A stretch of DNA of 64,000 nt, taken from NCBI RefSeq assembly GCF_033880585.1, contig NZ_CP137624.1:3755501-3819500 (forward strand), in the 5' to 3' direction. This DNA is from Lysinibacillus louembei (lineage in GTDB: Bacteria; Bacillota; Bacilli; Bacillales_A; Planococcaceae). The translations under genes were made by a program, and so were the position numbers. Under the pieces are notes generated by a model that saw only the letters and a program-made list of their open reading frames with translations, did not search any database and was not told where the DNA came from. Positions 1 through 64,000 of the stretch are shown piece after piece (the stretch's first letter is position 1; each line of letters opens with the position of its first letter).

Positions 1-642
1 TTCCGGTACTTCCATTTCAAATAAACGGCGCAATAGACCTGGGTGTGTACGTGATACGATTACCTGTGGACCACGTGTTGTACGCTCTACTTTCGTAATA
101 TAAACGCGAATACGTGATTGCGGTTTATATACCTCACCTTGAATTTGCTCATTTACTGGTAATGCAGCTTCCACTTTACCTAATGATACGTAAATATTAC
201 GTGCATCTTGACGTTCAATCGTCCCAACAACGATGTCATCTTCACGATCAACATACTCTTCGTAAATTAAACCGCGTTCTGCTTCGCGCACACGCTGTGT
301 TACAACTTGCTTTGCTGTTTGTGCTGCGATACGCCCAAAGTTGCGTGGTGTTACTTCTTGCTCTAATACATCGCCGATTTCATATGCAGGATTAATCATT
401 TTTGCATCTTCTACTGCGATTTCTAAACGATCATCTTCTACTTCCTCTACTACATCTTTACGAGAGTATACAAGCATCGTGCCTTTTTCTAAATTTAAAT
501 CTACTCGTACATTTTGCGCTTGGTTAAAATTACGTTTATACGCTGTTACTAATGCTGCCTCAATGGCTTCGATTAACACTTCTCTTGAAATACCCTTTTG
601 CTCTTCAAGGGCTGTTAAAGCATCTAGTAAATCACTACTCAT
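1..642 (-). CDS. nusA: Transcription termination/antitermination factor NusA, N-terminal part (gene runs off the left end)
   Basis: NusA binds RNA polymerase and modulates pausing, intrinsic termination and antitermination. The 214 codons visible begin MSSDLLDALTALEEQKGIS and continue through the N-terminal RNAP-binding domain. The S1 domain is entered around residue 135 (VGTIERQD…IYVSLGKVEAALP), and the visible part ends in the region leading to KH1 (GPQVIVSRTHPGLLRRLFE). The ATG at 640–642 has AGGAGTG upstream. It lies 13 bp downstream of rimP, so the two are co-transcribed, as in other Bacilli. The KH domains are outside the window. The identification is very secure. Confidence 0.97.
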   Translation of the reverse strand, partial: MSSDLLDALTALEEQKGISREVLIEAIEAALVTAYKRNFNQAQNVRVDLNLEKGTMLVYSRKDVVEEVEDDRLEIAVEDAKMINPAYEIGDVLEQEVTPRNFGRIAAQTAKQVVTQRVREAERGLIYEEYVDREDDIVVGTIERQDARNIYVSLGKVEAALPVNEQIQGEVYKPQSRIRVYITKVERTTRGPQVIVSRTHPGLLRRLFEMEVPE

Positions 643-655
643 TTTCTGTTCACTC

Positions 656-1141
656 CTAAATTTGCTTATCTGAAAAGTCAATCGCAAGTCGTGCCTGCGC
701 TACTTTTTCTTTATCGATTTGTACATTGATTTTGCGTGTCTTAATGCGAACTTCCATTTCTAAACCTTGTTCAGTATATGCTGTTAAATAACCATGAAAT
801 TCTTTCATATCCTTCACTGGCTCATATGTTTTTACATAAATATATTTGCCAATTGATTTTACAAAATCTTCTTCTTTTTTTAATGGGCGTTCTGCACCTG
901 GTGAAGATACTTCTAAATAATAATTTTGCTCGATTGGATCCTTTTCATCCAAAATGATGCTTAAACGTTCACTTACTTGGGCACATTGATCGATATCAAT
1001 TCCACCTTGTGGCGTATCTACATAAACACGTAGAAAATAGTTGCGACCTTCTTTCACAAATTCAACATCTACTAATTCAAGGTTTAATTCAGCAACAACA
1101 GGCATTGCGAGCGCTTCAATCGTTGAAGTAACTTTGCTCAT
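656..1141 (-). CDS. rimP: Ribosome maturation factor RimP
   Basis: RimP assists assembly of the 30S subunit. The roughly 160-residue protein shows the N-terminal alpha/beta domain (LNLELVDVEFVKEG…LRVYVDTPQGGIDIDQC), the conserved YYLEVSSPGAERPLK stretch, and the C-terminal SH3-like domain. Two consecutive ATGs are present. The second (ending at 1141) is better spaced from GAGGGGG, although the first (1144) is possible. It is the first gene of the rimP-nusA unit. It is separated from polC by 370 bp that includes a terminator, so it probably has its own promoter, which I could not place convincingly. Confidence 0.96.
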   Translation of the reverse strand: MSKVTSTIEALAMPVVAELNLELVDVEFVKEGRNYFLRVYVDTPQGGIDIDQCAQVSERLSIILDEKDPIEQNYYLEVSSPGAERPLKKEEDFVKSIGKYIYVKTYEPVKDMKEFHGYLTAYTEQGLEMEVRIKTRKINVQIDKEKVAQARLAIDFSDKQI

Positions 1142-1511
1142 CATATCCCCCTCATATCATATTCTTACTTTATTATTTGTTTTGCCGTTAAATGTATAAA
1201 ACAAACTTGAAATGCTCTTTTCATGGAACGTCCCCAAAACCTTCATTGCCTCCAAACAGCTTTTTACTTACTTCGGCTGCACTGTTCATATACTTCAACA
1301 GTTAAGAGCAATTTTCTAACAGGGCAATATTTTCAAAAAAAGCGGATAGCTGTCTAAAAACAAGCTTTTTAGACGGTCTTGTCATTTCCGATTTGTTGTA
1401 AAACAACAGAAAAGAGCGGGAGAAACCCACTCTTTTGCTGCAAACCTTCAACAAATTGTTACACTAACAATAGCATACCTAGGCTACAATTGCAAATGTA
1501 GCAACTTGCCA
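1142..1511. other. Intergenic region between polC and rimP
   Basis: No gene is visible. It holds the polC terminator at its right side and a second AT-rich hairpin at 1352–1374 (stem GTCTAAAAA/TTTTTAGAC, loop 5). AT-rich sequence that should include the rimP-nusA promoter follows, but no well-spaced −35/−10 pair stood out. The stretch 1215–1320 has no feature I recognise. Confidence 0.5.
1410..1436 (-). terminator. Intrinsic terminator after polC
   Basis: Read on the minus strand, an 11-bp stem (AAAAGAGTGGG pairing with CCCGCTCTTTT, including one G·U pair) encloses a 5-nt loop. It is followed by a broken U-rich run (CUGUUGUUUU). The wobble pair works only on the minus strand, which supports the assigned direction. 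Confidence 0.75.
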
Positions 1512-4500
1512 TTAAAACAATGATAGCTGATTAGCATCAGGAAGTCCTTCTAAACAACCTAGCTGATCCATGTATTCAATCAATGTTTTAGAAACCCGAC
1601 CACGTCGCTGTAAATCCTCCTTCGATAAAAATTCGCCATCTGCACGCGCTGCAACGATTTGCTTTGCTACGTTCGTTCCTAGACCTGGAATTGCATCAAA
1701 TGGTGGAATCAATGCATTGCCATCAATGATAAACTCACTTGCCGTTGAACGATAAAGGTCAACCGATTTAAAATGCATGCCACGCTCACACATTTCAAGC
1801 GCAATTTCTAGCACTGTCATCAAGTTCTTTTCTTTCGGGCTGGCATCTAAGCCTTTCATATTAATTTCATCAATTTTTGTACGAATAACAGCAGGACCTT
1901 GCTTCATCGCAATTAAATCGAAATCATCTGCACGTACCGTAAAGTATGCCGCATAATATAAAATGGGATGATGTACTTTAAACCACGCGATACGCACAGC
2001 CATTAATACATAAGCCGCTGCATGGGCTTTAGGGAACATGTACTTAATTTTTTTACAAGAGTCAATATACCATTCTGGTACCTTATTTTTGCGCATTTCC
2101 TCTTCCATTTCATCCGTTAAACCTTTCCCTTTACGTACGGACTCCATAATTTTAAAGGCGAATGCTGGCTCTAACCCTTGGTAAATTAAATACACCATAA
2201 TATCATCACGACAGCCAATTACTTCTGATAATACACATGTACCACCTTTAATAAGCTCCTGCGCATTACCTAGCCATACATCCGTTCCATGTGATAAACC
2301 TGAGATTTGCACAAGCTCACTAAATGTTGATGGCTTCGTTTCCTCTAACATTTGACGTACAAAGCGTGTACCAAACTCAGGAATACCAAGCGTTCCTGTT
2401 TTTGTACCAATTTGCTCTGTCGTTACACCAAGCGATTCCGTTGTGCTAAAAATTTTCATTACTTCTGGATCATCTGTCGGAATCGTTTTTGGGTCAATAC
2501 CTGATAAATCTTGCAGCATACGAATTACGGTTGGATCATCGTGTCCAAGTATATCAAGCTTCAAAATATTGTCATGAATCGAATGGAAGTCAAAGTGTGT
2601 CGTTTTCCATTCTGCATCTTGCGCATCTGCTGGATACTGTACAGGTGAGAAATCATAAATATCCATATAATCTGGTACTACAATAATTCCCCCTGGATGC
2701 TGTCCTGTTGTTCGTTTAACTCCTGTACAACCTTGCACAAGTCGATCAACTTCGGCGCCTCGGAATGTCAAATTATGATCATTCGCATAGCCCTTTACAT
2801 AGCCATATGCTGTTTTCTCAGCTACAGTACCAATTGTTCCAGCGCGGAACACGTAATCCTCACCAAATAGCACTTTTGTATAGTTATGTGCTTGTGGTTG
2901 GTATTCACCAGAGAAGTTTAAGTCTATGTCAGGTACCTTGTCTCCCTTGAACCCAAGGAAGGTTTCGAATGGGATATCTTGCCCATCTTTTTTATATGGT
3001 GTGCCACATTTTATACAATCTTTATTCGGTAAGTCAAAGCCTGATGCAACGGAGCCGTCTGCGATAAACTCTGAATGCTTACAGCTTGGGCAAATATAAT
3101 GTGGTGGTAATGGGTTCACTTCGGTAATTTCCATAAAAGTGGCAACTAACGATGAACCTACCGAGCCACGCGAACCTACTAAATAGCCGTCTGCTAACGA
3201 TTTTTTTACGAGCTTAGCAGAAATTAAATAAATAACCCCAAAGCCATGCCCTAAAATCGATTTTAATTCTTTATCAATACGGGCTTGTACAATTTCAGGC
3301 AGCTCTTCACCATAAATGCTATGTGCCATTTCATATGTTAAATTCGTTACTTCATCATCTGAACCTTCAATTTTAGGTGTGTATAAATCATCTTTGATTG
3401 GTTTTACATCACCCACCATATTAGCGATTAATTGTGTATTTGTAACAACAATTTCCTCCGCTAAATCAGGGCCTAAAAAATCGAATTCTGCTAGCATTTC
3501 ATCTGTCGTTCTAAAATGAACCTTTGGCAATGGGTAACGATTTAAAGGATTCGCCCCACCCATCGAGCCAATAAGAATTTGTCGGAACTTCCCATCAGTT
3601 TCATCTAAATAATGAACATTGCCTGTTGCAGCGACTGGAATATTCAGTTTTTTCCCAAGCTTCACAAGCCTGCGAATAATATCCTCTAAGTTCCATTCAT
3701 CATGAATTGTTCCTCGTGCAATCAATTGTGAATACACAGGCTTTGGCTGCACCTCGATATAATCATAAAATTTTGCGACACGCTCTGCTTCCTCGGGTGT
3801 TTTATTCATAATCGTTTCAAAAAGCTCACCATTGGAACAGCCTGAGCCAATAATTAAACCTTCGCGATATTTTTGCACATCGCTCTTTTTCAGGCGCGGT
3901 ACTCGATAAAACGTTTCTGTATGCGCAATCGATACGAGCTTAAATAAATTTTTCAAGCCGATTTCATTTGTCGCTAAAATCGTACAATGTGAAGGTCTTG
4001 CTTGCTTATAGCTATCATCTCCACCAACGAAGCGATTAAAATCATCATGATATTTGATGCCTTTATCATGTGCCTCCTTTAATAAATGAAGCATCAGCTC
4101 ACCTGTTGCCTCAGTATCATAAATCGCTCGGTGATGTTGTGTTAGCTCTACACCGTAGCGTTTACAAAGCGTATTCAAACGGTGATTTTTCAATGTTGGA
4201 TTGAGCATACGCGATAACTCTAACGTATCGATAACCGGATGCTTATCAGTGCTTATACCGTATTTTTGGTAGGCAACATATAAGAACCCGATATCGAATG
4301 AAGCATTATGTGCAACGACGATGCTATCGCCAATGAATTCGTGAAACTCCCGCACAACTTCTTCCACTTCTGGTGCATCCCTTAACATATCATCTGTAAT
4401 ATGTGTTAAGTCGATAATATTCGCTGTTAATGGCTTATGTGGATTAGCAAATCGCTCAAATTTACCAATTACTTGTCCATTTTGAATTTTGACAGCAGCA

Positions 4501-5840
4501 AGCTCAATAATTGTGTCATAAACCGTAGATAAACCTGTTGTTTCTACGTCAAAAACAACAAATGTCGCATCTTCTAAATTAATATGCTGCTCCTCATAGG
4601 CAATGGATGCAGCAGAGTCAACTAAATTTGCCTCTAAGCCATAAATTACTTTAATGCCATGCTTTTTCCCAGCAGCATAAGCATCTGGGAATGCCTGAAC
4701 TACTGCATGGTCTGTCACAGCAATTGCTGGATGCCCCCATTTTGCTGCTTGTCCAATCAAGCGGTCAACGGGTGTTACAGCATCCATTTGGCTCATCGGT
4801 GTATGCATATGCAGCTCAACACGCTTGTGTCCTTCTTCAGCTAAATCTTTTCGCGTCTCTTTTTTAATTTCCACAATATCGCGTGCCATCACGACTAAAT
4901 CGCGTACAAATGTATCCATTTGCACAGAGCCGCGCACTTTTACCCACATGCCCTTGGATAACTGCGCCATTAATTCAGCATCGCTATCATCACGTGAGAA
5001 CATTTTTACTAAAATCGAATCCGTGTAATCCGTCATTTTAAATTCTAATAAAGAACGACCGCTTTTTAATACTTTAATTTCCGTCATGAACACGAAGCCT
5101 TCCAAGACGATAGAGCGCTCTTCCTCAAGCACCGAACGAATTTCAACTGTTTCGCTATCTTTAATTTGTGCCCCAAGCTGAAATGGACGATTGCTTACAA
5201 CAGCTTGCGGTGAATCAGCTTTATCTTTTTCACGTTTTGCAAAATCTTCAAGTGCTTGCTGTGCTAGCATTGTCTCTTCCTGTCTACGCTGCTCTAAAAA
5301 TGCCTCATGTGCCTGCTTCATTTCATCTGTTTGCTCAACTAATTGGAATTCAAGCGGGATATGGGGAAAGCCAAATTGCTGATAGCTTTCGGAAAGCTTG
5401 TCAGTATATTTTGATTTTAATGACATTTGCTCAATTTCATGCATCGTTGTTGCAATCAATTTATGCCCTGTCCATTGAGGCTTTTGCTCCATTAATTGAT
5501 TTTTTAATGGCGGTGACATATCCTCTAGCTGCCGTATCATCGGTAGCCAATAATCTAGTACGAGCTCCTCTGTCACAATAGGTGCAGTCGTTTCAATGGT
5601 TAATGAGACATTAGCAATATGTGAAAACTTCTCTGTTAAACGTGCGATGAGTAGCTGATATACTTTATAAGGCAATATGTTTTGCAATTTAATAATAAAG
5701 CACCATACACGATTTTTTTTATGCACAGATAATCTTGTCAGCTCACCTTCTTCAAATAACGACATATAAATATCATCTGTTAATTCTAATTGCTGCAAGA
5801 GCATGAGAAATCTCGTTCTTGCCTCTTGTTGATTCGTCAT
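1512..5840 (-). CDS. polC: DNA polymerase III PolC-type, replicative alpha subunit
   Basis: PolC is the main replicative DNA polymerase of low-GC Gram-positives and carries its own 3'-5' proofreading exonuclease. About 1442 residues match the usual length (B. subtilis about 1437). The order is an N-terminal domain; an OB fold at about 235–330; a PHP domain with HMHT near residue 345; an inserted DEDD exonuclease starting at FDVETTG near 430; then the polymerase palm with PDIDLNFSG. Paired Cys motifs (CPSC…CIKCG) lie between fingers and palm. I start at ATG 5840 because AGAGGAAGGTG lies just upstream. A GTG nine bases earlier overlaps that site. Its terminator lies at 1410–1436. Confidence 0.98.
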
Positions 5841-5873
5841 CGTTCTCACCTTCCTCTAGCTAAAAATAGCATG

Positions 5874-5908
5874 GGGCGCCTGGAAAGACAAAATCTTTCC
5901 CGACACCC
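5874..5908 (-). terminator. Hairpin between proS and polC, weak terminator
   Basis: Minus-strand stem GGGTGTC/GGCGCCC (two G·U pairs) is stacked on GGAAAGA/TCTTTCC with a short AT loop. The nearest U run begins several bases after the stem (ATGCTATTTTTAGC). Termination is therefore probably partial, and the hairpin may instead tune expression of polC relative to proS. Confidence 0.5.
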
Positions 5909-5935
5909 TCATCCTCTACATCTATTATTTACACT

Positions 5936-7645
5936 CTATTCGTTTGTGCGGAAAAATTCGCTTAAACGGTCAACTACTTCTTCCTTTGCCCATTCAAATG
6001 TTTCGCCTGTTTCACGCACTTTTACTTCTACAATACCTTCTGAAGCTTTTTTACCAATTGTAATTCGAATTGGTAACCCCATTAAATCTGCATCTGCAAA
6101 TTTTACGCCTGGTCGCTCAGCGCGATCATCAAATAATACATCATAGCGGTATGATTTTAAAACGCTATAAAGCTCGTCCGCTAATTGGTTTTGTGCCTCA
6201 TCCTTTAAGTTAACAGGCACTAAATGCACATCATATGGTGCAAGCTGTTTCGGCCATACAAAGCCGTTGTCATCTTGGAATTGCTCTGCGACAGCAGCAA
6301 GTATACGTGACACCCCAATACCATAGCAGCCCATAATAAATGGTTGCGCTTTGCCTTGCTCATCTAAAAACACAGCATTCAATTTAGCTGAATATGTTGT
6401 GCCAAGCTTGAAAATATGCCCAACTTCAATACCTTCAGCAAATTTGATTGTGCCATTACCATCTGGAGATGGATCACCTTCTTGAATGAAGCGAATATCT
6501 TCATAGCTATTAATGGCAAAATCGCGCTCTGGGTTCACATTGATATAGTGGAAGCCATCTTCGTTTGCTCCAGCGACGCCATTGCGAATCGATTTAATTG
6601 CATGATCTGCAATAACCTTCACTTCCACAGGAAGCTTCACTGGCCCAATTGAACCTGGAGAGCAGTTTAATAAATTTTTAATATCTGCTTCTTCTGCTAA
6701 CTCCACAGATGACGCACCTAAAACATTTTTCAATTTAATGTCATTGATTTCATGATCGCCACGTGCTAGCACAACAACAAGCTCTCCATCTACATTAAAC
6801 ACTAATGATTTAATACAGTTTGCTGCATCGACAGATAAGAAATTGCTAACATCGTCAATTGTTTTCACATCAGGTGTTGCTACTTTTTCTAGCTCTTTTT
6901 GTGCAGCATTGCTCGCTTGATAATCAACAATCACTTCTGCCATTTCGATGTTTGCAGCATAATCAGAGGAATCAGAATAAGCAATGGTATCCTCACCAAT
7001 TTTTGATAAGACCATAAACTCATGTGTACCTTTACCACCGATTGAACCTGCATCCGCAATGACTGCACGGAAATTCAAGCCAAGGCGCGTAAAAATATTA
7101 GAATATGCACGGTACATATCTTCATATGTTGCATCTAAGCTCTCTCTTGATGCATGGAATGAGTAAGCGTCTTTCATAATAAATTCGCGACCACGCAATA
7201 AACCAAAGCGTGGACGTTTTTCATCACGGAACTTTGTTTGAATTTGATAAAGTGTTAAGGGTAGCTTTTTATATGACTTAATTTCATCACGTACTAATGT
7301 CGTAATAACTTCCTCATGTGTTGGACCTAATGCAAAATCGCGCTCATGACGGTCTTTTAAGCGCATCAATTCTGGACCATATGCATCCCAGCGACCAGAC
7401 TCTTGCCAAAGCTCTGCTGGCTGCAATGTCGGCATTAGTAGCTCTATTGAATTAATAGCTTCCATCTCTTCACGAATAATTTGCTCGATTTTTGTTAGTA
7501 CACGCTTGGCTAATGGCAAATAGGAATAGACACCACTTGCATTTTGACGAATAAAGCCTGCACGTAACAATGCTTTATGTGATTGAACATCCGCATCTGC
7601 TGGTGTTTCTCGCAAAGTTGGAATAAATGTTAAACTCTGTTTCAT
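5936..7645 (-). CDS. proS: Prolyl-tRNA synthetase, bacterial type with editing domain
   Basis: Charges tRNA-Pro with proline. The 569-residue class II synthetase carries motif 2 ([21 protein letters not shown]), an INS editing domain in the middle (about 225–405), motif 3 ([14 protein letters not shown]) and an anticodon-binding domain at the end. This is the longer bacterial architecture, not the archaeal/eukaryotic one. Start at ATG 7645 ([10 protein letters not shown]) because AGAGGTGG sits 8 nt upstream. The longer reading frame would start at a GTG inside that site. It lies 41 nt downstream of rseP and 95 nt upstream of polC, as in B. subtilis. Confidence 0.97.
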
Positions 7646-7686
7646 GTATAGTTCCACCTCTAAACTGATTTTCTAATTCGCTTTAT

Positions 7687-8955
7687 CTAAAAGAAGAATC
7701 TTTGTATATCGTTCCATGTGACAACAATCATTAAAATCATTAGCAACACGATACCAACAAAATGTACAAGTCCCTCTTTTTGACGGTCTATCGGTTTGCC
7801 ACGCACTGCTTCAAAGCCAAAGAATAATAAACGTCCACCATCAAGTGCTGGTAGTGGTAACAAGTTCATAATCCCTAAATTCATACTTAACGCCCCAGCC
7901 CAGAACAGTAAATTAAATATACCGTAAGATGTTGCTTCCTCCGTATATTTATATATACCAACAGGGCCGGACAGCTCATCAATGGATAACTGTGCTGTCA
8001 CAAGTTTAATAACCGCTTTAAAAATCATTGTGGCCGTTTCATATGTTAGCTCTCCAGCGTAGGCAACAGCCTTTACTGGTGATTTCTCATAGGCACGTGC
8101 TGCATAAATACCGATTTGTCCAACCTTTTCACCTTTATCATTTTCTACAATTTTCGGTGTCAGCTCGAATGTTAGCTGTTCACCTTTACGATCTACTACC
8201 ATCACCATCGGTTGTCCCATTTTTTCTTGAATGGCCTGTGATAAATCTTCCCATGTTGAAATTTTATGACCATCAATCGCCGTTACTACATCATCTCGCT
8301 GTAGCCCAACAGCACTTGCTACACCATCGTCTGCAACTTGTGCGATTTTGGGCAGTGACTCATTTGTAGGCACACCTTGTAATAATCCCATTATTAAAAA
8401 TAGAACAAACGCTAAAATAAAGTTGAATAACGGACCAGCAAAAATCGCCATCGAACGTTGACCAACTGTTTTCGCATTAAATGTACGATCATATGGGGCA
8501 ATAATTGTTTCCTTGCCATTTTCAACGATAGACGCTGTGCGTGAAATATTATAGCGCACTAGATTTTCATCTTCATCATAACCTTCAATCCAAAGCTCAC
8601 GCTCTAAATCAGCACGTTCTACTTCCATAAATAAAATATTTGGATGCTGACTATTTTGATTTAAAATAATTTTTTCAACAGTGTTATCTTCATTCATTAA
8701 TAGACCGACACGATAGCCTGGCTGTAATTCTACCGAATCCATATCATCGCCAGCCATACGAACATAACCACCGATAGGAAGAAGGCGTAATGTATAAACA
8801 GTTTCACCTTTCGTCATACCAAAAATTTTCGGCCCCATACCAATAGCGAATTCTCGTACCATAATTCCTGCACGCTTTGCGAATAGGAAGTGTCCTAGCT
8901 CATGGAAAAATACGAGTGAGCCAAAAATTACGATAAATGCAATAGCTGTTTGCAT
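7687..8955 (-). CDS. rseP: Site-2 intramembrane metalloprotease RseP (RasP)
   Basis: Membrane zinc protease that cuts anti-sigma factors and leftover signal peptides within the bilayer. The 422 residues show HELGH (HExxH zinc site) at about 19–23 in the first membrane helix and a PDZ domain at about 200–290 (VGLQRDDVVTAIDG). The second metal-site motif (NLLPLPALDGG) lies in a later helix, and a hydrophobic C-terminus follows. Start ATG 8955 has AAGGTGG upstream. It belongs to the uppS-cdsA-dxr-rseP-proS cluster, the classic isoprenoid/lipid plus RIP order. Confidence 0.96.
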   Translation of the reverse strand: MQTAIAFIVIFGSLVFFHELGHFLFAKRAGIMVREFAIGMGPKIFGMTKGETVYTLRLLPIGGYVRMAGDDMDSVELQPGYRVGLLMNEDNTVEKIILNQNSQHPNILFMEVERADLERELWIEGYDEDENLVRYNISRTASIVENGKETIIAPYDRTFNAKTVGQRSMAIFAGPLFNFILAFVLFLIMGLLQGVPTNESLPKIAQVADDGVASAVGLQRDDVVTAIDGHKISTWEDLSQAIQEKMGQPMVMVVDRKGEQLTFELTPKIVENDKGEKVGQIGIYAARAYEKSPVKAVAYAGELTYETATMIFKAVIKLVTAQLSIDELSGPVGIYKYTEEATSYGIFNLLFWAGALSMNLGIMNLLPLPALDGGRLLFFGFEAVRGKPIDRQKEGLVHFVGIVLLMILMIVVTWNDIQRFFF

Positions 8956-9001
8956 AATTTCCCACCTTCATATACTTTTTTCTTACTTGTTCAAACTTCT
9001 T

Positions 9002-10147
9002 TTATTTTACCATGTCCAATACAATTTTTCTCGTTTCATTGTCCACATGTAAAATCGTTTCTAAATCAGGGAGCAATATATTATGATGTGCATGCATCAC
9101 ACGTTCAATTAGCTCTTCAATTTGTAAAAACGTAATTTTTTCCTGTAAGAATAATGAAACAGCTGCTTCATTTGCCGCATTCATTGCTGTTAGCATCGTC
9201 CCACCTGCACGACCTGCTTCATAAGCAAGCTTTAATGCTTTAAAGCGCTCAAAGTCAACTTCTTTAAATGATAGTTGTCCAATTTCCGCTAAATTTAAAG
9301 CTTGTCCACCTTGCAGTGGCAAACGCTCTGGATAGCTAAGCGCGTATTGAATCGGCACACGCATGTCCGGTGTACCAAGCTGTGCAATGACGCTCGTATC
9401 ATGATATTCCACTAATGAATGAATAATGCTTTCGCGGTGTAACAATACATCAATTTTATCATATGGCATATCGAACAATACATGTGCTTCAATCACTTCA
9501 AGCCCTTTATTCATCATTGTTGCCGAATCAATCGTAATTTTTGCTCCCATTGACCAATTTGGATGGTTTAGCGCATCTTTCACTGTTACATACTGTAATT
9601 CTTCGCGGCTACGGTCACGGAAGGAGCCACCAGAAGCTGTTAAAATTAAACGTTCAATATTTTTCGGGTTTTCACCATTCATTGATTGGAATAACGCAGA
9701 GTGCTCACTATCGACAGGTAAAATAGGGGCGTTGTACTTGCGCGCCTCCGCCATTACTAAATGTCCTGCTGTAACGAGTGTTTCCTTATTGGCAATAGCG
9801 ATTGTTTTACCCATACGAATCGCTGCTAAAGTCGACTCTAAGCCAACGCTTCCTAGTACAGCATTAACTAGCACCGTCGTTTCTGGATGTGTAGCTACTT
9901 CCACAAGCCCTTTTGCACCATATGTTACTTCGATATGCGGGTACTCCTGTTGCAGGCGGCTCGCATCCTCTGCGTCTTGTACAGATACAAGCTGTGGCTG
10001 CAAGTCTTGGATAATTTGTTTTGTTGCCTCAATATTGCGACCTGCTGATACAGCAACAAGCTGGAATTCCTCTTTTTGCGCCTTTAAAATATCAATTGTT
10101 TGTAAGCCAATAGAGCCTGTTGCTCCTAATAAACTAATTTTTTTCAA
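9002..10147 (-). CDS. dxr: 1-deoxy-D-xylulose 5-phosphate reductoisomerase
   Basis: Second enzyme of the MEP isoprenoid pathway: DXP plus NADPH gives 2-C-methylerythritol 4-phosphate. The NADPH-binding GATGSIG lies at residues 8–14. The metal and substrate residues are in [19 protein letters not shown] and the NHPNWSMG region. The 381 residues are normal. The start codon is TTG (TTGAAAAAAATT), preceded by AAAGGAAG. No ATG gives the expected N-terminus. Its neighbour uppS uses the end product of this pathway. Confidence 0.96.
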
Positions 10148-10175
10148 CCTCTTTACTTCCTTTCAGTCACTGCGC

Positions 10176-10970
10176 TTAGCTAACGAAATGCAGCAAATTC
10201 AATAATGGTAAGACGAATAATAAGCTATCAAAACGGTCTAAAATACCGCCATGCCCTGGAAGAATAGTACCTGAATCCTTGACATCATAGTGACGCTTAA
10301 TTGCAGATTCCACTAAATCTCCCATTTGCCCGAAAATCGAGCTAATAATGACGATGACAATTAGTAATGGCCACGATATAGTAAACGGCACAATAAGCTG
10401 CATAATCACTGCTGCAATGATGGCAACCGCAATTCCTCCTATAAAGCCCTCCACCGTTTTATTCGGCGATATTTCTGGCCACAGCTTATTTTTGCCAAAG
10501 CGACGACCGATAAAATAGGCACCTGAATCTGTTGTCCAAACGATTAATAATGCAAAAATAACGTATACTAAGCCCGCTTCACGCGTTTCAATGAAATAAT
10601 AAAAGCCGATGCCAACATAGAGCGTGCTTAAAATAACAAATGCAACATCATCAAATGTAAAATGATTTTTGACAATAACGGAATAGACAAGCAATAAAAT
10701 AACACCGATAATGAGTAATTCAAACTTCGTATAGCTTGTCACTTCCACTATTTTGATAGCATAGTTTTTTGGCAGTAAAATTGTAAACAATGTTAATGCG
10801 CCTAGTATGCCTGGTGCAGAAAAAATTGAAATACCTTTCATTTTTAAAATTTCATATAAGCCTACTGCTGCCATTGCATATACTAGTAAGGTAAATGGTA
10901 ATTGTCCATATACGACGAAAGGAATAAATAACGCCGCTGCAATAACTGCTGTGATAATTCGTTGCTTCAC
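10176..10970 (-). CDS. cdsA: Phosphatidate cytidylyltransferase (CDP-diglyceride synthase)
   Basis: Makes CDP-diacylglycerol from phosphatidic acid and CTP, the branch point for membrane phospholipids. The 264 residues are mostly hydrophobic with about seven or eight membrane segments. The C-terminal signature (GQMGDLVESAIKR … KDSGTILPGHGGILDRFDS) contains the conserved acidic residues. Its ATG overlaps the uppS stop by 4 bp (ATGA), so the two are translationally coupled. Confidence 0.96.
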   Translation of the reverse strand: MKQRIITAVIAAALFIPFVVYGQLPFTLLVYAMAAVGLYEILKMKGISIFSAPGILGALTLFTILLPKNYAIKIVEVTSYTKFELLIIGVILLLVYSVIVKNHFTFDDVAFVILSTLYVGIGFYYFIETREAGLVYVIFALLIVWTTDSGAYFIGRRFGKNKLWPEISPNKTVEGFIGGIAVAIIAAVIMQLIVPFTISWPLLIVIVIISSIFGQMGDLVESAIKRHYDVKDSGTILPGHGGILDRFDSLLFVLPLLNLLHFVS

Positions 10971-11755
10971 TTCTGTTCTTCTCCTTTCAGCCCACCATAC
11001 CGCCTATTTCGTTGCTGATATTGCTGAACTGCCTCTAATAAGCATTGCTCATCGAAATCCGGCCAAAGCGTATCCGTAAATAAAAATTCCGTGTAGGCTA
11101 ATTGCCATAGCATGAAATTACTTAAACGTACTTCACCACTTGTACGAATTAATAAATCCGGCTCTGGTAAATGTGCTGTCATTAAATGTGATGTAATATG
11201 CTCCTCTGACACTTCTTCAATCGCTAACCTACCTGCCGCTACTTCCTGCATAATATTTTGCATCGCAAGTACAATTTCCGCACGACTCCCGTAATTCATT
11301 GCAAAATTTAAAATTAAGCCCGTATTATGCTTTGTCGTATTCATCGCATGCTGTAAAGCCCTTTGTGTGTGGCCAGGTAAGCTTGCAAAATCACCAATCA
11401 TTTGCACGCGAATATTACGTTCCATCAACTCTGGTAAAAAGGAATTTAAAAATTGCTCAGGAAGTCCCATTAAAAACTCAACTTCCGCTTTAGGACGCTT
11501 CCAGTTTTCCGTTGAAAATGCGTATAATGTCAAAATTTCAACACCTAAATCACAAGCATAGCGCGTAATTTTACGCACTGTCTTCATTCCTTCATGGTGT
11601 CCCGCAATTCTCGGCATTGACCGCTTCTTTGCCCATCTGCCATTGCCATCCATAATAATTGCAATATGCGAAGGAACTTCTGCATCAAGTAAGCTCTTGC
11701 TGTTATATTCGATTTCATTTTTATTTAATTTTTTTCCTAAAAGCTTTTTAAACAT
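10967..11755 (-). CDS. uppS: Undecaprenyl diphosphate synthase (cis-prenyltransferase)
   Basis: Builds the C55 lipid carrier precursor for cell-wall synthesis. The conserved IIMDGNGRWAKKR with catalytic Asp lies near residue 35. LYAFSTENWKRP, and the C-terminal PEPDLLIRTSGEVRLSNFMLWQ that binds the pyrophosphate, are also present. The 262-residue start at ATG 11755 is preferred over an upstream TTG because GGGGG lies 8 nt before it. A terminator separates it from frr, so it heads a new transcription unit. Confidence 0.96.
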   Translation of the reverse strand: MFKKLLGKKLNKNEIEYNSKSLLDAEVPSHIAIIMDGNGRWAKKRSMPRIAGHHEGMKTVRKITRYACDLGVEILTLYAFSTENWKRPKAEVEFLMGLPEQFLNSFLPELMERNIRVQMIGDFASLPGHTQRALQHAMNTTKHNTGLILNFAMNYGSRAEIVLAMQNIMQEVAAGRLAIEEVSEEHITSHLMTAHLPEPDLLIRTSGEVRLSNFMLWQLAYTEFLFTDTLWPDFDEQCLLEAVQQYQQRNRRYGGLKGEEQK

Positions 11756-11793
11756 AGCCCATTCCCCCAACTACTTGCATATCGGACATATTT

Positions 11794-11822
11794 ATCATAT
11801 CAAAAAGAACTTTCCATGTCCT
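11794..11822 (-). promoter_or_regulatory. Candidate sigma-A promoter for uppS-cdsA-dxr-rseP-proS
   Basis: On the minus strand AGGACA (11817–11822) and TATGAT (11794–11799) are spaced by 17 bp. This would give a leader of about 35 nt before the uppS start. The −35 matches consensus at 4 of 6 positions and the −10 at 5 of 6. The position fits, as a terminator lies upstream. Confidence 0.45.
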
Positions 11823-11934
11823 TTTATTTCTTATTATGAACAGCATTACAGTTAATTTTTTAGTTCTAATATGTAATTTCACCCTATAAATTATGGTGAT
11901 AAGTTATTTTTTATGATAAAACCTCTTTTAATCA

Positions 11935-12000
11935 ATTATCCCTTGGCGTAATGGCCATTACTTATTTGGCATTCATCCCCGCAAGAGATTTTTACTTAAT
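11935..12000. repeat. Remnant of the dispersed intergenic repeat family
   Basis: It starts with TCAATTATCCCTTGGCGTAAT, a decayed form of the AATTACGCCTCGGCGTAATT end palindrome. It then carries GGCATTCATCCCC, which also follows repeat copy B at 49326. Only these two modules are recognisable and the central hairpins are missing. Confidence 0.45.
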
Positions 12001-12003
12001 CAA

Positions 12004-12036
12004 GTAAAAAAGGCGCCCTGTTTGAAAGGACGCCTT
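12004..12036 (-). terminator. Intrinsic terminator after pyrH-frr
   Basis: Minus-strand stem AAGGCGTCC/GGGCGCCTT (one U·G pair) has a 9-nt loop and is directly followed by TTTTTT. Both the G·U pair and the U run fit leftward transcription only. Confidence 0.85.
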
Positions 12037-12060
12037 AATTTAATTAAAGTTCTATCGTCA

Positions 12061-12617
12061 TTATACAGATAAAATTTCTTGTTCTTTTTCTTTTGTTACA
12101 TCGTCGATTTTTGCGATAAACTCGTCCGTTAGCTTTTGAATGTCATCGCCATAGCCACGTAAATCATCCTCTGTAATATCGCCGCTTTTTTCAAGCTTTT
12201 TCAAATCATCATTTGCATCACGACGCACATTACGCACAGCGATTTTTGCTTCTTCTGCCTCTTTTTTCACTTGCTTTACAAGCTCTTTACGACGCTCTTC
12301 TGTTAATGCAGGAATCGTTAAACGAATAACTGTTCCATCATTTGTTGGTGTAATACCAATATCAGATTTCATAATCGCTTTTTCAATTTCACCTAAAATT
12401 GATTTGTCGTAAGGTGCGATTACTAAAAGACGAGCTTCTGGAATTGATACACCTGCTAATTGATTAATTGGTGTTGGTGCACCGTAATAGTCTACAGAAA
12501 CGCGGTCTAATAATGAAGCGTTCGCACGGCCAGCACGAATCGATGCTAGTTCACGTGAAAATGCACTTAAAGATTTTGTCATTTTTTCTTTTGCTTGTTC
12601 TAAAACTTGCTTTGCCA

Positions 12618-12618
<1 letters not shown>
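12061..12618 (-). CDS. frr: Ribosome recycling factor
   Basis: Splits post-termination ribosomes together with EF-G. The 185-residue all-helical plus beta/alpha/beta protein has the family signatures [40 protein letters not shown] and [17 protein letters not shown]. Its start shares one base with the pyrH stop (TAATG), so it is coupled to pyrH. The strong terminator directly downstream ends the unit. Confidence 0.98.
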
Positions 12619-13355
<737 letters not shown>

Positions 13356-13389
13356 TCACTTGTATATTATTGTAATTGAATTTTGCTTG

Positions 13390-13422
13390 AAAAATAGGGA
13401 ACACGCTGGTGCTGTGCTCCCT
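13390..13422 (-). terminator. Intrinsic terminator after tsf
   Basis: Minus-strand stem AGGGAGCAC/GTGTTCCCT (one G·U pair) closes a 9-nt loop and is followed by ATTTTTC. It lies between tsf and pyrH. It may reduce rather than abolish transcription into pyrH, as no separate promoter is obvious in the roughly 50 bp left before pyrH. Confidence 0.75.
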
Positions 13423-13451
13423 AAATGTAATTCTCAAATTGAGATATAAGA

Positions 13452-14333
13452 TTAGTTACCTTTAACTTGGTTCATTACTTCTTCAGCAAAGTTATCTTCG
13501 CGTTTTTCGATACCTTCACCAACAGCATAACGAGTGAATGCAGTTACGTTACCACCAGTTGATTTTACGAAATCGCGTACTTTTTGATCTGAGTTTTTAA
13601 CGAAAGTTTGGTCAAGTAAGCAAACGTCTTCGAAGTATTTACCAAGACGACCTTCTACCATTTTCGCTACGATATTTTCTGGTTTACCTTCGTTTAACGC
13701 TTGCTCAGTTAACACTTTGCGCTCACGTTCAACTTCGTCAGCAGAAACTTCGTCACGAGATACATAAGTTGGGTTGATTGCTGCGATATGCATTGCGATA
13801 TCTTTTGCAGCAGCTGCATCTGTAGAGCCTTCTAACACGACTAATACACCGATGCGTCCGCCCATGTGTAAGTACGCACCAAATGCATCAGCATCTGTTT
13901 TTGTTTTTACTTCAAAGCGACGTAAAGAGATTTTTTCTCCAATTGTAGCTGTTGCTTGAGAAATTTGGTCAGCGATTTTCACGCCATCTTTTTCAAGTTC
14001 TAAAGCAGCTTCTACAGATGCTGGTTTAGCAGCTAATAATTGCTCAGCTAAGCTAGCAACTAATACTTGGAATTTTTCGTTTTTCGCAACGAAGTCTGTT
14101 TCAGCATTTACTTCTACAAGAATCGCTTCGTTACCTTGCTCTAAAATGTAAGTAGTACCTTCCGCAGCGATACGGTCAGCTTTTTTACCAGCAGCAGCTA
14201 AACCTTTTTCACGTAAAAAGTCGATTGCAGCTTCTAAGTTACCGTCTGTTTCTACTAACGCTTTTTTACAGTCCATCATACCAGCGCCAGTTTTTTCACG
14301 TAATTCTTTAACTAATTGTGCAGTGATTGCCAT
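13452..14333 (-). CDS. tsf: Elongation factor Ts
   Basis: Guanine-nucleotide exchange factor for EF-Tu. The N-terminal UBA-like domain ([19 protein letters not shown]) is followed by [11 protein letters not shown] and the core domain with [12 protein letters not shown]. The 293 residues match the Bacilli form. It is bracketed by hairpin terminators on both sides (after rpsB and after itself), which probably sets stepped expression relative to S2 and UMP kinase. Confidence 0.98.
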
Positions 14334-14380
14334 TTTTAGTGGGCCTCCTTGAAATTATATATAATTAATATTGTACTCTC

Positions 14381-14417
14381 AAAAAAAGGTGATAAGAGGG
14401 ATCAGCCACTTATCACC
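14381..14417 (-). terminator. Terminator or attenuator between rpsB and tsf
   Basis: Minus-strand stem GGTGATAAG/CTTATCACC with a 12-nt loop is followed by seven T. It is a strong intrinsic terminator shape. The tsf start is less than 50 bp further on, so incomplete termination is the likely way tsf is expressed. Confidence 0.8.
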
Positions 14418-14433
14418 ATTGTGTAAAAGGGAA

Positions 14434-15162
14434 TTACTCAGCAGCTACTGCTTCTTCTTCAACAGCTGGAGCTTCTGATTCACCTTGTTTAGACTCGATT
14501 AGCGCGTCAGCCATTTTTGCAGTTAATAATTTAACAGCACGAATAGCATCATCGTTAGCAGGGATTACGTAGTCGATTTCATCTGGATCACAGTTTGTAT
14601 CAACAATACCTACTAGAGGGATGTTTAATTTACGAGCTTCCGCAACAGCGATACGCTCTTTGCGTGGGTCTACTACAAACATTACGTCTGGAATAGCTGT
14701 CATATCACGGATACCGCCTAAGAATTTCACTAGACGCTCATGCTCTTTTTTAAGTTGAATAACTTCTTTTTTAGGAAGAACAGCAAAAATGCCTTCTTCT
14801 TCCATTTTTTCGATTTCTTTCATACGTGCAACACGTTTTTGAATTGTACCGAAGTTTGTTAAAGTACCACCTAACCAACGTTGGTTGATGTAGTAGTTAC
14901 CTGAACGCTCAGCTTCTTCTTTAATCGCTTCTTGCGCTTGTTTTTTAGTACCAACGAAAAGAACTTTACCACCATCTTCGCCAACTTGACGCATGAAGTC
15001 ATAAGCCTCTTCTAATTTTTTAACTGTTTTTTGTAAATCGATAATGTAGATACCGTTACGCTCAACGAAGATATATTTCTTCATTTTTGGGTTCCAACGG
15101 CGTGTTTGGTGACCGAAATGTACACCAGCTTCAAGTAATTGTTTCATTGAAATTACTGACAT
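14434..15162 (-). CDS. rpsB: 30S ribosomal protein S2
   Basis: Structural protein of the small subunit. [27 protein letters not shown] is split between start and signature 1. The later [11 protein letters not shown] and [33 protein letters not shown] are diagnostic. The 242 residues end in an acidic Glu/Ala tail typical of Bacilli. It has a strong promoter and a leader of about 120 nt. Confidence 0.98.
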
Positions 15163-15285
15163 GTTTAGTTCCTCCTAATTGTTTGGTTTTTTTCCTCCGC
15201 ATTTATCATTTGCAACAAGCAACCCTATAAAATAGAGCACCACTTACTACATCAAAATACGTGTGTATTGTTAACACCGCTATAT

Positions 15286-15314
15286 AATATATCATGTATT
15301 TTTCTATATGACAA
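15286..15314 (-). promoter_or_regulatory. Sigma-A promoter of rpsB
   Basis: Minus-strand TTGTCA (15309–15314), a 17-bp spacer and TATATT (15286–15291) lie just after the swrB terminator. The transcript would have a leader of about 115 nt before the S2 start, long enough for autogenous control. I could not assign it to a known leader family by eye. Confidence 0.75.
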
Positions 15315-15391
15315 GTATTTTGGTAAATGCTTCGTTTTCTCCCACGATTCCTCTTCAAAATCCGAGGTAAAATACTTTTCTGAAGCTATAT

Positions 15392-15425
15392 AAAAAAAAC
15401 AGAGAGGGAATCTCCTACCTCTCTG
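15392..15425 (-). terminator. Terminator of the fla/che operon (after swrB)
   Basis: Minus-strand stem CAGAGAGG/CCTCTCTG with a 10-nt loop is immediately followed by eight T. It lies between the swrB stop and the rpsB promoter and cleanly separates motility from ribosomal transcription. Confidence 0.88.
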
Positions 15426-15432
15426 CCCTTAT

Positions 15433-15972
15433 TTAGGAATGAAATTTAATGAGCAATTCAATTTCTGTCTTTCCTTTTTGAGTTTGCTTGGCAATTTCTT
15501 CAATAGATTTCCCATTTCTATGCATAGCGAGAATTTGTTGTTCGGGTGTTAATGATTCTCGCTTTGGCGCTGGAGCTTCGTGTTTTTCAAGCTCTTGTCG
15601 CTTTTGTTGTTTATAAACATTTGCCGCTACATTTTTCGGAACAAATGCTTTCTTTTCGATGGGTACTTGCTCCTTTAAAACCGATTCAGACAGCTGTTCA
15701 CGCTTTATATCAACAAAATGATTAGCGTCTTGCTTTATATCAGGCATGGCATTTTTAACAGTTGTTAGCTCACGCAGCAAACGGTCATTTTCTTCTCGCA
15801 TTTCGATTAAATAAACGCCGATTGCATCATCCATCTCCTGCATTAGCTGATTTTGTCTCACTTCTAAATCTTTAAATTTTGCGACCTTATTATTCAATAA
15901 TATGATTAAATAAAAAATAATCAGCTGTGCAATAATAAGCCCTATTATTAAAAAACTAATAACTGAATTCAT
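15433..15972 (-). CDS. swrB: SwrB-like protein (flagellar assembly / swarming activator)
   Basis: In B. subtilis SwrB is a membrane-anchored protein that promotes export-apparatus activation and SigD activity. This 179-residue protein has the expected layout: an N-terminal membrane helix (about residues 3–27), a coiled coil (about 30–75), a charged low-complexity linker, and a conserved C-terminal module. That module includes EQQILAMHRNGKSIEEIAKQ and ends GKTEIELLIKF. Its position as last fla/che gene, just before rpsB, matches swrB (ylxL). Overall similarity in the linker is expected to be low, so the call rests on layout, tail and position. Confidence 0.8.
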   Translation of the reverse strand: MNSVISFLIIGLIIAQLIIFYLIILLNNKVAKFKDLEVRQNQLMQEMDDAIGVYLIEMREENDRLLRELTTVKNAMPDIKQDANHFVDIKREQLSESVLKEQVPIEKKAFVPKNVAANVYKQQKRQELEKHEAPAPKRESLTPEQQILAMHRNGKSIEEIAKQTQKGKTEIELLIKFHS

Positions 15973-15980
15973 ACATTCTC

Positions 15981-16283
15981 CTATCCGCTATAGTCAATAA
16001 AGTTTCCTTTAAACGGGTGATGTGCTTTCACTTTTTCTTCTTCTTTTTTCTTTTTGTTTTGCTGTTCGGCATTCGCTGTATTATTACCTTCTTTGTTATC
16101 TGACACAGCATCTAAATTTTCTGTGTCATTAACTGTTTTTTGTTTTCGCTCTATTTCCTTTTTTAACGCTTCATTTGCGTGCATTTGTTGAAGTATGTTG
16201 TTTTGATGCTGCTGGTCAGCTATTTTTCCGGCATCGAACGTTTTAGGAATCGCAATTTGTAACTCTACACCTTTTAAGCTCAT
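15981..16283 (-). CDS. Small uncharacterised protein between sigD and swrB
   Basis: A 100-residue soluble, very polar protein. An N-terminal block (SLKGVELQIAIPKTFDAGKI) is followed by a helix-forming Gln/Lys/Glu-rich middle and a short C-terminal FKGNFIDYSG. There is no membrane segment and no domain I can name. SD GGGAGTGG precedes the ATG. It starts 13 bp after the sigD stop and ends 8 bp before swrB, so it is co-transcribed with both. B. subtilis has no gene at this place. From memory, similar small proteins occur next to sigD in other flagellated Firmicutes, but I cannot confirm that here. Confidence 0.75.
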   Translation of the reverse strand: MSLKGVELQIAIPKTFDAGKIADQQHQNNILQQMHANEALKKEIERKQKTVNDTENLDAVSDNKEGNNTANAEQQNKKKKEEEKVKAHHPFKGNFIDYSG

Positions 16284-16296
16284 ACTAATCCACTCC

Positions 16297-17067
16297 CTAT
16301 GAATTAATTACTTCTGGCGATAAAAACTTGCGCAATTTAAACAATGCCTTTGAATGAATTTGTGATATGCGGGAAGTAGACAAATCAAGCATCTCGCCAA
16401 TTTCTGTCAAGGTCATTTCCTCAGTATAAAATAAGCTTAATACAAGCTGCTCTTTGTCATTTAATTTTTCGATATTGCGCCCCAAATCCGCTAATAGCTC
16501 ATTGTGCACGATTTCCTGTTCTGGCGTTCTCGTATCATCATCCCTTATAACAAAAACTTTTCCTTCCAACTCTTCTTGATCCTGTTGCTCATTAATTGAT
16601 AAAACATTTGAAAAAAAATGTTCTTGAACGGTTTGATATATTTCTTCGATTGGTAGTTGCATATGTGCAGCTAACTCCTCTGGTGTAACATGACGCATTA
16701 GCTTTTGCTCAAGCTCCTCAATTTGAGCTTCAAGCTTTTTAGCTTTTTCTCGCGCTGAGCGTGGTAACCAATCTTCCTTGCGCAAACCATCTATAATTGC
16801 ACCTCTTACACGAAATGATGCATAGGTGTCGAATTTTAAATCTCTCTTTATATCAAATTTATTTAAAGCATCAAATAACCCCATCATGCCTAAGCTATAT
16901 AAATCATCTCTAGAAACATTTTTCGGTAATCCAGCCCCGATACGTTGCACATGATAAGATACAAGCGGCTTATATTTTTTTATTAACTGATTACCTGCAT
17001 CTACATCTCGCTCCATCGTCCAGCTATGCCAAAGATTTTGCTCGTCATTTATAATTGGTTGTGTCAC
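16297..17067 (-). CDS. sigD: RNA polymerase sigma factor SigD/FliA (motility sigma-28)
   Basis: Directs transcription of late flagellar, chemotaxis and autolysin genes. The 256 residues show region 2 (LVSYHVQRIGAGLPKNVSRDDL, then YASFRVRGAIIDGLRKEDWLPRS), region 3 and region 4 (LTEIGEMLDLSTSRISQIHSKAL). The longest frame begins with 13 extra codons. I start at GTG 17067 because AGAGAGGTGG lies 6 nt upstream and the length then matches the family (about 254). It is separated from the che genes by a strong terminator and a repeat copy, so independent expression is likely. Confidence 0.95.
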   Translation of the reverse strand: MTQPIINDEQNLWHSWTMERDVDAGNQLIKKYKPLVSYHVQRIGAGLPKNVSRDDLYSLGMMGLFDALNKFDIKRDLKFDTYASFRVRGAIIDGLRKEDWLPRSAREKAKKLEAQIEELEQKLMRHVTPEELAAHMQLPIEEIYQTVQEHFFSNVLSINEQQDQEELEGKVFVIRDDDTRTPEQEIVHNELLADLGRNIEKLNDKEQLVLSLFYTEEMTLTEIGEMLDLSTSRISQIHSKALFKLRKFLSPEVINS

Positions 17068-17185
17068 ACGTATCCACCTCTCTTTAAAATCGATTATACC
17101 TCTCAAGTCCAGTTTTTCAGATGATATAAGAACTTCGCTGCTTCAAAATTTTTTATGCTATGTCAACAAATAGAGTGTCTCTCAT

Positions 17186-17319
17186 GATAAAGCCCCCGAC
17201 AGATGTCACAAATTTTGAAAGGAGGCCTGCACAACGCAGGTCTGTTAACCGTTGGCGCATGTATGACGCTTTTAGGTTAAAAATCCGGACGAGAGTTAGC
17301 CAAAATGTAATGGCTAACT
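17186..17319 (-). repeat. Dispersed structured repeat, copy C
   Basis: Read on the minus strand it follows the family layout. An end hairpin (AGTTAGCCA/TGGCTAACT) comes first, then CGTCCGGATTTTTAACC. A stem TTAACC/GGTTAA encloses an inner hairpin. CCTGC-type hairpin CCTGC/GCAGG follows, then CTCCTTTCAAAATTTGTGAC and the GGGGGCTTTAT block. Compared with copies A and B, several stems differ in sequence but remain paired. It sits between the cheD-orf122 terminator and sigD. Confidence 0.75.
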
Positions 17320-17441
17320 AACTCTTTTCAAATCATCAGCTCTGTAAAAAATATTAGTAATTTTCTAGACAGCCCTTATTATTACAACTATTATAACAAA
17401 TTCACACATATTTTTCATATGTACGCAGAATACTTTCTTAT

Positions 17442-17486
17442 AAAAAAAAGAACTGTTCAGAAAGTTTTCATCTTTCTAAACAGCTC
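17442..17486 (-). terminator. Strong terminator between the che genes and sigD
   Basis: A 15-bp minus-strand stem (GAGCTGTTTAGAAAG pairing with CTTTCTGAACAGTTC, with two G·U pairs) and a 7-nt loop are followed by eight T. It lies 23 bp after the orf122 stop and divides the fla/che operon just before sigD. Confidence 0.87.
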
Positions 17487-17508
17487 TCTATTTCATCAAT
17501 TAAGGAAA

Positions 17509-17877
17509 TTAGCTATTGACCATTTCATCCTCTTTATGCATCATTGTCCGTACAACCTGTGCAATATCCTCCGTGCTTTCATCAGCAAACTCAACTGTTG
17601 ATGTAGCATTTTGTTGAATAAACGGTTGATTTTCTGATGATGTGGTATCCTCAGTTTCTACGGATTCTCCACTAAACGCAATTTCTTGTGGTGTATAAAA
17701 AATATAGCCTAAAAAATAACGTAGTGGAAATGCGATGATAAAGCCAATAAATGCAACACCTAGTGCCGTTAATAACGTTGGAAGTGGCATTACAAAAGGT
17801 TTTTGAATTGCATAGATGAAATAAGCAGTAAAGCTAATTAACGCAATCCAACAATTTATTAAAATCGAACCAAGCAT
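17509..17877 (-). CDS. Small membrane protein between cheD and sigD, function unknown
   Basis: The 122 residues have two hydrophobic helices (about 4–25 and 32–55), then an acidic Ser/Thr/Glu-rich tail of about 60 residues that should face the cytoplasm or cell surface. I recognise no domain. Its start shares a base with the cheD stop (TAATG), so it is translationally coupled to cheD. It is the last gene before the terminator. B. subtilis lacks a gene here. Its location suggests a motility-associated role, but nothing in the sequence proves it. Confidence 0.75.
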   Translation of the reverse strand: MLGSILINCWIALISFTAYFIYAIQKPFVMPLPTLLTALGVAFIGFIIAFPLRYFLGYIFYTPQEIAFSGESVETEDTTSSENQPFIQQNATSTVEFADESTEDIAQVVRTMMHKEDEMVNS

Positions 17878-18374
17878 TATATTTCACTCACCCCTCGGTT
17901 CACTGTACGAATATTTAACTTGTTCGTAACAGGACTAAATTCAATTGTTCGCCCACTATTTCCACCTGTATCCTCTGCAATAAGAGGAATTTTATATTTA
18001 TTTAGTTCATTTTTTACAGCTTCTACATTGCGGGGACCAATTCGCATAGAACTTTTATCGGATGTAAATTGGAACATTTGTGCACCACCAGCGATTTTCG
18101 CCTTTAGTTTAAATGTTTGAACACCTTCTGCTTTTAACAAGTCTAATAGCGCTTTAATGCCTGTATCAGCAAATTTGGCTACATTTGTAGCATCTACTTT
18201 TCCTAAGCTCGAATCTGGAAGCATAACATGAATTAAACCAGCGATTTGTTTCGTTTCATCGTAAATGACAACACCTACACACGACCCTAAACCAGATGTA
18301 CGAATCGTGTTAGGTGCCTTTACTACATCCATTTGTGCAATACCTACTTTAACAATTGTGTCAGATGTAAACAT
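17877..18374 (-). CDS. cheD: Chemoreceptor glutamine deamidase CheD
   Basis: Deamidates receptor glutamines and in Bacillus also binds CheC to set adaptation. The 165-residue protein keeps the Cys-His catalytic pair: GLGSC at about residues 29–33, followed by IAGLIHVMLPDS with His near 49. The C-terminal RIGPRNVEAVKNELN and TGGNSGRTIEF are also typical. It begins one base after the cheC stop. With CheC directly upstream, the CheC-CheD adaptation loop is complete. Confidence 0.96.
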   Translation of the reverse strand: MFTSDTIVKVGIAQMDVVKAPNTIRTSGLGSCVGVVIYDETKQIAGLIHVMLPDSSLGKVDATNVAKFADTGIKALLDLLKAEGVQTFKLKAKIAGGAQMFQFTSDKSSMRIGPRNVEAVKNELNKYKIPLIAEDTGGNSGRTIEFSPVTNKLNIRTVNRGVSEI

Positions 18375-19007
18375 TTAGGATACACCTAACACTTTAAAAA
18401 TTGTTGCGAATGAATCTGGGTCTGGTAACAAAAAGAAATGCCCATGAACAGCTTCAGAGATAGCGATATCTTCTTCAAAAATGGATGTATTAATAACGAT
18501 AACATGATCGCTTACTTGAGATAATTCAATTAATCCTGTACTAATAATAGCGCCAAACATGTCAACACTTAACCCTGGCACAGTCGGATAAATTTTTAAT
18601 TTAGTAAAATCTGATAGTGCAGATAGATAGGAGCCTGATAAAATATTGCCCATTTCCTGCATCGCAGATAGCGCAAGCTCCGACACGGGGGCTTTATAAA
18701 AATCAAACGTCTCATCATGAATTAAACGTTGAATAAAGCGGTTTGCTTGTTCAATCGGCAGAATGAAAAACATGCTGCCTTCAACATCTCCTTCAATTCT
18801 TAAGAAAACGCCCACAACAACTGTTTCAGAGCCCCCTGCTAGCTCCATCATATGGTCAAATGTCACCATTTCGACCTTAGGTACTTGCATATCAATTTTT
18901 TTGCTTAACAAATCCGACAGTGCAGTTGCTGCATGTGCAGCACCGATATTTCCAATTTCCTTTAATACATCTAAATGCAACGAAGTAATTTTTTGATTGA
19001 AATTCAT
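18375..19007 (-). CDS. cheC: CheY-P phosphatase CheC
   Basis: Dephosphorylates CheY-P and binds CheD. The 210 residues contain both phosphatase helices: EIGNIGAAHAATAL (about 16–29) and EMGNILSGSYLSAL (about 115–128). Each has the Glu/Asn pair required for activity. Start ATG 19007 has AGGG upstream. It is adjacent to cheD and preceded by a hairpin that separates it from cheW. Confidence 0.96.
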   Translation of the reverse strand: MNFNQKITSLHLDVLKEIGNIGAAHAATALSDLLSKKIDMQVPKVEMVTFDHMMELAGGSETVVVGVFLRIEGDVEGSMFFILPIEQANRFIQRLIHDETFDFYKAPVSELALSAMQEMGNILSGSYLSALSDFTKLKIYPTVPGLSVDMFGAIISTGLIELSQVSDHVIVINTSIFEEDIAISEAVHGHFFLLPDPDSFATIFKVLGVS

Positions 19008-19027
19008 TCATATCCCTACTTTAGTAG

Positions 19028-19054
19028 CCTCTAAATAGCAAAAGCTATTAGAGG
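19028..19054 (-). other. Intercistronic hairpin between cheW and cheC
   Basis: Stem CCTCTAA-TAGC / GCTA-TTTAGAGG closes on a tiny AAAA-type loop and has no U run after it. It cannot be a standard terminator. An mRNA processing or stability role is possible, as it is the only such structure within the che genes. Confidence 0.45.
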
Positions 19055-19061
19055 CGTCATT

Positions 19062-19508
19062 TTAGCTTAACGGATTTAATACTTTGTCTAAATGCAATAA
19101 AATTAATAAACGATTGTCTAACTTAGCAACACCTGAAATAAACTCCTCTTCTAAAGAACCTACAACTTCTGGTTGTTGCTCAATAGAGCCTGCAGCGATA
19201 TCTAATACGTCATTAGCAGAATCAACAACAAAGCCTACTTCCATATCTTCCAACGTAATAATAATGATACGTGCTGCATCCTCTTCACCTAAAATCGGTA
19301 AATTAAAACGTTCACGTAAATCAATAATTGGTGTAACAACGCCACGTAAATTAATAACTCCTTTTACATAGGCAGGCGTTTTAGGTACACGCGTAATATG
19401 CATTAATTTTTCAATTCCTTGCACATGTGATACTGGAATCGCATATTCTTTATCTGCTAATTGAAAAACAATTACTTTAATATATTCTTGTTCAACAGCA
19501 TTTGTCAT
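19062..19508 (-). CDS. cheW: Chemotaxis coupling protein CheW
   Basis: Links receptors to the CheA kinase. It is a single CheW domain of 148 residues: VIVFQLADKEYAIPVSHVQGIEK, then TRVPKTPAYVKGVINLRGVVTPIIDLRERF with the conserved Asn-Leu-Arg-Gly and Arg, and a C-terminal LDKVLN. It lies 24 bp downstream of cheA. Confidence 0.97.
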   Translation of the reverse strand: MTNAVEQEYIKVIVFQLADKEYAIPVSHVQGIEKLMHITRVPKTPAYVKGVINLRGVVTPIIDLRERFNLPILGEEDAARIIIITLEDMEVGFVVDSANDVLDIAAGSIEQQPEVVGSLEEEFISGVAKLDNRLLILLHLDKVLNPLS

Positions 19509-19532
19509 AGTTTACACCTCTTCTTATCCTTA

Positions 19533-21578
19533 TCACTTCATTAGCGCATTACAATCAACAATTAATGCTACTTTTCCGTTTCCTAAAATTGTTGCACCTG
19601 AAATTGCAAAAATATTTGTTAAATAATTTCCTAAAGATTTCAATACGATTTCCTGCTGTCCGATAAAGGAATCAACAACTAAACCAGCAAGTTTTTCGCC
19701 TTTACGTACAATTACAACAGAATAGAATTCGTCATCCTGTGCTTCTGTACGTGGAACTTCGAAAATTTCATCTAAGAATACAAGCGGTACGACTTTACCA
19801 CGGAAGTCAATTACTTTTTGATTATGTGCATTCAAAATGTCTGAATGACGGATAATAGATGTTTCAATAATTGACGATAAAGGTACTGCATAAATTTCTT
19901 TTTCGATTTCTACAAGCATTACAGAGATGATTGATAGTGTTAATGGCAGTTGAATAGAGAATGTTGAACCAACACCTTCAGTCGAGTCAATGGAAATATT
20001 TCCACCTAATGATTCGATTGTTGTTTTTACAACATCCAGCCCTACACCGCGACCTGAAATATCAGAAATAACATCTGCTGTTGAGAAACCGGAAGCTAAA
20101 ATCAGCTCATTAATTTGTTTATCTGACAATGTTTTGGCTGTTTCTATCGTAACAATCCCTTTAGAAATAGCTTTTTCTAATACTTTGTCACGGTTAATGC
20201 CTGCACCATCATCTTCAATTTCAATAAATACATAGTTTCCACTATGGAAAGCACGTAGCTGTACAGTTCCTTCTTCAGGCTTCCCTTTGGCAATACGCAC
20301 TTCAGGACTTTCAATACCGTGGTCAAGTGAGTTACGAATTAAATGCACAAGCGGATCACCGATTTCATCGATAACAGTACGATCTAACTCTGTTTCTGCC
20401 CCAATAATTTCTAAATTAATTTTCTTATTTAAGTCGCGTGATAATTGACGTACCATTTTCGGGAAACGATTAAATACTGTTTCAACTTGTACCATGCGCA
20501 TTGTTAAGACGATATTTTGTAAATCTCCCATTACACGGCTCATACGTTCTACTGTTTCATTTAATTCTTGATGATTCACTTCTGCAGAAATCGATTGTAA
20601 ACGACCACGGTCAATCACAAGCTCTTCAAACAGATTCATTAAAATATCAAGGCGCTCGATATTTACGCGAATCATTTTATTCGAAACATGACCACCAGAC
20701 TTACTATTAGATGCTGGTGCCTTGGCATTTTTAGCTGGTACTTCCGCCACTGCTTTTACCGCTAATTCTGGCTGTGGCTCTGCTTCAACAACCTCTACTT
20801 TTTTCTCTGACTGTACATCTTTTTCTTCTAAAGGTACGACTTTTACTTCTTCTACTTCAGAAACCTTCATTAATTTCTTTTGTAAATCATCGGCAGGTTC
20901 TTTTGAAATATAGGCAATATGGAATACTTGGTCAAATTGTTCATCCTCTAAACGATCAACTGCTGGAACAGATTTAATGACATCTCCGTTTTTTTCTAAA
21001 ATCTCGAATACCATGAAAACACGCGCTGCCTTTAATAAGCAATCTTCACGTAATGTCACCGTAATTTCATATGCTGAATGCCCTTGCTCGATAGATTGTG
21101 CTAACACTGTTTTTTCAAAATCATCATAATCTAAATGCGATTCTTGTTGAATTGCTGTTGCTGCTATTTCTTCTGCTGCGGCAGGCTGGCCTACTTCCTC
21201 ACCTGCTTCAATGCGCTTTAACTTCTCCACTGTCGCCTGTACATCGCGCTTACCGTCGCCGCCCTCTGCAATGTTCATTACCATTTCCTCTAGATGATCA
21301 ACAGACTCAAACACAACATCTAAAATTTCTGGCGTTACTTCAATTTTTTCATTGCGAATAGCATCTAAAACATTTTCCATTTTATGTGTCAAATCCGCTA
21401 AATCCTCAAAGCCCATCGTTGCAGACATACCTTTCAATGTATGAGCTGAACGGAAAATTTCATTAACAATTGATAAATCTTGTGGATTCTTTTCTAATTC
21501 TAATAAATGTTCACTACATGACTGTAAATGTTCTTTACTTTCTTCGATGAACATTTCTAAATATTGATTTACTTCCAT
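19533..21578 (-). CDS. cheA: Chemotaxis histidine kinase CheA
   Basis: Central kinase of chemotaxis; it autophosphorylates and passes phosphate to CheY and CheB. In 681 residues the order is: P1 HPt domain with SAHTLKGM (phosphorylated His near 46); a P2 response-regulator docking domain (about 155–245); an Ala/Lys/Pro linker; P3 dimerisation (IRVNIERLDILMNLFEELVI); the P4 ATPase (HLIRNSLDHGIE, DDGAGI, DISGRGVGLD); and a P5 CheW-like domain. Start ATG 21578 has AAAGGGGTG upstream. It follows cheB by 14 bp. Confidence 0.97.
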   Translation of the reverse strand: MEVNQYLEMFIEESKEHLQSCSEHLLELEKNPQDLSIVNEIFRSAHTLKGMSATMGFEDLADLTHKMENVLDAIRNEKIEVTPEILDVVFESVDHLEEMVMNIAEGGDGKRDVQATVEKLKRIEAGEEVGQPAAAEEIAATAIQQESHLDYDDFEKTVLAQSIEQGHSAYEITVTLREDCLLKAARVFMVFEILEKNGDVIKSVPAVDRLEDEQFDQVFHIAYISKEPADDLQKKLMKVSEVEEVKVVPLEEKDVQSEKKVEVVEAEPQPELAVKAVAEVPAKNAKAPASNSKSGGHVSNKMIRVNIERLDILMNLFEELVIDRGRLQSISAEVNHQELNETVERMSRVMGDLQNIVLTMRMVQVETVFNRFPKMVRQLSRDLNKKINLEIIGAETELDRTVIDEIGDPLVHLIRNSLDHGIESPEVRIAKGKPEEGTVQLRAFHSGNYVFIEIEDDGAGINRDKVLEKAISKGIVTIETAKTLSDKQINELILASGFSTADVISDISGRGVGLDVVKTTIESLGGNISIDSTEGVGSTFSIQLPLTLSIISVMLVEIEKEIYAVPLSSIIETSIIRHSDILNAHNQKVIDFRGKVVPLVFLDEIFEVPRTEAQDDEFYSVVIVRKGEKLAGLVVDSFIGQQEIVLKSLGNYLTNIFAISGATILGNGKVALIVDCNALMK

Positions 21579-21592
21579 ATGAAGGCACCCCT

Positions 21593-22729
21593 TTAGTACA
21601 TATATTTCATAATTGTTTGTGCGATATCCTCTACGTCTACCACTTCATCGACAAGCTGTGTTTCTACTGCTGCTTTTGGCATACCGTAAACGATACAAGT
21701 ATCCGCAGATTCAGCAATTGCTCTTACATTACCTGATTTTTTTAATTCTTTTAAACCGTTTGCTCCATCTTGACCCATACCAGTCATAATCACTGCTACT
21801 TTATCCATATCAGGACAATTACTAACATCCTCAAACATCACGTCTACTGATGGACGGTGACCCGATCTTGGTGGCTCTGTCTGATCAAGCACAATCCCAT
21901 AGGTCGTTCCAATTTTACGAAGCCTTAGATGATACCCGCCTGGTGCAATATAGGCAACGCCATCCTTTAAAATATCACCTTGTTCTGCTTCTTTTACATG
22001 AATATTACTTAATTGATCTAAACGATTTGCTAAAGATTTTGTAAAGCCTGCTGGCATATGTTGCACAATTAAAATTGGTGCACGAACGTTTTCAGGAATT
22101 TTCGTAATCACTTCTTGCAATGCACGGGGTCCTCCTGTGGATGTGCCAATTAAAATAATTTTTCTAGATGTCCTGCTCCACTCTTTCTTATTTGGGAGTG
22201 TTGTTAACTCTACCGGCTGCTGCTTTTTGATTGTCGGTGGCGGCGTATTCAATGATTTCTCTACTTTCACTACTTCTTTTCTGTGAATCGGTTTCATCGG
22301 TCTTTTCAACTTCGTAACAGAGATGTTCGCAGCAGCTTCTACTTTTTGAACTAATTCCTCTTTAATTTTATGTAAATCAAGAGAAATGGTACCGCTCGTT
22401 TTAGCAACAAAATCTACAGCGCCATACTCCATTGCTGCTAACGTATTTTCCGTGCCTTGCTTTGTTGTGCTTGATAGCATCACTACAGGCACAGGACATT
22501 GATTCATAATTTCTCTTAAGGCATCTAAGCCATTCATTTCAGGCATTTCTACATCCATTGTGACAACATTTGGTTGCAGTTGTTGTATTTTTTCAATTGC
22601 ATCTTTCCCATTGCGCGCTGTTCCCACCACTTCAATATTTAAGTTCCCATCAAAAAAGTCGCCAACTAGCTTTCTCATAAAAGCCGAATCATCTACAATA
22701 AGCAACTTTTTCTTATTTGAAAATCTCAA
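21593..22729 (-). CDS. cheB: Protein-glutamate methylesterase CheB
   Basis: Removes methyl groups from receptors when phosphorylated. The N-terminal receiver domain (LLIVDDSAFMRK, phosphorylated Asp in TMDVEMPEMNG near residue 60, and a Lys in VAKTSG) joins a C-terminal esterase. The esterase catalytic residues are in GTSTGGPRAL (Ser), QHMPAGFT (His) and MTGMGQDGA (Asp). The start appears to be TTG at 22729, directly after the flhG stop, with AAAGG about 10 nt upstream. A later ATG would cut into the receiver domain. Confidence 0.95.
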   Translation of the reverse strand: MRFSNKKKLLIVDDSAFMRKLVGDFFDGNLNIEVVGTARNGKDAIEKIQQLQPNVVTMDVEMPEMNGLDALREIMNQCPVPVVMLSSTTKQGTENTLAAMEYGAVDFVAKTSGTISLDLHKIKEELVQKVEAAANISVTKLKRPMKPIHRKEVVKVEKSLNTPPPTIKKQQPVELTTLPNKKEWSRTSRKIILIGTSTGGPRALQEVITKIPENVRAPILIVQHMPAGFTKSLANRLDQLSNIHVKEAEQGDILKDGVAYIAPGGYHLRLRKIGTTYGIVLDQTEPPRSGHRPSVDVMFEDVSNCPDMDKVAVIMTGMGQDGANGLKELKKSGNVRAIAESADTCIVYGMPKAAVETQLVDEVVDVEDIAQTIMKYMY

Positions 22730-23602
22730 CTAATCACGCCCTTTCGAAAAAATACTTTTCAGTTTCGTTAAAAAATTATTCGAATGTTTCGGTGCATGTA
22801 TTTCTTCTGTTGTTTCTTGTAAAAAACGTTGCACAATTTGTTGCATCGTTTTTGAAATTGGAGCATTCGGATATAAAATAGTAAAGGGTACTTGCTCTCT
22901 TACAGCCTTTCGTACGACAGGGTCCTCTGGCAATGAGCCTAGCGGTATAACTTCCTTCGCCATAAACTTTTGCATAGCTCCATTTAAACGACTGAGCGTC
23001 TCCTGTCCTTCTTCTTTAGACATAACGCGATTACATAATAGATAAAATGTTTTTTCGCTGTCTTTTAAATGAATAAACTTCATCATCGAATAAGCATCCA
23101 TAATAGCGGTTGGCTCTGCTGTAGAAATAACGATAATTTCATCGATTGATGTTAATAAATCGAGCGACCAATTTGTTGCTCCAGCTCCCATATCAAATAA
23201 AATATAGTCAAATGATTGCTGTAGCTGTCTAAACGCCTCAATAAGTGCCGCAAACATAGAGTCAGACCATTCTACTAACGCCGACATTCCTGAGCCTCCT
23301 GAGATGTAGCGTACACCATTTGGTCCTTCAAACATCGCTTGCTCAAGTGTCACATTCCCTTGTAGATAATCTTTTAAACTATATTCTGTCGTTTTACCAA
23401 AAAGAATATGAATGTTGCCCATACCGATATCCATATCTAAAATAACAACATTCTTTCCTTCCTTCGCTAATAATGCCGCAAAATTCGTTGTAAAGTTACT
23501 TTTTCCTACACCGCCTTTACCGCTTACTATTGCTAATGATTTTCCAAGGGCACCTTGACTTTCTAGCATTTTCATTCGTAAAATTTCAGCCTGATCTCTC
23601 AT
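22730..23602 (-). CDS. flhG: MinD-like ATPase FlhG (YlxH), flagellar number/placement regulator
   Basis: Controls flagellar pattern with FlhF and interacts with C-ring assembly. In 290 residues, an N-terminal activation helix (EILRMKMLES) precedes the deviant Walker A motif SGKGGVGKSNFTTNFA at about 27. Then come LDMDIGMGNIHILFG and FDMGAGATNWSLDLL, and a basic C-terminal region that may carry a membrane-targeting helix. It overlaps flhF by 4 bp, so they are coupled. Confidence 0.95.
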   Translation of the reverse strand: MRDQAEILRMKMLESQGALGKSLAIVSGKGGVGKSNFTTNFAALLAKEGKNVVILDMDIGMGNIHILFGKTTEYSLKDYLQGNVTLEQAMFEGPNGVRYISGGSGMSALVEWSDSMFAALIEAFRQLQQSFDYILFDMGAGATNWSLDLLTSIDEIIVISTAEPTAIMDAYSMMKFIHLKDSEKTFYLLCNRVMSKEEGQETLSRLNGAMQKFMAKEVIPLGSLPEDPVVRKAVREQVPFTILYPNAPISKTMQQIVQRFLQETTEEIHAPKHSNNFLTKLKSIFSKGRD

Positions 23603-24777
23603 GTAATTTCTCCTCGAAAGAACAACTCAAACATTTTTTCTAAACTTGGCTCCTCTATATCTTCCGGTACTTCTTGCCCATTTGTATAGTAAGCAAGTCC
23701 TTTCTTATATTTAATCATTAAATTGAACATTGTGCCAATAGAATTTGTCTCATCTAGCTTCGTAAAAATGAATTTTTCGACATGAATTTGCTCAAATTGC
23801 TTAATAATTACATCTAAATCTTGTTCTTTTGATGTTAAGGACAAGACTAAAAATGTTTGTACATTATCGCCAAATTTGATGAGCTGCTGCAAATCTGTGA
23901 TATATTTAGCTTCTTTATAATTACGGCCAGCAGTATCAATAAATACTAAATCTAAATGCGCAAATTTTTCAATCGCCGCTTTATAATCTTCAGCACTATA
24001 AACGATTTCAATTGGCACTTGTAGTAAACCAGCGTATGTTTTAAGCTGCTCAATTGCCGCAATACGATATGTATCTGTTGTAATAAAGCCGACCTTCTTT
24101 TTCTTTTCTAGCACAGCTCTTGCAGCCATCTTCGCAATCGTAGTCGTTTTCCCCACACCAGTTGGACCAAGCACATTAATATATTTTTTGTCATACGACA
24201 CGCCGCCAATTTCCACGTCGCGCAATTTGCGCTCCAATACGCGCTCTGTCGCTGCTTGGAATTTTTCAAAATCAATCGAATCTATCTCTTCAATATGAAC
24301 AAAAAGCTCATCACTAATTTGTGTGATGAGCTCTTCATTCAGCTCTTGCTGTTTCAAATAATCGATAAAGTGCAAGAGTTCATCAGGGTATTTTGACTGA
24401 ATGGATTGTCGATGTAATGATTGCATAATGGATTTTAAATCAGCAATTTCTTTTTTTAATTCATTTGTTATAGCTGAATCCTCTTCTAATGATGCTTTTT
24501 TCAAAACCTTTTGCTCAGTTTCTTTTACTGATGTCGATGCTGGTACTTGTACAATCGGCTTTAACAATTGCAAATCTTGTAAAGGTGGGAAAGCGGGCTT
24601 CGCTTCCACCTTATCAATACCTGCTACAACTTCAAAGCTCTTCTTTTTGACTAGACCAAAAAACTTTTTATCTACTACGACCTTGGAATTTAAAATTACT
24701 GCATCATCCCCTAGATCAGCACGAATTAGTTTCATTGCTTCTGCTATGGATGGTGCATTATATTTTTTCATCTTCAT
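23599..24777 (-). CDS. flhF: SRP-like GTPase FlhF
   Basis: Recruits flagellar components to the assembly site. The 392-residue protein has a basic B domain at the N-terminus (RADLGDDAVILNSK), a helical N domain, and the G domain with P-loop [15 protein letters not shown] near residue 205. TTDTYRIAAIEQL, VFIDTAGRNYK and TKLDETNSIG (G4/G5) follow. The ATGA overlap with flhA (4 bp) and with flhG on the other side shows tight coupling. Confidence 0.96.
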   Translation of the reverse strand: MKMKKYNAPSIAEAMKLIRADLGDDAVILNSKVVVDKKFFGLVKKKSFEVVAGIDKVEAKPAFPPLQDLQLLKPIVQVPASTSVKETEQKVLKKASLEEDSAITNELKKEIADLKSIMQSLHRQSIQSKYPDELLHFIDYLKQQELNEELITQISDELFVHIEEIDSIDFEKFQAATERVLERKLRDVEIGGVSYDKKYINVLGPTGVGKTTTIAKMAARAVLEKKKKVGFITTDTYRIAAIEQLKTYAGLLQVPIEIVYSAEDYKAAIEKFAHLDLVFIDTAGRNYKEAKYITDLQQLIKFGDNVQTFLVLSLTSKEQDLDVIIKQFEQIHVEKFIFTKLDETNSIGTMFNLMIKYKKGLAYYTNGQEVPEDIEEPSLEKMFELFFRGEIT

Positions 24778-26807
24778 TCAACATTCACCACTCCAACACT
24801 TTGAATTTCCACAGCTGCATCAAGTTCGTTATAGCTTAAAATCGGAATTTGAGGGAAATAGCGTTCCGTTAATTGGCGTAAATACATACGCACACCTGGT
24901 GAACATAAAATTAACGGTGATTGTTCCATATAGGATACTCGTTCTACTTCCTTTGCGATTGTTTCCAACACCAACTGGGAGTCATGTGGGTCCATCGCCA
25001 AATAATTACCATGATCTGTTTGCTGAATGCTATCTGCAATTAATTTTTCGACTTTCGCTGAAACCGTAATTACTTTAAGTGCTGGCTGACCGTTGACATA
25101 TTGTGTTGTAATTTGCCTTGCAAGTGCTTGTCTCACATATTCCGTTAATATATCTGTATCACTTGTTAGCTTTGAATAGTCCGCTAGCGTTTCAAAAATA
25201 ATTGGCAAGTTACGAATCGATACATTTTCACGTAATAGCTTGCTAAGCACCTTTTGAATTTCTCCAATAGATAATGGTGTAGGCGTCAATTCCTCTACTA
25301 AAATAGCATGTGTTTCACGTAAATGATCAATTAATTGTTTCGTTTCTTGGCGTCCAAGCAATTCATATGCATTCGCTCGAATCATTTCTGTTAAATGTGT
25401 TGATACAACGCTTGGTGGATCAACAACTGTATAGCCGAGCATTTCTGCCTCTTCCTTCACTTGCTCTGTAATCCATTTGGCAGGCAAGCCAAAGGATGGT
25501 TCAATTGTATCGATACCTTCAATACTATCATCATCACCAGGACTCATCGCTAAATAGTGATCTAATAAAAGTTCGCCACGCGCCATTTCATTTCCTTTAA
25601 TTTTAATGCGATATTCATTTGGTTGTAATTGTATATTGTCACGAATTCGCACAACCGGAATAACAATACCTAGTTCTAATGCTAGCTGGCGGCGAATCAT
25701 GACAACCCGATCTAATAAATCTCCACCTTGTGAAGCATCTACGAGTGGAATTAAGCCGTAGCCAAATTCAAATTCAATTGGATCGACATTTAATAAATTA
25801 ACAACATTCTCGGGACTTTTCATCGTATCTGTTGCAACTTCTTCCTCTAGTTCAAGCAGCTCTTCTGGGCTTTCCTCCTGTTTACGATCCATTAACCAAG
25901 CACCAATCGCTAATGCGCCAGAAATTGGAATCGTAATCCAAAATGGAATTGGCGTAAATAAGCCAAGTAAAAAAATAGTAGCCCCTGCTACGTAAAGCAA
26001 TTTAGATTGTGCAAATAATTGCTTTGTAATATCCTCGCCTAAATTGCCATCTGATGCTGCACGTGTTACGACAATACCTGTTGCAGTTGAAATTAACAGT
26101 GCTGGAATTTGCGATACAAGACCATCCCCCACCGTTAATATGGAGAATTTATTTGCTGCTTCACCAAAGCTTAAACCTAAATTAAGTATTCCGATAATCA
26201 TCCCAAATAATAGGTTGATAAATACCATAATAATCGAGGCGATCGCATCCCCTTTTACGAACTTTGTGGCACCATCCATCGCTCCGTAAAAGTCCGATTC
26301 GCCAGCCACTTTGTCACGTCGTTCACGTGCTTCCTTTTCAGAAATAATGCCAGCATTTAAATCAGCATCAATACTCATCTGCTTACCAGGCATCGCATCC
26401 AATGTGAAACGTGCTGCAACTTCAGCTACACGCTCTGCCCCTTTTGTAATAACAATAAATTGAATAATAACTAACAGCATGAAAATAACTAAACCGACTA
26501 AAATATTTCCACCTGTTACGAAATTACCGAAGGTTTCTACTACCTCACCGGCATCACCATTCGCTAAGATGGCACGTGTTGTAGAAACACTCAACCCTAA
26601 ACGAAATAGCGTTAATAACAAGATAACGGATGGGAAAATAGAAAAATCTAAAGCTTCCTTCATATTCATAGCGGTTAATAGCACGAGTAGGGCAAGCGTT
26701 ATATTAATAATAATAAGAAAGCTTAACAACCACGTTGGTAGAGGGATAATGAGCATCGCTACTACTAAAATAACCGCAGCTAAAACCCCTATATCGCGAA
26801 TTTTCAT
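24774..26807 (-). CDS. flhA: Flagellar export gate protein FlhA
   Basis: Large membrane component of the type III export gate that energises export and docks chaperone-substrate complexes. The 677 residues have about eight membrane helices in the first half. The FHIPEP-family signature lies at about 140–160 (ARFTLDAMPGKQMSIDADLNAG). A soluble C-terminal domain ends near CSPGVRMYLRQLTERYFPQIP. Its start follows flhB closely. Confidence 0.97.
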   Translation of the reverse strand: MKIRDIGVLAAVILVVAMLIIPLPTWLLSFLIIINITLALLVLLTAMNMKEALDFSIFPSVILLLTLFRLGLSVSTTRAILANGDAGEVVETFGNFVTGGNILVGLVIFMLLVIIQFIVITKGAERVAEVAARFTLDAMPGKQMSIDADLNAGIISEKEARERRDKVAGESDFYGAMDGATKFVKGDAIASIIMVFINLLFGMIIGILNLGLSFGEAANKFSILTVGDGLVSQIPALLISTATGIVVTRAASDGNLGEDITKQLFAQSKLLYVAGATIFLLGLFTPIPFWITIPISGALAIGAWLMDRKQEESPEELLELEEEVATDTMKSPENVVNLLNVDPIEFEFGYGLIPLVDASQGGDLLDRVVMIRRQLALELGIVIPVVRIRDNIQLQPNEYRIKIKGNEMARGELLLDHYLAMSPGDDDSIEGIDTIEPSFGLPAKWITEQVKEEAEMLGYTVVDPPSVVSTHLTEMIRANAYELLGRQETKQLIDHLRETHAILVEELTPTPLSIGEIQKVLSKLLRENVSIRNLPIIFETLADYSKLTSDTDILTEYVRQALARQITTQYVNGQPALKVITVSAKVEKLIADSIQQTDHGNYLAMDPHDSQLVLETIAKEVERVSYMEQSPLILCSPGVRMYLRQLTERYFPQIPILSYNELDAAVEIQSVGVVNVE

Positions 26808-26830
26808 TACTTTCCCTCCTGAATCGGTAC

Positions 26831-27919
26831 TTAAATTTTGCGTTTAATACGGTATACGTATGCTAAAATTTCTGCTACTGCTTTAAAAAACTCTTCTGGT
26901 ACGGCATCACCAATTTCTACTTGGTCATACATCGCACGTGCCAATGGTCGATTTTCCACCATAATGACATCATGCTCTTTTGCAATCATTTTAATTTTTT
27001 GTGCTACAAAATCAGTTCCTTTTGCAACAACCCTCGGTGCATCCATGCTATCTTCATCATATTTTAATGCGATAGCATAGTGCGTCGGGTTTGTAATGAC
27101 GACATCCGCTGATGGTATTTCCTGCATCATACGACGCATCGCCATTTCGCGTTGTCGTTGCTTAATTTTCGATTTAATTAAAGGATCACCTTCACTATTT
27201 TTATGTTCATCTTTAATATCTTGCTTAGACATTTTTAACTGCTTTTCATATTCATATTTTTCGTACATATAATCAAGCAATGCGATAAAGACAAGCATTA
27301 ACGCAGCCGCAAGACCCATAATCCCAGTTAAGTAAGCAACTGTCCCTAAACTTTCCCAAGGGCTCTTAAAAGCTAAAGATAATACTTTTTCTAAATTCAT
27401 CCAAATTACAATTGTTGTAACAGCACCAATAAAAGACACTTTTAGTAACGATTTAATTAAATTGATAATCGCCCTTAAAGAAATAATTTTTTTTATCCCT
27501 TTAATTGGATCCATTTTTTTTAAATCTAATTTTAACGTTTCTGTTGTGAATAACAAGCCAAATTGGAAATAGTTAGCTCCAATACCTGCAACCATCGCAG
27601 CTAGCATGATTGGCAAAACAATTTTTGCCATTTCCTTTAAAGATTCGACAAACATCTCCATTGCCACATCTGCGGTTAGTGTATCAATTAATAAGTTACG
27701 CTCAAATGTTTGGTTTAAAAAATCGACTAAACCTTTAAACATAGATGGTGCAGCAACAAATAAAAAAATGAACATCAGAAGCAATAAAACTGCAGCTGTT
27801 ACATCCTGACTTTTTAATACTTGTCCCTTTTTTCTCGCATCTTGCCGCTTTTTAGGGGTCGCTTTCTCCGTTTTTTCACCTGCAAAAAATTGAAGGTCCA
27901 ACGTTATATAAAGTTTCAT
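26831..27919 (-). CDS. flhB: Flagellar export switch protein FlhB
   Basis: Switches export from rod/hook to filament substrates after self-cleavage. About 362 residues: the N-terminal EKTEKATPKKRQDARKKGQV, four membrane helices, and a cytoplasmic domain with the intact autocleavage site NPTH (in VVITNPTHYAIALKYD) around residue 265. The longest frame starts with two GTGs, but ATG 27919 has AGGTGG 8 nt upstream and begins one base after the fliR stop. A truncated relative lacking the membrane part lies at 56395–56688. Confidence 0.97.
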   Translation of the reverse strand: MKLYITLDLQFFAGEKTEKATPKKRQDARKKGQVLKSQDVTAAVLLLLMFIFLFVAAPSMFKGLVDFLNQTFERNLLIDTLTADVAMEMFVESLKEMAKIVLPIMLAAMVAGIGANYFQFGLLFTTETLKLDLKKMDPIKGIKKIISLRAIINLIKSLLKVSFIGAVTTIVIWMNLEKVLSLAFKSPWESLGTVAYLTGIMGLAAALMLVFIALLDYMYEKYEYEKQLKMSKQDIKDEHKNSEGDPLIKSKIKQRQREMAMRRMMQEIPSADVVITNPTHYAIALKYDEDSMDAPRVVAKGTDFVAQKIKMIAKEHDVIMVENRPLARAMYDQVEIGDAVPEEFFKAVAEILAYVYRIKRKI

Positions 27920-27920
27920 G

Positions 27921-28697
27921 TTAGCCACCACCTAAAAGAACCATTAAATCTCGTAAGTGCACAACCATCATCTCAATCAGCCTTTGCATAACGCCTACCA
28001 TAACGCCCATCGTCACAATTAACACGATGAAGCCAACTGCAATTTTAATCGGGAAACCGACGACAAAAATATTCATTTGCGGTACAGTTTTTCCTGTTAT
28101 ACCAAGTGCTACTGTAACTAAAAATAATGTTGCAATTATTGGAGCTGACATTTGAAAGGCAATAGCAAATACAGCTGTAAATGTTTTTAAAATAAACTCC
28201 ACCGTCGCCTCACTGCCGAAATTAGGGAAAAGCTGATCCATTGGTATAAACTGATAGCTATAAAAAATACCATCTAGCAATAGGTGATGCCCATTAATAG
28301 CTAACATCGTCAACAAGGCTAGGAAGTTAAAAAATTGACCCATTAATGGACTTTGGGTACCTGTTTGTGGATCAATAATATTGGCCATTGCAAAGCCCAT
28401 TTGAAAATCGATAAATCCTCCCGCAATTTGGACTGCTGACATAATCATATAAGCGATTAAACCGAGCATTAATCCAATAATTGCTTCTTTTAATACAAGT
28501 AATATGTAAGTACCATCAAATGCAATTGCCTCATTTGGAAATGTATAATACATAATTAATGATAGCGCAAACGCTAAAGCAATCCTCATTTGAGGTGGTA
28601 TTGTGCGATATGAAAATAACGGAATAGATACAAAAAAGGCAGAAACACGAACAAAAATTAACAGCAGGACAGTTATTTTAGGAACTAATTCTACCAT
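27921..28697 (-). CDS. fliR: Flagellar export gate protein FliR
   Basis: Membrane subunit of the FliPQR export channel. The 258 residues contain about six hydrophobic segments. The conserved LLIFVRVSAFFVSIPLFSYRTIPPQMRIALAF lies at the N-terminus (split between helix and loop), and EAIIGLMLGLIAYMIMSA follows. Start ATG has ATAGGA upstream. It is 3 bp downstream of fliQ. Confidence 0.96.
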   Translation of the reverse strand: MVELVPKITVLLLIFVRVSAFFVSIPLFSYRTIPPQMRIALAFALSLIMYYTFPNEAIAFDGTYILLVLKEAIIGLMLGLIAYMIMSAVQIAGGFIDFQMGFAMANIIDPQTGTQSPLMGQFFNFLALLTMLAINGHHLLLDGIFYSYQFIPMDQLFPNFGSEATVEFILKTFTAVFAIAFQMSAPIIATLFLVTVALGITGKTVPQMNIFVVGFPIKIAVGFIVLIVTMGVMVGVMQRLIEMMVVHLRDLMVLLGGG

Positions 28698-28700
28698 CTT

Positions 28701-28970
28701 TTATCCTATAAAACGAACTAAATTATTTAAAATATCATGGAAATAATTCGTCATTTGTGAAATCATAAATGGTCCAAAAAAGATAAGTGCGACAAATACA
28801 GCAACGATTTTTGGTACAAAAGCTAATGTTTGCTCCTGAATCGATGTTGTTGCTTGGAAAATACTAACTAGCAACCCTGTCGCTAACGCAATTAATAATA
28901 GTGGTCCTGAAGTAATCAAGATAACAAACACTGCTCGCTCTGCAACTGAAATGACCATTTCTTGTGTCAT
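28701..28970 (-). CDS. fliQ: Flagellar export gate protein FliQ
   Basis: Small two-helix membrane protein of the export channel. Its 89 residues are the usual size, with LITSGPLLLIALATGLLVSIFQATTSIQEQTLAFVPK spanning helix 1 and the conserved loop. It lies 13 bp after fliP. Confidence 0.96.
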   Translation of the reverse strand: MTQEMVISVAERAVFVILITSGPLLLIALATGLLVSIFQATTSIQEQTLAFVPKIVAVFVALIFFGPFMISQMTNYFHDILNNLVRFIG

Positions 28971-28983
28971 TATGTATCATCCC

Positions 28984-29649
28984 CTAAAAACTTTGAAGTA
29001 ATGATTTCATTACTAAATACCAGCCATCTACCAATACAAATAATAGAATTTTAAATGGCAATGAAACCATAACAGGCGGTAACATCATCATCCCCATCGA
29101 CATCAAGGTACTTGCTACAACCATGTCGATTACTAAAAAAGGAATGAAAATCATAAAGCCCATTTGAAATGCTGTTTTTATTTCACTTAACGCAAAGGCG
29201 GGTACTAGCATTGTAAGTGGTATTTCCTCAATTGTTGCTGGCCGCTCTGCTTGATTATATGAAATAAATAATTCTAAATCCTTCTGCCTCGTATGCTCTG
29301 CCATAAACTCTTTAAAGGGCACTGCGGCACGATCGTATGCTTCCTCAAGCCCGATTTCCTCATTAAACAACGGCTGTAAAGCTTGATCATTCACTTCTTG
29401 GAAGGTAGGTGCCATAACAAAAAATGTTAAAAATAACGCTAACCCAATAATTACTTGGTTTGGGGGCATTTGCTGTGTAGCCAGTGCAGTTCTCGTAAAA
29501 GATAAAACGATGACGATACGTGTAAACGATGTCATCAAAATTAAAATACTAGGTGCTAAAGACAGTACAGTTAGTAAAAGAAGTAATTTGACGGACGTCG
29601 AGACATTTGCTGGATCAAAATCAGAGAATGCAGTAATTAATGACATCAT
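28984..29649 (-). CDS. fliP: Flagellar export gate protein FliP
   Basis: Core of the export channel. The 221 residues carry the family signatures SFTRIVIVLSFTRTALATQQMPPNQVIIGLALFLT (helix region near 40–75) and PFLVIDMVVASTLMSMGMMMLPPVMVSLPFKI near the C-terminus. A hydrophobic N-terminal segment could act as a signal peptide. It overlaps the fliO gene by 4 bp. Confidence 0.96.
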   Translation of the reverse strand: MMSLITAFSDFDPANVSTSVKLLLLLTVLSLAPSILILMTSFTRIVIVLSFTRTALATQQMPPNQVIIGLALFLTFFVMAPTFQEVNDQALQPLFNEEIGLEEAYDRAAVPFKEFMAEHTRQKDLELFISYNQAERPATIEEIPLTMLVPAFALSEIKTAFQMGFMIFIPFLVIDMVVASTLMSMGMMMLPPVMVSLPFKILLFVLVDGWYLVMKSLLQSF

Positions 29650-30314
29650 TGCTTATCATACTCCTTTTCTTTCCATTGCTCTAGTCCATTACTACGTTCT
29701 TTTTTTATTTCTGATAGTTTGCTATCAAATATATTGCTAAAGCTTTGTGCTTGTTGCTCCGTTTTTTGCTTTTGTTCCGATTTCCCTTTAAACAACTCTA
29801 CAATATAAGGCACTGTTGATATCGCTGTTTGTTTCTCATCATAGTGAGATAAAATTTGTTCAATCTCTTCTTCATCTGACACCTCTTTTAAGAGTTGCAC
29901 ATTTTCACCAACACCAACCATATAAAGGCGGTTGCCAACTTGAAGAATTTGAACAGATTTTTGTGCACCAACAGATATTCCACCAACATTCCGCACAACA
30001 CTATTTTGTTGATATTTGACATTGCGCTTATTTAAAAATTTGAGCACAGCTATGAGTAGAGCTAATACGAAAATAAAGGCTAAAAATACTTTAATAAACC
30101 CCCATAAACTGAAAGATTCAGATGCCGGAGCAATTTCATTCGTATCGGCATCTGTTTCAGTATTATTTATATCCTTCTTCTCATCATTTATAGATGGGTA
30201 GTTGTCTTTAACAAATCCCTCTACAGCTGCATGTGCTTCAATCGGTATAAAAACGGCAATCAATACAAGCAGCATCACAAAAAAATACGCATGTAATGAT
30301 TTGTTTTTTAGCAT
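29646..30314 (-). CDS. fliO: Flagellar export assembly protein FliO/FliZ
   Basis: Aids FliP ring formation. The 222 residues start with a signal-like hydrophobic segment (AYFFVMLLVLIAVFIPIEAHA). An acidic periplasmic-side stretch follows, then a second membrane helix (GFIKVFLAFIFVLALLIAVLKFL) and a cytoplasmic FliO domain (GGISVGAQKSVQILQVGNRL, MVGVGENVQLL). The signal peptide plus single helix is the layout of the Bacillus protein named FliZ. It lies between cheY and fliP, as expected. Confidence 0.92.
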   Translation of the reverse strand: MLKNKSLHAYFFVMLLVLIAVFIPIEAHAAVEGFVKDNYPSINDEKKDINNTETDADTNEIAPASESFSLWGFIKVFLAFIFVLALLIAVLKFLNKRNVKYQQNSVVRNVGGISVGAQKSVQILQVGNRLYMVGVGENVQLLKEVSDEEEIEQILSHYDEKQTAISTVPYIVELFKGKSEQKQKTEQQAQSFSNIFDSKLSEIKKERSNGLEQWKEKEYDKQ

Positions 30315-30318
30315 TCTA

Positions 30319-30681
30319 TCAACCTAAAGCTTTTTGGATTGCTTCAATTACACGGTCAGCTTGGAATGGCTTTACGATGAAATCTTTCGCACCAGCTTGA
30401 ATTGCATCAATTACCATTGCTTGTTGTCCCATTGCAGAGCACATAATAATAATAGCATTTGGGTGTGTTCCTTTAATTGCTTTTAGTGCCGCAATACCGT
30501 CCATTTCAGGCATTGTAATATCCATTGTTACTAAATCTGGACGTAATTCATTGTATTTCTCTACCGCTTGCGCACCATCCGCTGCTTCTCCTACTACTTC
30601 ATAACCATTTTTCGTTAAAATATCTTTAATCATCATACGCATGAAAGCAGCATCATCAACAATTAAAATCTTTTTAGACAT
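30319..30681 (-). CDS. cheY: Chemotaxis response regulator CheY
   Basis: Diffusible regulator that binds the flagellar switch when phosphorylated. The 120-residue single receiver domain has KKILIVDDAAFMR (acidic pocket), phosphorylated Asp in TMDITMPEMDG near residue 54, Ser in IMCSAMGQ and Lys in FIVKPFQ. I start at ATG 30681, with GGAGG 8 nt upstream. A TTG 15 bases earlier lies inside that site. It lies between fliY and fliO, as in B. subtilis. Confidence 0.97.
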   Translation of the reverse strand: MSKKILIVDDAAFMRMMIKDILTKNGYEVVGEAADGAQAVEKYNELRPDLVTMDITMPEMDGIAALKAIKGTHPNAIIIMCSAMGQQAMVIDAIQAGAKDFIVKPFQADRVIEAIQKALG

Positions 30682-30702
30682 AATTAATTCCTCCAATTTA
30701 AA

Positions 30703-31941
30703 CTATCGTAAGTTATTCAAGCGATCTGCTTGACTTAAAATATCTGTAATACGAACACCGAAATTCTCATCAATAACAACAACTTCACCTTTCGCAATTA
30801 AGCGACTATTTACTAAAATATCAACAGGTTCACCTGCTAATTTATCTAGCTCAATAATAGAACCACTTGAAAGCTCCAAGATCTCCTTAACGGAACGCTT
30901 CGTTCTTCCAAGCTCCACTGTTACTTGTAACGGAATGTCTAACAGCATATTTAAATTATGCGCCTCTTGCTGTGATAAATTTGCTTGCTCAAAGCTTGCA
31001 AATTGTGCTGGCTGTACATTTACCGGTGGCATTTGGTAAGCAGGTTGTTGATACATTGGCTGCTGCTGTTGTACCGGCTGCTCATACATAGGTTGCTGTT
31101 GCATCGGTTGCTGTTGCATCGGCTGCTGTTGTTGTACTGGTTGTTGCTGTACTGGTTGTTGTTGCTGTGCTGGTGTAGAAGCAGATGGTGGTGTGGACTG
31201 AGCTACAGCTTCCACTGCTGTCGATGCTTCTTCATCAGTTTCCCCCATTAATGACTTTACTATTTTCTTACTAAAATTTAAAGGCAATAATTGCATAATG
31301 TTTGAATCAATTAATTCACCAATGCGTAATCTAAAGGATACACGCACTAATAAATCATCATCAGGCAAATTATCCTTTCCTTCATTTTGAGAGATATTCA
31401 TTAAATCAATTGTTGGTGGTGAAATATCTACTTTTTGATTAAAGATTGTTGACATGGATGTTGCCGCTGAGCCCATCATTTGATTCATCGCTTCTTGCAC
31501 AGCACTTAATTGAATTTCACCAAGCTCTGGCTTCGGATTTAATCCATCGCCACCGAGCATCAAATCTGCAATAATTGCTGCATCTGATTGCTTAATAACA
31601 AGTAAGTTCATTCCGATTAGACCAATTGTATACTCTACTTGTATCGCTACATAAGGATGAGGAAATTCCTCCTCTAAACGGTTGCGATTAATCATTGAAA
31701 TGCTAGGTGTTGTAATATCTACTTTTTGACCAAGCAATGCAGATAATGCAGTGGCTGAGCTCCCAAACGAAATATTTCCAATCTCACCTAAAGCATCCTG
31801 CTCTATCGGACTAAGATAATCCTCTATTTTAACTTCCTCTGATGCTGCAATGGCATCTTCTGATGTCTCGCTTTTATTTTCTAAAGTTTCACCTCTTAAC
31901 AAGGCTTCAATCTCTTCTTGGGAGAGCATTTCATCACTCAT
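30703..31941 (-). CDS. fliY: Flagellar switch phosphatase FliY
   Basis: C-ring component that combines CheY-P phosphatase and FliN functions. In 412 residues an N-terminal SQEEIEALLRG (CheY-P binding segment like FliM) is followed by the CheC-type domain, with both active helices EIGNISFGSSATAL and EAMNQMMGSAATSM (Glu and Asn kept in each). Then comes a Gln/Pro-rich linker (about 258–305) and a C-terminal FliN/SpoA domain (LDIPLQVTVELGRTKRSVKEIL). The linker is unusually repetitive. The gene overlaps fliM by 8 bp. Confidence 0.96.
   Translation of the reverse strand: MSDEMLSQEEIEALLRGETLENKSETSEDAIAASEEVKIEDYLSPIEQDALGEIGNISFGSSATALSALLGQKVDITTPSISMINRNRLEEEFPHPYVAIQVEYTIGLIGMNLLVIKQSDAAIIADLMLGGDGLNPKPELGEIQLSAVQEAMNQMMGSAATSMSTIFNQKVDISPPTIDLMNISQNEGKDNLPDDDLLVRVSFRLRIGELIDSNIMQLLPLNFSKKIVKSLMGETDEEASTAVEAVAQSTPPSASTPAQQQQPVQQQPVQQQQPMQQQPMQQQPMYEQPVQQQQPMYQQPAYQMPPVNVQPAQFASFEQANLSQQEAHNLNMLLDIPLQVTVELGRTKRSVKEILELSSGSIIELDKLAGEPVDILVNSRLIAKGEVVVIDENFGVRITDILSQADRLNNLR
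31042..31172. repeat. Short tandem coding repeats in the fliY linker
   Basis: Repeated 12–18-bp units rich in GTT/CTG triplets encode runs such as QQQQP, QQPM and QQPV between the phosphatase and FliN domains. The units are near-identical and direct, which makes the tract prone to length change by slippage. Confidence 0.7.
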
Positions 31942-32929
31942 CTTCGTCTCCTCCTTCCACAGGATCTATAATTTGAGCAGCCATCTTTTTCCCTAATTTA
32001 CCAGGCTGTATCGTGAATTTCGGTATATCGCCGACCTTCAACATGAGAGGCTCATCAATTTTTTGTTCTAATGGTATAACATCCCCTAGCTGCATCGTTA
32101 AGAAATCCTCAACTGAAATCGTTGTGTTCCCAAGCTCCGCTATAACCGGTAATGTCGATTGCTTCACACGAGTTTGTATGAAATTTGTTTGTTCAGGCGA
32201 ATTTTGCTTCGTATTTGCTTGCATCCAATAGCGTACTGATAAATTAGGTACGATTGGTTCAAGCACAACGTGAGGTAAACAAATATTAATCATCCCGGTC
32301 GTTTCACCAATTACAGTATTTAATGAAATAACAACAACCGTCTCATTTGGTGAGATCATTTGTAAAAATTGCGGGTTTACCTCTAATTCAACAAGCATTG
32401 GATCAATTTCTACAATGCTTTCCCATGCCTCACGCAAATTGTCAAATGAGCGCTCAAATAGGTTTGTCATAATTTTCGTTTCAATTTCAGTTAAGTTATC
32501 TACATTACTATGGCTTGAACCTGCTCCCCCCATTAAACGGTCTAACATCGAATAGGCGATGTTTGGATTAATCTCCATTAAAATATTACCATCTAATGGC
32601 GGTACTTCAAATACATTTATTAATGTCATATTCGGTATTGAACGAATAAACTCCTCAAAAGGTATTTGGTCAACAGATACAACTGTGATTTGAACATAGG
32701 TTCTTAGCTGTGCAGAAAACGATGTCGTTAATAATCTAGCAAAGTTTTCATGTATTCGGGTCAAACTTCGGATTTGATCTTTTGAAAAACGAAGTGCACG
32801 TTTAAAATCATAAACTTTTACTTTTTTCGTTTCATCTTCCTTTTTCATATCATCCGCTGACATTTCACCTGTTGATATCGCCGATAACAGCGCATCAATC
32901 TCTGATTGGGATAATACATCTCCTGCCAT
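31934..32929 (-). CDS. fliM: Flagellar motor switch protein FliM
   Basis: C-ring protein that binds CheY-P. In 331 residues, the N-terminal LSQSEIDALLSAIS is the CheY-P docking peptide. A CheC-like middle domain contains MLDRLMGGAGSS, and the C-terminal SpoA domain (LPVIAELGNTTISVEDFLTMQLGDVIPL) contacts FliY. Start ATG 32929 has GGAGGTGG upstream. Confidence 0.97.
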   Translation of the reverse strand: MAGDVLSQSEIDALLSAISTGEMSADDMKKEDETKKVKVYDFKRALRFSKDQIRSLTRIHENFARLLTTSFSAQLRTYVQITVVSVDQIPFEEFIRSIPNMTLINVFEVPPLDGNILMEINPNIAYSMLDRLMGGAGSSHSNVDNLTEIETKIMTNLFERSFDNLREAWESIVEIDPMLVELEVNPQFLQMISPNETVVVISLNTVIGETTGMINICLPHVVLEPIVPNLSVRYWMQANTKQNSPEQTNFIQTRVKQSTLPVIAELGNTTISVEDFLTMQLGDVIPLEQKIDEPLMLKVGDIPKFTIQPGKLGKKMAAQIIDPVEGGDEDE

Positions 32930-32964
32930 TTGCCCACCTCCATTTCAAAAGATGTTTCTTTAAT

Positions 32965-33393
32965 TTATTGGCTGATGTAGGCAGTTAGATAAACTTTCGT
33001 AACCTCACCATCTTGCATCAATTCATTAACTTTAGTCTTCAATATGTTGCCAAATGCTTCTTTTCCTTGCGAGCCTTCTAAATCTTTTAGCTCCATATCA
33101 GATAATTCTTGAATCGCAATATTGTTTACTTGGAATAAACGCTTCTCTAATTCGGCAGCTGCTTCTTTACTATCTGTTGTAAGCTTCATTTGCATGATAA
33201 CAACGTGCTTATCCTTTAAATTGGTTCTAATTTCTGGTACGTCAATAGATGCTTCCACAATTTCATCAATTGTCGGTCCCTTTTCTACAGAGTCTTTATT
33301 TGCATTCATATAAACAACAAATAATATTGCTCCTACCAAAATAATCGCTACTAAAATAATAATCATAATCATCAACAGCTTATTACTCTTCAT
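32965..33393 (-). CDS. fliL: Flagellar basal body-associated protein FliL
   Basis: Inner-membrane protein that supports stator function. The 142 residues have a membrane helix at about 6–29 ([20 protein letters not shown]) and an outside domain ending [10 protein letters not shown]. Start at ATG 33393 with GCGAGG 8 nt upstream. The longer frame begins at a GTG that overlaps this site. It overlaps the flbD 3' end. Confidence 0.95.
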
Positions 33394-33604
33394 CTTCTTC
33401 ACCTCGCAGATGCGGATTGGATAATATTTGTATATGTTGATAAAAGGCTTTCACCTTTTGTCGCACTTGCTCTTCATTCTCTAAAACAATTAATTTACTA
33501 CCAGTTGTTAAGGTAATCGTCGTATCTGGAAAAGATTCGACGGTTTCTATGTATAATGCATTTAATGTGAATCGTTTACCATTTAAACGAGTAAGTTCAA
33601 TCAT
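33383..33604 (-). CDS. swrD: FlbD/SwrD family flagellar protein
   Basis: Small protein that in B. subtilis (YlzI/SwrD) raises flagellar motor power. The 73 residues start [15 protein letters not shown] and continue with the typical beta-rich [23 protein letters not shown]. The ATG at 33604 lacks an adjacent Shine-Dalgarno. AAGGGAGG lies on the far side of a GC-rich hairpin (see 33605–33648). A longer frame from a TTG at 33622 would start inside the hairpin loop with no suitable SD. The family length supports ATG 33604. Confidence 0.92.
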
Positions 33605-33648
33605 TGAATTAGGGCCGGACAAACGAAGTGCCGGCCCGACCCTCCCTT
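33605..33648 (-). promoter_or_regulatory. Hairpin separating the Shine-Dalgarno from the flbD/swrD start
   Basis: Order on the minus strand: AAGGGAGG (33641–33648), GTC, stem GGGCCGG (33631–33637), loop, stem CCGGCCC (33612–33618), about 7 nt, then ATG at 33604. Linear spacing of SD to ATG is about 36 nt, but with the stem folded it is about 10 nt. This could make swrD translation depend on the hairpin. It has no U run and so is not a plain terminator. Confidence 0.6.
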
Positions 33649-33701
33649 ACAATGAATTCCCCCTACTACTTTTAGAAGTAGGTGATTATAAATAAATCAA
33701 A

Positions 33702-34685
33702 TTAACGCTTCAAGTTTACTAGCTCTTGTAAAATCTCATCCGATGTCGTAATAATACGCGTATTCGCTTGGAAACCACGCTGTGCGACAATCATCTCTGT
33801 AAATTCTTCAGATAAGTCAACATTGGACATTTCTAAACCACCTGATACTGTTTTACCAATACCAAAGCTAGACCCGGCGCCAAACTGTGTTTCACCAGAG
33901 TTAGCTGACACTTGGAAATAGTTATTTCCCATCTTCGTTAATCCTTCAGCATTTGGAAATTTGGCAACCATTATTTGTCCAGCGAATGTTAAAATACCAT
34001 CAGCACTTACATATGTTACTGTACCATCTTCCCCAATTGAAATTTCCTGTGCATCTGTAGGGATTAAAATACGTCCACCTGCAACATCTTCTCTTTGCAA
34101 TGCATCTTCAGCCCATTTTAATTCGGAAATTTCAACTGCATCATCACCTTGTAAAGGAGAATGTGTAATAATTGCACCATCTGGATTTACCATTCCATCT
34201 GTAATACCATCTGGCAAATCGCCATCTTCTTGCATCCAACCAATTACATAATCGCCATTACTGTTTACAAGGAAACCCTCTCGGTCCATGTAGAAGTTAC
34301 CTGCACGAGTATATGCTGTACCTGTAAATCCTTCAATTAAAGTTTCATCTACATCATCCCCTGCTAGTTTACCAACTACAAAGAACCCTTCACCTTCCAT
34401 AGCTACATCAAGTACACGACCTGTATTTTGACGAGAACCCGTACCATGAATTGTATCGATTGTCGCCAGTGTTGAACCTAAACCTATTTGTTTTGCGTTC
34501 ACACCACCAGCGCCCATTGAAGGACCTGAAGCACCTGCTTGTGTTTGAGACATTAAATCTTTAAAAATAACACGACCTTTTTTAAAGCCATGTGTATTTA
34601 CGTTAGCGATGTTGTTACCGATAACATCCAATTTAGTTTGGAAGTTTCTTAAACCTGAAATACCCGAGTACATTGAACGTAACAT
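33702..34685 (-). CDS. flgE: Flagellar hook protein FlgE (FlgG-family)
   Basis: Forms the hook. The 327 residues have the rod/hook N-terminus MLRSMYSGISGLRNFQTKLDVIGNNIAN (starting at residue 1) and the C-terminal MSNVDLSEEFTEMIVAQRGFQANTRIITTSDEILQELVNLKR, which assemble as coiled coils. The middle is variable. I start at ATG 34685 with AAGGGAGA upstream. The longest frame adds 17 unrelated residues. Position after flgD and the TIGR02530-type gene fits the hook gene; B. subtilis once called it flgG. Confidence 0.95.
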   Translation of the reverse strand: MLRSMYSGISGLRNFQTKLDVIGNNIANVNTHGFKKGRVIFKDLMSQTQAGASGPSMGAGGVNAKQIGLGSTLATIDTIHGTGSRQNTGRVLDVAMEGEGFFVVGKLAGDDVDETLIEGFTGTAYTRAGNFYMDREGFLVNSNGDYVIGWMQEDGDLPDGITDGMVNPDGAIITHSPLQGDDAVEISELKWAEDALQREDVAGGRILIPTDAQEISIGEDGTVTYVSADGILTFAGQIMVAKFPNAEGLTKMGNNYFQVSANSGETQFGAGSSFGIGKTVSGGLEMSNVDLSEEFTEMIVAQRGFQANTRIITTSDEILQELVNLKR

Positions 34686-34757
34686 ATTGTTTTGTTCTCC
34701 CTTCGTCTTCTTAATTTCTCTACTTGCGGATGCCACTTCAATCGGTCAGTAGCATCG

Positions 34758-34784
34758 ATAGGCCTCCTTTTAGGTCCAGCCTAT
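34758..34784 (-). other. Hairpin at the end of the flagellar operon protein gene
   Basis: ATAGGC/GCCTAT outer stem with a CCT/AGG inner pairing. It includes the stop codon of the 34781–35155 gene and has no U run after it. It lies before the flgE leader. Confidence 0.35.
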
Positions 34785-35155
34785 AATATAATGGTGCCAT
34801 CAATATTCGTGAAAATTTGCTTTTTTGCTTCTAAACGATCCATTGCTGTAATTACTGTGGCATTTTTAGCATTGACTATTAATGCTGCTTGTTCCATCAA
34901 AACTAATGGTTGGCGAACACCTTTGTCATGTGCCTCAAGTACGCTATCTGTCACTTGTTGCCATTCTTCATCAGAAATCATAATATTTCTTTCTTGTAAA
35001 CGCTCTGTTGCATGTTTACTTATTTTTAAATGTTGCTTACCAACTGCGGCTTGCAATTGCTCGATAAAAGATGTCGATGTTGCTTGCTTAACTTGCTTTG
35101 TCGGCTGCAATGGTGGATGATATGGAATGCGCTGAATCGAATTCATCTGTTTCAT
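34781..35155 (-). CDS. Flagellar operon protein of the TIGR02530 type
   Basis: A 124-residue protein with the family's core SFIEQLQAAVGKQHLKISKHATERLQERNIMISDEEW, followed by VLEAHDKGVRQPLVLMEQAALIVNAKNATVITAMD. Proteins of this type sit between flgD and flgE in many Firmicutes flagellar operons. A hook-assembly or regulatory role is assumed but not known to me. SD AAGGTGG precedes ATG 35155. B. subtilis 168 has no gene here as far as I recall. Confidence 0.88.
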   Translation of the reverse strand: MKQMNSIQRIPYHPPLQPTKQVKQATSTSFIEQLQAAVGKQHLKISKHATERLQERNIMISDEEWQQVTDSVLEAHDKGVRQPLVLMEQAALIVNAKNATVITAMDRLEAKKQIFTNIDGTIIL

Positions 35156-35167
35156 CTACACACCACC

Positions 35168-35890
35168 TTATTTACCTTCATTTGTAGATTCTTCTTTATC
35201 TACTGACTCATCTTTTGATTCTTTCACTACTTCAAACTGATCTTTCGTTAATCGCGTCCCATTATTTAGCAAATAAACAATAGAGCCGTTTTTCATTGTA
35301 ATCGCTTCAATTAAAGCTTCAATTGCTTGCCCATCAACTTCATAGCGAACAGTTTGTCCAATTAATTTACTCGCCTCTGCAAATGGATTACCTGTACCAG
35401 ATAAAGAGCCATTTCCAGTAATCGAAGAAATATTCCCTGCTGAAATTGTTTTACCATCATCTAATATGAATTGTGGTTGACCATCAACAAATTTCAATTC
35501 AACAATCGTGCCAGCACCTTCAACAGCAATTGGCTTGCCCGTCTCATCTAATTTATCTGTTAACTCATGCCATTTTACCTCTTTACCAATAAAAGTAGTA
35601 TAGGACATTAATTGTGTTTGTTGTTGTGATTCCACAAGGACCTCTATGGCTTTTGTCATATTCTGCATCTGTTCCAAAGATGAAAATTGAGCCATTTGAG
35701 CTATAAACTCGCGGTCATTCATTGGATTTGTTGGATCTTGGTTTTGCAATTGGGTAATTAGCAGCTTTAAAAAGGCATCTTTCCCCAATGCACTATTTCC
35801 AGTTTCTCTGACAGGTGCTTTATAGCTTGAGTAATAAAGATCGTCTGTAACTTTACTTGAAGCGGTATTTGTAGTTGGCGTTGTCGTCAT
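35168..35890 (-). CDS. flgD: Flagellar hook capping protein FlgD
   Basis: Cap on which hook subunits assemble. The 240 residues carry the N-terminal signature (LGKDAFLKLLITQLQNQDPTNPMNDREFIAQMAQFSSLEQMQNM, at about 34–77) and a middle beta domain with the FIGKEV start. The C-terminal Ser/Glu-rich tail is charged. Start ATG has GAGGAGGTG upstream; fliK ends 2 bp before it. Confidence 0.95.
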   Translation of the reverse strand: MTTTPTTNTASSKVTDDLYYSSYKAPVRETGNSALGKDAFLKLLITQLQNQDPTNPMNDREFIAQMAQFSSLEQMQNMTKAIEVLVESQQQTQLMSYTTFIGKEVKWHELTDKLDETGKPIAVEGAGTIVELKFVDGQPQFILDDGKTISAGNISSITGNGSLSGTGNPFAEASKLIGQTVRYEVDGQAIEALIEAITMKNGSIVYLLNNGTRLTKDQFEVVKESKDESVDKEESTNEGK

Positions 35891-35892
35891 TT

Positions 35893-37092
35893 TTACACCT
35901 CCTCATTTAAAAACTCACTAAATGACTTTTTATCATCATTTTCTTCATCTTTTTGAGCTTCTTGCTCCTGATTTTGCTGTTTAAAGAAGTTATTAAAGAA
36001 GCTTTGGTCACGCATATTACGTTCTGCATCTTGTAAAGCCTGTGATACATCAAGACGCTCTACTTGGATGTTTTGAGCAGCAAGCCCTGCTTTTAATTGC
36101 TGTAAGTTTGAATCAAGCAATTCTTTCCCTGCTGCAGTTGTTGCAAGTAATCGTGCTGTTAACATACCATCTTTTTGCATAATTTCGATACGGATAGAGC
36201 CCAAATTTTCTGGATAAAGCTTTAACATTAACTTCATAGTACCTTGTGTGCTAGACAGTTGACTACGATTAATTAAATTTTGTATTTCTTTTATCAATGC
36301 CTCTGATTGCGCTGGACGCTCAGCTGGTAACGTCACTGTTACAGTTTTTACAGCTGCTGATGATTGCTGTGATGTAATTGGTGCTGGCTGTGTCGCGTCT
36401 GTTTCCTGCTTATTTACTGGCACTTGCTGAAAGACTGCTGCTTTAGGTGCTTGTTGTTGCACTTGTACAGTTTGCTGAAGCTGTGTAGCAACTTGTTGGA
36501 ATGCTTCTTTTACTTGTATTAACTGAACTTCCTGTGTATAAACAGTGTCTGTTTTAGTAGCAATAACTTCAGCTAATTTTAGTACAGCGATTACTTTTTC
36601 AGCTTGCTGTGGTGGCACTTGATGCTCACCTTGCAATGCGCTCATAATTTGTGCTAGTAAATTTGGGGCTTGCTCAAATAGAGCCCAAATATCCTCAATT
36701 GGCATTTCTTCTCCAAGTAGCTGCTCAATAAGTGTTACAAGCTCCTCTTTGTCCATGCTTAAGGCTGCTGCTAAATCCTCGAGATTCATCATGTCTTCAA
36801 CAGCAATTGCATCACCTTCAACTTCAATAAATAACAATGCTGCATCATGAGGAATGCCCAGTATCTCCAATACTTCCTCTAACGAATCTGCTGAAACTAG
36901 CTCTCCTACTGCATTTAAATCTGTTGCAGCTGGGGCATTTTGCTGTGTCGCTGGTTGATTTGTTGTTGCTAAAATTTTGTTAAACACAGAGCCGAATTTT
37001 TCTTGACTTAGCTGTTCATTTTTAGCTGCTGGCACAGCCTGCTTTGGCACTTCCACTTTTGGTGCTAGTTGTTGCATCATTGCGATATTCAT
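35893..37092 (-). CDS. fliK: Flagellar hook-length control protein FliK
   Basis: Measures hook length and triggers the FlhB switch. The 399 residues have a long Gln-rich, low-complexity N-terminal ruler part and the conserved C-terminal Flg_hook domain (MKLMLKLYPENLGSIRIEIMQKDGMLTARLLA, then LQQLKAGLAAQNIQVERLDV). I start at ATG 37092 (MNIAMM) with AGGAGGTG. The extra six residues in the longest frame come from the SD region. Confidence 0.93.
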   Translation of the reverse strand: MNIAMMQQLAPKVEVPKQAVPAAKNEQLSQEKFGSVFNKILATTNQPATQQNAPAATDLNAVGELVSADSLEEVLEILGIPHDAALLFIEVEGDAIAVEDMMNLEDLAAALSMDKEELVTLIEQLLGEEMPIEDIWALFEQAPNLLAQIMSALQGEHQVPPQQAEKVIAVLKLAEVIATKTDTVYTQEVQLIQVKEAFQQVATQLQQTVQVQQQAPKAAVFQQVPVNKQETDATQPAPITSQQSSAAVKTVTVTLPAERPAQSEALIKEIQNLINRSQLSSTQGTMKLMLKLYPENLGSIRIEIMQKDGMLTARLLATTAAGKELLDSNLQQLKAGLAAQNIQVERLDVSQALQDAERNMRDQSFFNNFFKQQNQEQEAQKDEENDDKKSFSEFLNEEV

Positions 37093-37111
37093 TTTTTCAC
37101 CTCCTCTCAAA

Positions 37112-37714
37112 TTACTGTTGTGCTAGCAATTCTGTATAACGTGCCGCATCCGCTGGTGGCATTTTTGAAAAAATAGCTGAAAGAATGTCAGGCTTTAAAT
37201 TCGACATAATGCGAAGTGCCTCTTCATCATTCATTTCAATCAAAATAGGCGCTGCTACTTTTGCAGACATTTTCTCATAAGTAGATAAAATTTCTTGGAA
37301 ATCTTTTTTTATGTCTTCTTGTTCACGTTGTAGTTTCTGGATTTCAAATTGTAATTTCTCTTGCTCTATAAGTAATTCATTATTTGCTTCTTTTGAGGCA
37401 TCAATTTCAGCTTGTAATTGCTCAATCTTCGCTTCTTTTTCTTGAAGCTCCGCTTGTAATGTAACGATTCTTTCCCCTGTCATCGATGGGTTTTCTGAAG
37501 TTCCCTCTTCTTTTTTGTCAAGGAATGGGATTTTTTCTTTCATACTATCTGCAAATTGAAACACGTTTGTATTTGTAAAATAACTTACAATTAACACAAG
37601 TGTAACGATAAATAATAATGGGATAATAAACAGCATAAAGAATTTTTGAAAAAACCCCGGCTTCTTGTCATCAAGCTCTTCTGCATTTACATTTTCAACT
37701 TGTTTTTTCGCCAT
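37112..37714 (-). CDS. MotE/YlxF-like flagellar protein
   Basis: A 200-residue protein with one membrane helix near the N-terminus (FFMLFIIPLLFIVTLVLIVSYF), a long coiled coil (about 70–145) and a C-terminal MgtE-N-like segment. That segment contains EALRIMSNLKPDILSAIFSKMPPADAARYTELL. This fits the MotE/YlxF family found between fliJ and fliK in Firmicutes, thought to help export or stabilise the C-ring/stator. I start at ATG 37714 with AGGTGAT; the longer frame overlaps fliJ. Confidence 0.88.
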   Translation of the reverse strand: MAKKQVENVNAEELDDKKPGFFQKFFMLFIIPLLFIVTLVLIVSYFTNTNVFQFADSMKEKIPFLDKKEEGTSENPSMTGERIVTLQAELQEKEAKIEQLQAEIDASKEANNELLIEQEKLQFEIQKLQREQEDIKKDFQEILSTYEKMSAKVAAPILIEMNDEEALRIMSNLKPDILSAIFSKMPPADAARYTELLAQQ

Positions 37715-37718
37715 GACA

Positions 37719-38165
37719 TCACCTGATTTCTCTTTTGTTATATGCAAGCGATGATAGTTCATCTAATTGCTTTGCTTCAATGCGATTTTGCTCTTCTCTA
37801 AAGGCATCGAAGTCTTTTTCACGCATTTTTTCAAACTTGCGAACCTCTAAGTTTTTTTCCAACAGCTTTTGTTCATGCCAATTCATTTTCGAACGGGCTT
37901 GTACAACCTTTTGTTGAACATCTGCAATTGTCTTTTCCATACTATCTATGAAATTAGCATAATGACTAATTTCATCAATAGAAGCACCTATAGATAAGCG
38001 CTCTTGTTGGTAGACTAGTAAATCTTCTTTCTTTTTTAATAAGTCATAGAGCTTTGTAGCAATTTCCTCAAAAACACGTACAGACTCTTTATAAGCGATT
38101 TCAGATTCATTTTTCTCTTGCTCACGCACAACTAATATTTTTTCAAACCGATATGTGTATTGCAT
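37719..38165 (-). CDS. fliJ: Flagellar export chaperone/ATPase stalk FliJ
   Basis: Coiled-coil stalk of the FliI ATPase. The 148 residues form one long helical hairpin. The start YTYRFEKILVVREQEKNESEIAY and the C-terminal NRIEAKQLDELSSLAYN match the family layout. Its ATG shares one base with the fliI stop, so it is coupled. Confidence 0.9.
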   Translation of the reverse strand: MQYTYRFEKILVVREQEKNESEIAYKESVRVFEEIATKLYDLLKKKEDLLVYQQERLSIGASIDEISHYANFIDSMEKTIADVQQKVVQARSKMNWHEQKLLEKNLEVRKFEKMREKDFDAFREEQNRIEAKQLDELSSLAYNKREIR

Positions 38166-39493
38166 TATGATGATACACCACCATTTGCTAGAGTAATTAA
38201 TTCATTGACAGCTTGCTCGATAGATACGTAGTCTTTGTAGCCTTGCTTTAAATATGCTGTAATTAGCGGCTCATATTGAATCGCTTCATCAATTTCGCGC
38301 GATGTACCTCGCTTATATGCACCAATGTTAATCAAATCCTCAGATTTGTCATACGTATAATACAACTCTCGTAAGCGTTCTGCTGCTTTTACATGTTCAG
38401 GTGCTGCAATATGATTCATTAAACGACTGACACTTTTCAAGACGTTAATAGCTGGGTACTGCCCTTTATTCGCTAAAGTTCGATCTAAAACGATATGTCC
38501 ATCTAAAATACCACGTACAGTATCTGCAATCGGCTCATTCATGTCATCCCCATCTACTAGCACCGTATAAAAGGCTGTGATAGACCCTTTTAAATTCGTT
38601 CCTGTACGTTCTAACAATGAAGGGAGAATGGCAAATACAGAAGGCGTATAGCCTCGCGTTGCTGGTGGTTCACCAACGGCTAAACCTACCTCCCGCTGTG
38701 CCATTGCAACACGTGTTACAGAATCCATCATTAACATGACATTCATTCCGCGATCTCGGAAATATTCCGCTATTGCTGTTGCAGTAAATGCGGCTTTAAT
38801 ACGCATTAAAGCCGGTTGATCACTCGTTGCTGCAACAACTATCGAACGACTTAAACCTTCTGGTCCTAAATCTCGTTCGATAAACTCTCGAACTTCTCGA
38901 CCCCGCTCACCTACTAGTGCAATGACATTTAAATCAGCCTTTGTGTTACGAGCAATCATCCCAAGTAGCGTACTTTTTCCGACACCTGAACCAGCGAAAA
39001 TACCAACCCTTTGTCCTGTACCAATTGTCAGCATCCCATCAATCGCCTTTACGCCAACTTCCATTTGTTCACTAATAGGTGGACGTGTCATCGGGTTAGG
39101 AGGTTGTCGCTCTGTTTGTACAGACACAAGACCTTTTGGTAATGTATAGCCATCATATGGATTGCCCATTGAATCGAGTATTTTTCCAATTAGCTCAGGA
39201 CCAACCTTTACTTCTAGCGGCTTTCCAGTTCCTTCGACTAAACAGCCAATTGAAATTTCACGCAATGAGGAGAATGGCATCAAGACAACAATCTCATCTC
39301 TGAAGCCTACCACTTCAGCAAGTATTGTTTGCTGTCCATGCTGCACCGTTTGCACATGTATTTTACATACATCTCCTATTGAACTTTCAGGACCCCGTGA
39401 CTCAATCATTAAGCCTACTACTCTCGTGACGCGTCCAAATTTCTTAAAAGTATTAAGGTTTGGTATTTGTTCAATTAATTGAGTCGCTTTCAT
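38165..39493 (-). CDS. fliI: Flagellum-specific ATPase FliI
   Basis: F1-like ATPase that unfolds and delivers export substrates. In 442 residues, the Walker A motif GIFAGSGVGKST lies near 165, followed by LVGERGREVREF, MLMMDSVTRVAMAQRE (Walker B) and YTPSVFAILPSLLERTG. These distinguish it from the ATP synthase beta subunit. It is 5 bp downstream of fliH. Confidence 0.97.
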   Translation of the reverse strand: MKATQLIEQIPNLNTFKKFGRVTRVVGLMIESRGPESSIGDVCKIHVQTVQHGQQTILAEVVGFRDEIVVLMPFSSLREISIGCLVEGTGKPLEVKVGPELIGKILDSMGNPYDGYTLPKGLVSVQTERQPPNPMTRPPISEQMEVGVKAIDGMLTIGTGQRVGIFAGSGVGKSTLLGMIARNTKADLNVIALVGERGREVREFIERDLGPEGLSRSIVVAATSDQPALMRIKAAFTATAIAEYFRDRGMNVMLMMDSVTRVAMAQREVGLAVGEPPATRGYTPSVFAILPSLLERTGTNLKGSITAFYTVLVDGDDMNEPIADTVRGILDGHIVLDRTLANKGQYPAINVLKSVSRLMNHIAAPEHVKAAERLRELYYTYDKSEDLINIGAYKRGTSREIDEAIQYEPLITAYLKQGYKDYVSIEQAVNELITLANGGVSS

Positions 39494-39498
39494 CCGTA

Positions 39499-40299
39499 TC
39501 AGTCCTTGCTTGTTAAAATTTCATTTAGCTTCAAACGTAGTTCATTGAGCTGTTCATCAATCGATACAACAATACGTCCATGATTCGTTTCAATATAGCT
39601 TTCTGTGCTATTTAAATCTTCATTTACAAAAAACAGTAAAGGCACATCTGGTGGGAACATCTCAGCTAGTTCATCATAGTTTTTGGTAATGAGTTGATAA
39701 TAGACTGGTGCAACATATACTTTGATTTCTTTCATTTCTCGCGCTTCTTTTAAGCCACGTTTGACGATTTCAGTAAATAGTTCATTGTCTCGTTCAAGTG
39801 CTACACCAATAATTCGTTCAGCAGCAGTTAAAGCGAGCTCTAATACAACAAATTCTTGATCATCAATATACTTTTTCGCATTTTGCTGCGCCTGTGTGAT
39901 TGTTTCATTGGCCATTGTAAGCGACTGTTCCATCGCAGCATTAGCTTTTTGTATCCCTTCCTCATAGCCAGCAGCAAAGCCCTCTTCATGCGCTTGTTGC
40001 TCAAGCATGAGCTTTTCCTCTTGCCAAATTTGCTTCAATTGCTCGATAGCTTGTAATTGCTCATCTCGATATTGCTCTAGCTGTTGACGCTCGAACTCAA
40101 TTTGTTGTCTCGCCTCAGTTAAATACATTTCCCGCTCTGCCTGAATATTTTCTAATGTTAAATTTTCAAGTTCTCCTGCCTGAGCATCTGTTTGAAAAGC
40201 TGTTGGCTGAAAAAAATCTTTAATTTCGATTTTAACGCCTTGCTCTGCTTCAGTTGACTGTGCTTGTATAGAGCGAATAATTCTAGACAATGACGTCAT
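39499..40299 (-). CDS. fliH: Flagellar assembly protein FliH
   Basis: Negative regulator and membrane anchor of FliI. About 266 residues: an N-terminal SRIIRSIQ, a Gln/Glu-rich coiled coil (about 45–110) with AAGYEEGIQKANA in place of the GxxxG-type run, and the C-terminal FliH domain (VVLELALTAAERIIGVAL, HGRIVVSIDEQLNELRLKLNEI). The start is uncertain: ATG 40299 is used, but GGAGGAG is better spaced (9 nt) from a TTG at 40290–40292 just downstream. The gene overlaps the fliG end. Confidence 0.88.
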   Translation of the reverse strand: MTSLSRIIRSIQAQSTEAEQGVKIEIKDFFQPTAFQTDAQAGELENLTLENIQAEREMYLTEARQQIEFERQQLEQYRDEQLQAIEQLKQIWQEEKLMLEQQAHEEGFAAGYEEGIQKANAAMEQSLTMANETITQAQQNAKKYIDDQEFVVLELALTAAERIIGVALERDNELFTEIVKRGLKEAREMKEIKVYVAPVYYQLITKNYDELAEMFPPDVPLLFFVNEDLNSTESYIETNHGRIVVSIDEQLNELRLKLNEILTSKD

Positions 40300-41296
40300 C
40301 TCCTCCACCGCGAGCTATAATGATTTCTCCAGCATCTTCTAAGCGTCGAATAACCGCTACGATGCGAGACTGTGCGTCCTCTACATCTCGTAAGCGTACT
40401 GGCCCCATAATTTCCATCTCTTCTTTAAACGTTTCTGCCATACGCTGTGACATATTACGGAAAATAATATCTTTTACTTCATCAGAAGAAACTTTCATTG
40501 ATAATAGTAAGTCTTCATTTTCGCAGTCGCGAATAACACGTTGGATTGAACGGTTATCAAGCGTAACGATATCTTCGAATACGAACATGCGCTTCTTGAT
40601 TTCTTCTGCCAATTCTGGATCTTGAATTTCGAGTGCATCCAAAATTGTTTTTTCCGTTTGACGATCCACTCCGCTAAGTACTTCTACGACAGCGTCAACG
40701 CCACCAGTTTCAGTGTAATCTTGCGTTACAGTAGAAGATAGCTTACGCTCTAAAACAGATTCAATTTCACTAATTACTTCTGGTGATGTTGAATCCATCA
40801 TTGCAATACGCTTTGCAATATCCGCTTGGACCTCTTGAGGTAATGAAGATAAAATAATTCCTGCTTGCCCTGCTTCTAAATAAGATAAAATTAAAGCGAT
40901 TGTTTGTGGATGCTCATTTTGAATAAAGTTGAAAATTTGAGCTGGATCTGCTTTACGTGCAAAATCAAACGGTCTCACTTGAAGCGATGACGTTAAGCGA
41001 TTTAAAATTGCTTGCGCTTGGTCACTGCCTAATGCTTTTTCTAAAACTGTTTTTGCATAGCCAATACCGCCTTGTGTAATGTAATCTTGCGCTAATGCAA
41101 TATTGTGAAATTCCTCAATAATTTCTTCCTTCATATGTGACTCTACTTTTTTAACACTGGAAATTTCTAAAGTTAAGCGTTCAATTTCCTCTTCACTTAA
41201 ATGTTTATATACTGAAGCTGACACTTCTGGTCCCAATGAAATTAAGAGTAGGGCAGCTTTTTGCTTCCCTGATAATTCCTTGTCTTTCTTAGACAT
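40283..41296 (-). CDS. fliG: Flagellar motor switch protein FliG
   Basis: C-ring torque protein. The 337 residues begin KDKELSGKQKAALLLISLGPE and include the middle EHPQTIALILSYLEAGQAGIIL (armadillo EHPQ motif at about 125). The C-terminal torque helix contains the charged residues of VFEDIVTLDNRSIQRVIRDCENEDL. Start at ATG 41296 with GGAGGGG; the longest frame begins six codons earlier. Repeat copy A begins only a few bases upstream of this SD. Confidence 0.96.
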   Translation of the reverse strand: MSKKDKELSGKQKAALLLISLGPEVSASVYKHLSEEEIERLTLEISSVKKVESHMKEEIIEEFHNIALAQDYITQGGIGYAKTVLEKALGSDQAQAILNRLTSSLQVRPFDFARKADPAQIFNFIQNEHPQTIALILSYLEAGQAGIILSSLPQEVQADIAKRIAMMDSTSPEVISEIESVLERKLSSTVTQDYTETGGVDAVVEVLSGVDRQTEKTILDALEIQDPELAEEIKKRMFVFEDIVTLDNRSIQRVIRDCENEDLLLSMKVSSDEVKDIIFRNMSQRMAETFKEEMEIMGPVRLRDVEDAQSRIVAVIRRLEDAGEIIIARGGGDDVIV

Positions 41297-41310
41297 AGCC
41301 ACCCCTCCAA

Positions 41311-41475
41311 TCAATTACGCCTCGGCGTAATTGCGTCCAGATTTTTCGAGTGAGCCGTCACACCCTGTGACAACGGTTAACTGGCCTGCTTAGTGCAGGC
41401 CTCTCTTCAAAATCTATGACATCCGCCGGAGGCTTTATTTTGATTCAGTGAGCCTTCGGATGCCCACTGAATTAC
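41311..41475 (+). repeat. Dispersed structured repeat, copy A
   Basis: Begins TCAATTACGCCTCGGCGTAA (perfect 9-bp inverted end hairpin AATTACGCC/GGCGTAATT). It continues with GCGTCCAGATTTTTC, hairpin GTCACA/TGTGAC, AACGGTTAACT, hairpin GGCCTGC/GCAGGCC, then TTCAAAATCTATGACATCC and the GGAGGCTTTAT block. It ends with hairpin ATTCAGTG/CACTGAAT. It fills the fliF–fliG gap, which is only a few bases in B. subtilis. Orientation is opposite to fla/che transcription. Confidence 0.8.
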
Positions 41476-41532
41476 ATGCTACTTAAATATTCATATTGCT
41501 ATCAATAGAAATTGACGTCTACCGAGTCAAAA

Positions 41533-43125
41533 TTAATCCTCAGCAATCCAACTACGTAACAACTTGGCAAAATCATCTGGTTTTTCTTTTGCCATTTTTT
41601 CTAGCTGCTTACGACGCACTGTTGCTTCTGTTTCTTTTTCATCAGCAATATCATCAACAATAATTTGTTCTTGTTGTTCTTCAATCGCTGATAGTTCCGC
41701 CTCTTCTTTACGTTTGCGAGAACGTAAAATATAGAATACTAAAAGTACAATTGCAACTAATAATACGCCGCCAATTACCCAAACCCACCAAGGAATTGCT
41801 GTTGTTTCTGTATCTACTGCAACGTCTTTTCCATAGAATTGCTGTACTGTAACAACAACTTTACTTGCAACCTCTTCATCTGTTAAATCACCTACTGCAT
41901 CTTTATTAAGCGATGTGCTAATAATAGATGCTAACATTTCTCGAATCGCCGCCACACTTTCATCTGGCAATGATGCTAAATCTTCTGGGTTTGGTGGCTC
42001 TACACCAACTTGAATACCAATATCACGAATTTTATAAGGTGACTCCTGAATATCTTTGCGAATACGATTTACATCGCTATTTACTTTTTCTTCGATTCGT
42101 TCATAATCACCATTTCCTGCAGCACCCTCTACATAATCTGTGAAATTATCTGTCTGTTGTCCTGCTTCTGGTGTACCAGTTGCCGTAGCTCCAGTTCCAG
42201 TATATGTTTCTGTAATAGTTTGGGCGCTAATCGCAATTCCTGACATATTTTCTTCATCAACAGGCTCTACAAGATCTTCTTGACGATTTTCCTTTTTAAA
42301 GTCAATATCCGTTGTCACAGATACAAACACTTTATCTTGTCCCATCAATGTACCTAACATATTTTGGACTTGGCGCTGTAAATCACGTTCAACCGTTTTC
42401 TTCAGCTGCATTTGTCCTTCTGGAGTCGCTACTGAACCACCAGACGTAGCTGATTCCAAATCATAATATTCCATATGCTGATTTGAAATTTCAATATTTT
42501 CTAATGGTAAATTAGGCACGCTTTTTGCTACTAAGCTGTATAATGTTTTAATTTGAGTTTCTGTAAATTGATGTCCAGGTGCTGTAGTTAACATTACAGC
42601 CGCTGTTGCTTCTCCTTGTCCATCCTGTAAAAAGACACCTTGCTTTGGCATTGTAATATTTACCCGGGCACCTTCTACCCCATCAACTTGTTTTAATAAA
42701 TTTACAATAGCTGTTTGCATTGTCTCGTTTTTCAACACTTCGAATTCATTATCAGTCATCCCAAACCCTGCATTTTCAGCAAAAAATGATGTGTCAATTC
42801 CACCGGTTTTCGGAAATCCTTGATTTGCCAAAGATACTTTTAATGCATCTGCTTGCTTTGCTGGCACTAAAATATTTGTACCACCTGCTGTAATTTCGTA
42901 TGTAACACCATCCGCCTCTAAAACATCTCTAATTTGCCCAACTTCAGCCTGTGATAAATTCGTATACATCGGGACCATTTCTGTGCGTGTTAAAAGATAT
43001 GTAAGGATGCTTGCAAATGCAATAATTACTACCAGTGCACCGACCATCGCGCCTTTTTGCTTTTTTGTACGACTTGACCAAAAATTGGTCGAATCGGTTT
43101 TTACTTTTGTTAATCGTTCATTCAT
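41533..43125 (-). CDS. fliF: Flagellar MS-ring protein FliF
   Basis: Forms the membrane ring that founds the basal body. The 530 residues have an N-terminal membrane helix (about 24–46), the YscJ-type ring domains (LSQAEVGQIRDVLEADGVTYEI, ARVNITMPKQGVFLQDGQGEATAAVML) and a large periplasmic part. A second helix (WWVWVIGGVLLVAIVLLVFYIL near 450) precedes a cytoplasmic FliG-binding tail. ATG 43125 has GGAGG 9 nt upstream; 12 codons of the longest frame are dropped. It is flanked by repeat copies on both sides. Confidence 0.95.
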   Translation of the reverse strand: MNERLTKVKTDSTNFWSSRTKKQKGAMVGALVVIIAFASILTYLLTRTEMVPMYTNLSQAEVGQIRDVLEADGVTYEITAGGTNILVPAKQADALKVSLANQGFPKTGGIDTSFFAENAGFGMTDNEFEVLKNETMQTAIVNLLKQVDGVEGARVNITMPKQGVFLQDGQGEATAAVMLTTAPGHQFTETQIKTLYSLVAKSVPNLPLENIEISNQHMEYYDLESATSGGSVATPEGQMQLKKTVERDLQRQVQNMLGTLMGQDKVFVSVTTDIDFKKENRQEDLVEPVDEENMSGIAISAQTITETYTGTGATATGTPEAGQQTDNFTDYVEGAAGNGDYERIEEKVNSDVNRIRKDIQESPYKIRDIGIQVGVEPPNPEDLASLPDESVAAIREMLASIISTSLNKDAVGDLTDEEVASKVVVTVQQFYGKDVAVDTETTAIPWWVWVIGGVLLVAIVLLVFYILRSRKRKEEAELSAIEEQQEQIIVDDIADEKETEATVRRKQLEKMAKEKPDDFAKLLRSWIAED

Positions 43126-43604
43126 TATGGATCCTCCGGTAATAGTGAATGCTATAAACAATTACGCCTTTGCGAATATTTGTTCAATTTTTAACCTGTG
43201 CTTTTTATCAGGAACTTTAACTTGATTGAGCTAAATTTAAATGCCTGCTGAAATGCGCTAGTTTTGTCACTCTACAAGCTTAGGCTTTATGTACTTAACG
43301 CATCCATTTCGTCATAAAATCATGTGCTAAATCAAGACGAATTTTTTCGTCATAATTGTTTTTTGATTCAACAATGTATTTTGTACTGAAAGCATAGCAA
43401 TAGGTACAGAAAGCTTTGACCTCGACAAATGACGAGATACATATTTCATTAGCATTTACTTCAGCAGATATTTAAACATTTGCTGAATCAAAATAAATCT
43501 TTTGGTGAATGTCACAAATTTTGAAAAGAACCTGTACGACGCAGACTACTTTCTGCGCCGTTAGCTCCAAAAATTTGAAAAATCATTAACCGAGGCGTAA
43601 TTGA
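43126..43604. other. Expanded intergenic region between fliE and fliF
   Basis: No open reading frame of note is present. It holds repeat copy D next to fliE and a decayed repeat start near fliF (from about 43159, CAATTACGCCTTTGCGAATA). Between them lie about 230 bp of AT-rich DNA with no feature I recognise. In B. subtilis fliE and fliF are nearly adjacent. Confidence 0.6.
43159..43230 (+). repeat. Decayed fragment of the dispersed repeat
   Basis: CAATTACGCCT at the left and TCAATTTTTAACC correspond to the first modules of copies A and B. The remainder has only a small CCTG/CAGG hairpin in the place of the GTCAC/GTGAC stem. Only the orientation and first module are clear. Confidence 0.4.
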
Positions 43605-43605
43605 T
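43461..43605 (-). repeat. Dispersed structured repeat, copy D
   Basis: On the minus strand it starts TCAATTACGCCTCG right at the fliE stop codon. It lacks the second arm of the end palindrome and has hairpin CGCAGA/TCTGCG after AACGG. It keeps TTTTCAAAATTTGTGACATTC and ends with hairpin TTCAGCA/TGCTGAA. That last stem replaces CAGTG/CACTG of the other copies with CAGCA/TGCTG, a paired change. Orientation is the same as fla/che transcription and opposite to copy A. Confidence 0.7.
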
Positions 43606-43913
43606 TATACACTCATTCGCATAATTTCTTGGTAAGCTTCAACCACTTTATTTCGAACTTCCATTGTGGCATTTAGTGTGATACTCGCTTTTTGTGAAGC
43701 TATCATTACCTCATGTAAATCCACATCGCCACCATTAATTAATTTATTCGTCAATGTGTCGGATTGAATTTGTTGCGCATTCACTTGTGCAATTGCGTCC
43801 TTTAATGTTGCCGCAAAATTTTGCTGCGCCTCGTAAGGTGTTGCTGTTAACTTATTAGCTTGCTGTACTCCTTGTGTTTGAGTAAACATTGATATGGAGT
43901 TAATCATCGCCAT
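43605..43913 (-). CDS. fliE: Flagellar hook-basal body protein FliE
   Basis: Connects the MS ring to the rod and is the first export substrate. The 102 residues end in the family motif HEVMIASQKASITLNATMEVRNKVVEAYQEIMRM. The gene is complete; its stop codon abuts repeat copy D. It follows flgC by 27 bp. Confidence 0.95.
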   Translation of the reverse strand: MAMINSISMFTQTQGVQQANKLTATPYEAQQNFAATLKDAIAQVNAQQIQSDTLTNKLINGGDVDLHEVMIASQKASITLNATMEVRNKVVEAYQEIMRMSV

Positions 43914-43940
43914 GTTTAATCACCGTTCCTTTCAAATTTG

Positions 43941-44402
43941 TTATTTGCCGATTTCTAAAGCTTTTGACAGCATCGATTTATTGGCATTGAACACCGTTAC
44001 ATTCGCTTCATAGGAGCGCGTTGCAGAAATTAAATCAACCATTTCTTTTAATGGGTCTACATTTGCCATTCTTACATAACCATTCTCATCTGCATCAATA
44101 TGTGTTGGATCATAAACAAGCTTAAACGGTGTTTCATTATCTTCGTTAATGCGTGATACCTTCACGCCATTCCCGACACCATGTTTCACAGTTTTCCCCA
44201 TTGCTACATTTAAAAAGTTTGAAAACTGACCTTCTTTTGCTGTTAAAGTGACTGTTTTACGACGGTACGGCTCCCACTCACCATTCACTTGCTTTGCTCT
44301 TGTCGTATCAATATTTGCCATATTTGAAGAAATTACATCCATACGTAAACGTTGTGCTGTTAAAGCGGAGGCAGTTGTATTCATACTATGAAAGATTGTC
44401 AT
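43941..44402 (-). CDS. flgC: Flagellar basal-body rod protein FlgC
   Basis: Proximal rod subunit. The 153 residues show the N-terminal NTTASALTAQRLRMDVISSNMANIDTTRA and the C-terminal YVRMANVDPLKEMVDLISATRSYEANVTVFNANKSML typical of rod proteins. It starts 2 bp after the flgB stop. Confidence 0.96.
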   Translation of the reverse strand: MTIFHSMNTTASALTAQRLRMDVISSNMANIDTTRAKQVNGEWEPYRRKTVTLTAKEGQFSNFLNVAMGKTVKHGVGNGVKVSRINEDNETPFKLVYDPTHIDADENGYVRMANVDPLKEMVDLISATRSYEANVTVFNANKSMLSKALEIGK

Positions 44403-44404
44403 AC

Positions 44405-44797
44405 TTATTTCCCTCCTTTAATTACTGTATTTAGTGTATTTAATTTTCCATTTACACGGTCAATAAGCGCATTATAATAGATTGTATTTTCAGCCAGTTT
44501 AGCTTGCTCTGCATCCATATTTACACCATTTCCATTATGACGAGCTCTTAAATTTGCATAATCAAATACGCCTGATTTAAATTGCTCTGCATCGAAATCA
44601 TAATGTCGAACATCGTTTTTATTTGCCGCAATTGATGTTTGTTTAGCACCTTCTAACATACTTCTAAAACTGACATCTTTCGCCTTATAGTTTGGCGTAT
44701 CGACATTTGCAATATTGTTAGCAATTGTTTTATGTTTTAAAGTCGCATAAGAAAGGCCATTTTCTATATTGCGAATTGTTCCACCGAATAAATCCAC
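44405..44797 (-). CDS. flgB: Flagellar basal-body rod protein FlgB
   Basis: First gene of the fla/che operon; proximal rod subunit. The 130 residues contain ENGLSYATLKHKTIANNIANVDTPNYKAKDVSF, the diagnostic rod motif. I place the start at the GTG at 44797 (protein MDLFGG…). GAGGTGG lies 4–5 nt upstream, and the N-terminus and length then match the B. subtilis protein (129 residues). The GTG three codons earlier lies within the SD. Confidence 0.93.
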   Translation of the reverse strand: MDLFGGTIRNIENGLSYATLKHKTIANNIANVDTPNYKAKDVSFRSMLEGAKQTSIAANKNDVRHYDFDAEQFKSGVFDYANLRARHNGNGVNMDAEQAKLAENTIYYNALIDRVNGKLNTLNTVIKGGK

Positions 44798-44860
44798 ACT
44801 ATCCACCTCTTTTAATATATAGGGTATTCGTCACATTTCGATAATAGTTTTGTTAGTTTA

Positions 44861-44889
44861 ATTGTAATTAAGTTAATCCATAGTGTCTA
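44861..44889 (-). promoter_or_regulatory. Sigma-A promoter of the fla/che operon
   Basis: Minus-strand TAGACA (44884–44889), 17-bp spacer, TACAAT (44861–44866); both hexamers match consensus at five of six positions. The predicted transcript starts about 57 nt before flgB. Confidence 0.65.
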
Positions 44890-44950
44890 TTGTCTTTTAG
44901 CTTTTTTAGATAGTCTATAAGAACTATTTTATTCCATTTCTTTCTCTTCA

Positions 44951-44977
44951 TTATCGAAAAATCAAAATGGATTTTTA
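44951..44977 (-). promoter_or_regulatory. SigD (sigma-28) promoter of the fla/che operon
   Basis: Minus-strand TAAA (44974–44977), exactly 15 bp, then TTCGATAA (44951–44958). This compares with the Bacillus SigD consensus TAAA-N15-GCCGATAT at six of eight −10 positions, including the CGAT core. It lies upstream of the sigma-A site, the same two-promoter arrangement known for B. subtilis flgB. Confidence 0.6.
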
Positions 44978-45154
44978 TGTAAAATATCATTTTTTTACTT
45001 CGTTACGATAAATATTACCAAAAAATCTACATTAATCACTATGTTTCATTTAAAAAATAAATCAATAAGACTATTTTTAGCACCAGACTGTTAGGACTAT
45101 GTAAAAAATAATTTATATTAAAATGTATAAAATCTTTTCTTCTTTTAATAGAAC

Positions 45155-45197
45155 AATAAAAGTGGCTGTTTAAAAGTGATATCACTTTTAAACAGCC
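45155..45197 (-). terminator. Terminator of codY (perfect 34-nt palindrome)
   Basis: GGCTGTTTAAAAGTGAT is followed at once by its exact complement ATCACTTTTAAACAGCC (45164–45197). On the minus strand ACTTTTATTG follows. The stem is 17 bp with essentially no loop in the DNA. An RNA would form about 15 pairs. Confidence 0.75.
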
Positions 45198-45214
45198 TAT
45201 AACGAAAACGCTTT

Positions 45215-45994
45215 TTATTTCATTTTAATTTCAGCTAATGCAACTAAAAATTTATCGTTCAATACTTTAATATAAGTACCTTTCATCCCAAGTGAGCGCG
45301 ACTCAATTACACCAGCAGACTCCAGCTTGCGTAATGCATTGACAATAACTGAACGAGTAATACCTACGCGGTCTGCAATTTTTGAAGCAACAAGTAGCCC
45401 TTCGTGACCATCTAACTCCTCGAAAATATGCTCAATCGCTTCAAGCTCAGAGTATGATAATGAATTAATCGCCATTTGCACAACAGCTTTTGAACGAGCC
45501 TCTTCTTCAATTTCCTCAGCTTTTTCACGTAAAATTTCCATGCCGACTACTGTTGCACCATACTCAGCTAAAATTAAATCATCATCGCTAAATTGATCGT
45601 TAATACGTGCAAGGATTAACGTCCCTAAACGCTCTCCACCACCAATAATTGGAACAATCGTTGTTAAACCAGATGCAAATAAATCTTTATTTTCAACAGG
45701 GAACGCTGTATGTTCATTATTTACATCTAAGTTTGGCGATGTTTCTGTAATATTAAATAAGTTTTGTGTATACTCCTCTGGGAATTGGCGCTCCGCAAAC
45801 ATTTTTTTAATACGCTCATTTTCGATTTGCTGGTGAATTGATAAACCTAAAAGCTTCCCTTTACGACTTACGATAAAGACGTTAGAGTCGATAATGTCAC
45901 CTAACGTATCCGCCATTTCTTTAAAGTTTACTGGCTTACCAGCAGTCGCTTGAAGCATTGCGTTAATTTTTCTTGTTTTTGATAATAAATTCAT
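45215..45994 (-). CDS. codY: GTP- and branched-chain-amino-acid-sensing repressor CodY
   Basis: Global regulator of nutrient limitation in Bacillota. The 259 residues start [15 protein letters not shown], followed by a GAF domain that binds isoleucine/valine ([23 protein letters not shown] onward). The winged helix-turn-helix near the C-terminus contains [44 protein letters not shown] precedes the ATG. It follows xerC-hslV-hslU as in B. subtilis. A possible own promoter lies upstream. Confidence 0.98.
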
Positions 45995-46035
45995 TTTCTA
46001 TAGTCCTCCTAAGGCTATTTCTGTATTTACGTAAT

Positions 46036-46064
46036 ATTCTAAAGGTTTTTATAATTTATAGCAA
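46036..46064 (-). promoter_or_regulatory. Candidate promoter for codY
   Basis: Minus-strand TTGCTA (46059–46064), 17-bp spacer, TAGAAT (46036–46041). It lies in the 127-bp hslU–codY gap, with the transcript starting about 35 nt before the codY ATG. The −35 is only a 4-of-6 match, so codY may depend mainly on read-through from xerC. Confidence 0.4.
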
Positions 46065-46121
46065 TTATCTATGTTTTAAATATTGTAAAGACTTCTACAT
46101 TTTTTCATGAAATAACATTTG

Positions 46122-47507
46122 CTATAAAATAAATTGTGATAAATCTTTATTTTTCACGATATTTCCTAGTTTTTGCTCAACATATGCAGGGGTAATTTCA
46201 ATATGTGCTGGTGCAATTTCAGAAGCTTCAAATGATAGCTCCTCTAATAGGCGCTCTAAAATTGTATGCAAGCGTCTTGCACCAATGTTATCTGTTTCTT
46301 GATTAACTTCTGTTGCAATTTCAGCAATGCAATCAATCGCTTCATCTGAAAATTCAATTGTTACATTTTCCGTTTCTAGCAAGGCTTTATATTGCAAAAT
46401 AAGCGATTGGTCTGGCTCTTGTAAAATGCGGACAAAATCTTCCTTCGTTAATTTTTCCAGTTCCACACGAATTGGGAAACGCCCTTGCAATTCCGGAATT
46501 AAATCACTCGGCTTTGACATATGAAAAGCACCTGCTGCAATAAATAGCATATAATCTGTTTTTACAGGACCATATTTCGTCGTTACAGTAGAACCTTCTA
46601 CGATTGGCAAAATATCGCGCTGTACACCCTCGCGTGAAACATTTGCTGAAGAGCCGCTGTCTTTGCTTGCAATTTTATCAATTTCATCAATGAAGATGAT
46701 ACCTGTCTGTTCAGCGCGCTGAATCGCTTCTGCTGTTAGTTCATCTGTATCGATTAATTTGTTGGCCTCTTCCAACGTTAAAATACGACGTGCATCTTTT
46801 ACTTGCACTTTGCGCTTCTTTGTTTTCTTTGGCATTAAATTCGCCAACATATCCTGCATGCCGCTCATTTGCATTTCCATTCCTGGCATATCCATTAATG
46901 GTGCTGCTTGCTCCATGACCTCGATTGTTACCCACTGGTTTTCAAGCTTACCTTGTGCTAAATCCGTTGCAATCTGACTGCGACGGGAGCTTATTTCTGC
47001 TTCTTCCGCCGGATTTTCCTGCTCAGCTTGCTCTTGCTTTTGTCCAAAAAGCATTTCAAATGGATTTTGCTGCATTTTCGCCTTCTTTTTTGAAGGTGCT
47101 AGCAATTTCACAATCGCTTGGTCTGCCAGCTTTTCTGCCTCTTCCTTTACAGTTGCTAACATTTCTTCTTTAACAAGGCGTAACGAAGCCTCTACCAAGT
47201 CCCGTACCATTGATTCTACATCGCGTCCAACATAGCCTACTTCTGTGAACTTTGTTGCTTCCACTTTAACAAATGGCGCTTTTGTCAGCTTCGCAATACG
47301 TCTTGCGATTTCCGTTTTTCCAACACCTGTTGGACCAATCATTAAGATGTTTTTCGGGATAATTTCACTTTTCATTTCATCGTTCAGTAAAGAACGGCGA
47401 TAGCGATTACGCAGTGCAATTGCTACTGCACGCTTTGCCTCATTTTGCCCAACAATGTGACGATTTAAATGTTCCGTAATTTGTCTTGGCGTTAAGTTTG
47501 TCGTCAT
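46122..47507 (-). CDS. hslU: HslU/ClpY ATPase of the HslUV protease
   Basis: AAA+ unfoldase that feeds HslV. In 461 residues, Walker [16 protein letters not shown] lies near 57–71 and the pore loop GYVGRD near 93. An inserted I domain is rich in Lys/Glu/Met (about 140–235), and Walker B is [11 protein letters not shown]. The C-terminal DLSQFIL is the tail that activates HslV. Its ATG overlaps the hslV stop by one base. Confidence 0.97.
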
Positions 47508-48049
47508 TATAGCGCCTCCACGATAATATTATGATTTGTAAATACACAAATATCAGCAGCTGTCGTTAAAGCTGCCTCTGCAATTTGCTGTGCCGTTAAA
47601 TGCTCCCCTGCATGTTGCTTCAATGCGCGACCCGCAGATAATGCATAATTACCACCTGAGCCAATCGCTAAAATACCATCATCTGGCTCAATGACTTCTC
47701 CTGTCCCTGAAACAAGAAGCAAAGTAGATTTATCCATTACAAGCAACATTGCTTCTAATTGACGCAACATTTTATCACCGCGCCATTGCTTAGCTACCTC
47801 AACAGCTGCACGTTGTAAATTACCATTATACTCGTTTAACTTACCTTCAAACATTTCAAATAAAGTAAAAGCATCTGCTACTGACCCAGCAAAGCCTGCT
47901 AATACGTTGCCATTAAACAGACGTCTGACCTTTCTTGCTGTATGTTTCATCACAACTGCATTTCCTAACGTTACTTGACCATCACCAGCCATTGCACAAC
48001 CACCTTTATGATGGATTGCAAAAATCGTCGTTGCATGTATTTGCCCCAA
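47507..48049 (-). CDS. hslV: HslV/ClpQ peptidase of the HslUV protease
   Basis: Proteasome-like peptidase. The 180 residues contain [48 protein letters not shown], and GTGEVI with [16 protein letters not shown]-like residues ([17 protein letters not shown]). The start codon is TTG (48047–48049) with AAGGAGG 7 nt upstream. The first residues are MGQIHATT, so removal of Met leaves Gly rather than the Ser of B. subtilis ClpQ or the Thr of classic HslV. The active nucleophile would need further trimming to a Thr of ATT. Confidence 0.95.
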
Positions 48050-48061
48050 ATAGATTCCTCC

Positions 48062-48961
48062 TTAAGCTCTTGGATGTGTATTCATATACGTTTTACGTAA
48101 ATGCTCCTTCGTCACATGTGTATATACTTGTGTCGAGGAAAGATGTGCATGTCCTAATAGCTCTTGTACAGTACGCATATCTGCACCGTTATTTAATAAA
48201 TGTGTAGCAAATGAATGTCTTAGCATATGCGGATAAAGCTTTGTATGCAAGCTAGCTTTATTTACCATCTCATTTAGTATATGACGTACACCTCGTGGCG
48301 TAAGTTCGCCACCTCGCATATTGACAAAAAGATAAGAATGCTCCGTCTTTTTCATTATATGTGGTCGCGCTTCCTCAATATAGGTTTGCAGCGCTGTACG
48401 TGCATATTCACCAAACGGTACAATGCGCTCCTTACGCCCTTTCCCCATAACGCGAAGTATCGAATAATGGAAATCGATATTAGATAGTTCCAATGCCGTA
48501 CACTCGCTTACTCGAATACCTGTTGCATAAAGCAGCTCCAGCAAAGCGATATTGCGCAGCGATTGAAAATCTTGCCCTTGATTCGCTTCAAATAGTTGTG
48601 TCAGCTCTTCCTCATAAAAAAAGTTTGGAAGTCGCTCCTCTTTTTTCGGGTGATACAATGATCGAAAAGATGAATCGTCCAAATCAAATTCTCTATGCAA
48701 AAAGCGGAAGAAGGAGCGAATAGCAGATATTTTTCTTGAAATAGATGCTCTTGCTTTTTTCTCATCATAAAGCTTTGTCACATACAATCTTGCATGAATA
48801 TATTCAACATCTTGTAAACTTTTAATACCTTCCGTTTGTAAAAACGTCAAAAAATGCTGAATATCAGTCTCATATTCCCGCACTGTATGTACAGAAAAGT
48901 TTTTTTCAATTTGCACATAGCGAATAAACTGATGCAGCCACTCATTTTGCTGATTTGACAT
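48062..48961 (-). CDS. xerC: Tyrosine recombinase XerC (CodV)
   Basis: Resolves chromosome dimers at dif together with XerD. The 299 residues have an N-terminal SAM-like DNA-binding domain (WLHQFIRYVQIEKNFSVHTVREYETDIQHF). The catalytic domain has Arg in ATGIRVSE, Lys in GKGRKERIVPF, HMLRHSFATHLL (His-x-x-Arg) and the nucleophile Tyr in STQVYTHV. It is first in xerC-hslV-hslU-codY, the normal Bacilli order, so it is the housekeeping enzyme, not a mobile-element integrase. Confidence 0.96.
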   Translation of the reverse strand: MSNQQNEWLHQFIRYVQIEKNFSVHTVREYETDIQHFLTFLQTEGIKSLQDVEYIHARLYVTKLYDEKKARASISRKISAIRSFFRFLHREFDLDDSSFRSLYHPKKEERLPNFFYEEELTQLFEANQGQDFQSLRNIALLELLYATGIRVSECTALELSNIDFHYSILRVMGKGRKERIVPFGEYARTALQTYIEEARPHIMKKTEHSYLFVNMRGGELTPRGVRHILNEMVNKASLHTKLYPHMLRHSFATHLLNNGADMRTVQELLGHAHLSSTQVYTHVTKEHLRKTYMNTHPRA

Positions 48962-49045
48962 AACATAGCCTCCTTAAGCGGAGCAAATTAATTACATACT
49001 GACACTATACCGTAACTCCAAAATTAGCAAGTAAAATATGCGTAA

Positions 49046-49073
49046 ATTTTAAAAAATCAATGGATTTTGTCAA
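49046..49073 (-). promoter_or_regulatory. Candidate sigma-A promoter for xerC-hslVU-codY
   Basis: Minus-strand TTGACA (49068–49073, perfect), 16-bp spacer, TAAAAT (49046–49051). It lies between repeat copy B and the xerC start, giving an 80-nt leader. Confidence 0.5.
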
Positions 49074-49124
49074 TTGCATGACAAGCAGTCGTAAGACACC
49101 ATAATTTTTTACATATCATCTAAA

Positions 49125-49317
49125 TCAATTACGCCTCCGCGTAATTGCGTCCAAATTTTTTCAAGCTTGTTTGCAGTAGAAGTTCACCTAAAGCCGTCAC
49201 TTCCTGTGACAACGGTGAACTGACCTGCATCGTGCAGGCCTCCTTTTCAAAATCTGTGGCCTCCACCGAAGGCTTTATCTCGGTGCAGTGGGTATCCAAC
49301 CACCCACTGCACTAAGT
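49125..49317 (+). repeat. Dispersed structured repeat, copy B (longest)
   Basis: End hairpin AATTACGC/GCGTAATT is followed by GCGTCCAAATTTTTTC. Stem TTCACC (49183–49188) / GGTGAA (49214–49219) encloses hairpin GTCAC/GTGAC. Hairpin CCTGCA/TGCAGG follows, then CTCCTTTTCAAAATCTGTGGC, CGAAGGCTTTAT, and hairpin GTGCAGTGGG (49283–49292) / CCCACTGCAC (49303–49312). Copy A has ATTCAGTG/CACTGAAT in the last stem. An extra module, GGCATTCATCCCC, follows at 49326 and recurs at 11967. It lies between trmFO and xerC. Confidence 0.8.
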
Positions 49318-49375
49318 AAACATATGGCATTCATCCCCTCTCTACTGAGGAAAGGGGTTTCTGCTGAACCAAGGT

Positions 49376-49411
49376 AAAAGCCCTTCAAATTATACAATTC
49401 AAAGGGCTTTT
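49376..49411 (-). terminator. Intrinsic terminator after topA-trmFO
   Basis: AAAAGCCCTT pairs with AAGGGCTTTT, with a further AATT/AATT pairing inside after a two-base mismatch. A short T run closes the minus-strand side. It lies a few bases after the trmFO stop. Confidence 0.75.
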
Positions 49412-49417
49412 CTGCAA

Positions 49418-50731
49418 TTAAATTGTTCTCGAATTCACAAAATTACGAATTGTTTCCAATGCTCGGTTCGCATGGCGCTCCGCACGCTCTGCTTTTGATT
49501 TAATACGCTCACCTAGCTCTGGGAACAGACCGAAATTGACATTCATCGGCTGGAAGTTTTTCGAAGCTGCTTCCGTAATATAGCGTGCCATTGAGCCAAG
49601 CGCTGTTTCTTCTGGGAAGTATAATAGCTCCTCACCTTTTGCTAAACGCGCTGCATTAATACCGGCAATTAAGCCGCTTCCTGCTGATTCAACATAGCCT
49701 TCAACACCTGTCATTTGACCTGCAAAGAAAATCGTTGGCTGTGCTTTTAATTGATATGTTTTTGCCAATACTTTCGGCGAGTTAATAAATGTATTACGAT
49801 GCATCACACCATAACGTACGATTTCAACGTTTTCTAACCCTGGAATTAGCTGCAATACTTCCTTTTGTGGACCCCATTTTAAATGCGTTTGGAAGCCAAC
49901 AATATTGTATAATGTGCCGGCCGCATCATCTTGGCGCAATTGCACAACCGCATATGGACGCTTACCTGTTTTCGGATCTTCCAATCCAACTGGCTTCATT
50001 GGTCCAAACAACATTGTTTTTTCACCGCGTGCTGCCATAACTTCAATCGGCATACAGCCTTCAAAATAAATTTCCTTTTCAAACTCTTTCAGTGGTACAA
50101 CTTCTGCCTCAATTAATGCTTGACGGAAACGATCGAATTCTTCCTTTGTCATTGGGCAATTTAAATAAGCTGCTTCCCCTTTATCATAGCGTGATTTTAA
50201 ATACACTTTGTCCATATCAATCGAATCTTTTTCGATGATAGGCGCTGCCGCATCATAAAAGTATAAATATTCCTCACCTGTTAATGCTTGAATTTTCTCT
50301 GCTAATGCCTTTGATGTTAAAGGACCTGTTGCAATAACAGTAATGCCTTCTGGAATTTCTGTTACTTCCTCATGAATGACCTCTACTAATGGATGGTTTT
50401 TCACCGCTTCCGTTACATAGCCTGCAAATTCATGACGGTCTACCGCTAACGCTCCACCTGCTGGCACTGAACAATTATCCGCCGCCTTCATAATGACGGA
50501 ATCCAGCATCCGCATTTCTTCTTTAATGACGCCTACCGCATTTGTTAACGTATTCGCACGTAAAGAGTTAGAGCATACCAACTCCGCAAATTTATCTGTA
50601 TGGTGCGCGGGCGTTTGCTTGACAGGTCGCATTTCATAAAGGCGTACCTTGATACCACGCTTTGCGATTTGCCATGCTGCTTCACTGCCAGCTAAGCCTG
50701 CCCCAATAACGTTTACTATTTTCTCTGACAT
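49418..50731 (-). CDS. trmFO: tRNA m5U54 methyltransferase TrmFO (folate/FAD dependent)
   Basis: Makes 5-methyluridine at tRNA position 54 using methylene-tetrahydrofolate. In 437 residues, FAD-binding [16 protein letters not shown] is at the N-terminus and [17 protein letters not shown] contains the catalytic Cys near 53. [17 protein letters not shown] and [27 protein letters not shown] follow. Its SD is weak (GGTAAAG), consistent with coupling to topA, 16 bp upstream. Confidence 0.96.
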
Positions 50732-50747
50732 TTACTTTACCAACTTT

Positions 50748-52832
50748 CTATTGTGATGGTGTTTCCTCGTAATCACAATCTGTATTTGTACATTGAATTT
50801 GTACACCTTTTTTCAATTTCTTTTCAACTAATAATGAGCTACATTTTGGACATGGACGGTTAATCGGCTTATCCCATGACACAAATTCACATTCTGGGTA
50901 GCGATTGCAGCCGTAGAACAGACGCTTCGTTTTACTTTTACGCTCAACAATTTCGCCTTCCTTACATGTAGGACATTGTACACCAATCGGCTTGACAATC
51001 GCCTTTGTATTGCGGCAGTCTGGGAAATTCGAACAAGCCATGAATTTGCCATAACGTCCAAGCTTGAATACCATTGGCGCGCCACATTTTTCGCAATCCT
51101 CGCCAGCAGGCTCATCTTTGATTTCGATTTTTTCCATCGCTTCATCCGCATATTCTACACGTTTTTCAAAATCTTTATAGAAGACATCGATAACTTGTAC
51201 CCAATTGGTCATACCTTCTTCTACACCATCTAAATCCTGCTCCATTTTTGCTGTAAACTCAATGTTCAGTATTTCTGGGAAAAATTCAAGCACAAGCTGA
51301 TGAACAATGCCGCCTAACTCAGTAGGAACAAAACGTTTCGCATCAAGCTGTACATAGCCACGTTTTTGGATTGTATCTAACGTAGGTGCATATGTGGAAG
51401 GTCGACCAATACCTAGCTCTTCCAAAGTTTTTACTAAGCGTGCCTCTGAGTAACGAGGAGGTGGCTGTGTAAAATGTTGCTTCGGCTCAATCGATACCGT
51501 TTTTACTTTATCGCCAATTTCCATCTCTGGTAGGAGCTTTGTCGTTTCTTCGGTTTGATCATCTGTACCTTCTATATAAAGCTTCATAAAGCCAGGAAAC
51601 TTCACATGAGAACCGTTTGCTCGAAATTTTACATTTTCATTTAATAAATCGACAGAAACTGTGTCTAAAATAGCAGGTGCCATTTGGCTAGCAATAAATC
51701 GCTCCCAAATTAGTCGATATAAGCGCAGCTGGTCACGACTTAATACTGTCTTTAACTCATCTGGTGTACGCATTGCGCTCGTAGGACGAATTGCTTCATG
51801 CGCATCCTGTGCATTCGATTGTTTCTTCGCTTGCTTTGGCTCTGTCGCAATATAGTCTTTACCATATTTTGTATCGATATATTGCATTGCTTCGGCCTTT
51901 GCCGTTTCAGAAATACGTGTCGAATCTGTACGCATATACGTAATTAAACCGACCGTTCCTTCTTTTTTGCCGATATCAATACCTTCATATAGCTGCTGTG
52001 CAAGCATCATCGTTTTCTTCGCGCGGAAATTTAGCTTACGTGCTGCCTCTTGTTGTAGTGAGGAAGTTGTGAACGCTGGTGCTGCATTGCGTTTACGTTC
52101 CTTTTTCGTAACATCCGTTACAGTGAAGTGGTCGCCTTTAATATTTTTCAATATTGCCTTCACTTGCTCTTCGTTTGTTAGCTTAATTTTCTCTGCTCCA
52201 TCACCATAATAAAGTGCATCAAATTGCTTTTTACTTTTTTCAAATAGCCCTTCAACTGTCCAATATTCCTCTGGCACAAAGTTCGTAATTTCATTTTCTC
52301 GATCGATGATTAAGCGTAGCGCAACAGATTGCACTCGCCCAGCAGATAAGCCTTTTTTTACTTTTTTCCATAAAATTGGGCTAATATTGTAGCCAACAAG
52401 GCGGTCTAAAATTCGTCTCGCTTGCTGTGCGTCTACTAAATCTAAATTAATTGGGCGCGGATGTTTAAATGATTCTAAAATTGCGTCCTTCGTAATTTCA
52501 TTAAACACAACGCGACAATCTGATTCGATATCGATATTTAAAGCTGTTGCTAAATGCCATGCAATCGCTTCACCTTCGCGATCGGGATCGGCCGCTAGAT
52601 AAATCTTTTTCACTTTTTTAGCAGCTGTTTTTAATTCTTGTAAAACAGGCCCTTTACCACGAATTGTAATATACTTAGGCTCATAATTATTTTCAGTATC
52701 AATGCCCATTTGACTACGCGGTAAATCACGTACATGTCCTATTGAAGCCTTTACTTTATATTTTTTACCTAAGTATCGCTCAATTGTTTTTGCCTTTGCA
52801 GGCGATTCCACTATTACTAAATAATCTGCCAT
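50748..52832 (-). CDS. topA: DNA topoisomerase I
   Basis: Relaxes negative supercoils. The 694 residues start with a Toprim domain ([34 protein letters not shown]) and have the active-site Tyr in [14 protein letters not shown] near residue 299. The C-terminus contains three zinc-ribbon units of Cys pairs ([10 protein letters not shown]…[18 protein letters not shown]…[17 protein letters not shown]…CTNTDC). SD AAGGGGG precedes the ATG. It shares an operon with trmFO. Confidence 0.97.
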
Positions 52833-52864
52833 TCATTTCTTCCCCCTTAGAGAGGTTACTTATT

Positions 52865-53005
52865 TTATATTTTAATACGCCACGGTATTTCCATTCCCTT
52901 TTAATTGGCGTTAAATTGCTTTGTGAAATAAAGCCTCCACGGATAATATAGGTGCTCAGGCGCAAACACCTAATTTGGTTTAACCAAAGCTTAATTGATT
53001 ACACA
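52865..53005. repeat. Probable decayed copy of the dispersed repeat upstream of topA
   Basis: AATAAAGCCTCCACGGAT matches the AATAAAGCCTCCGGCGGAT block of copy A in reverse orientation. It is followed by a small AGGTG/CACCT hairpin and GGTTTAACC. GGCGTTAAATTG lies on the other side. The rest of the 242-bp dprA–topA gap (52833–53074) has no feature I recognise, and the topA promoter could not be placed with confidence. Confidence 0.4.
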
Positions 53006-53074
53006 ATTTTTGTGAAATACAAAGCATACCTGTTGCAAAATGTATAACAGATTGACACAGAATGCAACTTTTTT

Positions 53075-53965
53075 TCAATATTTCATTTGAAACATTTGTA
53101 ATTCGTCCACAATTTGCTGCCCGTTCCATATCGGAATTGCCCCTTCTTTTAATAAATTATTCGTTCCTTTTGACTGCTCTGAATCAATTGGTCCAGGGAC
53201 AACAAAAATATCTTTTCCATGCTCTAGGGCATGGTCTGTTGTAATCAATGTACCACTTTTAGCTGCAGCTTCTGTCACAACTAATGCACAGCTTAAACCG
53301 CTAATAATTCGGTTACGCATTGGAAAATGCCATTTCTTCGGCCCCATGTATGGTGGGTATTCTGTCAATAATAAATGCTTATTGGCGATTTCTGTAGCAA
53401 GCTGTCGATTTCCCTTTGGATATATATATGAAAAACCATGCCCAATAACCGCAATTGTATGGCCTCCTAATTCTATTGTCATGCGATGAGCGAGTGTATC
53501 TGCGCCCTTTGCTAGACCACTTACAATGACACATCGCTCGGCAATTAAAGGTGGCAATATTGATTGTAAAGCTATAATTGAATAATTTGTCGCATTGCGT
53601 GAGCCAATACAGGCAATTTTTCTTGGATGTTGTAATAAATCAAGCTGCCCTTTCGCATAAATGACTGTAGGAGCGTCTCTAAGCTGTAATAAGCTTTTTG
53701 GGTAGTATTTACTCATAAAAGGTATTGCACGTATATGACATCGCTCATAATACGTCTGAAACGGTGTTTTAACTGCCTTTATATAATTTTGCTGTAATGT
53801 TTGAGCTGTTTGGAGTTGGACTTGAAGTGCTTGTGCAAGCTCTCTTGCTGAAATGGTTGGCAATTGTTGCAATGTGCCTATTTCACTTAATAAGCGCTGA
53901 AGTTTATTTAATGGTAGAGGGTAAACATAGTGTAACGCTAATAATTGCTGTATTTCATTTTGCAT
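53075..53965 (-). CDS. dprA: DNA-processing protein DprA (Smf)
   Basis: Loads RecA on incoming single-stranded DNA during transformation. The 296 residues have an N-terminal helical part (QQLLALHYVYPLPLNKLQRLLSE) and the Rossmann-like DprA fold with IACIGSRNATNYS. GLAKGADTLAHRMTIELGGHTIAVIGHG and the signature FPMRNRIISGLSCALVVTEAAAKSGTLIT follow. A full-length gene hints at natural competence potential. SD AAGGAG precedes ATG 53965. The sucCD terminator lies upstream. Confidence 0.96.
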   Translation of the reverse strand: MQNEIQQLLALHYVYPLPLNKLQRLLSEIGTLQQLPTISARELAQALQVQLQTAQTLQQNYIKAVKTPFQTYYERCHIRAIPFMSKYYPKSLLQLRDAPTVIYAKGQLDLLQHPRKIACIGSRNATNYSIIALQSILPPLIAERCVIVSGLAKGADTLAHRMTIELGGHTIAVIGHGFSYIYPKGNRQLATEIANKHLLLTEYPPYMGPKKWHFPMRNRIISGLSCALVVTEAAAKSGTLITTDHALEHGKDIFVVPGPIDSEQSKGTNNLLKEGAIPIWNGQQIVDELQMFQMKY

Positions 53966-54007
53966 GTCATCTCTCCTTATTGAAAGTTAGTATGACCGCA
54001 TAGCAAA

Positions 54008-54071
54008 TTTTTTGCGACGAGTAACCGCAGGAGCACAATTTTTCTGCAACGAGCAACCACAGGAGTAAACG
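54008..54071. repeat. Two-unit imperfect tandem repeat upstream of dprA
   Basis: Two 32-bp units (54008–54039 and 54040–54071) share TTTTT, GCNACGAGNAACC and CAGGAG. Each carries a GCAGGAG or ACAGGAG motif that looks like a Shine-Dalgarno but is on the plus strand with no reading frame after it. Confidence 0.6.
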
Positions 54072-54095
54072 ATAGCTTATAGGGATCGCTATATA

Positions 54096-54125
54096 GAAAA
54101 AAGTGTAGCATAAAATATGCTACAC
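54096..54125 (-). terminator. Intrinsic terminator after sucCD
   Basis: Perfect 10-bp stem GTGTAGCATA/TATGCTACAC with a 3-nt loop is directly followed on the minus strand by six T. Confidence 0.88.
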
Positions 54126-54143
54126 CTTCCACAACAATCGAAA

Positions 54144-55046
54144 TTAATGTGTTTTACATTTGTCGTAAAGACCTTTTTCTTTGATGACACGAATTAATGT
54201 TTCGCCGATAACAGATGGTGTATCTGCTACTTCAATACCTGCTGCGTTCATCGCTTTGATTTTTTCAGCAGCTGTACCTTTACCGCCTGAAATAATCGCA
54301 CCAGCATGTCCCATACGTTTACCTGGAGGTGCTGTTTGACCACCGATAAAGCCAACAACTGGTTTTGTCATGTTCGCTTTTACCCACTCAGCCGCTTCTT
54401 CTTCAGCTGTACCACCGATTTCACCAATCATAACTACCGCATATGTGTCTGGGTCGTCATTGAACGCTGATAATACATCGATAAAGTTTGTCCCGTTTAC
54501 AGGGTCACCACCGATACCAACCGCTGTTGATTGACCGATACCTTCTTGTGATAATTGGTGTACTGCTTCATACGTTAATGTACCTGAGCGTGATACAACA
54601 CCAACATGACCTTTTGTATGGATGTAGCCTGGCATAATACCAATTTTACATTCATCAGATGTAATAACACCTGGACAGTTTGGTCCTACTAAACGTGTTT
54701 TCTTGCCTTCCATATAACGTTTTACTTTCACCATATCAAGAACAGGGATATGCTCTGTAATACAGATTGCCATATCTAAGCCTGCATCTACTGCTTCCAT
54801 AATTGCATCTGCTGCAAATGGTGCTGGTACGTAGATAACAGATACGTTAGCGCCTGTTGCATTTACTGCGTCTTGAACAGTATTGAATACTGGTACTCCT
54901 TCTACTTCTAAGCCGCCTTTACCCGGTGTAACACCAGCTACGATTTTTGTACCGTATTCAAGCATTTGCTTTGTATGGAAAAGTGCTGTTTCCCCAGTAA
55001 TCCCTTGTACGATTACTTTCGTGTCTTTATTAATATAAACACTCAT
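54144..55046 (-). CDS. sucD: Succinyl-CoA synthetase alpha subunit
   Basis: TCA-cycle enzyme that makes succinate and ATP/GTP from succinyl-CoA. The 300 residues have the CoA-binding domain ([20 protein letters not shown]), [11 protein letters not shown] and [16 protein letters not shown]. The phosphorylated His is in [17 protein letters not shown] near residue 246. It follows sucC by 18 bp. Confidence 0.98.
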
Positions 55047-55064
55047 TAATTCTCCCTACCTTCC

Positions 55065-56225
55065 TTAGCCTACAAGTCCTACGATTTTTTGTGCGCCATC
55101 AGCCATAGAATCTGCTGCGACAATATTTAAACCAGATTCGTTTAATAATTTTTTACCAAGCTCTACGTTTGTACCTTCTAAACGCACTACTAATGGAATT
55201 GTTAACCCTACTTGCTTCGTTGCTTCAATAACACCCTCTGCAATAACGTCACACTTCATAATTCCACCGAAAATATTAACGAAAATACCTTTTACATTCA
55301 CGTCAGATAGGATGATTTTAAATGCTTCTGTTACTTTTTCTGCTGTAGCGCCGCCCCCAACGTCAAGGAAGTTCGCCGGTTGACCGCCGTAATAGCTGAT
55401 TGTATCCATTGTTGCCATTGCTAAACCAGCACCGTTAACCATACAGCCGATGTTACCATCTAAAGAGATGTAGCTTAAATCATATTTAGAAGCTTCGATT
55501 TCTTTTGCATCTTCCTCATCAAAGTCACGTAATTCAACGATGTCTTTATGACGGTATAATGCGTTTGCATCGAAGTTAAATTTCGCATCAAGTGCTACTA
55601 CTTCATCGTCACCTGTTACAACTAATGGGTTGATTTCAACGATTGATGCATCTTTTTCAACGAATGCTTGGTATAAGCCTAGCATTAATTTAACTGCTTT
55701 GTTTACTAATTTCGCTGGAATATTCATATTGAATGCCATACGACGTGCTTGGAAGCCTGTTAAGCCTGTTACAGGATCAATCACTTCTTTGAAGATTTTT
55801 TCAGGCGTATTCTCTGCCACTTCTTCAATATCCATACCGCCTTCTTCAGAGCCCATTAAAGTGACACGAGAAGTCGCACGGTCAAGTACTAAACCTAAGT
55901 AGTATTCTTTACGAATATCTGATCCTTCTTCAATGTAAAGACGTTTTACTTCTTTACCTTCTGGACCAGTTTGGTGTGTTACTAATATTTTACCAAGTAG
56001 TTCTTTTGCGTAAGTACGTACCTCGTCAAGATTTTTGGCAATCTTAACACCGCCCGCCTTACCTCGACCACCTGCGTGGATTTGTGCTTTTACAACTGTT
56101 ACGTTAGCGCCTAATTCTTTCGCTACTTTCACAGCTTCATCTGGAGAAAACGCTACTTTTCCTTTCGGTACAGCAACGCCATACTTTCTCAAGATTTCCT
56201 TCCCTTGATACTCATGGATATTCAT
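55065..56225 (-). CDS. sucC: Succinyl-CoA synthetase beta subunit
   Basis: ATP-grasp subunit partnering SucD. In 386 residues, [22 protein letters not shown] is at the N-terminus, and [18 protein letters not shown] and [19 protein letters not shown] bind nucleotide and metal. [16 protein letters not shown] and [16 protein letters not shown] form the power helix and hinge. SD AGGAGG precedes ATG 56225. It has its own strong promoter. Confidence 0.98.
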
Positions 56226-56276
56226 AATCCATCCTCCTATCAGACAATTTGGATATTATTTTAATTACCATCATCT

Positions 56277-56305
56277 ATTTTATACAAACAATCTGACAAT
56301 GTCTA
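56277..56305 (-). promoter_or_regulatory. Sigma-A promoter of sucCD
   Basis: Minus-strand TAGACA (56300–56305), 17-bp spacer, TAAAAT (56277–56282); each is five of six to consensus. The −35 lies within an inverted repeat GACAAT…ATTGTC, and similar CAGATTGT / AAATTGTCTG words flank it, a possible operator of unknown regulator. Confidence 0.65.
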
Positions 56306-56385
56306 TAATTGTCTTTTATGCGGAATTTTCAATCAATTATACTGTATTATTCTCGGAAAAATGTTGTTTTTTGTTATAAAACAGC

Positions 56386-56410
56386 AAAACGACGCTAATC
56401 GCGTCGTTTT
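56386..56410 (-). terminator. Terminator overlapping the 3' end of the FlhB-like gene
   Basis: Stem AAAACGACGC/GCGTCGTTTT with a 5-nt loop, then GCTGTTTTATAA. The left arm lies inside the last codons (Lys-Arg-Arg-Asp) and the stop codon sits in the loop/right arm. Coding sequence and terminator are thus superimposed. Confidence 0.75.
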
Positions 56411-56688
56411 AATTCATTATGCTGACGATCCAAATGATAAATAAAGGCGAATACTTCTGCTACTGCTTGATATAGCTGCTCTGGTATTGTTTCGTTTAAA
56501 TCAAGCTGTCCTAACAATTCGACAAGATTCGAATCCTCATGAATCGGGACATTATGGAGCGATGCCTGTTCTAAAATATTTTCAGCGATTTTCCCTTTAC
56601 CTTTTGCAACTACTTTTGGACCTGCATTTTCACCAGGGTTATAGGAAAGCGCAATCGCTTCTTTTCTGACATATCTTTTTTCACTCAT
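56395..56688 (-). CDS. ylqH: Stand-alone FlhB C-terminal-domain protein (YlqH type)
   Basis: The 97 residues align to the cytoplasmic domain of FlhB immediately after its self-cleavage site. AIALSYNPGENAGPKVVAKGKGKIAENI here matches AIALKYDEDSMDAPRVVAKGTDFVAQKI in the FlhB of this window. There are no membrane helices and no NPTH cleavage motif. It overlaps the upstream FliK-like gene by 4 bp. The role is unknown to me. The pairing suggests an export-specificity function outside, or accessory to, the fla/che operon. Confidence 0.88.
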   Translation of the reverse strand: MSEKRYVRKEAIALSYNPGENAGPKVVAKGKGKIAENILEQASLHNVPIHEDSNLVELLGQLDLNETIPEQLYQAVAEVFAFIYHLDRQHNELKRRD

Positions 56689-58577
56689 ACGCGAATATCC
56701 ACCCCGCTATGCTCCTCTGCTTGTTCTGATATAGGGCGGTCGCTTTGTTGTTGTGCTGAGCTTTCAAATTGCTTAATAAAGACAGCTGATAATTGATAAT
56801 CCTTGCTTAACAAGCCTTCCTTCAACGATTTTTTTAATGGCTCTGCTAATGGTGCTAATCCTTCATTATCATTAAAAAGCGTTACTGTAACAACACGATT
56901 TTGCACTTGCATATCGATAACTGTTTCTTGCAAAGACTCCATATGCAAATAGAAAAGAACTCGCGCATAGTTGGCATCAATTTTGCCATCTTCTTTCATG
57001 CGACCATTCCACTGCAAAGTGGCATCCATTTTTTTACCGAAAAATTCTAACGGTACTTGCATAACGAGCTGATGCTGATGTCCATTTTCTCCTGATAATA
57101 GCTGCATACCATTCATACGTGCCATCACCGTTTCAGCAGCGTCACGTAGTGCAGGTGGTGTTGTCATATCTTGAATCAGTGCTAATAACTGTGGCTTTAG
57201 CTGTCCTGCAACTGCCTGCATGTCTACTGCTTTATTTTGCAGCGTGGCCTCATAGCTTATCCCTAATCCTTTTAATACGGTTTTCATTGCTTGTTCCATT
57301 GCCTTGCTGTCCATGCTCGATTGAAGCTGTGCATCTGCCTGTGTTAGTTGTGATTGAATCGCAGGCTGTGGTATATTTTTAGCTTCTTGTACAATATTTT
57401 TCAGCAATGTGTCCTGTTGATGTGCCGTCAGCTCAGGCTTTAGCATAGATAAAATTTGTTCTTTTGCTGATAAGCCATGCTCATTCGTTGTAAATTGCTG
57501 TGTTGCTGTGTTATTGGCATAGGCTTTTAATAGTTCCGTTTGCAGTTGCTGCCCAAATGCTGTGAGTGTCTGCTTGCTTTGAGGTAGCTGTGAAAAGCGT
57601 TCAACAAGCTGCTGTAAGTGCTCCTTTTGTGTTGTCGTTAATAGATTATCATTTGCGATAAAGGCACGCGCTTGCTCTACAATAGCACTACTTTGCTCTG
57701 GTCTAGCTTGCAGTATTTGTGCGATAAGCTGTCCTGCGCTATTTGCGGGTGCTTGTCCTTGCGCTTGCTGCCCTTGCCAATTAGCTAATGTTGCATTTTG
57801 TGGTACTACTCCTGCCTGCTTTAGCAACTGCAATGCTTGTAACCGCTCACTAACATTCGATGCTGAATCACTTAGTAGCTGCACTGCTTTACCAAGCATC
57901 ATTCCACCAAGCTCTGCATCAAACGGCTTAGCAAGCGATTGAAGCTGCCCTATAATAGAGGATTTTAATTGCTCATTGCCACCTACTGTAGCTGCTAATT
58001 GCTGCAATAAATTTTGCAGGGCTGTGGACATACCATCTGTTTTTGCTCCTTGTACTAACGCTTGAAATACTTGATTGGTAAAGGGCATTTTGTATTCCAC
58101 CATGCGCTGTATTGCGAGGAGAGCATCTTGCTTCGAAATCCCTTCAGGCAAGCTTTTCATCCATTGCTCCGCCTGTATAAGCTGCTCTCTTGAAATGGGC
58201 ATTTGCTGCTTCATAAAATGACCTAACACCTGTTGCATATCTGCTGTTTTTGGCAAATTCATCGCTTCTAAAAGCTGTGTCATTTGCTGTGCTGGTGTCA
58301 AGGTTGCCGACATTGGATTAGAGACGACCTTTAATTCAGCTTGTGCCCCTGCCGTATTCGTCACTTGAAAGAAATGTGCATCCCCAACCTTTAACGGCAC
58401 CTCTAATTTTGCAACTAATTTATTATTACCAACTTGTATTTCTGCCATTTGATCTGGGTAAAGCTGCTTAATTGTGCCATGAAATATTTGTCCTTGCTTT
58501 AATGTAAGCGGCTGATTTGCTGTCATAACTTGCGCTTGAGCTTGCGTTGCAATTGGATTAAATGATGTAGATGTCAT
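56685..58577 (-). CDS. ylqG: Large FliK-like protein (YlqG type), function unknown
   Basis: The 630 residues are Gln/Ala/Leu-rich and mostly helical, without a signal peptide. A beta-rich N-terminal segment (LKQGQIFHGTIKQLYPDQMAEIQVGNNKLVAKL) is followed by a long low-complexity stretch. The C-terminal part resembles the hook-length control domain (VMQVPLEFFGKKMDATLQW, YARVLFYLHMESLQETVIDMQVQNRVVTVTLF). A FliK-type protein next to an FlhB-type domain repeats the known ruler–switch pairing. It is co-transcribed with rnhB (4 bp apart) and the FlhB-like gene. Confidence 0.8.
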   Translation of the reverse strand: MTSTSFNPIATQAQAQVMTANQPLTLKQGQIFHGTIKQLYPDQMAEIQVGNNKLVAKLEVPLKVGDAHFFQVTNTAGAQAELKVVSNPMSATLTPAQQMTQLLEAMNLPKTADMQQVLGHFMKQQMPISREQLIQAEQWMKSLPEGISKQDALLAIQRMVEYKMPFTNQVFQALVQGAKTDGMSTALQNLLQQLAATVGGNEQLKSSIIGQLQSLAKPFDAELGGMMLGKAVQLLSDSASNVSERLQALQLLKQAGVVPQNATLANWQGQQAQGQAPANSAGQLIAQILQARPEQSSAIVEQARAFIANDNLLTTTQKEHLQQLVERFSQLPQSKQTLTAFGQQLQTELLKAYANNTATQQFTTNEHGLSAKEQILSMLKPELTAHQQDTLLKNIVQEAKNIPQPAIQSQLTQADAQLQSSMDSKAMEQAMKTVLKGLGISYEATLQNKAVDMQAVAGQLKPQLLALIQDMTTPPALRDAAETVMARMNGMQLLSGENGHQHQLVMQVPLEFFGKKMDATLQWNGRMKEDGKIDANYARVLFYLHMESLQETVIDMQVQNRVVTVTLFNDNEGLAPLAEPLKKSLKEGLLSKDYQLSAVFIKQFESSAQQQSDRPISEQAEEHSGVDIRV

Positions 58578-58581
58578 GCAA

Positions 58582-59337
58582 TCACCCCTTCATCATAGAT
58601 TTGATTGGCTCAAAGCTTGCTCGATGGTGCAACGTAGGCCCATATGCTGAAAGTGCCTCTAAATGCTGCTTCGTTCCATAACCTGCATGCTGTTCAAAGC
58701 CATATTGTGGGAACTGTTGTGCAAGCTCCTCCATATATTGATCACGTGCTGTTTTTGCTAAAATAGAGGCAGCTGCTATCGCTAAGCTTTTTGCATCGCC
58801 TTTTATGATAGACTGCTGTGGAATTTTAATCGGCAATGTCATTGCATCTACTATAACAAAATTGGGTTTGATTTTTAATGTTTCCACACTGGTCGCCATC
58901 GATTGCTTCGTCGCCTCGTATATATTAAGTTCATCAATTATTTTTGCACTTTGAAAATGAATGCTGTAGCTAAGTGCGTGCTTCTTCACAAGCGTACACA
59001 TATACTCTCTCGCTTCCTTAGACAATTGCTTTGAATCATTTAAGCCTAGCAATGCTTGACAGTTTTCAGGTAAGATAACAGCCGCCGTCACAACAGGACC
59101 CGCTAATGGTCCGCGCCCTGCCTCATCAACACCTGCTACTAGCTGACCAAACTGTGCATCAAAAGCAATTTTAGCCTCATGCTCTTGCTGTAGCCTTTGC
59201 TTTTTGTCCATGCGTTTTAAAAATTGCTGCCATGCCTTTTGTACACCTGTGCGCTCATCTTGCTGGATTTCCTCCATCCAAGCTTCATATTGTGTTGCAG
59301 CTTTCAAAGCTGCTGCAATTTCTTTTATCGTTTGCAT
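58582..59337 (-). CDS. rnhB: Ribonuclease HII
   Basis: Cuts RNA in RNA-DNA hybrids and single ribonucleotides in DNA. The 251 residues include an N-terminal helical extension typical of Bacillus RNase HII, then LVAGVDEAGRGPLAGPVVTAAVILP with catalytic Asp-Glu. FVIVDAMTLP, KGDAKSLAIAAASILAKTARD and YGFEQHAGYGTKQH follow. I start at ATG 59337 (TGAGG 9 nt upstream); 20 upstream codons have no SD or homology. Confidence 0.95.
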   Translation of the reverse strand: MQTIKEIAAALKAATQYEAWMEEIQQDERTGVQKAWQQFLKRMDKKQRLQQEHEAKIAFDAQFGQLVAGVDEAGRGPLAGPVVTAAVILPENCQALLGLNDSKQLSKEAREYMCTLVKKHALSYSIHFQSAKIIDELNIYEATKQSMATSVETLKIKPNFVIVDAMTLPIKIPQQSIIKGDAKSLAIAAASILAKTARDQYMEELAQQFPQYGFEQHAGYGTKQHLEALSAYGPTLHHRASFEPIKSMMKG

Positions 59338-59514
59338 CTTATATAACCTCATCTCTATTACGTATATCGGCTTGTTTTGCGCCATTTTTATTTCCATTTA
59401 TCAGAATTCGGCAGAAAATGCCCACTTCTACTGAAAGCATTTGGTGGATGTCAGAGCTTAATTGATAGAGAGTGATAAAATGAAGCTGTATCAATAGTTC
59501 ATGCTTAAATAAAT

Positions 59515-59556
59515 AGCTGTATAGACATAGCTTGTTAATCTATTGTCCATACAGCT
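59515..59556 (-). terminator. Terminator after rbgA
   Basis: Long stem AGCTGTATGGACAATAG pairing with CTATGTCTATACAGCT (one bulge or mismatch region) and a 9-nt loop. On the minus strand ATTTATTT follows; on the plus strand a richer T run follows, so it could work in both directions. The remaining 59338–59514 stretch has no gene. Confidence 0.7.
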
Positions 59557-59564
59557 TTATTTTT

Positions 59565-60440
59565 TTATTTTGTTAAGGCTTCTTTTTCTAATTCTTCAGC
59601 TACAAAATCAAATGTCAGCTTCCCTAAATACTGACTGCGAATATCACGTACGATAAGCTCCGCTACTTGATCATAGTCGATTTCTCCACCTTGCCCGAAA
59701 ACACGGCGTAGTTTACCGATATGGTTGAATGTTTCCACTAAGTCATCATGGACAAAAGTTAATTTGTAACGCTCTTCCATTCGTGCTGGGTAGTGTAGTG
59801 ATAAGAAACGTAAGCCGTATACAGCTAAGTCTTCCATATTCGTAATTGTATCTTTAATCGCACCTGTTAAAGCTAGCTTATAACCAATTTCTTGGTCCTC
59901 GAATTTCGGCCATAAAATGCCTGGTGTATCGAGTAATTCTAATTCTTTTGCCACTTTAATCCATTGCTGTGCCTTCGTAACACCTGGTGTATTACCTGTT
60001 TTTGCGATATTTTTTTTCGCTAAGCGATTAATTAATGTTGATTTCCCTACATTCGGAATGCCGACAATCATTGCACGAATAGCACGGGGTTTCATACCTT
60101 TTGCCTTCATACGTGCCCATTTATCTGCTAAAATCGCTTGTGCTGCCTTTGTGACAGCCTGTAGACCTTTGCCTTCAAGTGAATTAATCGCTACTGCTTT
60201 CTGCCCTTGCTCTTCAAAATAGTGCAGCCATTTGCGTGTTTCAGCTTCATCTGCCATATCTTGTTTATTTAAAATAAGCAGCCTTGGTTTTTGATGAATG
60301 ACTTGGTCAATCATCGGGTTGCGTGATGATAGCGGAAGTCTTGCATCCACTAGCTCAAACACGATATCTACAAGCTTTAAATTTTCGGACACTTCTCGGC
60401 GTGCCTTCGCCATATGCCCTGGAAACCATTGAATTGTCAC
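59565..60440 (-). CDS. rbgA: Ribosome biogenesis GTPase RbgA (YlqF)
   Basis: Essential late assembly factor of the 50S subunit. The 291-residue circularly permuted GTPase has G4 (LNKQDMAD) before G1 ([14 protein letters not shown], about 127–140) and G3 (DTPGILWPK), and begins [17 protein letters not shown] start at GTG 60440 because AGGAGG lies 8 nt before it; the TTG of the longest frame is too close. It begins 20 nt after a strong terminator, so an internal promoter or read-through is needed. Confidence 0.96.
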
Positions 60441-60460
60441 AACCAAATCCTCCTATTTAA

Positions 60461-60494
60461 AAGGGGGCGTCTTTGATTTTTTAGACGCCCCCTT
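60461..60494 (-). terminator. Strong terminator between lepB and rbgA
   Basis: Twelve-bp stem AAGGGGGCGTCT/AGACGCCCCCTT with a 10-nt AT loop, then TTTAAATA on the minus strand. It lies right after the lepB stop and 20 nt ahead of the rbgA start. Confidence 0.82.
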
Positions 60495-60500
60495 AGCCTA

Positions 60501-61061
60501 TTATTTCACTATCTTTATGTCACTTACTGGCCAAAAGATAAGATTTGTATTTCCGATAATTTCTTTTTGATCTACAAGACCGATATGACGGCTATCTTTG
60601 CTAAAGCGACGATTATCACCCATGACAAAAACATAACCTTCTGGAATTACATCTGTTTGTACAATGTCTTGTAGTTTAAAATTACCTGTTAAATTACCAT
60701 CTACAATTTCTGCTTTATATTGGTCTAAGTAAGGCTCATCAATTGGTTCACCGTTAATATAGAGCTGATCATCCTTATATTCTACATGATCACCTGGCAA
60801 TCCAATCACGCGTTTTATATAATCTTTTTGCTCTGGTGCATGGAATACAACAATATCAAAACGATCAGGGCTACCGATTTTATAACCTATCTTATTCACA
60901 ATCATGCGATCGCCATTTTCAAGGGTTGGCATCATCGAATCTCCATCTACAACGATTGGTGTAAATAAAAAATAACGAATGATAGCTGCAACAGCAAATG
61001 CGATGAGTAACGCCTTCGCCCATTCAAAGAGCTCATTTTTTTCTTTTTTTGTTTGTTCCAA
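60501..61061 (-). CDS. lepB: Type I signal peptidase
   Basis: Cuts Sec and Tat signal peptides at the membrane surface. The 186 residues have one N-terminal membrane helix (ALLIAFAVAAIIRYFLF), catalytic Ser in GDSMMPTL near 43, and catalytic Lys in YIKRVIGLPGD near 83. GYVFVMGDNRRFSKDSRHIG (box E) follows. The start is TTG 61061 with GAGGGGG 8 nt upstream. It lies between rplS and rbgA, a place where B. subtilis has no such gene (its sip genes are elsewhere), although some other Bacillaceae share this arrangement. Confidence 0.95.
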   Translation of the reverse strand: MEQTKKEKNELFEWAKALLIAFAVAAIIRYFLFTPIVVDGDSMMPTLENGDRMIVNKIGYKIGSPDRFDIVVFHAPEQKDYIKRVIGLPGDHVEYKDDQLYINGEPIDEPYLDQYKAEIVDGNLTGNFKLQDIVQTDVIPEGYVFVMGDNRRFSKDSRHIGLVDQKEIIGNTNLIFWPVSDIKIVK

Positions 61062-61090
61062 GCGAATATCCCCCTCGTTCTTTCATTACC

Positions 61091-61119
61091 ATTGTATACG
61101 AAATTGTAGCGACAAGCAA
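61091..61119 (-). promoter_or_regulatory. Candidate promoter for lepB
   Basis: Minus-strand TTGCTT (61114–61119), 17 bp, TACAAT (61091–61096). It sits between the rplS terminator and lepB. The −10 is good and the −35 moderate. Confidence 0.42.
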
Positions 61120-61140
61120 AAGAACAACCTACTTCTTAAG

Positions 61141-61173
61141 ACAAAGAAAAAGAGCTTGTCATCACAAGCCCCT
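61141..61173 (-). terminator. Intrinsic terminator after rplS
   Basis: Minus-strand stem AGGGGCTTGT/ACAAGCTCTT (two G·U pairs) with a 4-nt loop, followed by TTTCTTTG. The wobble pairs work for leftward transcription only. Confidence 0.75.
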
Positions 61174-61188
61174 TCCTTGAAATAAATA

Positions 61189-61533
61189 TTAGCGACGTTC
61201 TTTAATACGAGCTTTTTTACCACGTAATTCACGTAGGTAGTAAAGTTTCGCACGACGTACTTTACCGCGACGAGAAACTTCTAATTTAGCGATTTTTGGT
61301 GTGTGTACTGGGAAAGTACGTTCAACACCTACACCGTAAGAAATTTTACGAACTGTGAAAGTTTCGCTAATTCCGCCACCACGACGTTTAATAACTACAC
61401 CTTCGAATAACTGGATACGCTCACGTGTACCCTCAACAACTTTTACGTGTACCTTTACTGTGTCACCAGGACGGAATGAAGGTAAATCTGAACGAAGTTG
61501 TTCTTTTGTGATTTCTGTAATAATGTTTGACAT
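61189..61533 (-). CDS. rplS: 50S ribosomal protein L19
   Basis: Large-subunit protein at the 30S–50S interface. The 114 residues show [56 protein letters not shown], with a basic C-terminus. It has its own promoter and leader and a terminator, so it forms a single-gene unit. Confidence 0.98.
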
Positions 61534-61626
61534 TGTTTTCTCTCCTTGGACAGATGCTCATGCACGCTCATTTTAGGCCACAGCGGAACACCGTAATTCA
61601 GTGCTTACATAAAAGCACAGATTGAA
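61534..61626 (-). promoter_or_regulatory. rplS leader, possible L19 autoregulatory element
   Basis: The predicted leader of about 90 nt contains hairpin GTGCTT/AAGCAC near its 5' end, followed by a GGTGTTCCGC…GGCC region, and ends in AAGGAGAG before the ATG. L19 leaders are known in Bacilli, but I cannot verify the match by eye. Confidence 0.4.
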
Positions 61627-61655
61627 TATTATCATAAATAAAATAGAGTTGCAAG
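61627..61655 (-). promoter_or_regulatory. Sigma-A promoter of rplS
   Basis: Minus-strand TTGCAA (61650–61655), 17-bp spacer, TAATAT (61627–61632). It lies between the trmD stop and rplS. Confidence 0.55.
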
Positions 61656-61665
61656 CTTTTTTACT

Positions 61666-62397
61666 TTACATTTCATTCTTTAATTTTTCGAGTACTTTTT
61701 GCTGCTTCGGTGTTAATTCCATAGCGTCTAATAAATCAGGACGGCGCAACAATGTGCGCTTTAAAGACTGCTCCTCACGCCATTCATCGATTTTTGCATG
61801 ATTGCCTGACGTTAATACTTCAGGCACTTTCATTCCTCTAAAATCGGCTGGGCGCGTGTAGTGTGGATGCTCTAATAGGCCTGTTGAAAAGGAGTCCTGT
61901 ATGTGAGAGTCCTCTTTACCTAACACACCTGGCAACAGACGCACAATGGCATCAATTACCGTCATTGCGGGTAACTCTCCACCTGTTAGCACAAAATCAC
62001 CAATCGATATTTCATCCGTTACGAGATGTTCACGTATGCGTTCATCATAGCCTTCATAATGCCCACACAAAAATACAAGCTCTTCTTCCTGTGCTAGCTC
62101 CTCCGCCTTTTTTTGCGTGAAGCGCTCACCTTGAGGACACATTAAAATGACGCGAGGCTTGCGTCCTGCGGTGATGTTTTCAACCGCCTGAAACATCGGC
62201 TCTGGCTTCAATACCATACCTGCGCCACCGCCATATGGATAGTCGTCTACTTGTTTATGACGATTATCGCTAAAATTGCGAATATCCGATACAGCTAATG
62301 TAACAGCCTCTTTTTCCTGTGCCTTTTTCAAAATTGACGCGTTAAACACACCCTCAAACATTTCTGGAAACAGGCTTAACACATGGATATTCATCAT
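61666..62397 (-). CDS. trmD: tRNA (guanine-N1)-methyltransferase TrmD
   Basis: Methylates G37 of tRNAs to prevent frameshifting. The 243 residues of the SPOUT knot family contain [48 protein letters not shown] and [15 protein letters not shown], which form the SAM-binding trefoil knot. It overlaps rimM by 4 bp and is translationally coupled to it. Confidence 0.98.
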
Positions 62398-62909
62398 AAT
62401 AACCCTTCCATTATATGGATTGTAATTTTTTTATTATCTACATCAATTTCTTTGACAACGTCCTCGATATAAGGAATATAATGCATTTTTTTAGCACCCT
62501 TTACTTCCCATACATCATTAGCTCCTGTTTGCAAAATATCTGTAATAACGCCAATGCGCTCGCCTTCTTCTGAAAAGACTTCACAATCTTTAATTTCAAA
62601 GTAATAATATTCATTTTCTTCAAGTTCATCTTCTGCTAGCTGATCCATCGTCACTTTTAGTAATCCTTCTTTAAACGGTTCCACTAAATTAATATTGTGC
62701 ATGCCTTCGAATGTTAATAAAATAAAGTTTTTATGGCGACGCATACTTTCGACTGTCACCCAAATTGGGCGCTTATCATCTTTTTTGAAAGCTGCTAGCT
62801 TGCTACCTATAGCAAAGCGCGCATCCTCAAAATCCGTCGTTGAAATGACGCGAACTTCACCGCGAATCCCATGCGTATTGACGATACGCCCTACATTAAA
62901 CCATTCCAT
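62394..62909 (-). CDS. rimM: Ribosome maturation factor RimM
   Basis: 30S assembly factor that binds S19. The 171 residues begin [21 protein letters not shown] and contain a C-terminal PRC-barrel ([24 protein letters not shown]). SD AGAGGTG precedes ATG 62909. It heads the rimM-trmD pair behind a structured 5' region. Confidence 0.97.
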
Positions 62910-62953
62910 TTTTGTACACCTCTTATATCATCATCTTCATTTATCCCGTATTA

Positions 62954-63082
62954 ACAGGCTGTAAGACCCCCACTTCAAAACATCAGATAAAATGGAGAGG
63001 TTTAAGTGGGGGATCAACAGCCTGTAAAAACCCGATTGGTGAAACTACCAATCAGTGGGGATGAGGAAACCCCCACTGATTG
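62954..63082. repeat. Multi-hairpin palindromic element upstream of rimM
   Basis: Three strong inverted repeats are packed into 129 bp: (1) CAATCAGTGGGG (63049–63060)/CCCCACTGATTG (63071–63082); (2) GATTGGT (63034–63040)/ACCAATC (63047–63053), sharing CAATC with the first, followed on the minus strand by GGGTTTTT; (3) ACAGGCTGT+CCCCCACTT (62954–62975) with AAGTGGGGG+ACAGCCTGT (63004–63025). The AGTGGGG/CCCCACT core occurs twice in each sense, so stems can swap partners. It could be a leader RNA with alternative folds, or a palindromic mobile-element remnant. B. subtilis has ylqD here; no such gene is present. Confidence 0.65.
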
Positions 63083-63094
63083 AAGGTTCACTTT

Positions 63095-63103
63095 ATTATA
63101 ACA
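63095..63103 (-). promoter_or_regulatory. Extended −10 promoter for rimM-trmD
   Basis: Minus-strand TGTTATAAT: perfect TATAAT (63095–63100) preceded by TG one base upstream. No good −35 is found at 16–18 bp, which is tolerated for extended −10 promoters. Transcription would begin at the edge of the hairpin element, giving a leader of about 175 nt. Confidence 0.5.
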
Positions 63104-63123
63104 AAAAATAGCTTGTTGAATAC

Positions 63124-63179
63124 GAAAAAACGACTGTCGGAAAAGATAGGGTGCACCCTGCTTTTCTGACAGCCGTCTT
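63124..63179 (-). terminator. Strong terminator after ffh-rpsP-khpA
   Basis: A stem of more than 20 bp with two small mismatches (GACGGCTGTC, GAAAAG and AGGGTG pair with their complements around a GTGCAC-type centre) is followed on the minus strand by CGTTTTTTCG. It starts right after the khpA stop. Confidence 0.87.
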
Positions 63180-63416
63180 TTAATCATCCAATATATCGAC
63201 GTAAGTCTTTTTCTGACGATGACTGCTCGCCGCTGAATAAACAATTGTTCGAATCGCCTTTGCGACACGACCTTGCTTGCCTATGACTTTTCCTCGATCC
63301 TCTGGATGAACAAAAAGCTTATAAACAATTCGATTTGCATTTTCGTCCGTCTCAATACGAACGTCCTCTGGGTAATCGACTAACGGTTTAACGATTGTTT
63401 CAATCAGTTGCTGCAT
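63180..63416 (-). CDS. khpA: KH-domain RNA-binding protein KhpA (YlqC)
   Basis: Small RNA-binding protein of the KhpA/KhpB pair that affects cell division and RNA in Gram-positives. It is a single KH domain of 78 residues with the GxxG loop in GKVIGKQGRVAKAIRTIVYSA. It lies 16 bp downstream of rpsP, as in most Bacilli. Confidence 0.95.
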   Translation of the reverse strand: MQQLIETIVKPLVDYPEDVRIETDENANRIVYKLFVHPEDRGKVIGKQGRVAKAIRTIVYSAASSHRQKKTYVDILDD

Positions 63417-63432
63417 ATAACGTCACCTCAGA

Positions 63433-63705
63433 TTATTTACTGAATTTTTGGTTATGGAATTTCTCCATAATGCCTTGTTCTGAGAACAAGTTACGAACAG
63501 TATCAGATGGTTTTGCGCCATCAGCTAACCATTTAAGAGCTTTCTCTTCATCGATTGCTACTGTAGCTGGTGTTGTAAGTGGGTTGTAAGTACCTACTGT
63601 TTCAATTTGACGGCCGTCACGTGGTGAACGAGCGTCAGCTACTACGATACGATAGAAAGGAGATTTTTTAGCTCCCATACGTTTTAAGCGAATTTTAACT
63701 GCCAT
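63433..63705 (-). CDS. rpsP: 30S ribosomal protein S16
   Basis: Small-subunit protein. The 90 residues start [25 protein letters not shown] and contain [10 protein letters not shown], the family signature. ATG 63705 has GGAGGTG 8 nt upstream; the TTG two codons earlier is too near the SD. It is co-transcribed with khpA and probably ffh. Confidence 0.98.
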
Positions 63706-63798
63706 TTTCAAAGCACCTCCGAATAAGTTTCACACAAGATAGTATATTATCAATGATTGTGTTGTTTGTAAAGTGTTTTTTCTTAACACCTAAAAATT

Positions 63799-64000
63799 TT
63801 ATTTAAATAATGAGTCTAAGCCAGGTAATTTCATCTTTTTCTTGCCTTTTCCAGAGCTCATACCAGTCATTTGCTTCATCATTTTTTTCATATCTTCAAA
63901 TTGCTTTAACAAGCGATTGACTTCTTGAATAGACGTCCCTGACCCTTGTGCAATACGCTTTTTACGGCTTGAATTAATAATTTCAGGGTTGGTTTTTTCA
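63799..64000 (-). CDS. ffh: Signal recognition particle protein Ffh, C-terminal end (gene runs off the right end)
   Basis: Binds signal sequences and 4.5S RNA to target proteins to the membrane. Only the last 67 codons are in the window, but they include the M-domain RNA-binding and methionine-rich segment: [39 protein letters not shown], then a Lys-rich stretch and the final PGLDSLFK. Position before rpsP confirms it. The GTPase domain lies outside the window. Confidence 0.96.

Follow-up and report, generated by a model that had tools for sequence, protein, structure and literature searches.

The 64,000-nucleotide stretch of the Lysinibacillus louembei genome analysed here (the window) contains four intergenic repeats whose stems differ in sequence while staying paired, and raises the question of whether such changes mark a folded RNA kept by selection or mobile DNA. 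The original prediction described a scattered family of modular repeats, akin to MITEs or BOX elements, in which base changes are paired. This observation was right: each repeat represents a small mobile DNA element that carries no gene, is built of swappable hairpin modules and measures about 100-360 bp. The copies and remnants in the window, with matches to a covariance model (CM), are the following.

41312-41533, plus strand: copy A, with a left hairpin at 41312-41333 followed by a CGTC tag at 41334-41337, then an inner stem, a hairpin module, the GGAGGCTTTAT block and a right hairpin, the outer arm of which reaches about 41533, an end set from arm complementarity with one mismatch; alignment and CM match 41310-41481, 97.8 bits, E 7.2e-23.
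49126-49375, plus strand: copy B, with a left hairpin at 49126-49147 followed by a CGTC tag at 49148-49151, then a module, the GGCTTTAT block (49271-49278) and a branched right hairpin, ending at a CCAAGGT/AAAA boundary (49375 by eye, from the outer arm); CM match 49124-49320, E 2.6e-17.
49172-49238, plus strand: the module at the centre of copy B, identified as Rfam RF01690 (Bacillaceae-1), 64.4 bits against a gathering score of 35.
17186-17319, minus strand: copy C, with variant left hairpin (17294-17319), module, GGGGGCTTTAT block and a degenerate right hairpin, none being intact; CM match 17149-17306, E 1.4e-5.
43360-43603, minus strand: copy D, with damaged left hairpin, degenerate module and right hairpin, outer arm near 43362-43375; CM match 43450-43605, E 2e-10.
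11931-12009, plus strand: degenerate copy, a left end (71% identity to that of copy A) and a right-end remnant; CM E 0.0043.
43156-43193, plus strand: left-end remnant, 68% identity to the copy A left end, absent from the CM matches.
52890-52999, minus strand: degenerate copy; CM E 0.012.

The common layout proposed for copies A-D held, as all four align and a CM trained on 28 short copies from outside the window recovers every one of them; the arm pairs quoted for their stems were all found in the sequence. The four copies are real, but A, B and D extend further to the right than first given, because their last hairpins have outer arms beyond the stated ends; these ends were placed by eye through arm complementarity, and the outer arms of A and D also appear in a separate listing. 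The left hairpin of C is different and its right one not intact, and the left hairpin of D is damaged. Copy C is shared with a same-species genome (locus L105). Among the degenerate pieces, those predicted at 11935 and 52865 are weakly supported by the CM, and that at 43159 is a repeat of the left end only. As predicted, no ORF of at least 80 aa lies wholly within copies A-D; the start codon of the minus-strand ORF 40283-41314 overlaps copy A by three bases, the stop of ORF 41533-43161 abuts its right end, and ORF 43605-43913 has its stop two bases from copy D. Folded as RNA, the whole of copy B gave a z of -5.97, while DNA folding of pieces gave -5.26 for A, -4.31 for B, -2.37 for C and -2.70 for D.

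Searching the whole genome with a CM, the check proposed with the prediction, led to neither of the adverse outcomes named for it, few copies or no covariation. The genome holds at least 47 non-overlapping CM matches at E<=1e-3 (59 matches at E<=0.01, and 51 BLAST pieces matching copy B), and copies occur in other Planococcaceae, namely Sporosarcina, Lysinibacillus, Solibacillus and Psychrobacillus. Plasmid and phage collections searched with one short copy gave no match, and among the papers listed from the open-licence literature none was recognised as describing the family. In the aligned stems 96.8% of cells were paired, and 23 of 38 pairs were altered on both sides; helix 1 was paired in 99.3% of cells and helix 4 in 92.3%, which corresponds to subterminal hairpins at both ends.

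Such strong covariation would be expected if the copies were a conserved structured RNA, regulatory or non-coding, with its fold kept by selection and its dispersal secondary. The kind of mismatch speaks otherwise. For resident copies, the left and inner stems had G-T no more often than A-C (14 and 15), unlike the stems of control tRNAs (87 and 7, in the 86 of 100 distinct tRNAs that end in CCA). The view that the paired changes reveal a selected RNA fold is not supported. Right-end stems, with 24 G-T to 4 A-C, are contrary to the others and favour an RNA, in a set filtered for at most one arm mismatch and with related copies counted repeatedly. The 26 distinct Bacillaceae-1 modules showed no RNA-type pairing constraint in their small numbers (6 G-T, 7 A-C); against shuffles they had 14 pairs with two-sided changes vs. 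11.6 (9 of 500 shuffles as high) and 34 further pair types vs. 31.0 (61 of 500 as high), two weaker measures that stood out less from shuffles than the others did. The participation of host flank in pairing is a further point against an RNA. An RNA gene was rejected as the main reading, and we consider it unlikely, since wobble mismatches are symmetric in the left and inner stems and insertions are polymorphic between strains.

The module of copy B deserves separate consideration, its listing by Rfam as an RNA being another argument for that reading. The suggested comparison with Rfam did match one module, and RF01690 in copy B was the sole match in the window at gathering scores, copies A, C and D not reaching the cut-off. 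Bacillaceae-1 occurs in 55 of 250 sampled Bacilli genomes, and the elements described here give this orphan Rfam family a context. Outside the elements, the module is also found in other repeats and in rRNA/tRNA operons (28 loci were considered, five of them unplaced at contig edges; 16S leaders were read in 13 of 15, two on the minus strand being excluded). In ten rRNA/tRNA-context loci judged by eye, it lay in the transcribed orientation in nine and opposite in one (L281), as an RNA would, whereas its orientation is opposite in different elements (copy B vs. G023:2118286), as an RNA would not. The central module of copy B behaves here as an exchangeable hairpin cassette.

Evidence on how the copies came to their sites was sought at junction level in 25 locus pairs between the window's genome and the same-species genome G041, pairs partly picked for want of a matching element locus in the other genome; four gave clean empty sites. 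The target is AT/AAA (TTT/AT on the reverse strand): AT stood at the left flank of 205 of 220 distinct left ends (background 9.4%). Right ends were readable by the rule used for 113 of the 220, some orthologues in both genomes being counted twice, and host AAA flanked 58 of 71 elements of the AT class and 26 of 42 of the TT class (background 3.8%). The locus pair L072/L228 was set aside as ambiguous, its flank duplicating the first 20 element bases, and L012, L019 and L025 were read as rearrangement or partial deletion instead of clean insertions. An empty site for the TT (TTAAC) class was looked for in Sporosarcina with seven tags, four copies aligned and two junctions read, and the flanks were too diverged; at one such locus (L225) the relatives L264 and L265 read AAATAAAA or CAATAAAA at the site, which is suggestive only.

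Since AT-class copies have AT on both sides (terminal in 63/71, left flank in 64/71), they would, taken alone, also be compatible with a 2-bp AT duplication, as made by the DDE transposase of a conventional MITE, and their being short, non-coding and multi-copy suits such an element. The TT class, with terminal TT in 33/42 and left-flank AT in 39/42, therefore has no target duplication; by inspection, the ends are not mutual inverted repeats (left tip CAATTACGCC vs. reversed right tip ATCTTGGTTCAG and variants), and DDE elements would not be expected to follow the replication strand. Terminal inverted repeats and a duplication at every insertion, the marks of a DDE-type MITE, were thus not found, and a MITE of this type appears improbable. 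Junction bases differed from the empty site in three of the four clean cases, a point against the transposition preferred below, as a precise mechanism would not predict it. Single-base changes of this kind recall a coupling sequence and, together with the same target motif, they would agree with a bcr1-like element that enters TTTAT motifs through site-specific recombination, whether or not it shares an origin with bcr1; to this we likewise assign a low probability, as both the end hairpins and the strand bias in orientation are more in keeping with single-strand transposition.

Two comparisons of orthologous loci concern what happens after insertion. At one site (L099/L229) the module is present in one genome and absent in the other, a difference resembling conversion, and the repeats might be thought to spread passively through gene conversion between copies, with no transposition at all. 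This is highly improbable: the four clean empty sites, all at a fixed target, show new insertions, which conversion between existing copies cannot produce, and they largely refute it. In another single orthologous insertion (L005/L091 vs. L057) an internal arm differs and matches the host flank, which fits template-switch correction of hairpin arms.

The orientation of the copies follows replication. From 49 CM matches at E<=1e-3, two overlapping better ones and two near the origin or terminus were dropped, and the target-first strand lay on the lagging-strand template in 35 of the 45 copies used (p 2.5e-4, one genome), as in 26 of 32 copies at E<=1e-7 and 24 of 27 at E<=1e-12 (p 4.9e-5). The intergenic TTTAT motif is unbiased by strand (283 vs. 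292), with a mild bias when coding DNA is included (1997 vs. 1551). Transcription direction could account for part of the orientation: in the gene context of 30 sites, 17 have neighbours on both sides that run with the fork (14 of these sites fit) and only three lie between genes against it (two fit, the third being near the terminus). Where the flanking genes converge or diverge, 9 of 10 sites agree with fork direction. Overall, empty sites, target specificity and replication-strand bias point to insertions of mobile DNA and not mainly to a conserved RNA.

An enzyme for this mobility was sought among Y1 genes, matches to which occur in four of five genomes of the genus. No transposase with matching ends was found among their Y1 loci: a RAYT-like Y1 gene is bordered by other repeats (GTGCCTGGCAC), an IS200-like copy has different ends, and genome G001 holds 29 element pieces and no Y1 match. 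With tblastn, neither of the two Y1 proteins encoded in the window's genome had a homologue in the loci searched beyond the known Y1 loci. In the search for an autonomous copy, 158 of 199 distinct left ends have a downstream right block within 4 kb, within 200 bp in 156 cases and at 430 and 1,293 bp in the other two (L203, L038); the remaining 41 have none in the sequence covered.

On the target-first strand, the one starting with the T-rich target, the inserted element reads TTT/(AT or AA) followed by the arm ...GACG-CAATTACGCC-GGCGTAATTG/AT. One end has a long hairpin with an inner arm complementary to the element tip and the flanking TTT, and the other a 10-bp hairpin. This strand would move as single-stranded DNA from the lagging-strand template, as IS200/IS605 elements do, with a Y1 (HUH) type transposase acting in trans as the candidate enzyme. 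Changes in the arms may arise partly by template-switch correction, and the modular build of the family would come from loops in which hairpin cassettes, Bacillaceae-1 among them, can be inserted or exchanged. The copies are, in our judgement, probably non-autonomous mobile DNA elements of this IS200/IS605-like kind, with single-strand transposition by a trans-acting Y1 (HUH) enzyme, template-switch arm correction and swapped cassettes. A wider reading is put forward tentatively, as a possibility we hold with some doubt: that a modular family of transposons moving as single-stranded DNA exists in Planococcaceae with no transposase gene of its own resident there, that its stems are kept paired mainly by template switching, sometimes with host flank, and that its loops dock hairpin cassettes. 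Bacillaceae-1 would then be not an RNA gene but one such cassette, which spreads across Bacilli by way of repeats and of rRNA/tRNA operons.

These results are a warning that palindromic mobile DNA can give rise to covariation, which is usually taken to prove that an RNA is functional. Strain pairs with filled and empty sites offer a direct test of single-strand transposition without a known transposase, and suit the testing of cassette exchange in hairpin loops.

Several known systems share features with the family. Rfam treats Bacillaceae-1, matched by the copy B module, as a free-standing RNA, whereas the elements described here carry it as an exchangeable part of mobile DNA that may point either way. 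Its table row in PMC2864571 reads 'Y n n'. By description, the bcr1-bcr3 group of Bacillus cereus shares the size class, the tens of copies per genome and the TTTAT motif, the reverse strand of the AT/AAA target here (PMC6542083 and PMC3446304); it differs in being reported as restricted to the B. cereus group (PMC6542083). CGTC-tagged REPs likewise have a palindrome followed by CGTC and no known dedicated transposase (PMC3733652); their pattern is a stem of 8-9 bp with a loop of 4-5, mostly in head-to-head dimers, whereas here the palindrome belongs to a larger element, its stem has 10 bp and its loop 2 nt (alternatively 9 bp and 4 nt), and the copies read are not head-to-head dimers. The listing of this tag covered 80 of 120 pattern loci. 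BOX elements of pneumococcus share the modular order, with end modules around variable inner modules, and differ in target, hairpin ends and orientation.

Non-autonomous IS200/IS605-type elements, also called palindrome-associated elements, resemble the family in several ways: they lack terminal inverted repeats, carry a hairpin at each end, insert 3' of a fixed T-rich target that is retained at one flank, contain an internal sequence complementary to the target and are oriented by replication strand. The target is TTAC in IS608 (PMC5934647) and TTGAT in ISDra2 (PMC2806898), and the orientation of IS608 is reported to follow the replication strand (PMC6006769). The present family differs in that no cognate transposase gene or autonomous copy was found, in a guide that is continuous with a long end hairpin including the element tip and is not a separate tetranucleotide, and in hairpin cassettes that nest in its loops.

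The family of non-autonomous mobile hairpin elements is real. Copies A to D in the window, predicted to belong to a dispersed repeat family with one shared layout, could be aligned with each other, and all four were recovered by R1, a covariance model built from 28 short copies outside the window (E-values 7.2e-23 for A, 2.6e-17 for B, 2e-10 for D and 1.4e-5 for C). The right ends originally assigned to A, B and D had to be moved further out, since extra branches in the last hairpin precede the outer arm. In the single 3.96-Mb contig of the L. louembei genome (G000; window at 3755501-3819500), BLAST with copy B retrieved 51 pieces, and the proposed genome-wide collection by covariance model yielded many further copies, with at least 59 R1 matches at E ≤ 0.01, a lower bound given that 150 of 2159 candidates were scored. 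Copy A found matches in 11 of 41 genomes, G000 included, with 24-35 pieces in each of four genus genomes and 38 in G017. At least 120 stretches of named genomes carry the exact left-end pattern, and the matches listed include Sporosarcina, Lysinibacillus, Solibacillus, Metasolibacillus, Psychrobacillus, B. ndiopicus and one Arthrobacter-labelled genome. Many copies of this Planococcaceae element family (L113, L126, L127 and other REN13 loci) lie in a genome titled Arthrobacter beigongshangensis, a label that looks doubtful. R1 matched 13 of 250 sampled Bacilli genomes, ten from the window's taxonomic family, two from another (G068, G167) and one weakly (G113). Plasmid and phage collections gave no match to one short copy, and no published description of the element family was found in the literature searched.

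Read from the CAATTACG end, the layout is AT/CAATTACGCC-tc-GGCGTAATTG (slashes mark element boundaries or insertion points), then CGTC, followed by the inner stem CCAGATTTT...AAAATCTG-t-GAC and by ATCCGCCGGAGGC; the right part has TTTAT or TTAA and an arm, next the variable loops and the arm complementary to the first, and finally AT or TT/AAA. The inner stem of short copies holds a small hairpin only, whereas longer copies bear a Bacillaceae-1-like module in the inner stem, just before the right arm or at both places, together with further hairpins that nest in loops. Element lengths concentrate around 120-139, 180-199 and 220-259 bp, and no ORF of at least 90 aa spans an element in the 30 copies checked in G000. 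The Sporosarcina loci L145, L151, L152, L172, L173 and L184 contain a second cassette, AATCGAACAGCGAAGGGTTCGATTTGCC...GCAGAAATTAAGGCACTT and variants of it, which nests in element loops or in those of the Bacillaceae-1 module.

Pairing was seen in 96.8% of the 1041 cells from the 28 short copies (29.7-41.0% with slid partners), with two-sided changes at 23 of 38 pairs (shuffles 9.4, sd 1.7); a set of 26 distinct Bacillaceae-1 modules, drawn from many genomes, was 95.0% paired (slid control ≤39.3%), with 132 two-sided and 4 one-sided cells. Because of these paired fractions and two-sided changes, the stem pairing put forward in the original prediction is real in element and module alike; what causes it is a separate matter. 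G-T and A-C cells numbered 23 and 30 in the left hairpin (130 elements) and inner stem (123), 14 and 15 in the 28-copy alignment, and 6 and 7 in the 26 modules, against 87 and 7 in the acceptor and T stems of 86 tRNAs from the loci analysed. Decay of resident copies therefore seems to lack RNA's one-sided mismatch tolerance. The right-end stems, with 24 G-T versus 4 A-C, are evidence against this reading.

The module of copy B is the only Rfam match in the window at gathering scores (Bacillaceae-1, RF01690; 64.4 bits). Of 250 Bacilli genomes, 55 contain RF01690, and frequently many copies of it (with 19 candidates per genome scored). Placement was possible for 23 of 28 loci; these lay in apparently several different repeats and, for 10 loci, in rRNA/tRNA operons. 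It was present in one of six 16S leaders read in G189 and in three of seven in G037, where it replaces another hairpin, and its orientation within elements varies (copy B versus G023:2118286). These varied repeats and operons, patchy leaders and variable orientation suit an exchangeable hairpin cassette. One locus pair (L099/L229) has an element once with and once without the Bacillaceae-1-like module. Among the rRNA/tRNA-context copies, 9 of 10 were judged by eye to lie in the transcribed direction, behind which an RNA role or replication bias could stand. The mobile hairpin element family thus has an orphan Rfam RNA among its modules. At L281, L282 and L303-L316, Bacillaceae-1 lies directly 5' of 16S rRNA in a subset of one genome's rRNA operons, in place of other leader sequence or another hairpin; L286 has several Bacillaceae-1-like units in tandem.

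For mobility, 30 loci of a conspecific genome (G041) were compared with G000 loci, followed by junction-level inspection of 25 locus pairs. Clean insertions with an empty site in the other genome were found in 4 of the 25:

L073/L102, clean filled/empty pair by junction reading
L008/L104, clean filled/empty pair by junction reading
L013/L237, clean filled/empty pair by junction reading
L026/L242, clean filled/empty pair by junction reading

The T-rich strand shows TTT/AT (TCT/AT at one site) and then T at empty sites, and TTT[AT...AATTG]AT at filled ones; junction-adjacent bases differ between filled and empty sites in L073, L013 and L026. The left flank was AT at 205 of 220 distinct left ends (background 9.4%), and AAA formed the host flank of 58 of 71 AT-class copies and of 26 of 42 in the TT class (background 3.8%). 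Since TT-class copies mostly end in TT, not AT (33/42), no duplication occurs in that class. The 199 left ends yielded no recognisable gene-bearing copy, 41 of them lacking a right block in the stretch examined. At L077 (G041:C15) one element starts directly at the apparent right end of another, as if AT/AAA of the resident copy had been used as target. About 700 bp of G000 at L019, which contain one element copy and probably some coding sequence, are missing at the aligned place in G041 (L240).

Genes for Y1 transposases, the HUH-type class of IS200/IS605 elements, were located as follows:

L066-L070, RAYT-like and IS200-like Y1 loci (G000:2022515 and 2322177; G041, G002, G003)

The IS200-like gene is full-length and single-copy in G000. 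The RAYT-like gene occurs in 4 of 5 genus genomes searched (G000, G041, G002, G003) and adjoins a putative leuS, recognised by eye, in four genus genomes; GTGCCTGGCAC palindromes lie near it. The flanks of both genes are unlike the element ends, and G001, a genus-mate, has element copies yet no Y1 match.

In G002, another genus-mate, locus L057 has internal TTTAT and host flank ATATA; the orthologous insertion in G000 and G041 (L005, L091) has internal TATAT with the same flank. By sequence comparison the arm in L005/L091 probably changed to match host DNA, the arm being taken as the altered part because TTTAT is the family norm. Template switching at replication, which can create and repair stems (PMC8794818), may be the route.

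The element probably moves by IS200/IS605-type transposition, by analogy with elements that likewise have no inverted-repeat ends, carry hairpins at both ends, make no duplication, and have a fixed T-rich target on one side with an inner arm complementary to it; insertion 3' to TTAC is reported for IS608 (PMC5934647) and 3' to TTGAT for ISDra2 (PMC2806898). Under the IS200/IS605 model, elements would be oriented with the lagging-strand template. With the G000 origin near 1.08 Mb and terminus near 2.97 Mb (GC skew, 39 sampled stretches), the target-first strand lay on the lagging-strand template in 35 of 45 copies (p 2.5e-4) and in 24 of the 27 best preserved (p 4.9e-5). TTTAT strand counts are unbiased in intergenic DNA (283 vs 292) and stand at 1997 vs 1551 with coding DNA included. 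Sites flanked by convergent or divergent genes followed the prediction in 9 of 10 cases, those between genes running against the fork in 2 of 3 and those between genes running with it in 14 of 17. The family closely resembles IS200/IS605-type non-autonomous elements, and also bcr1, in how it behaves.
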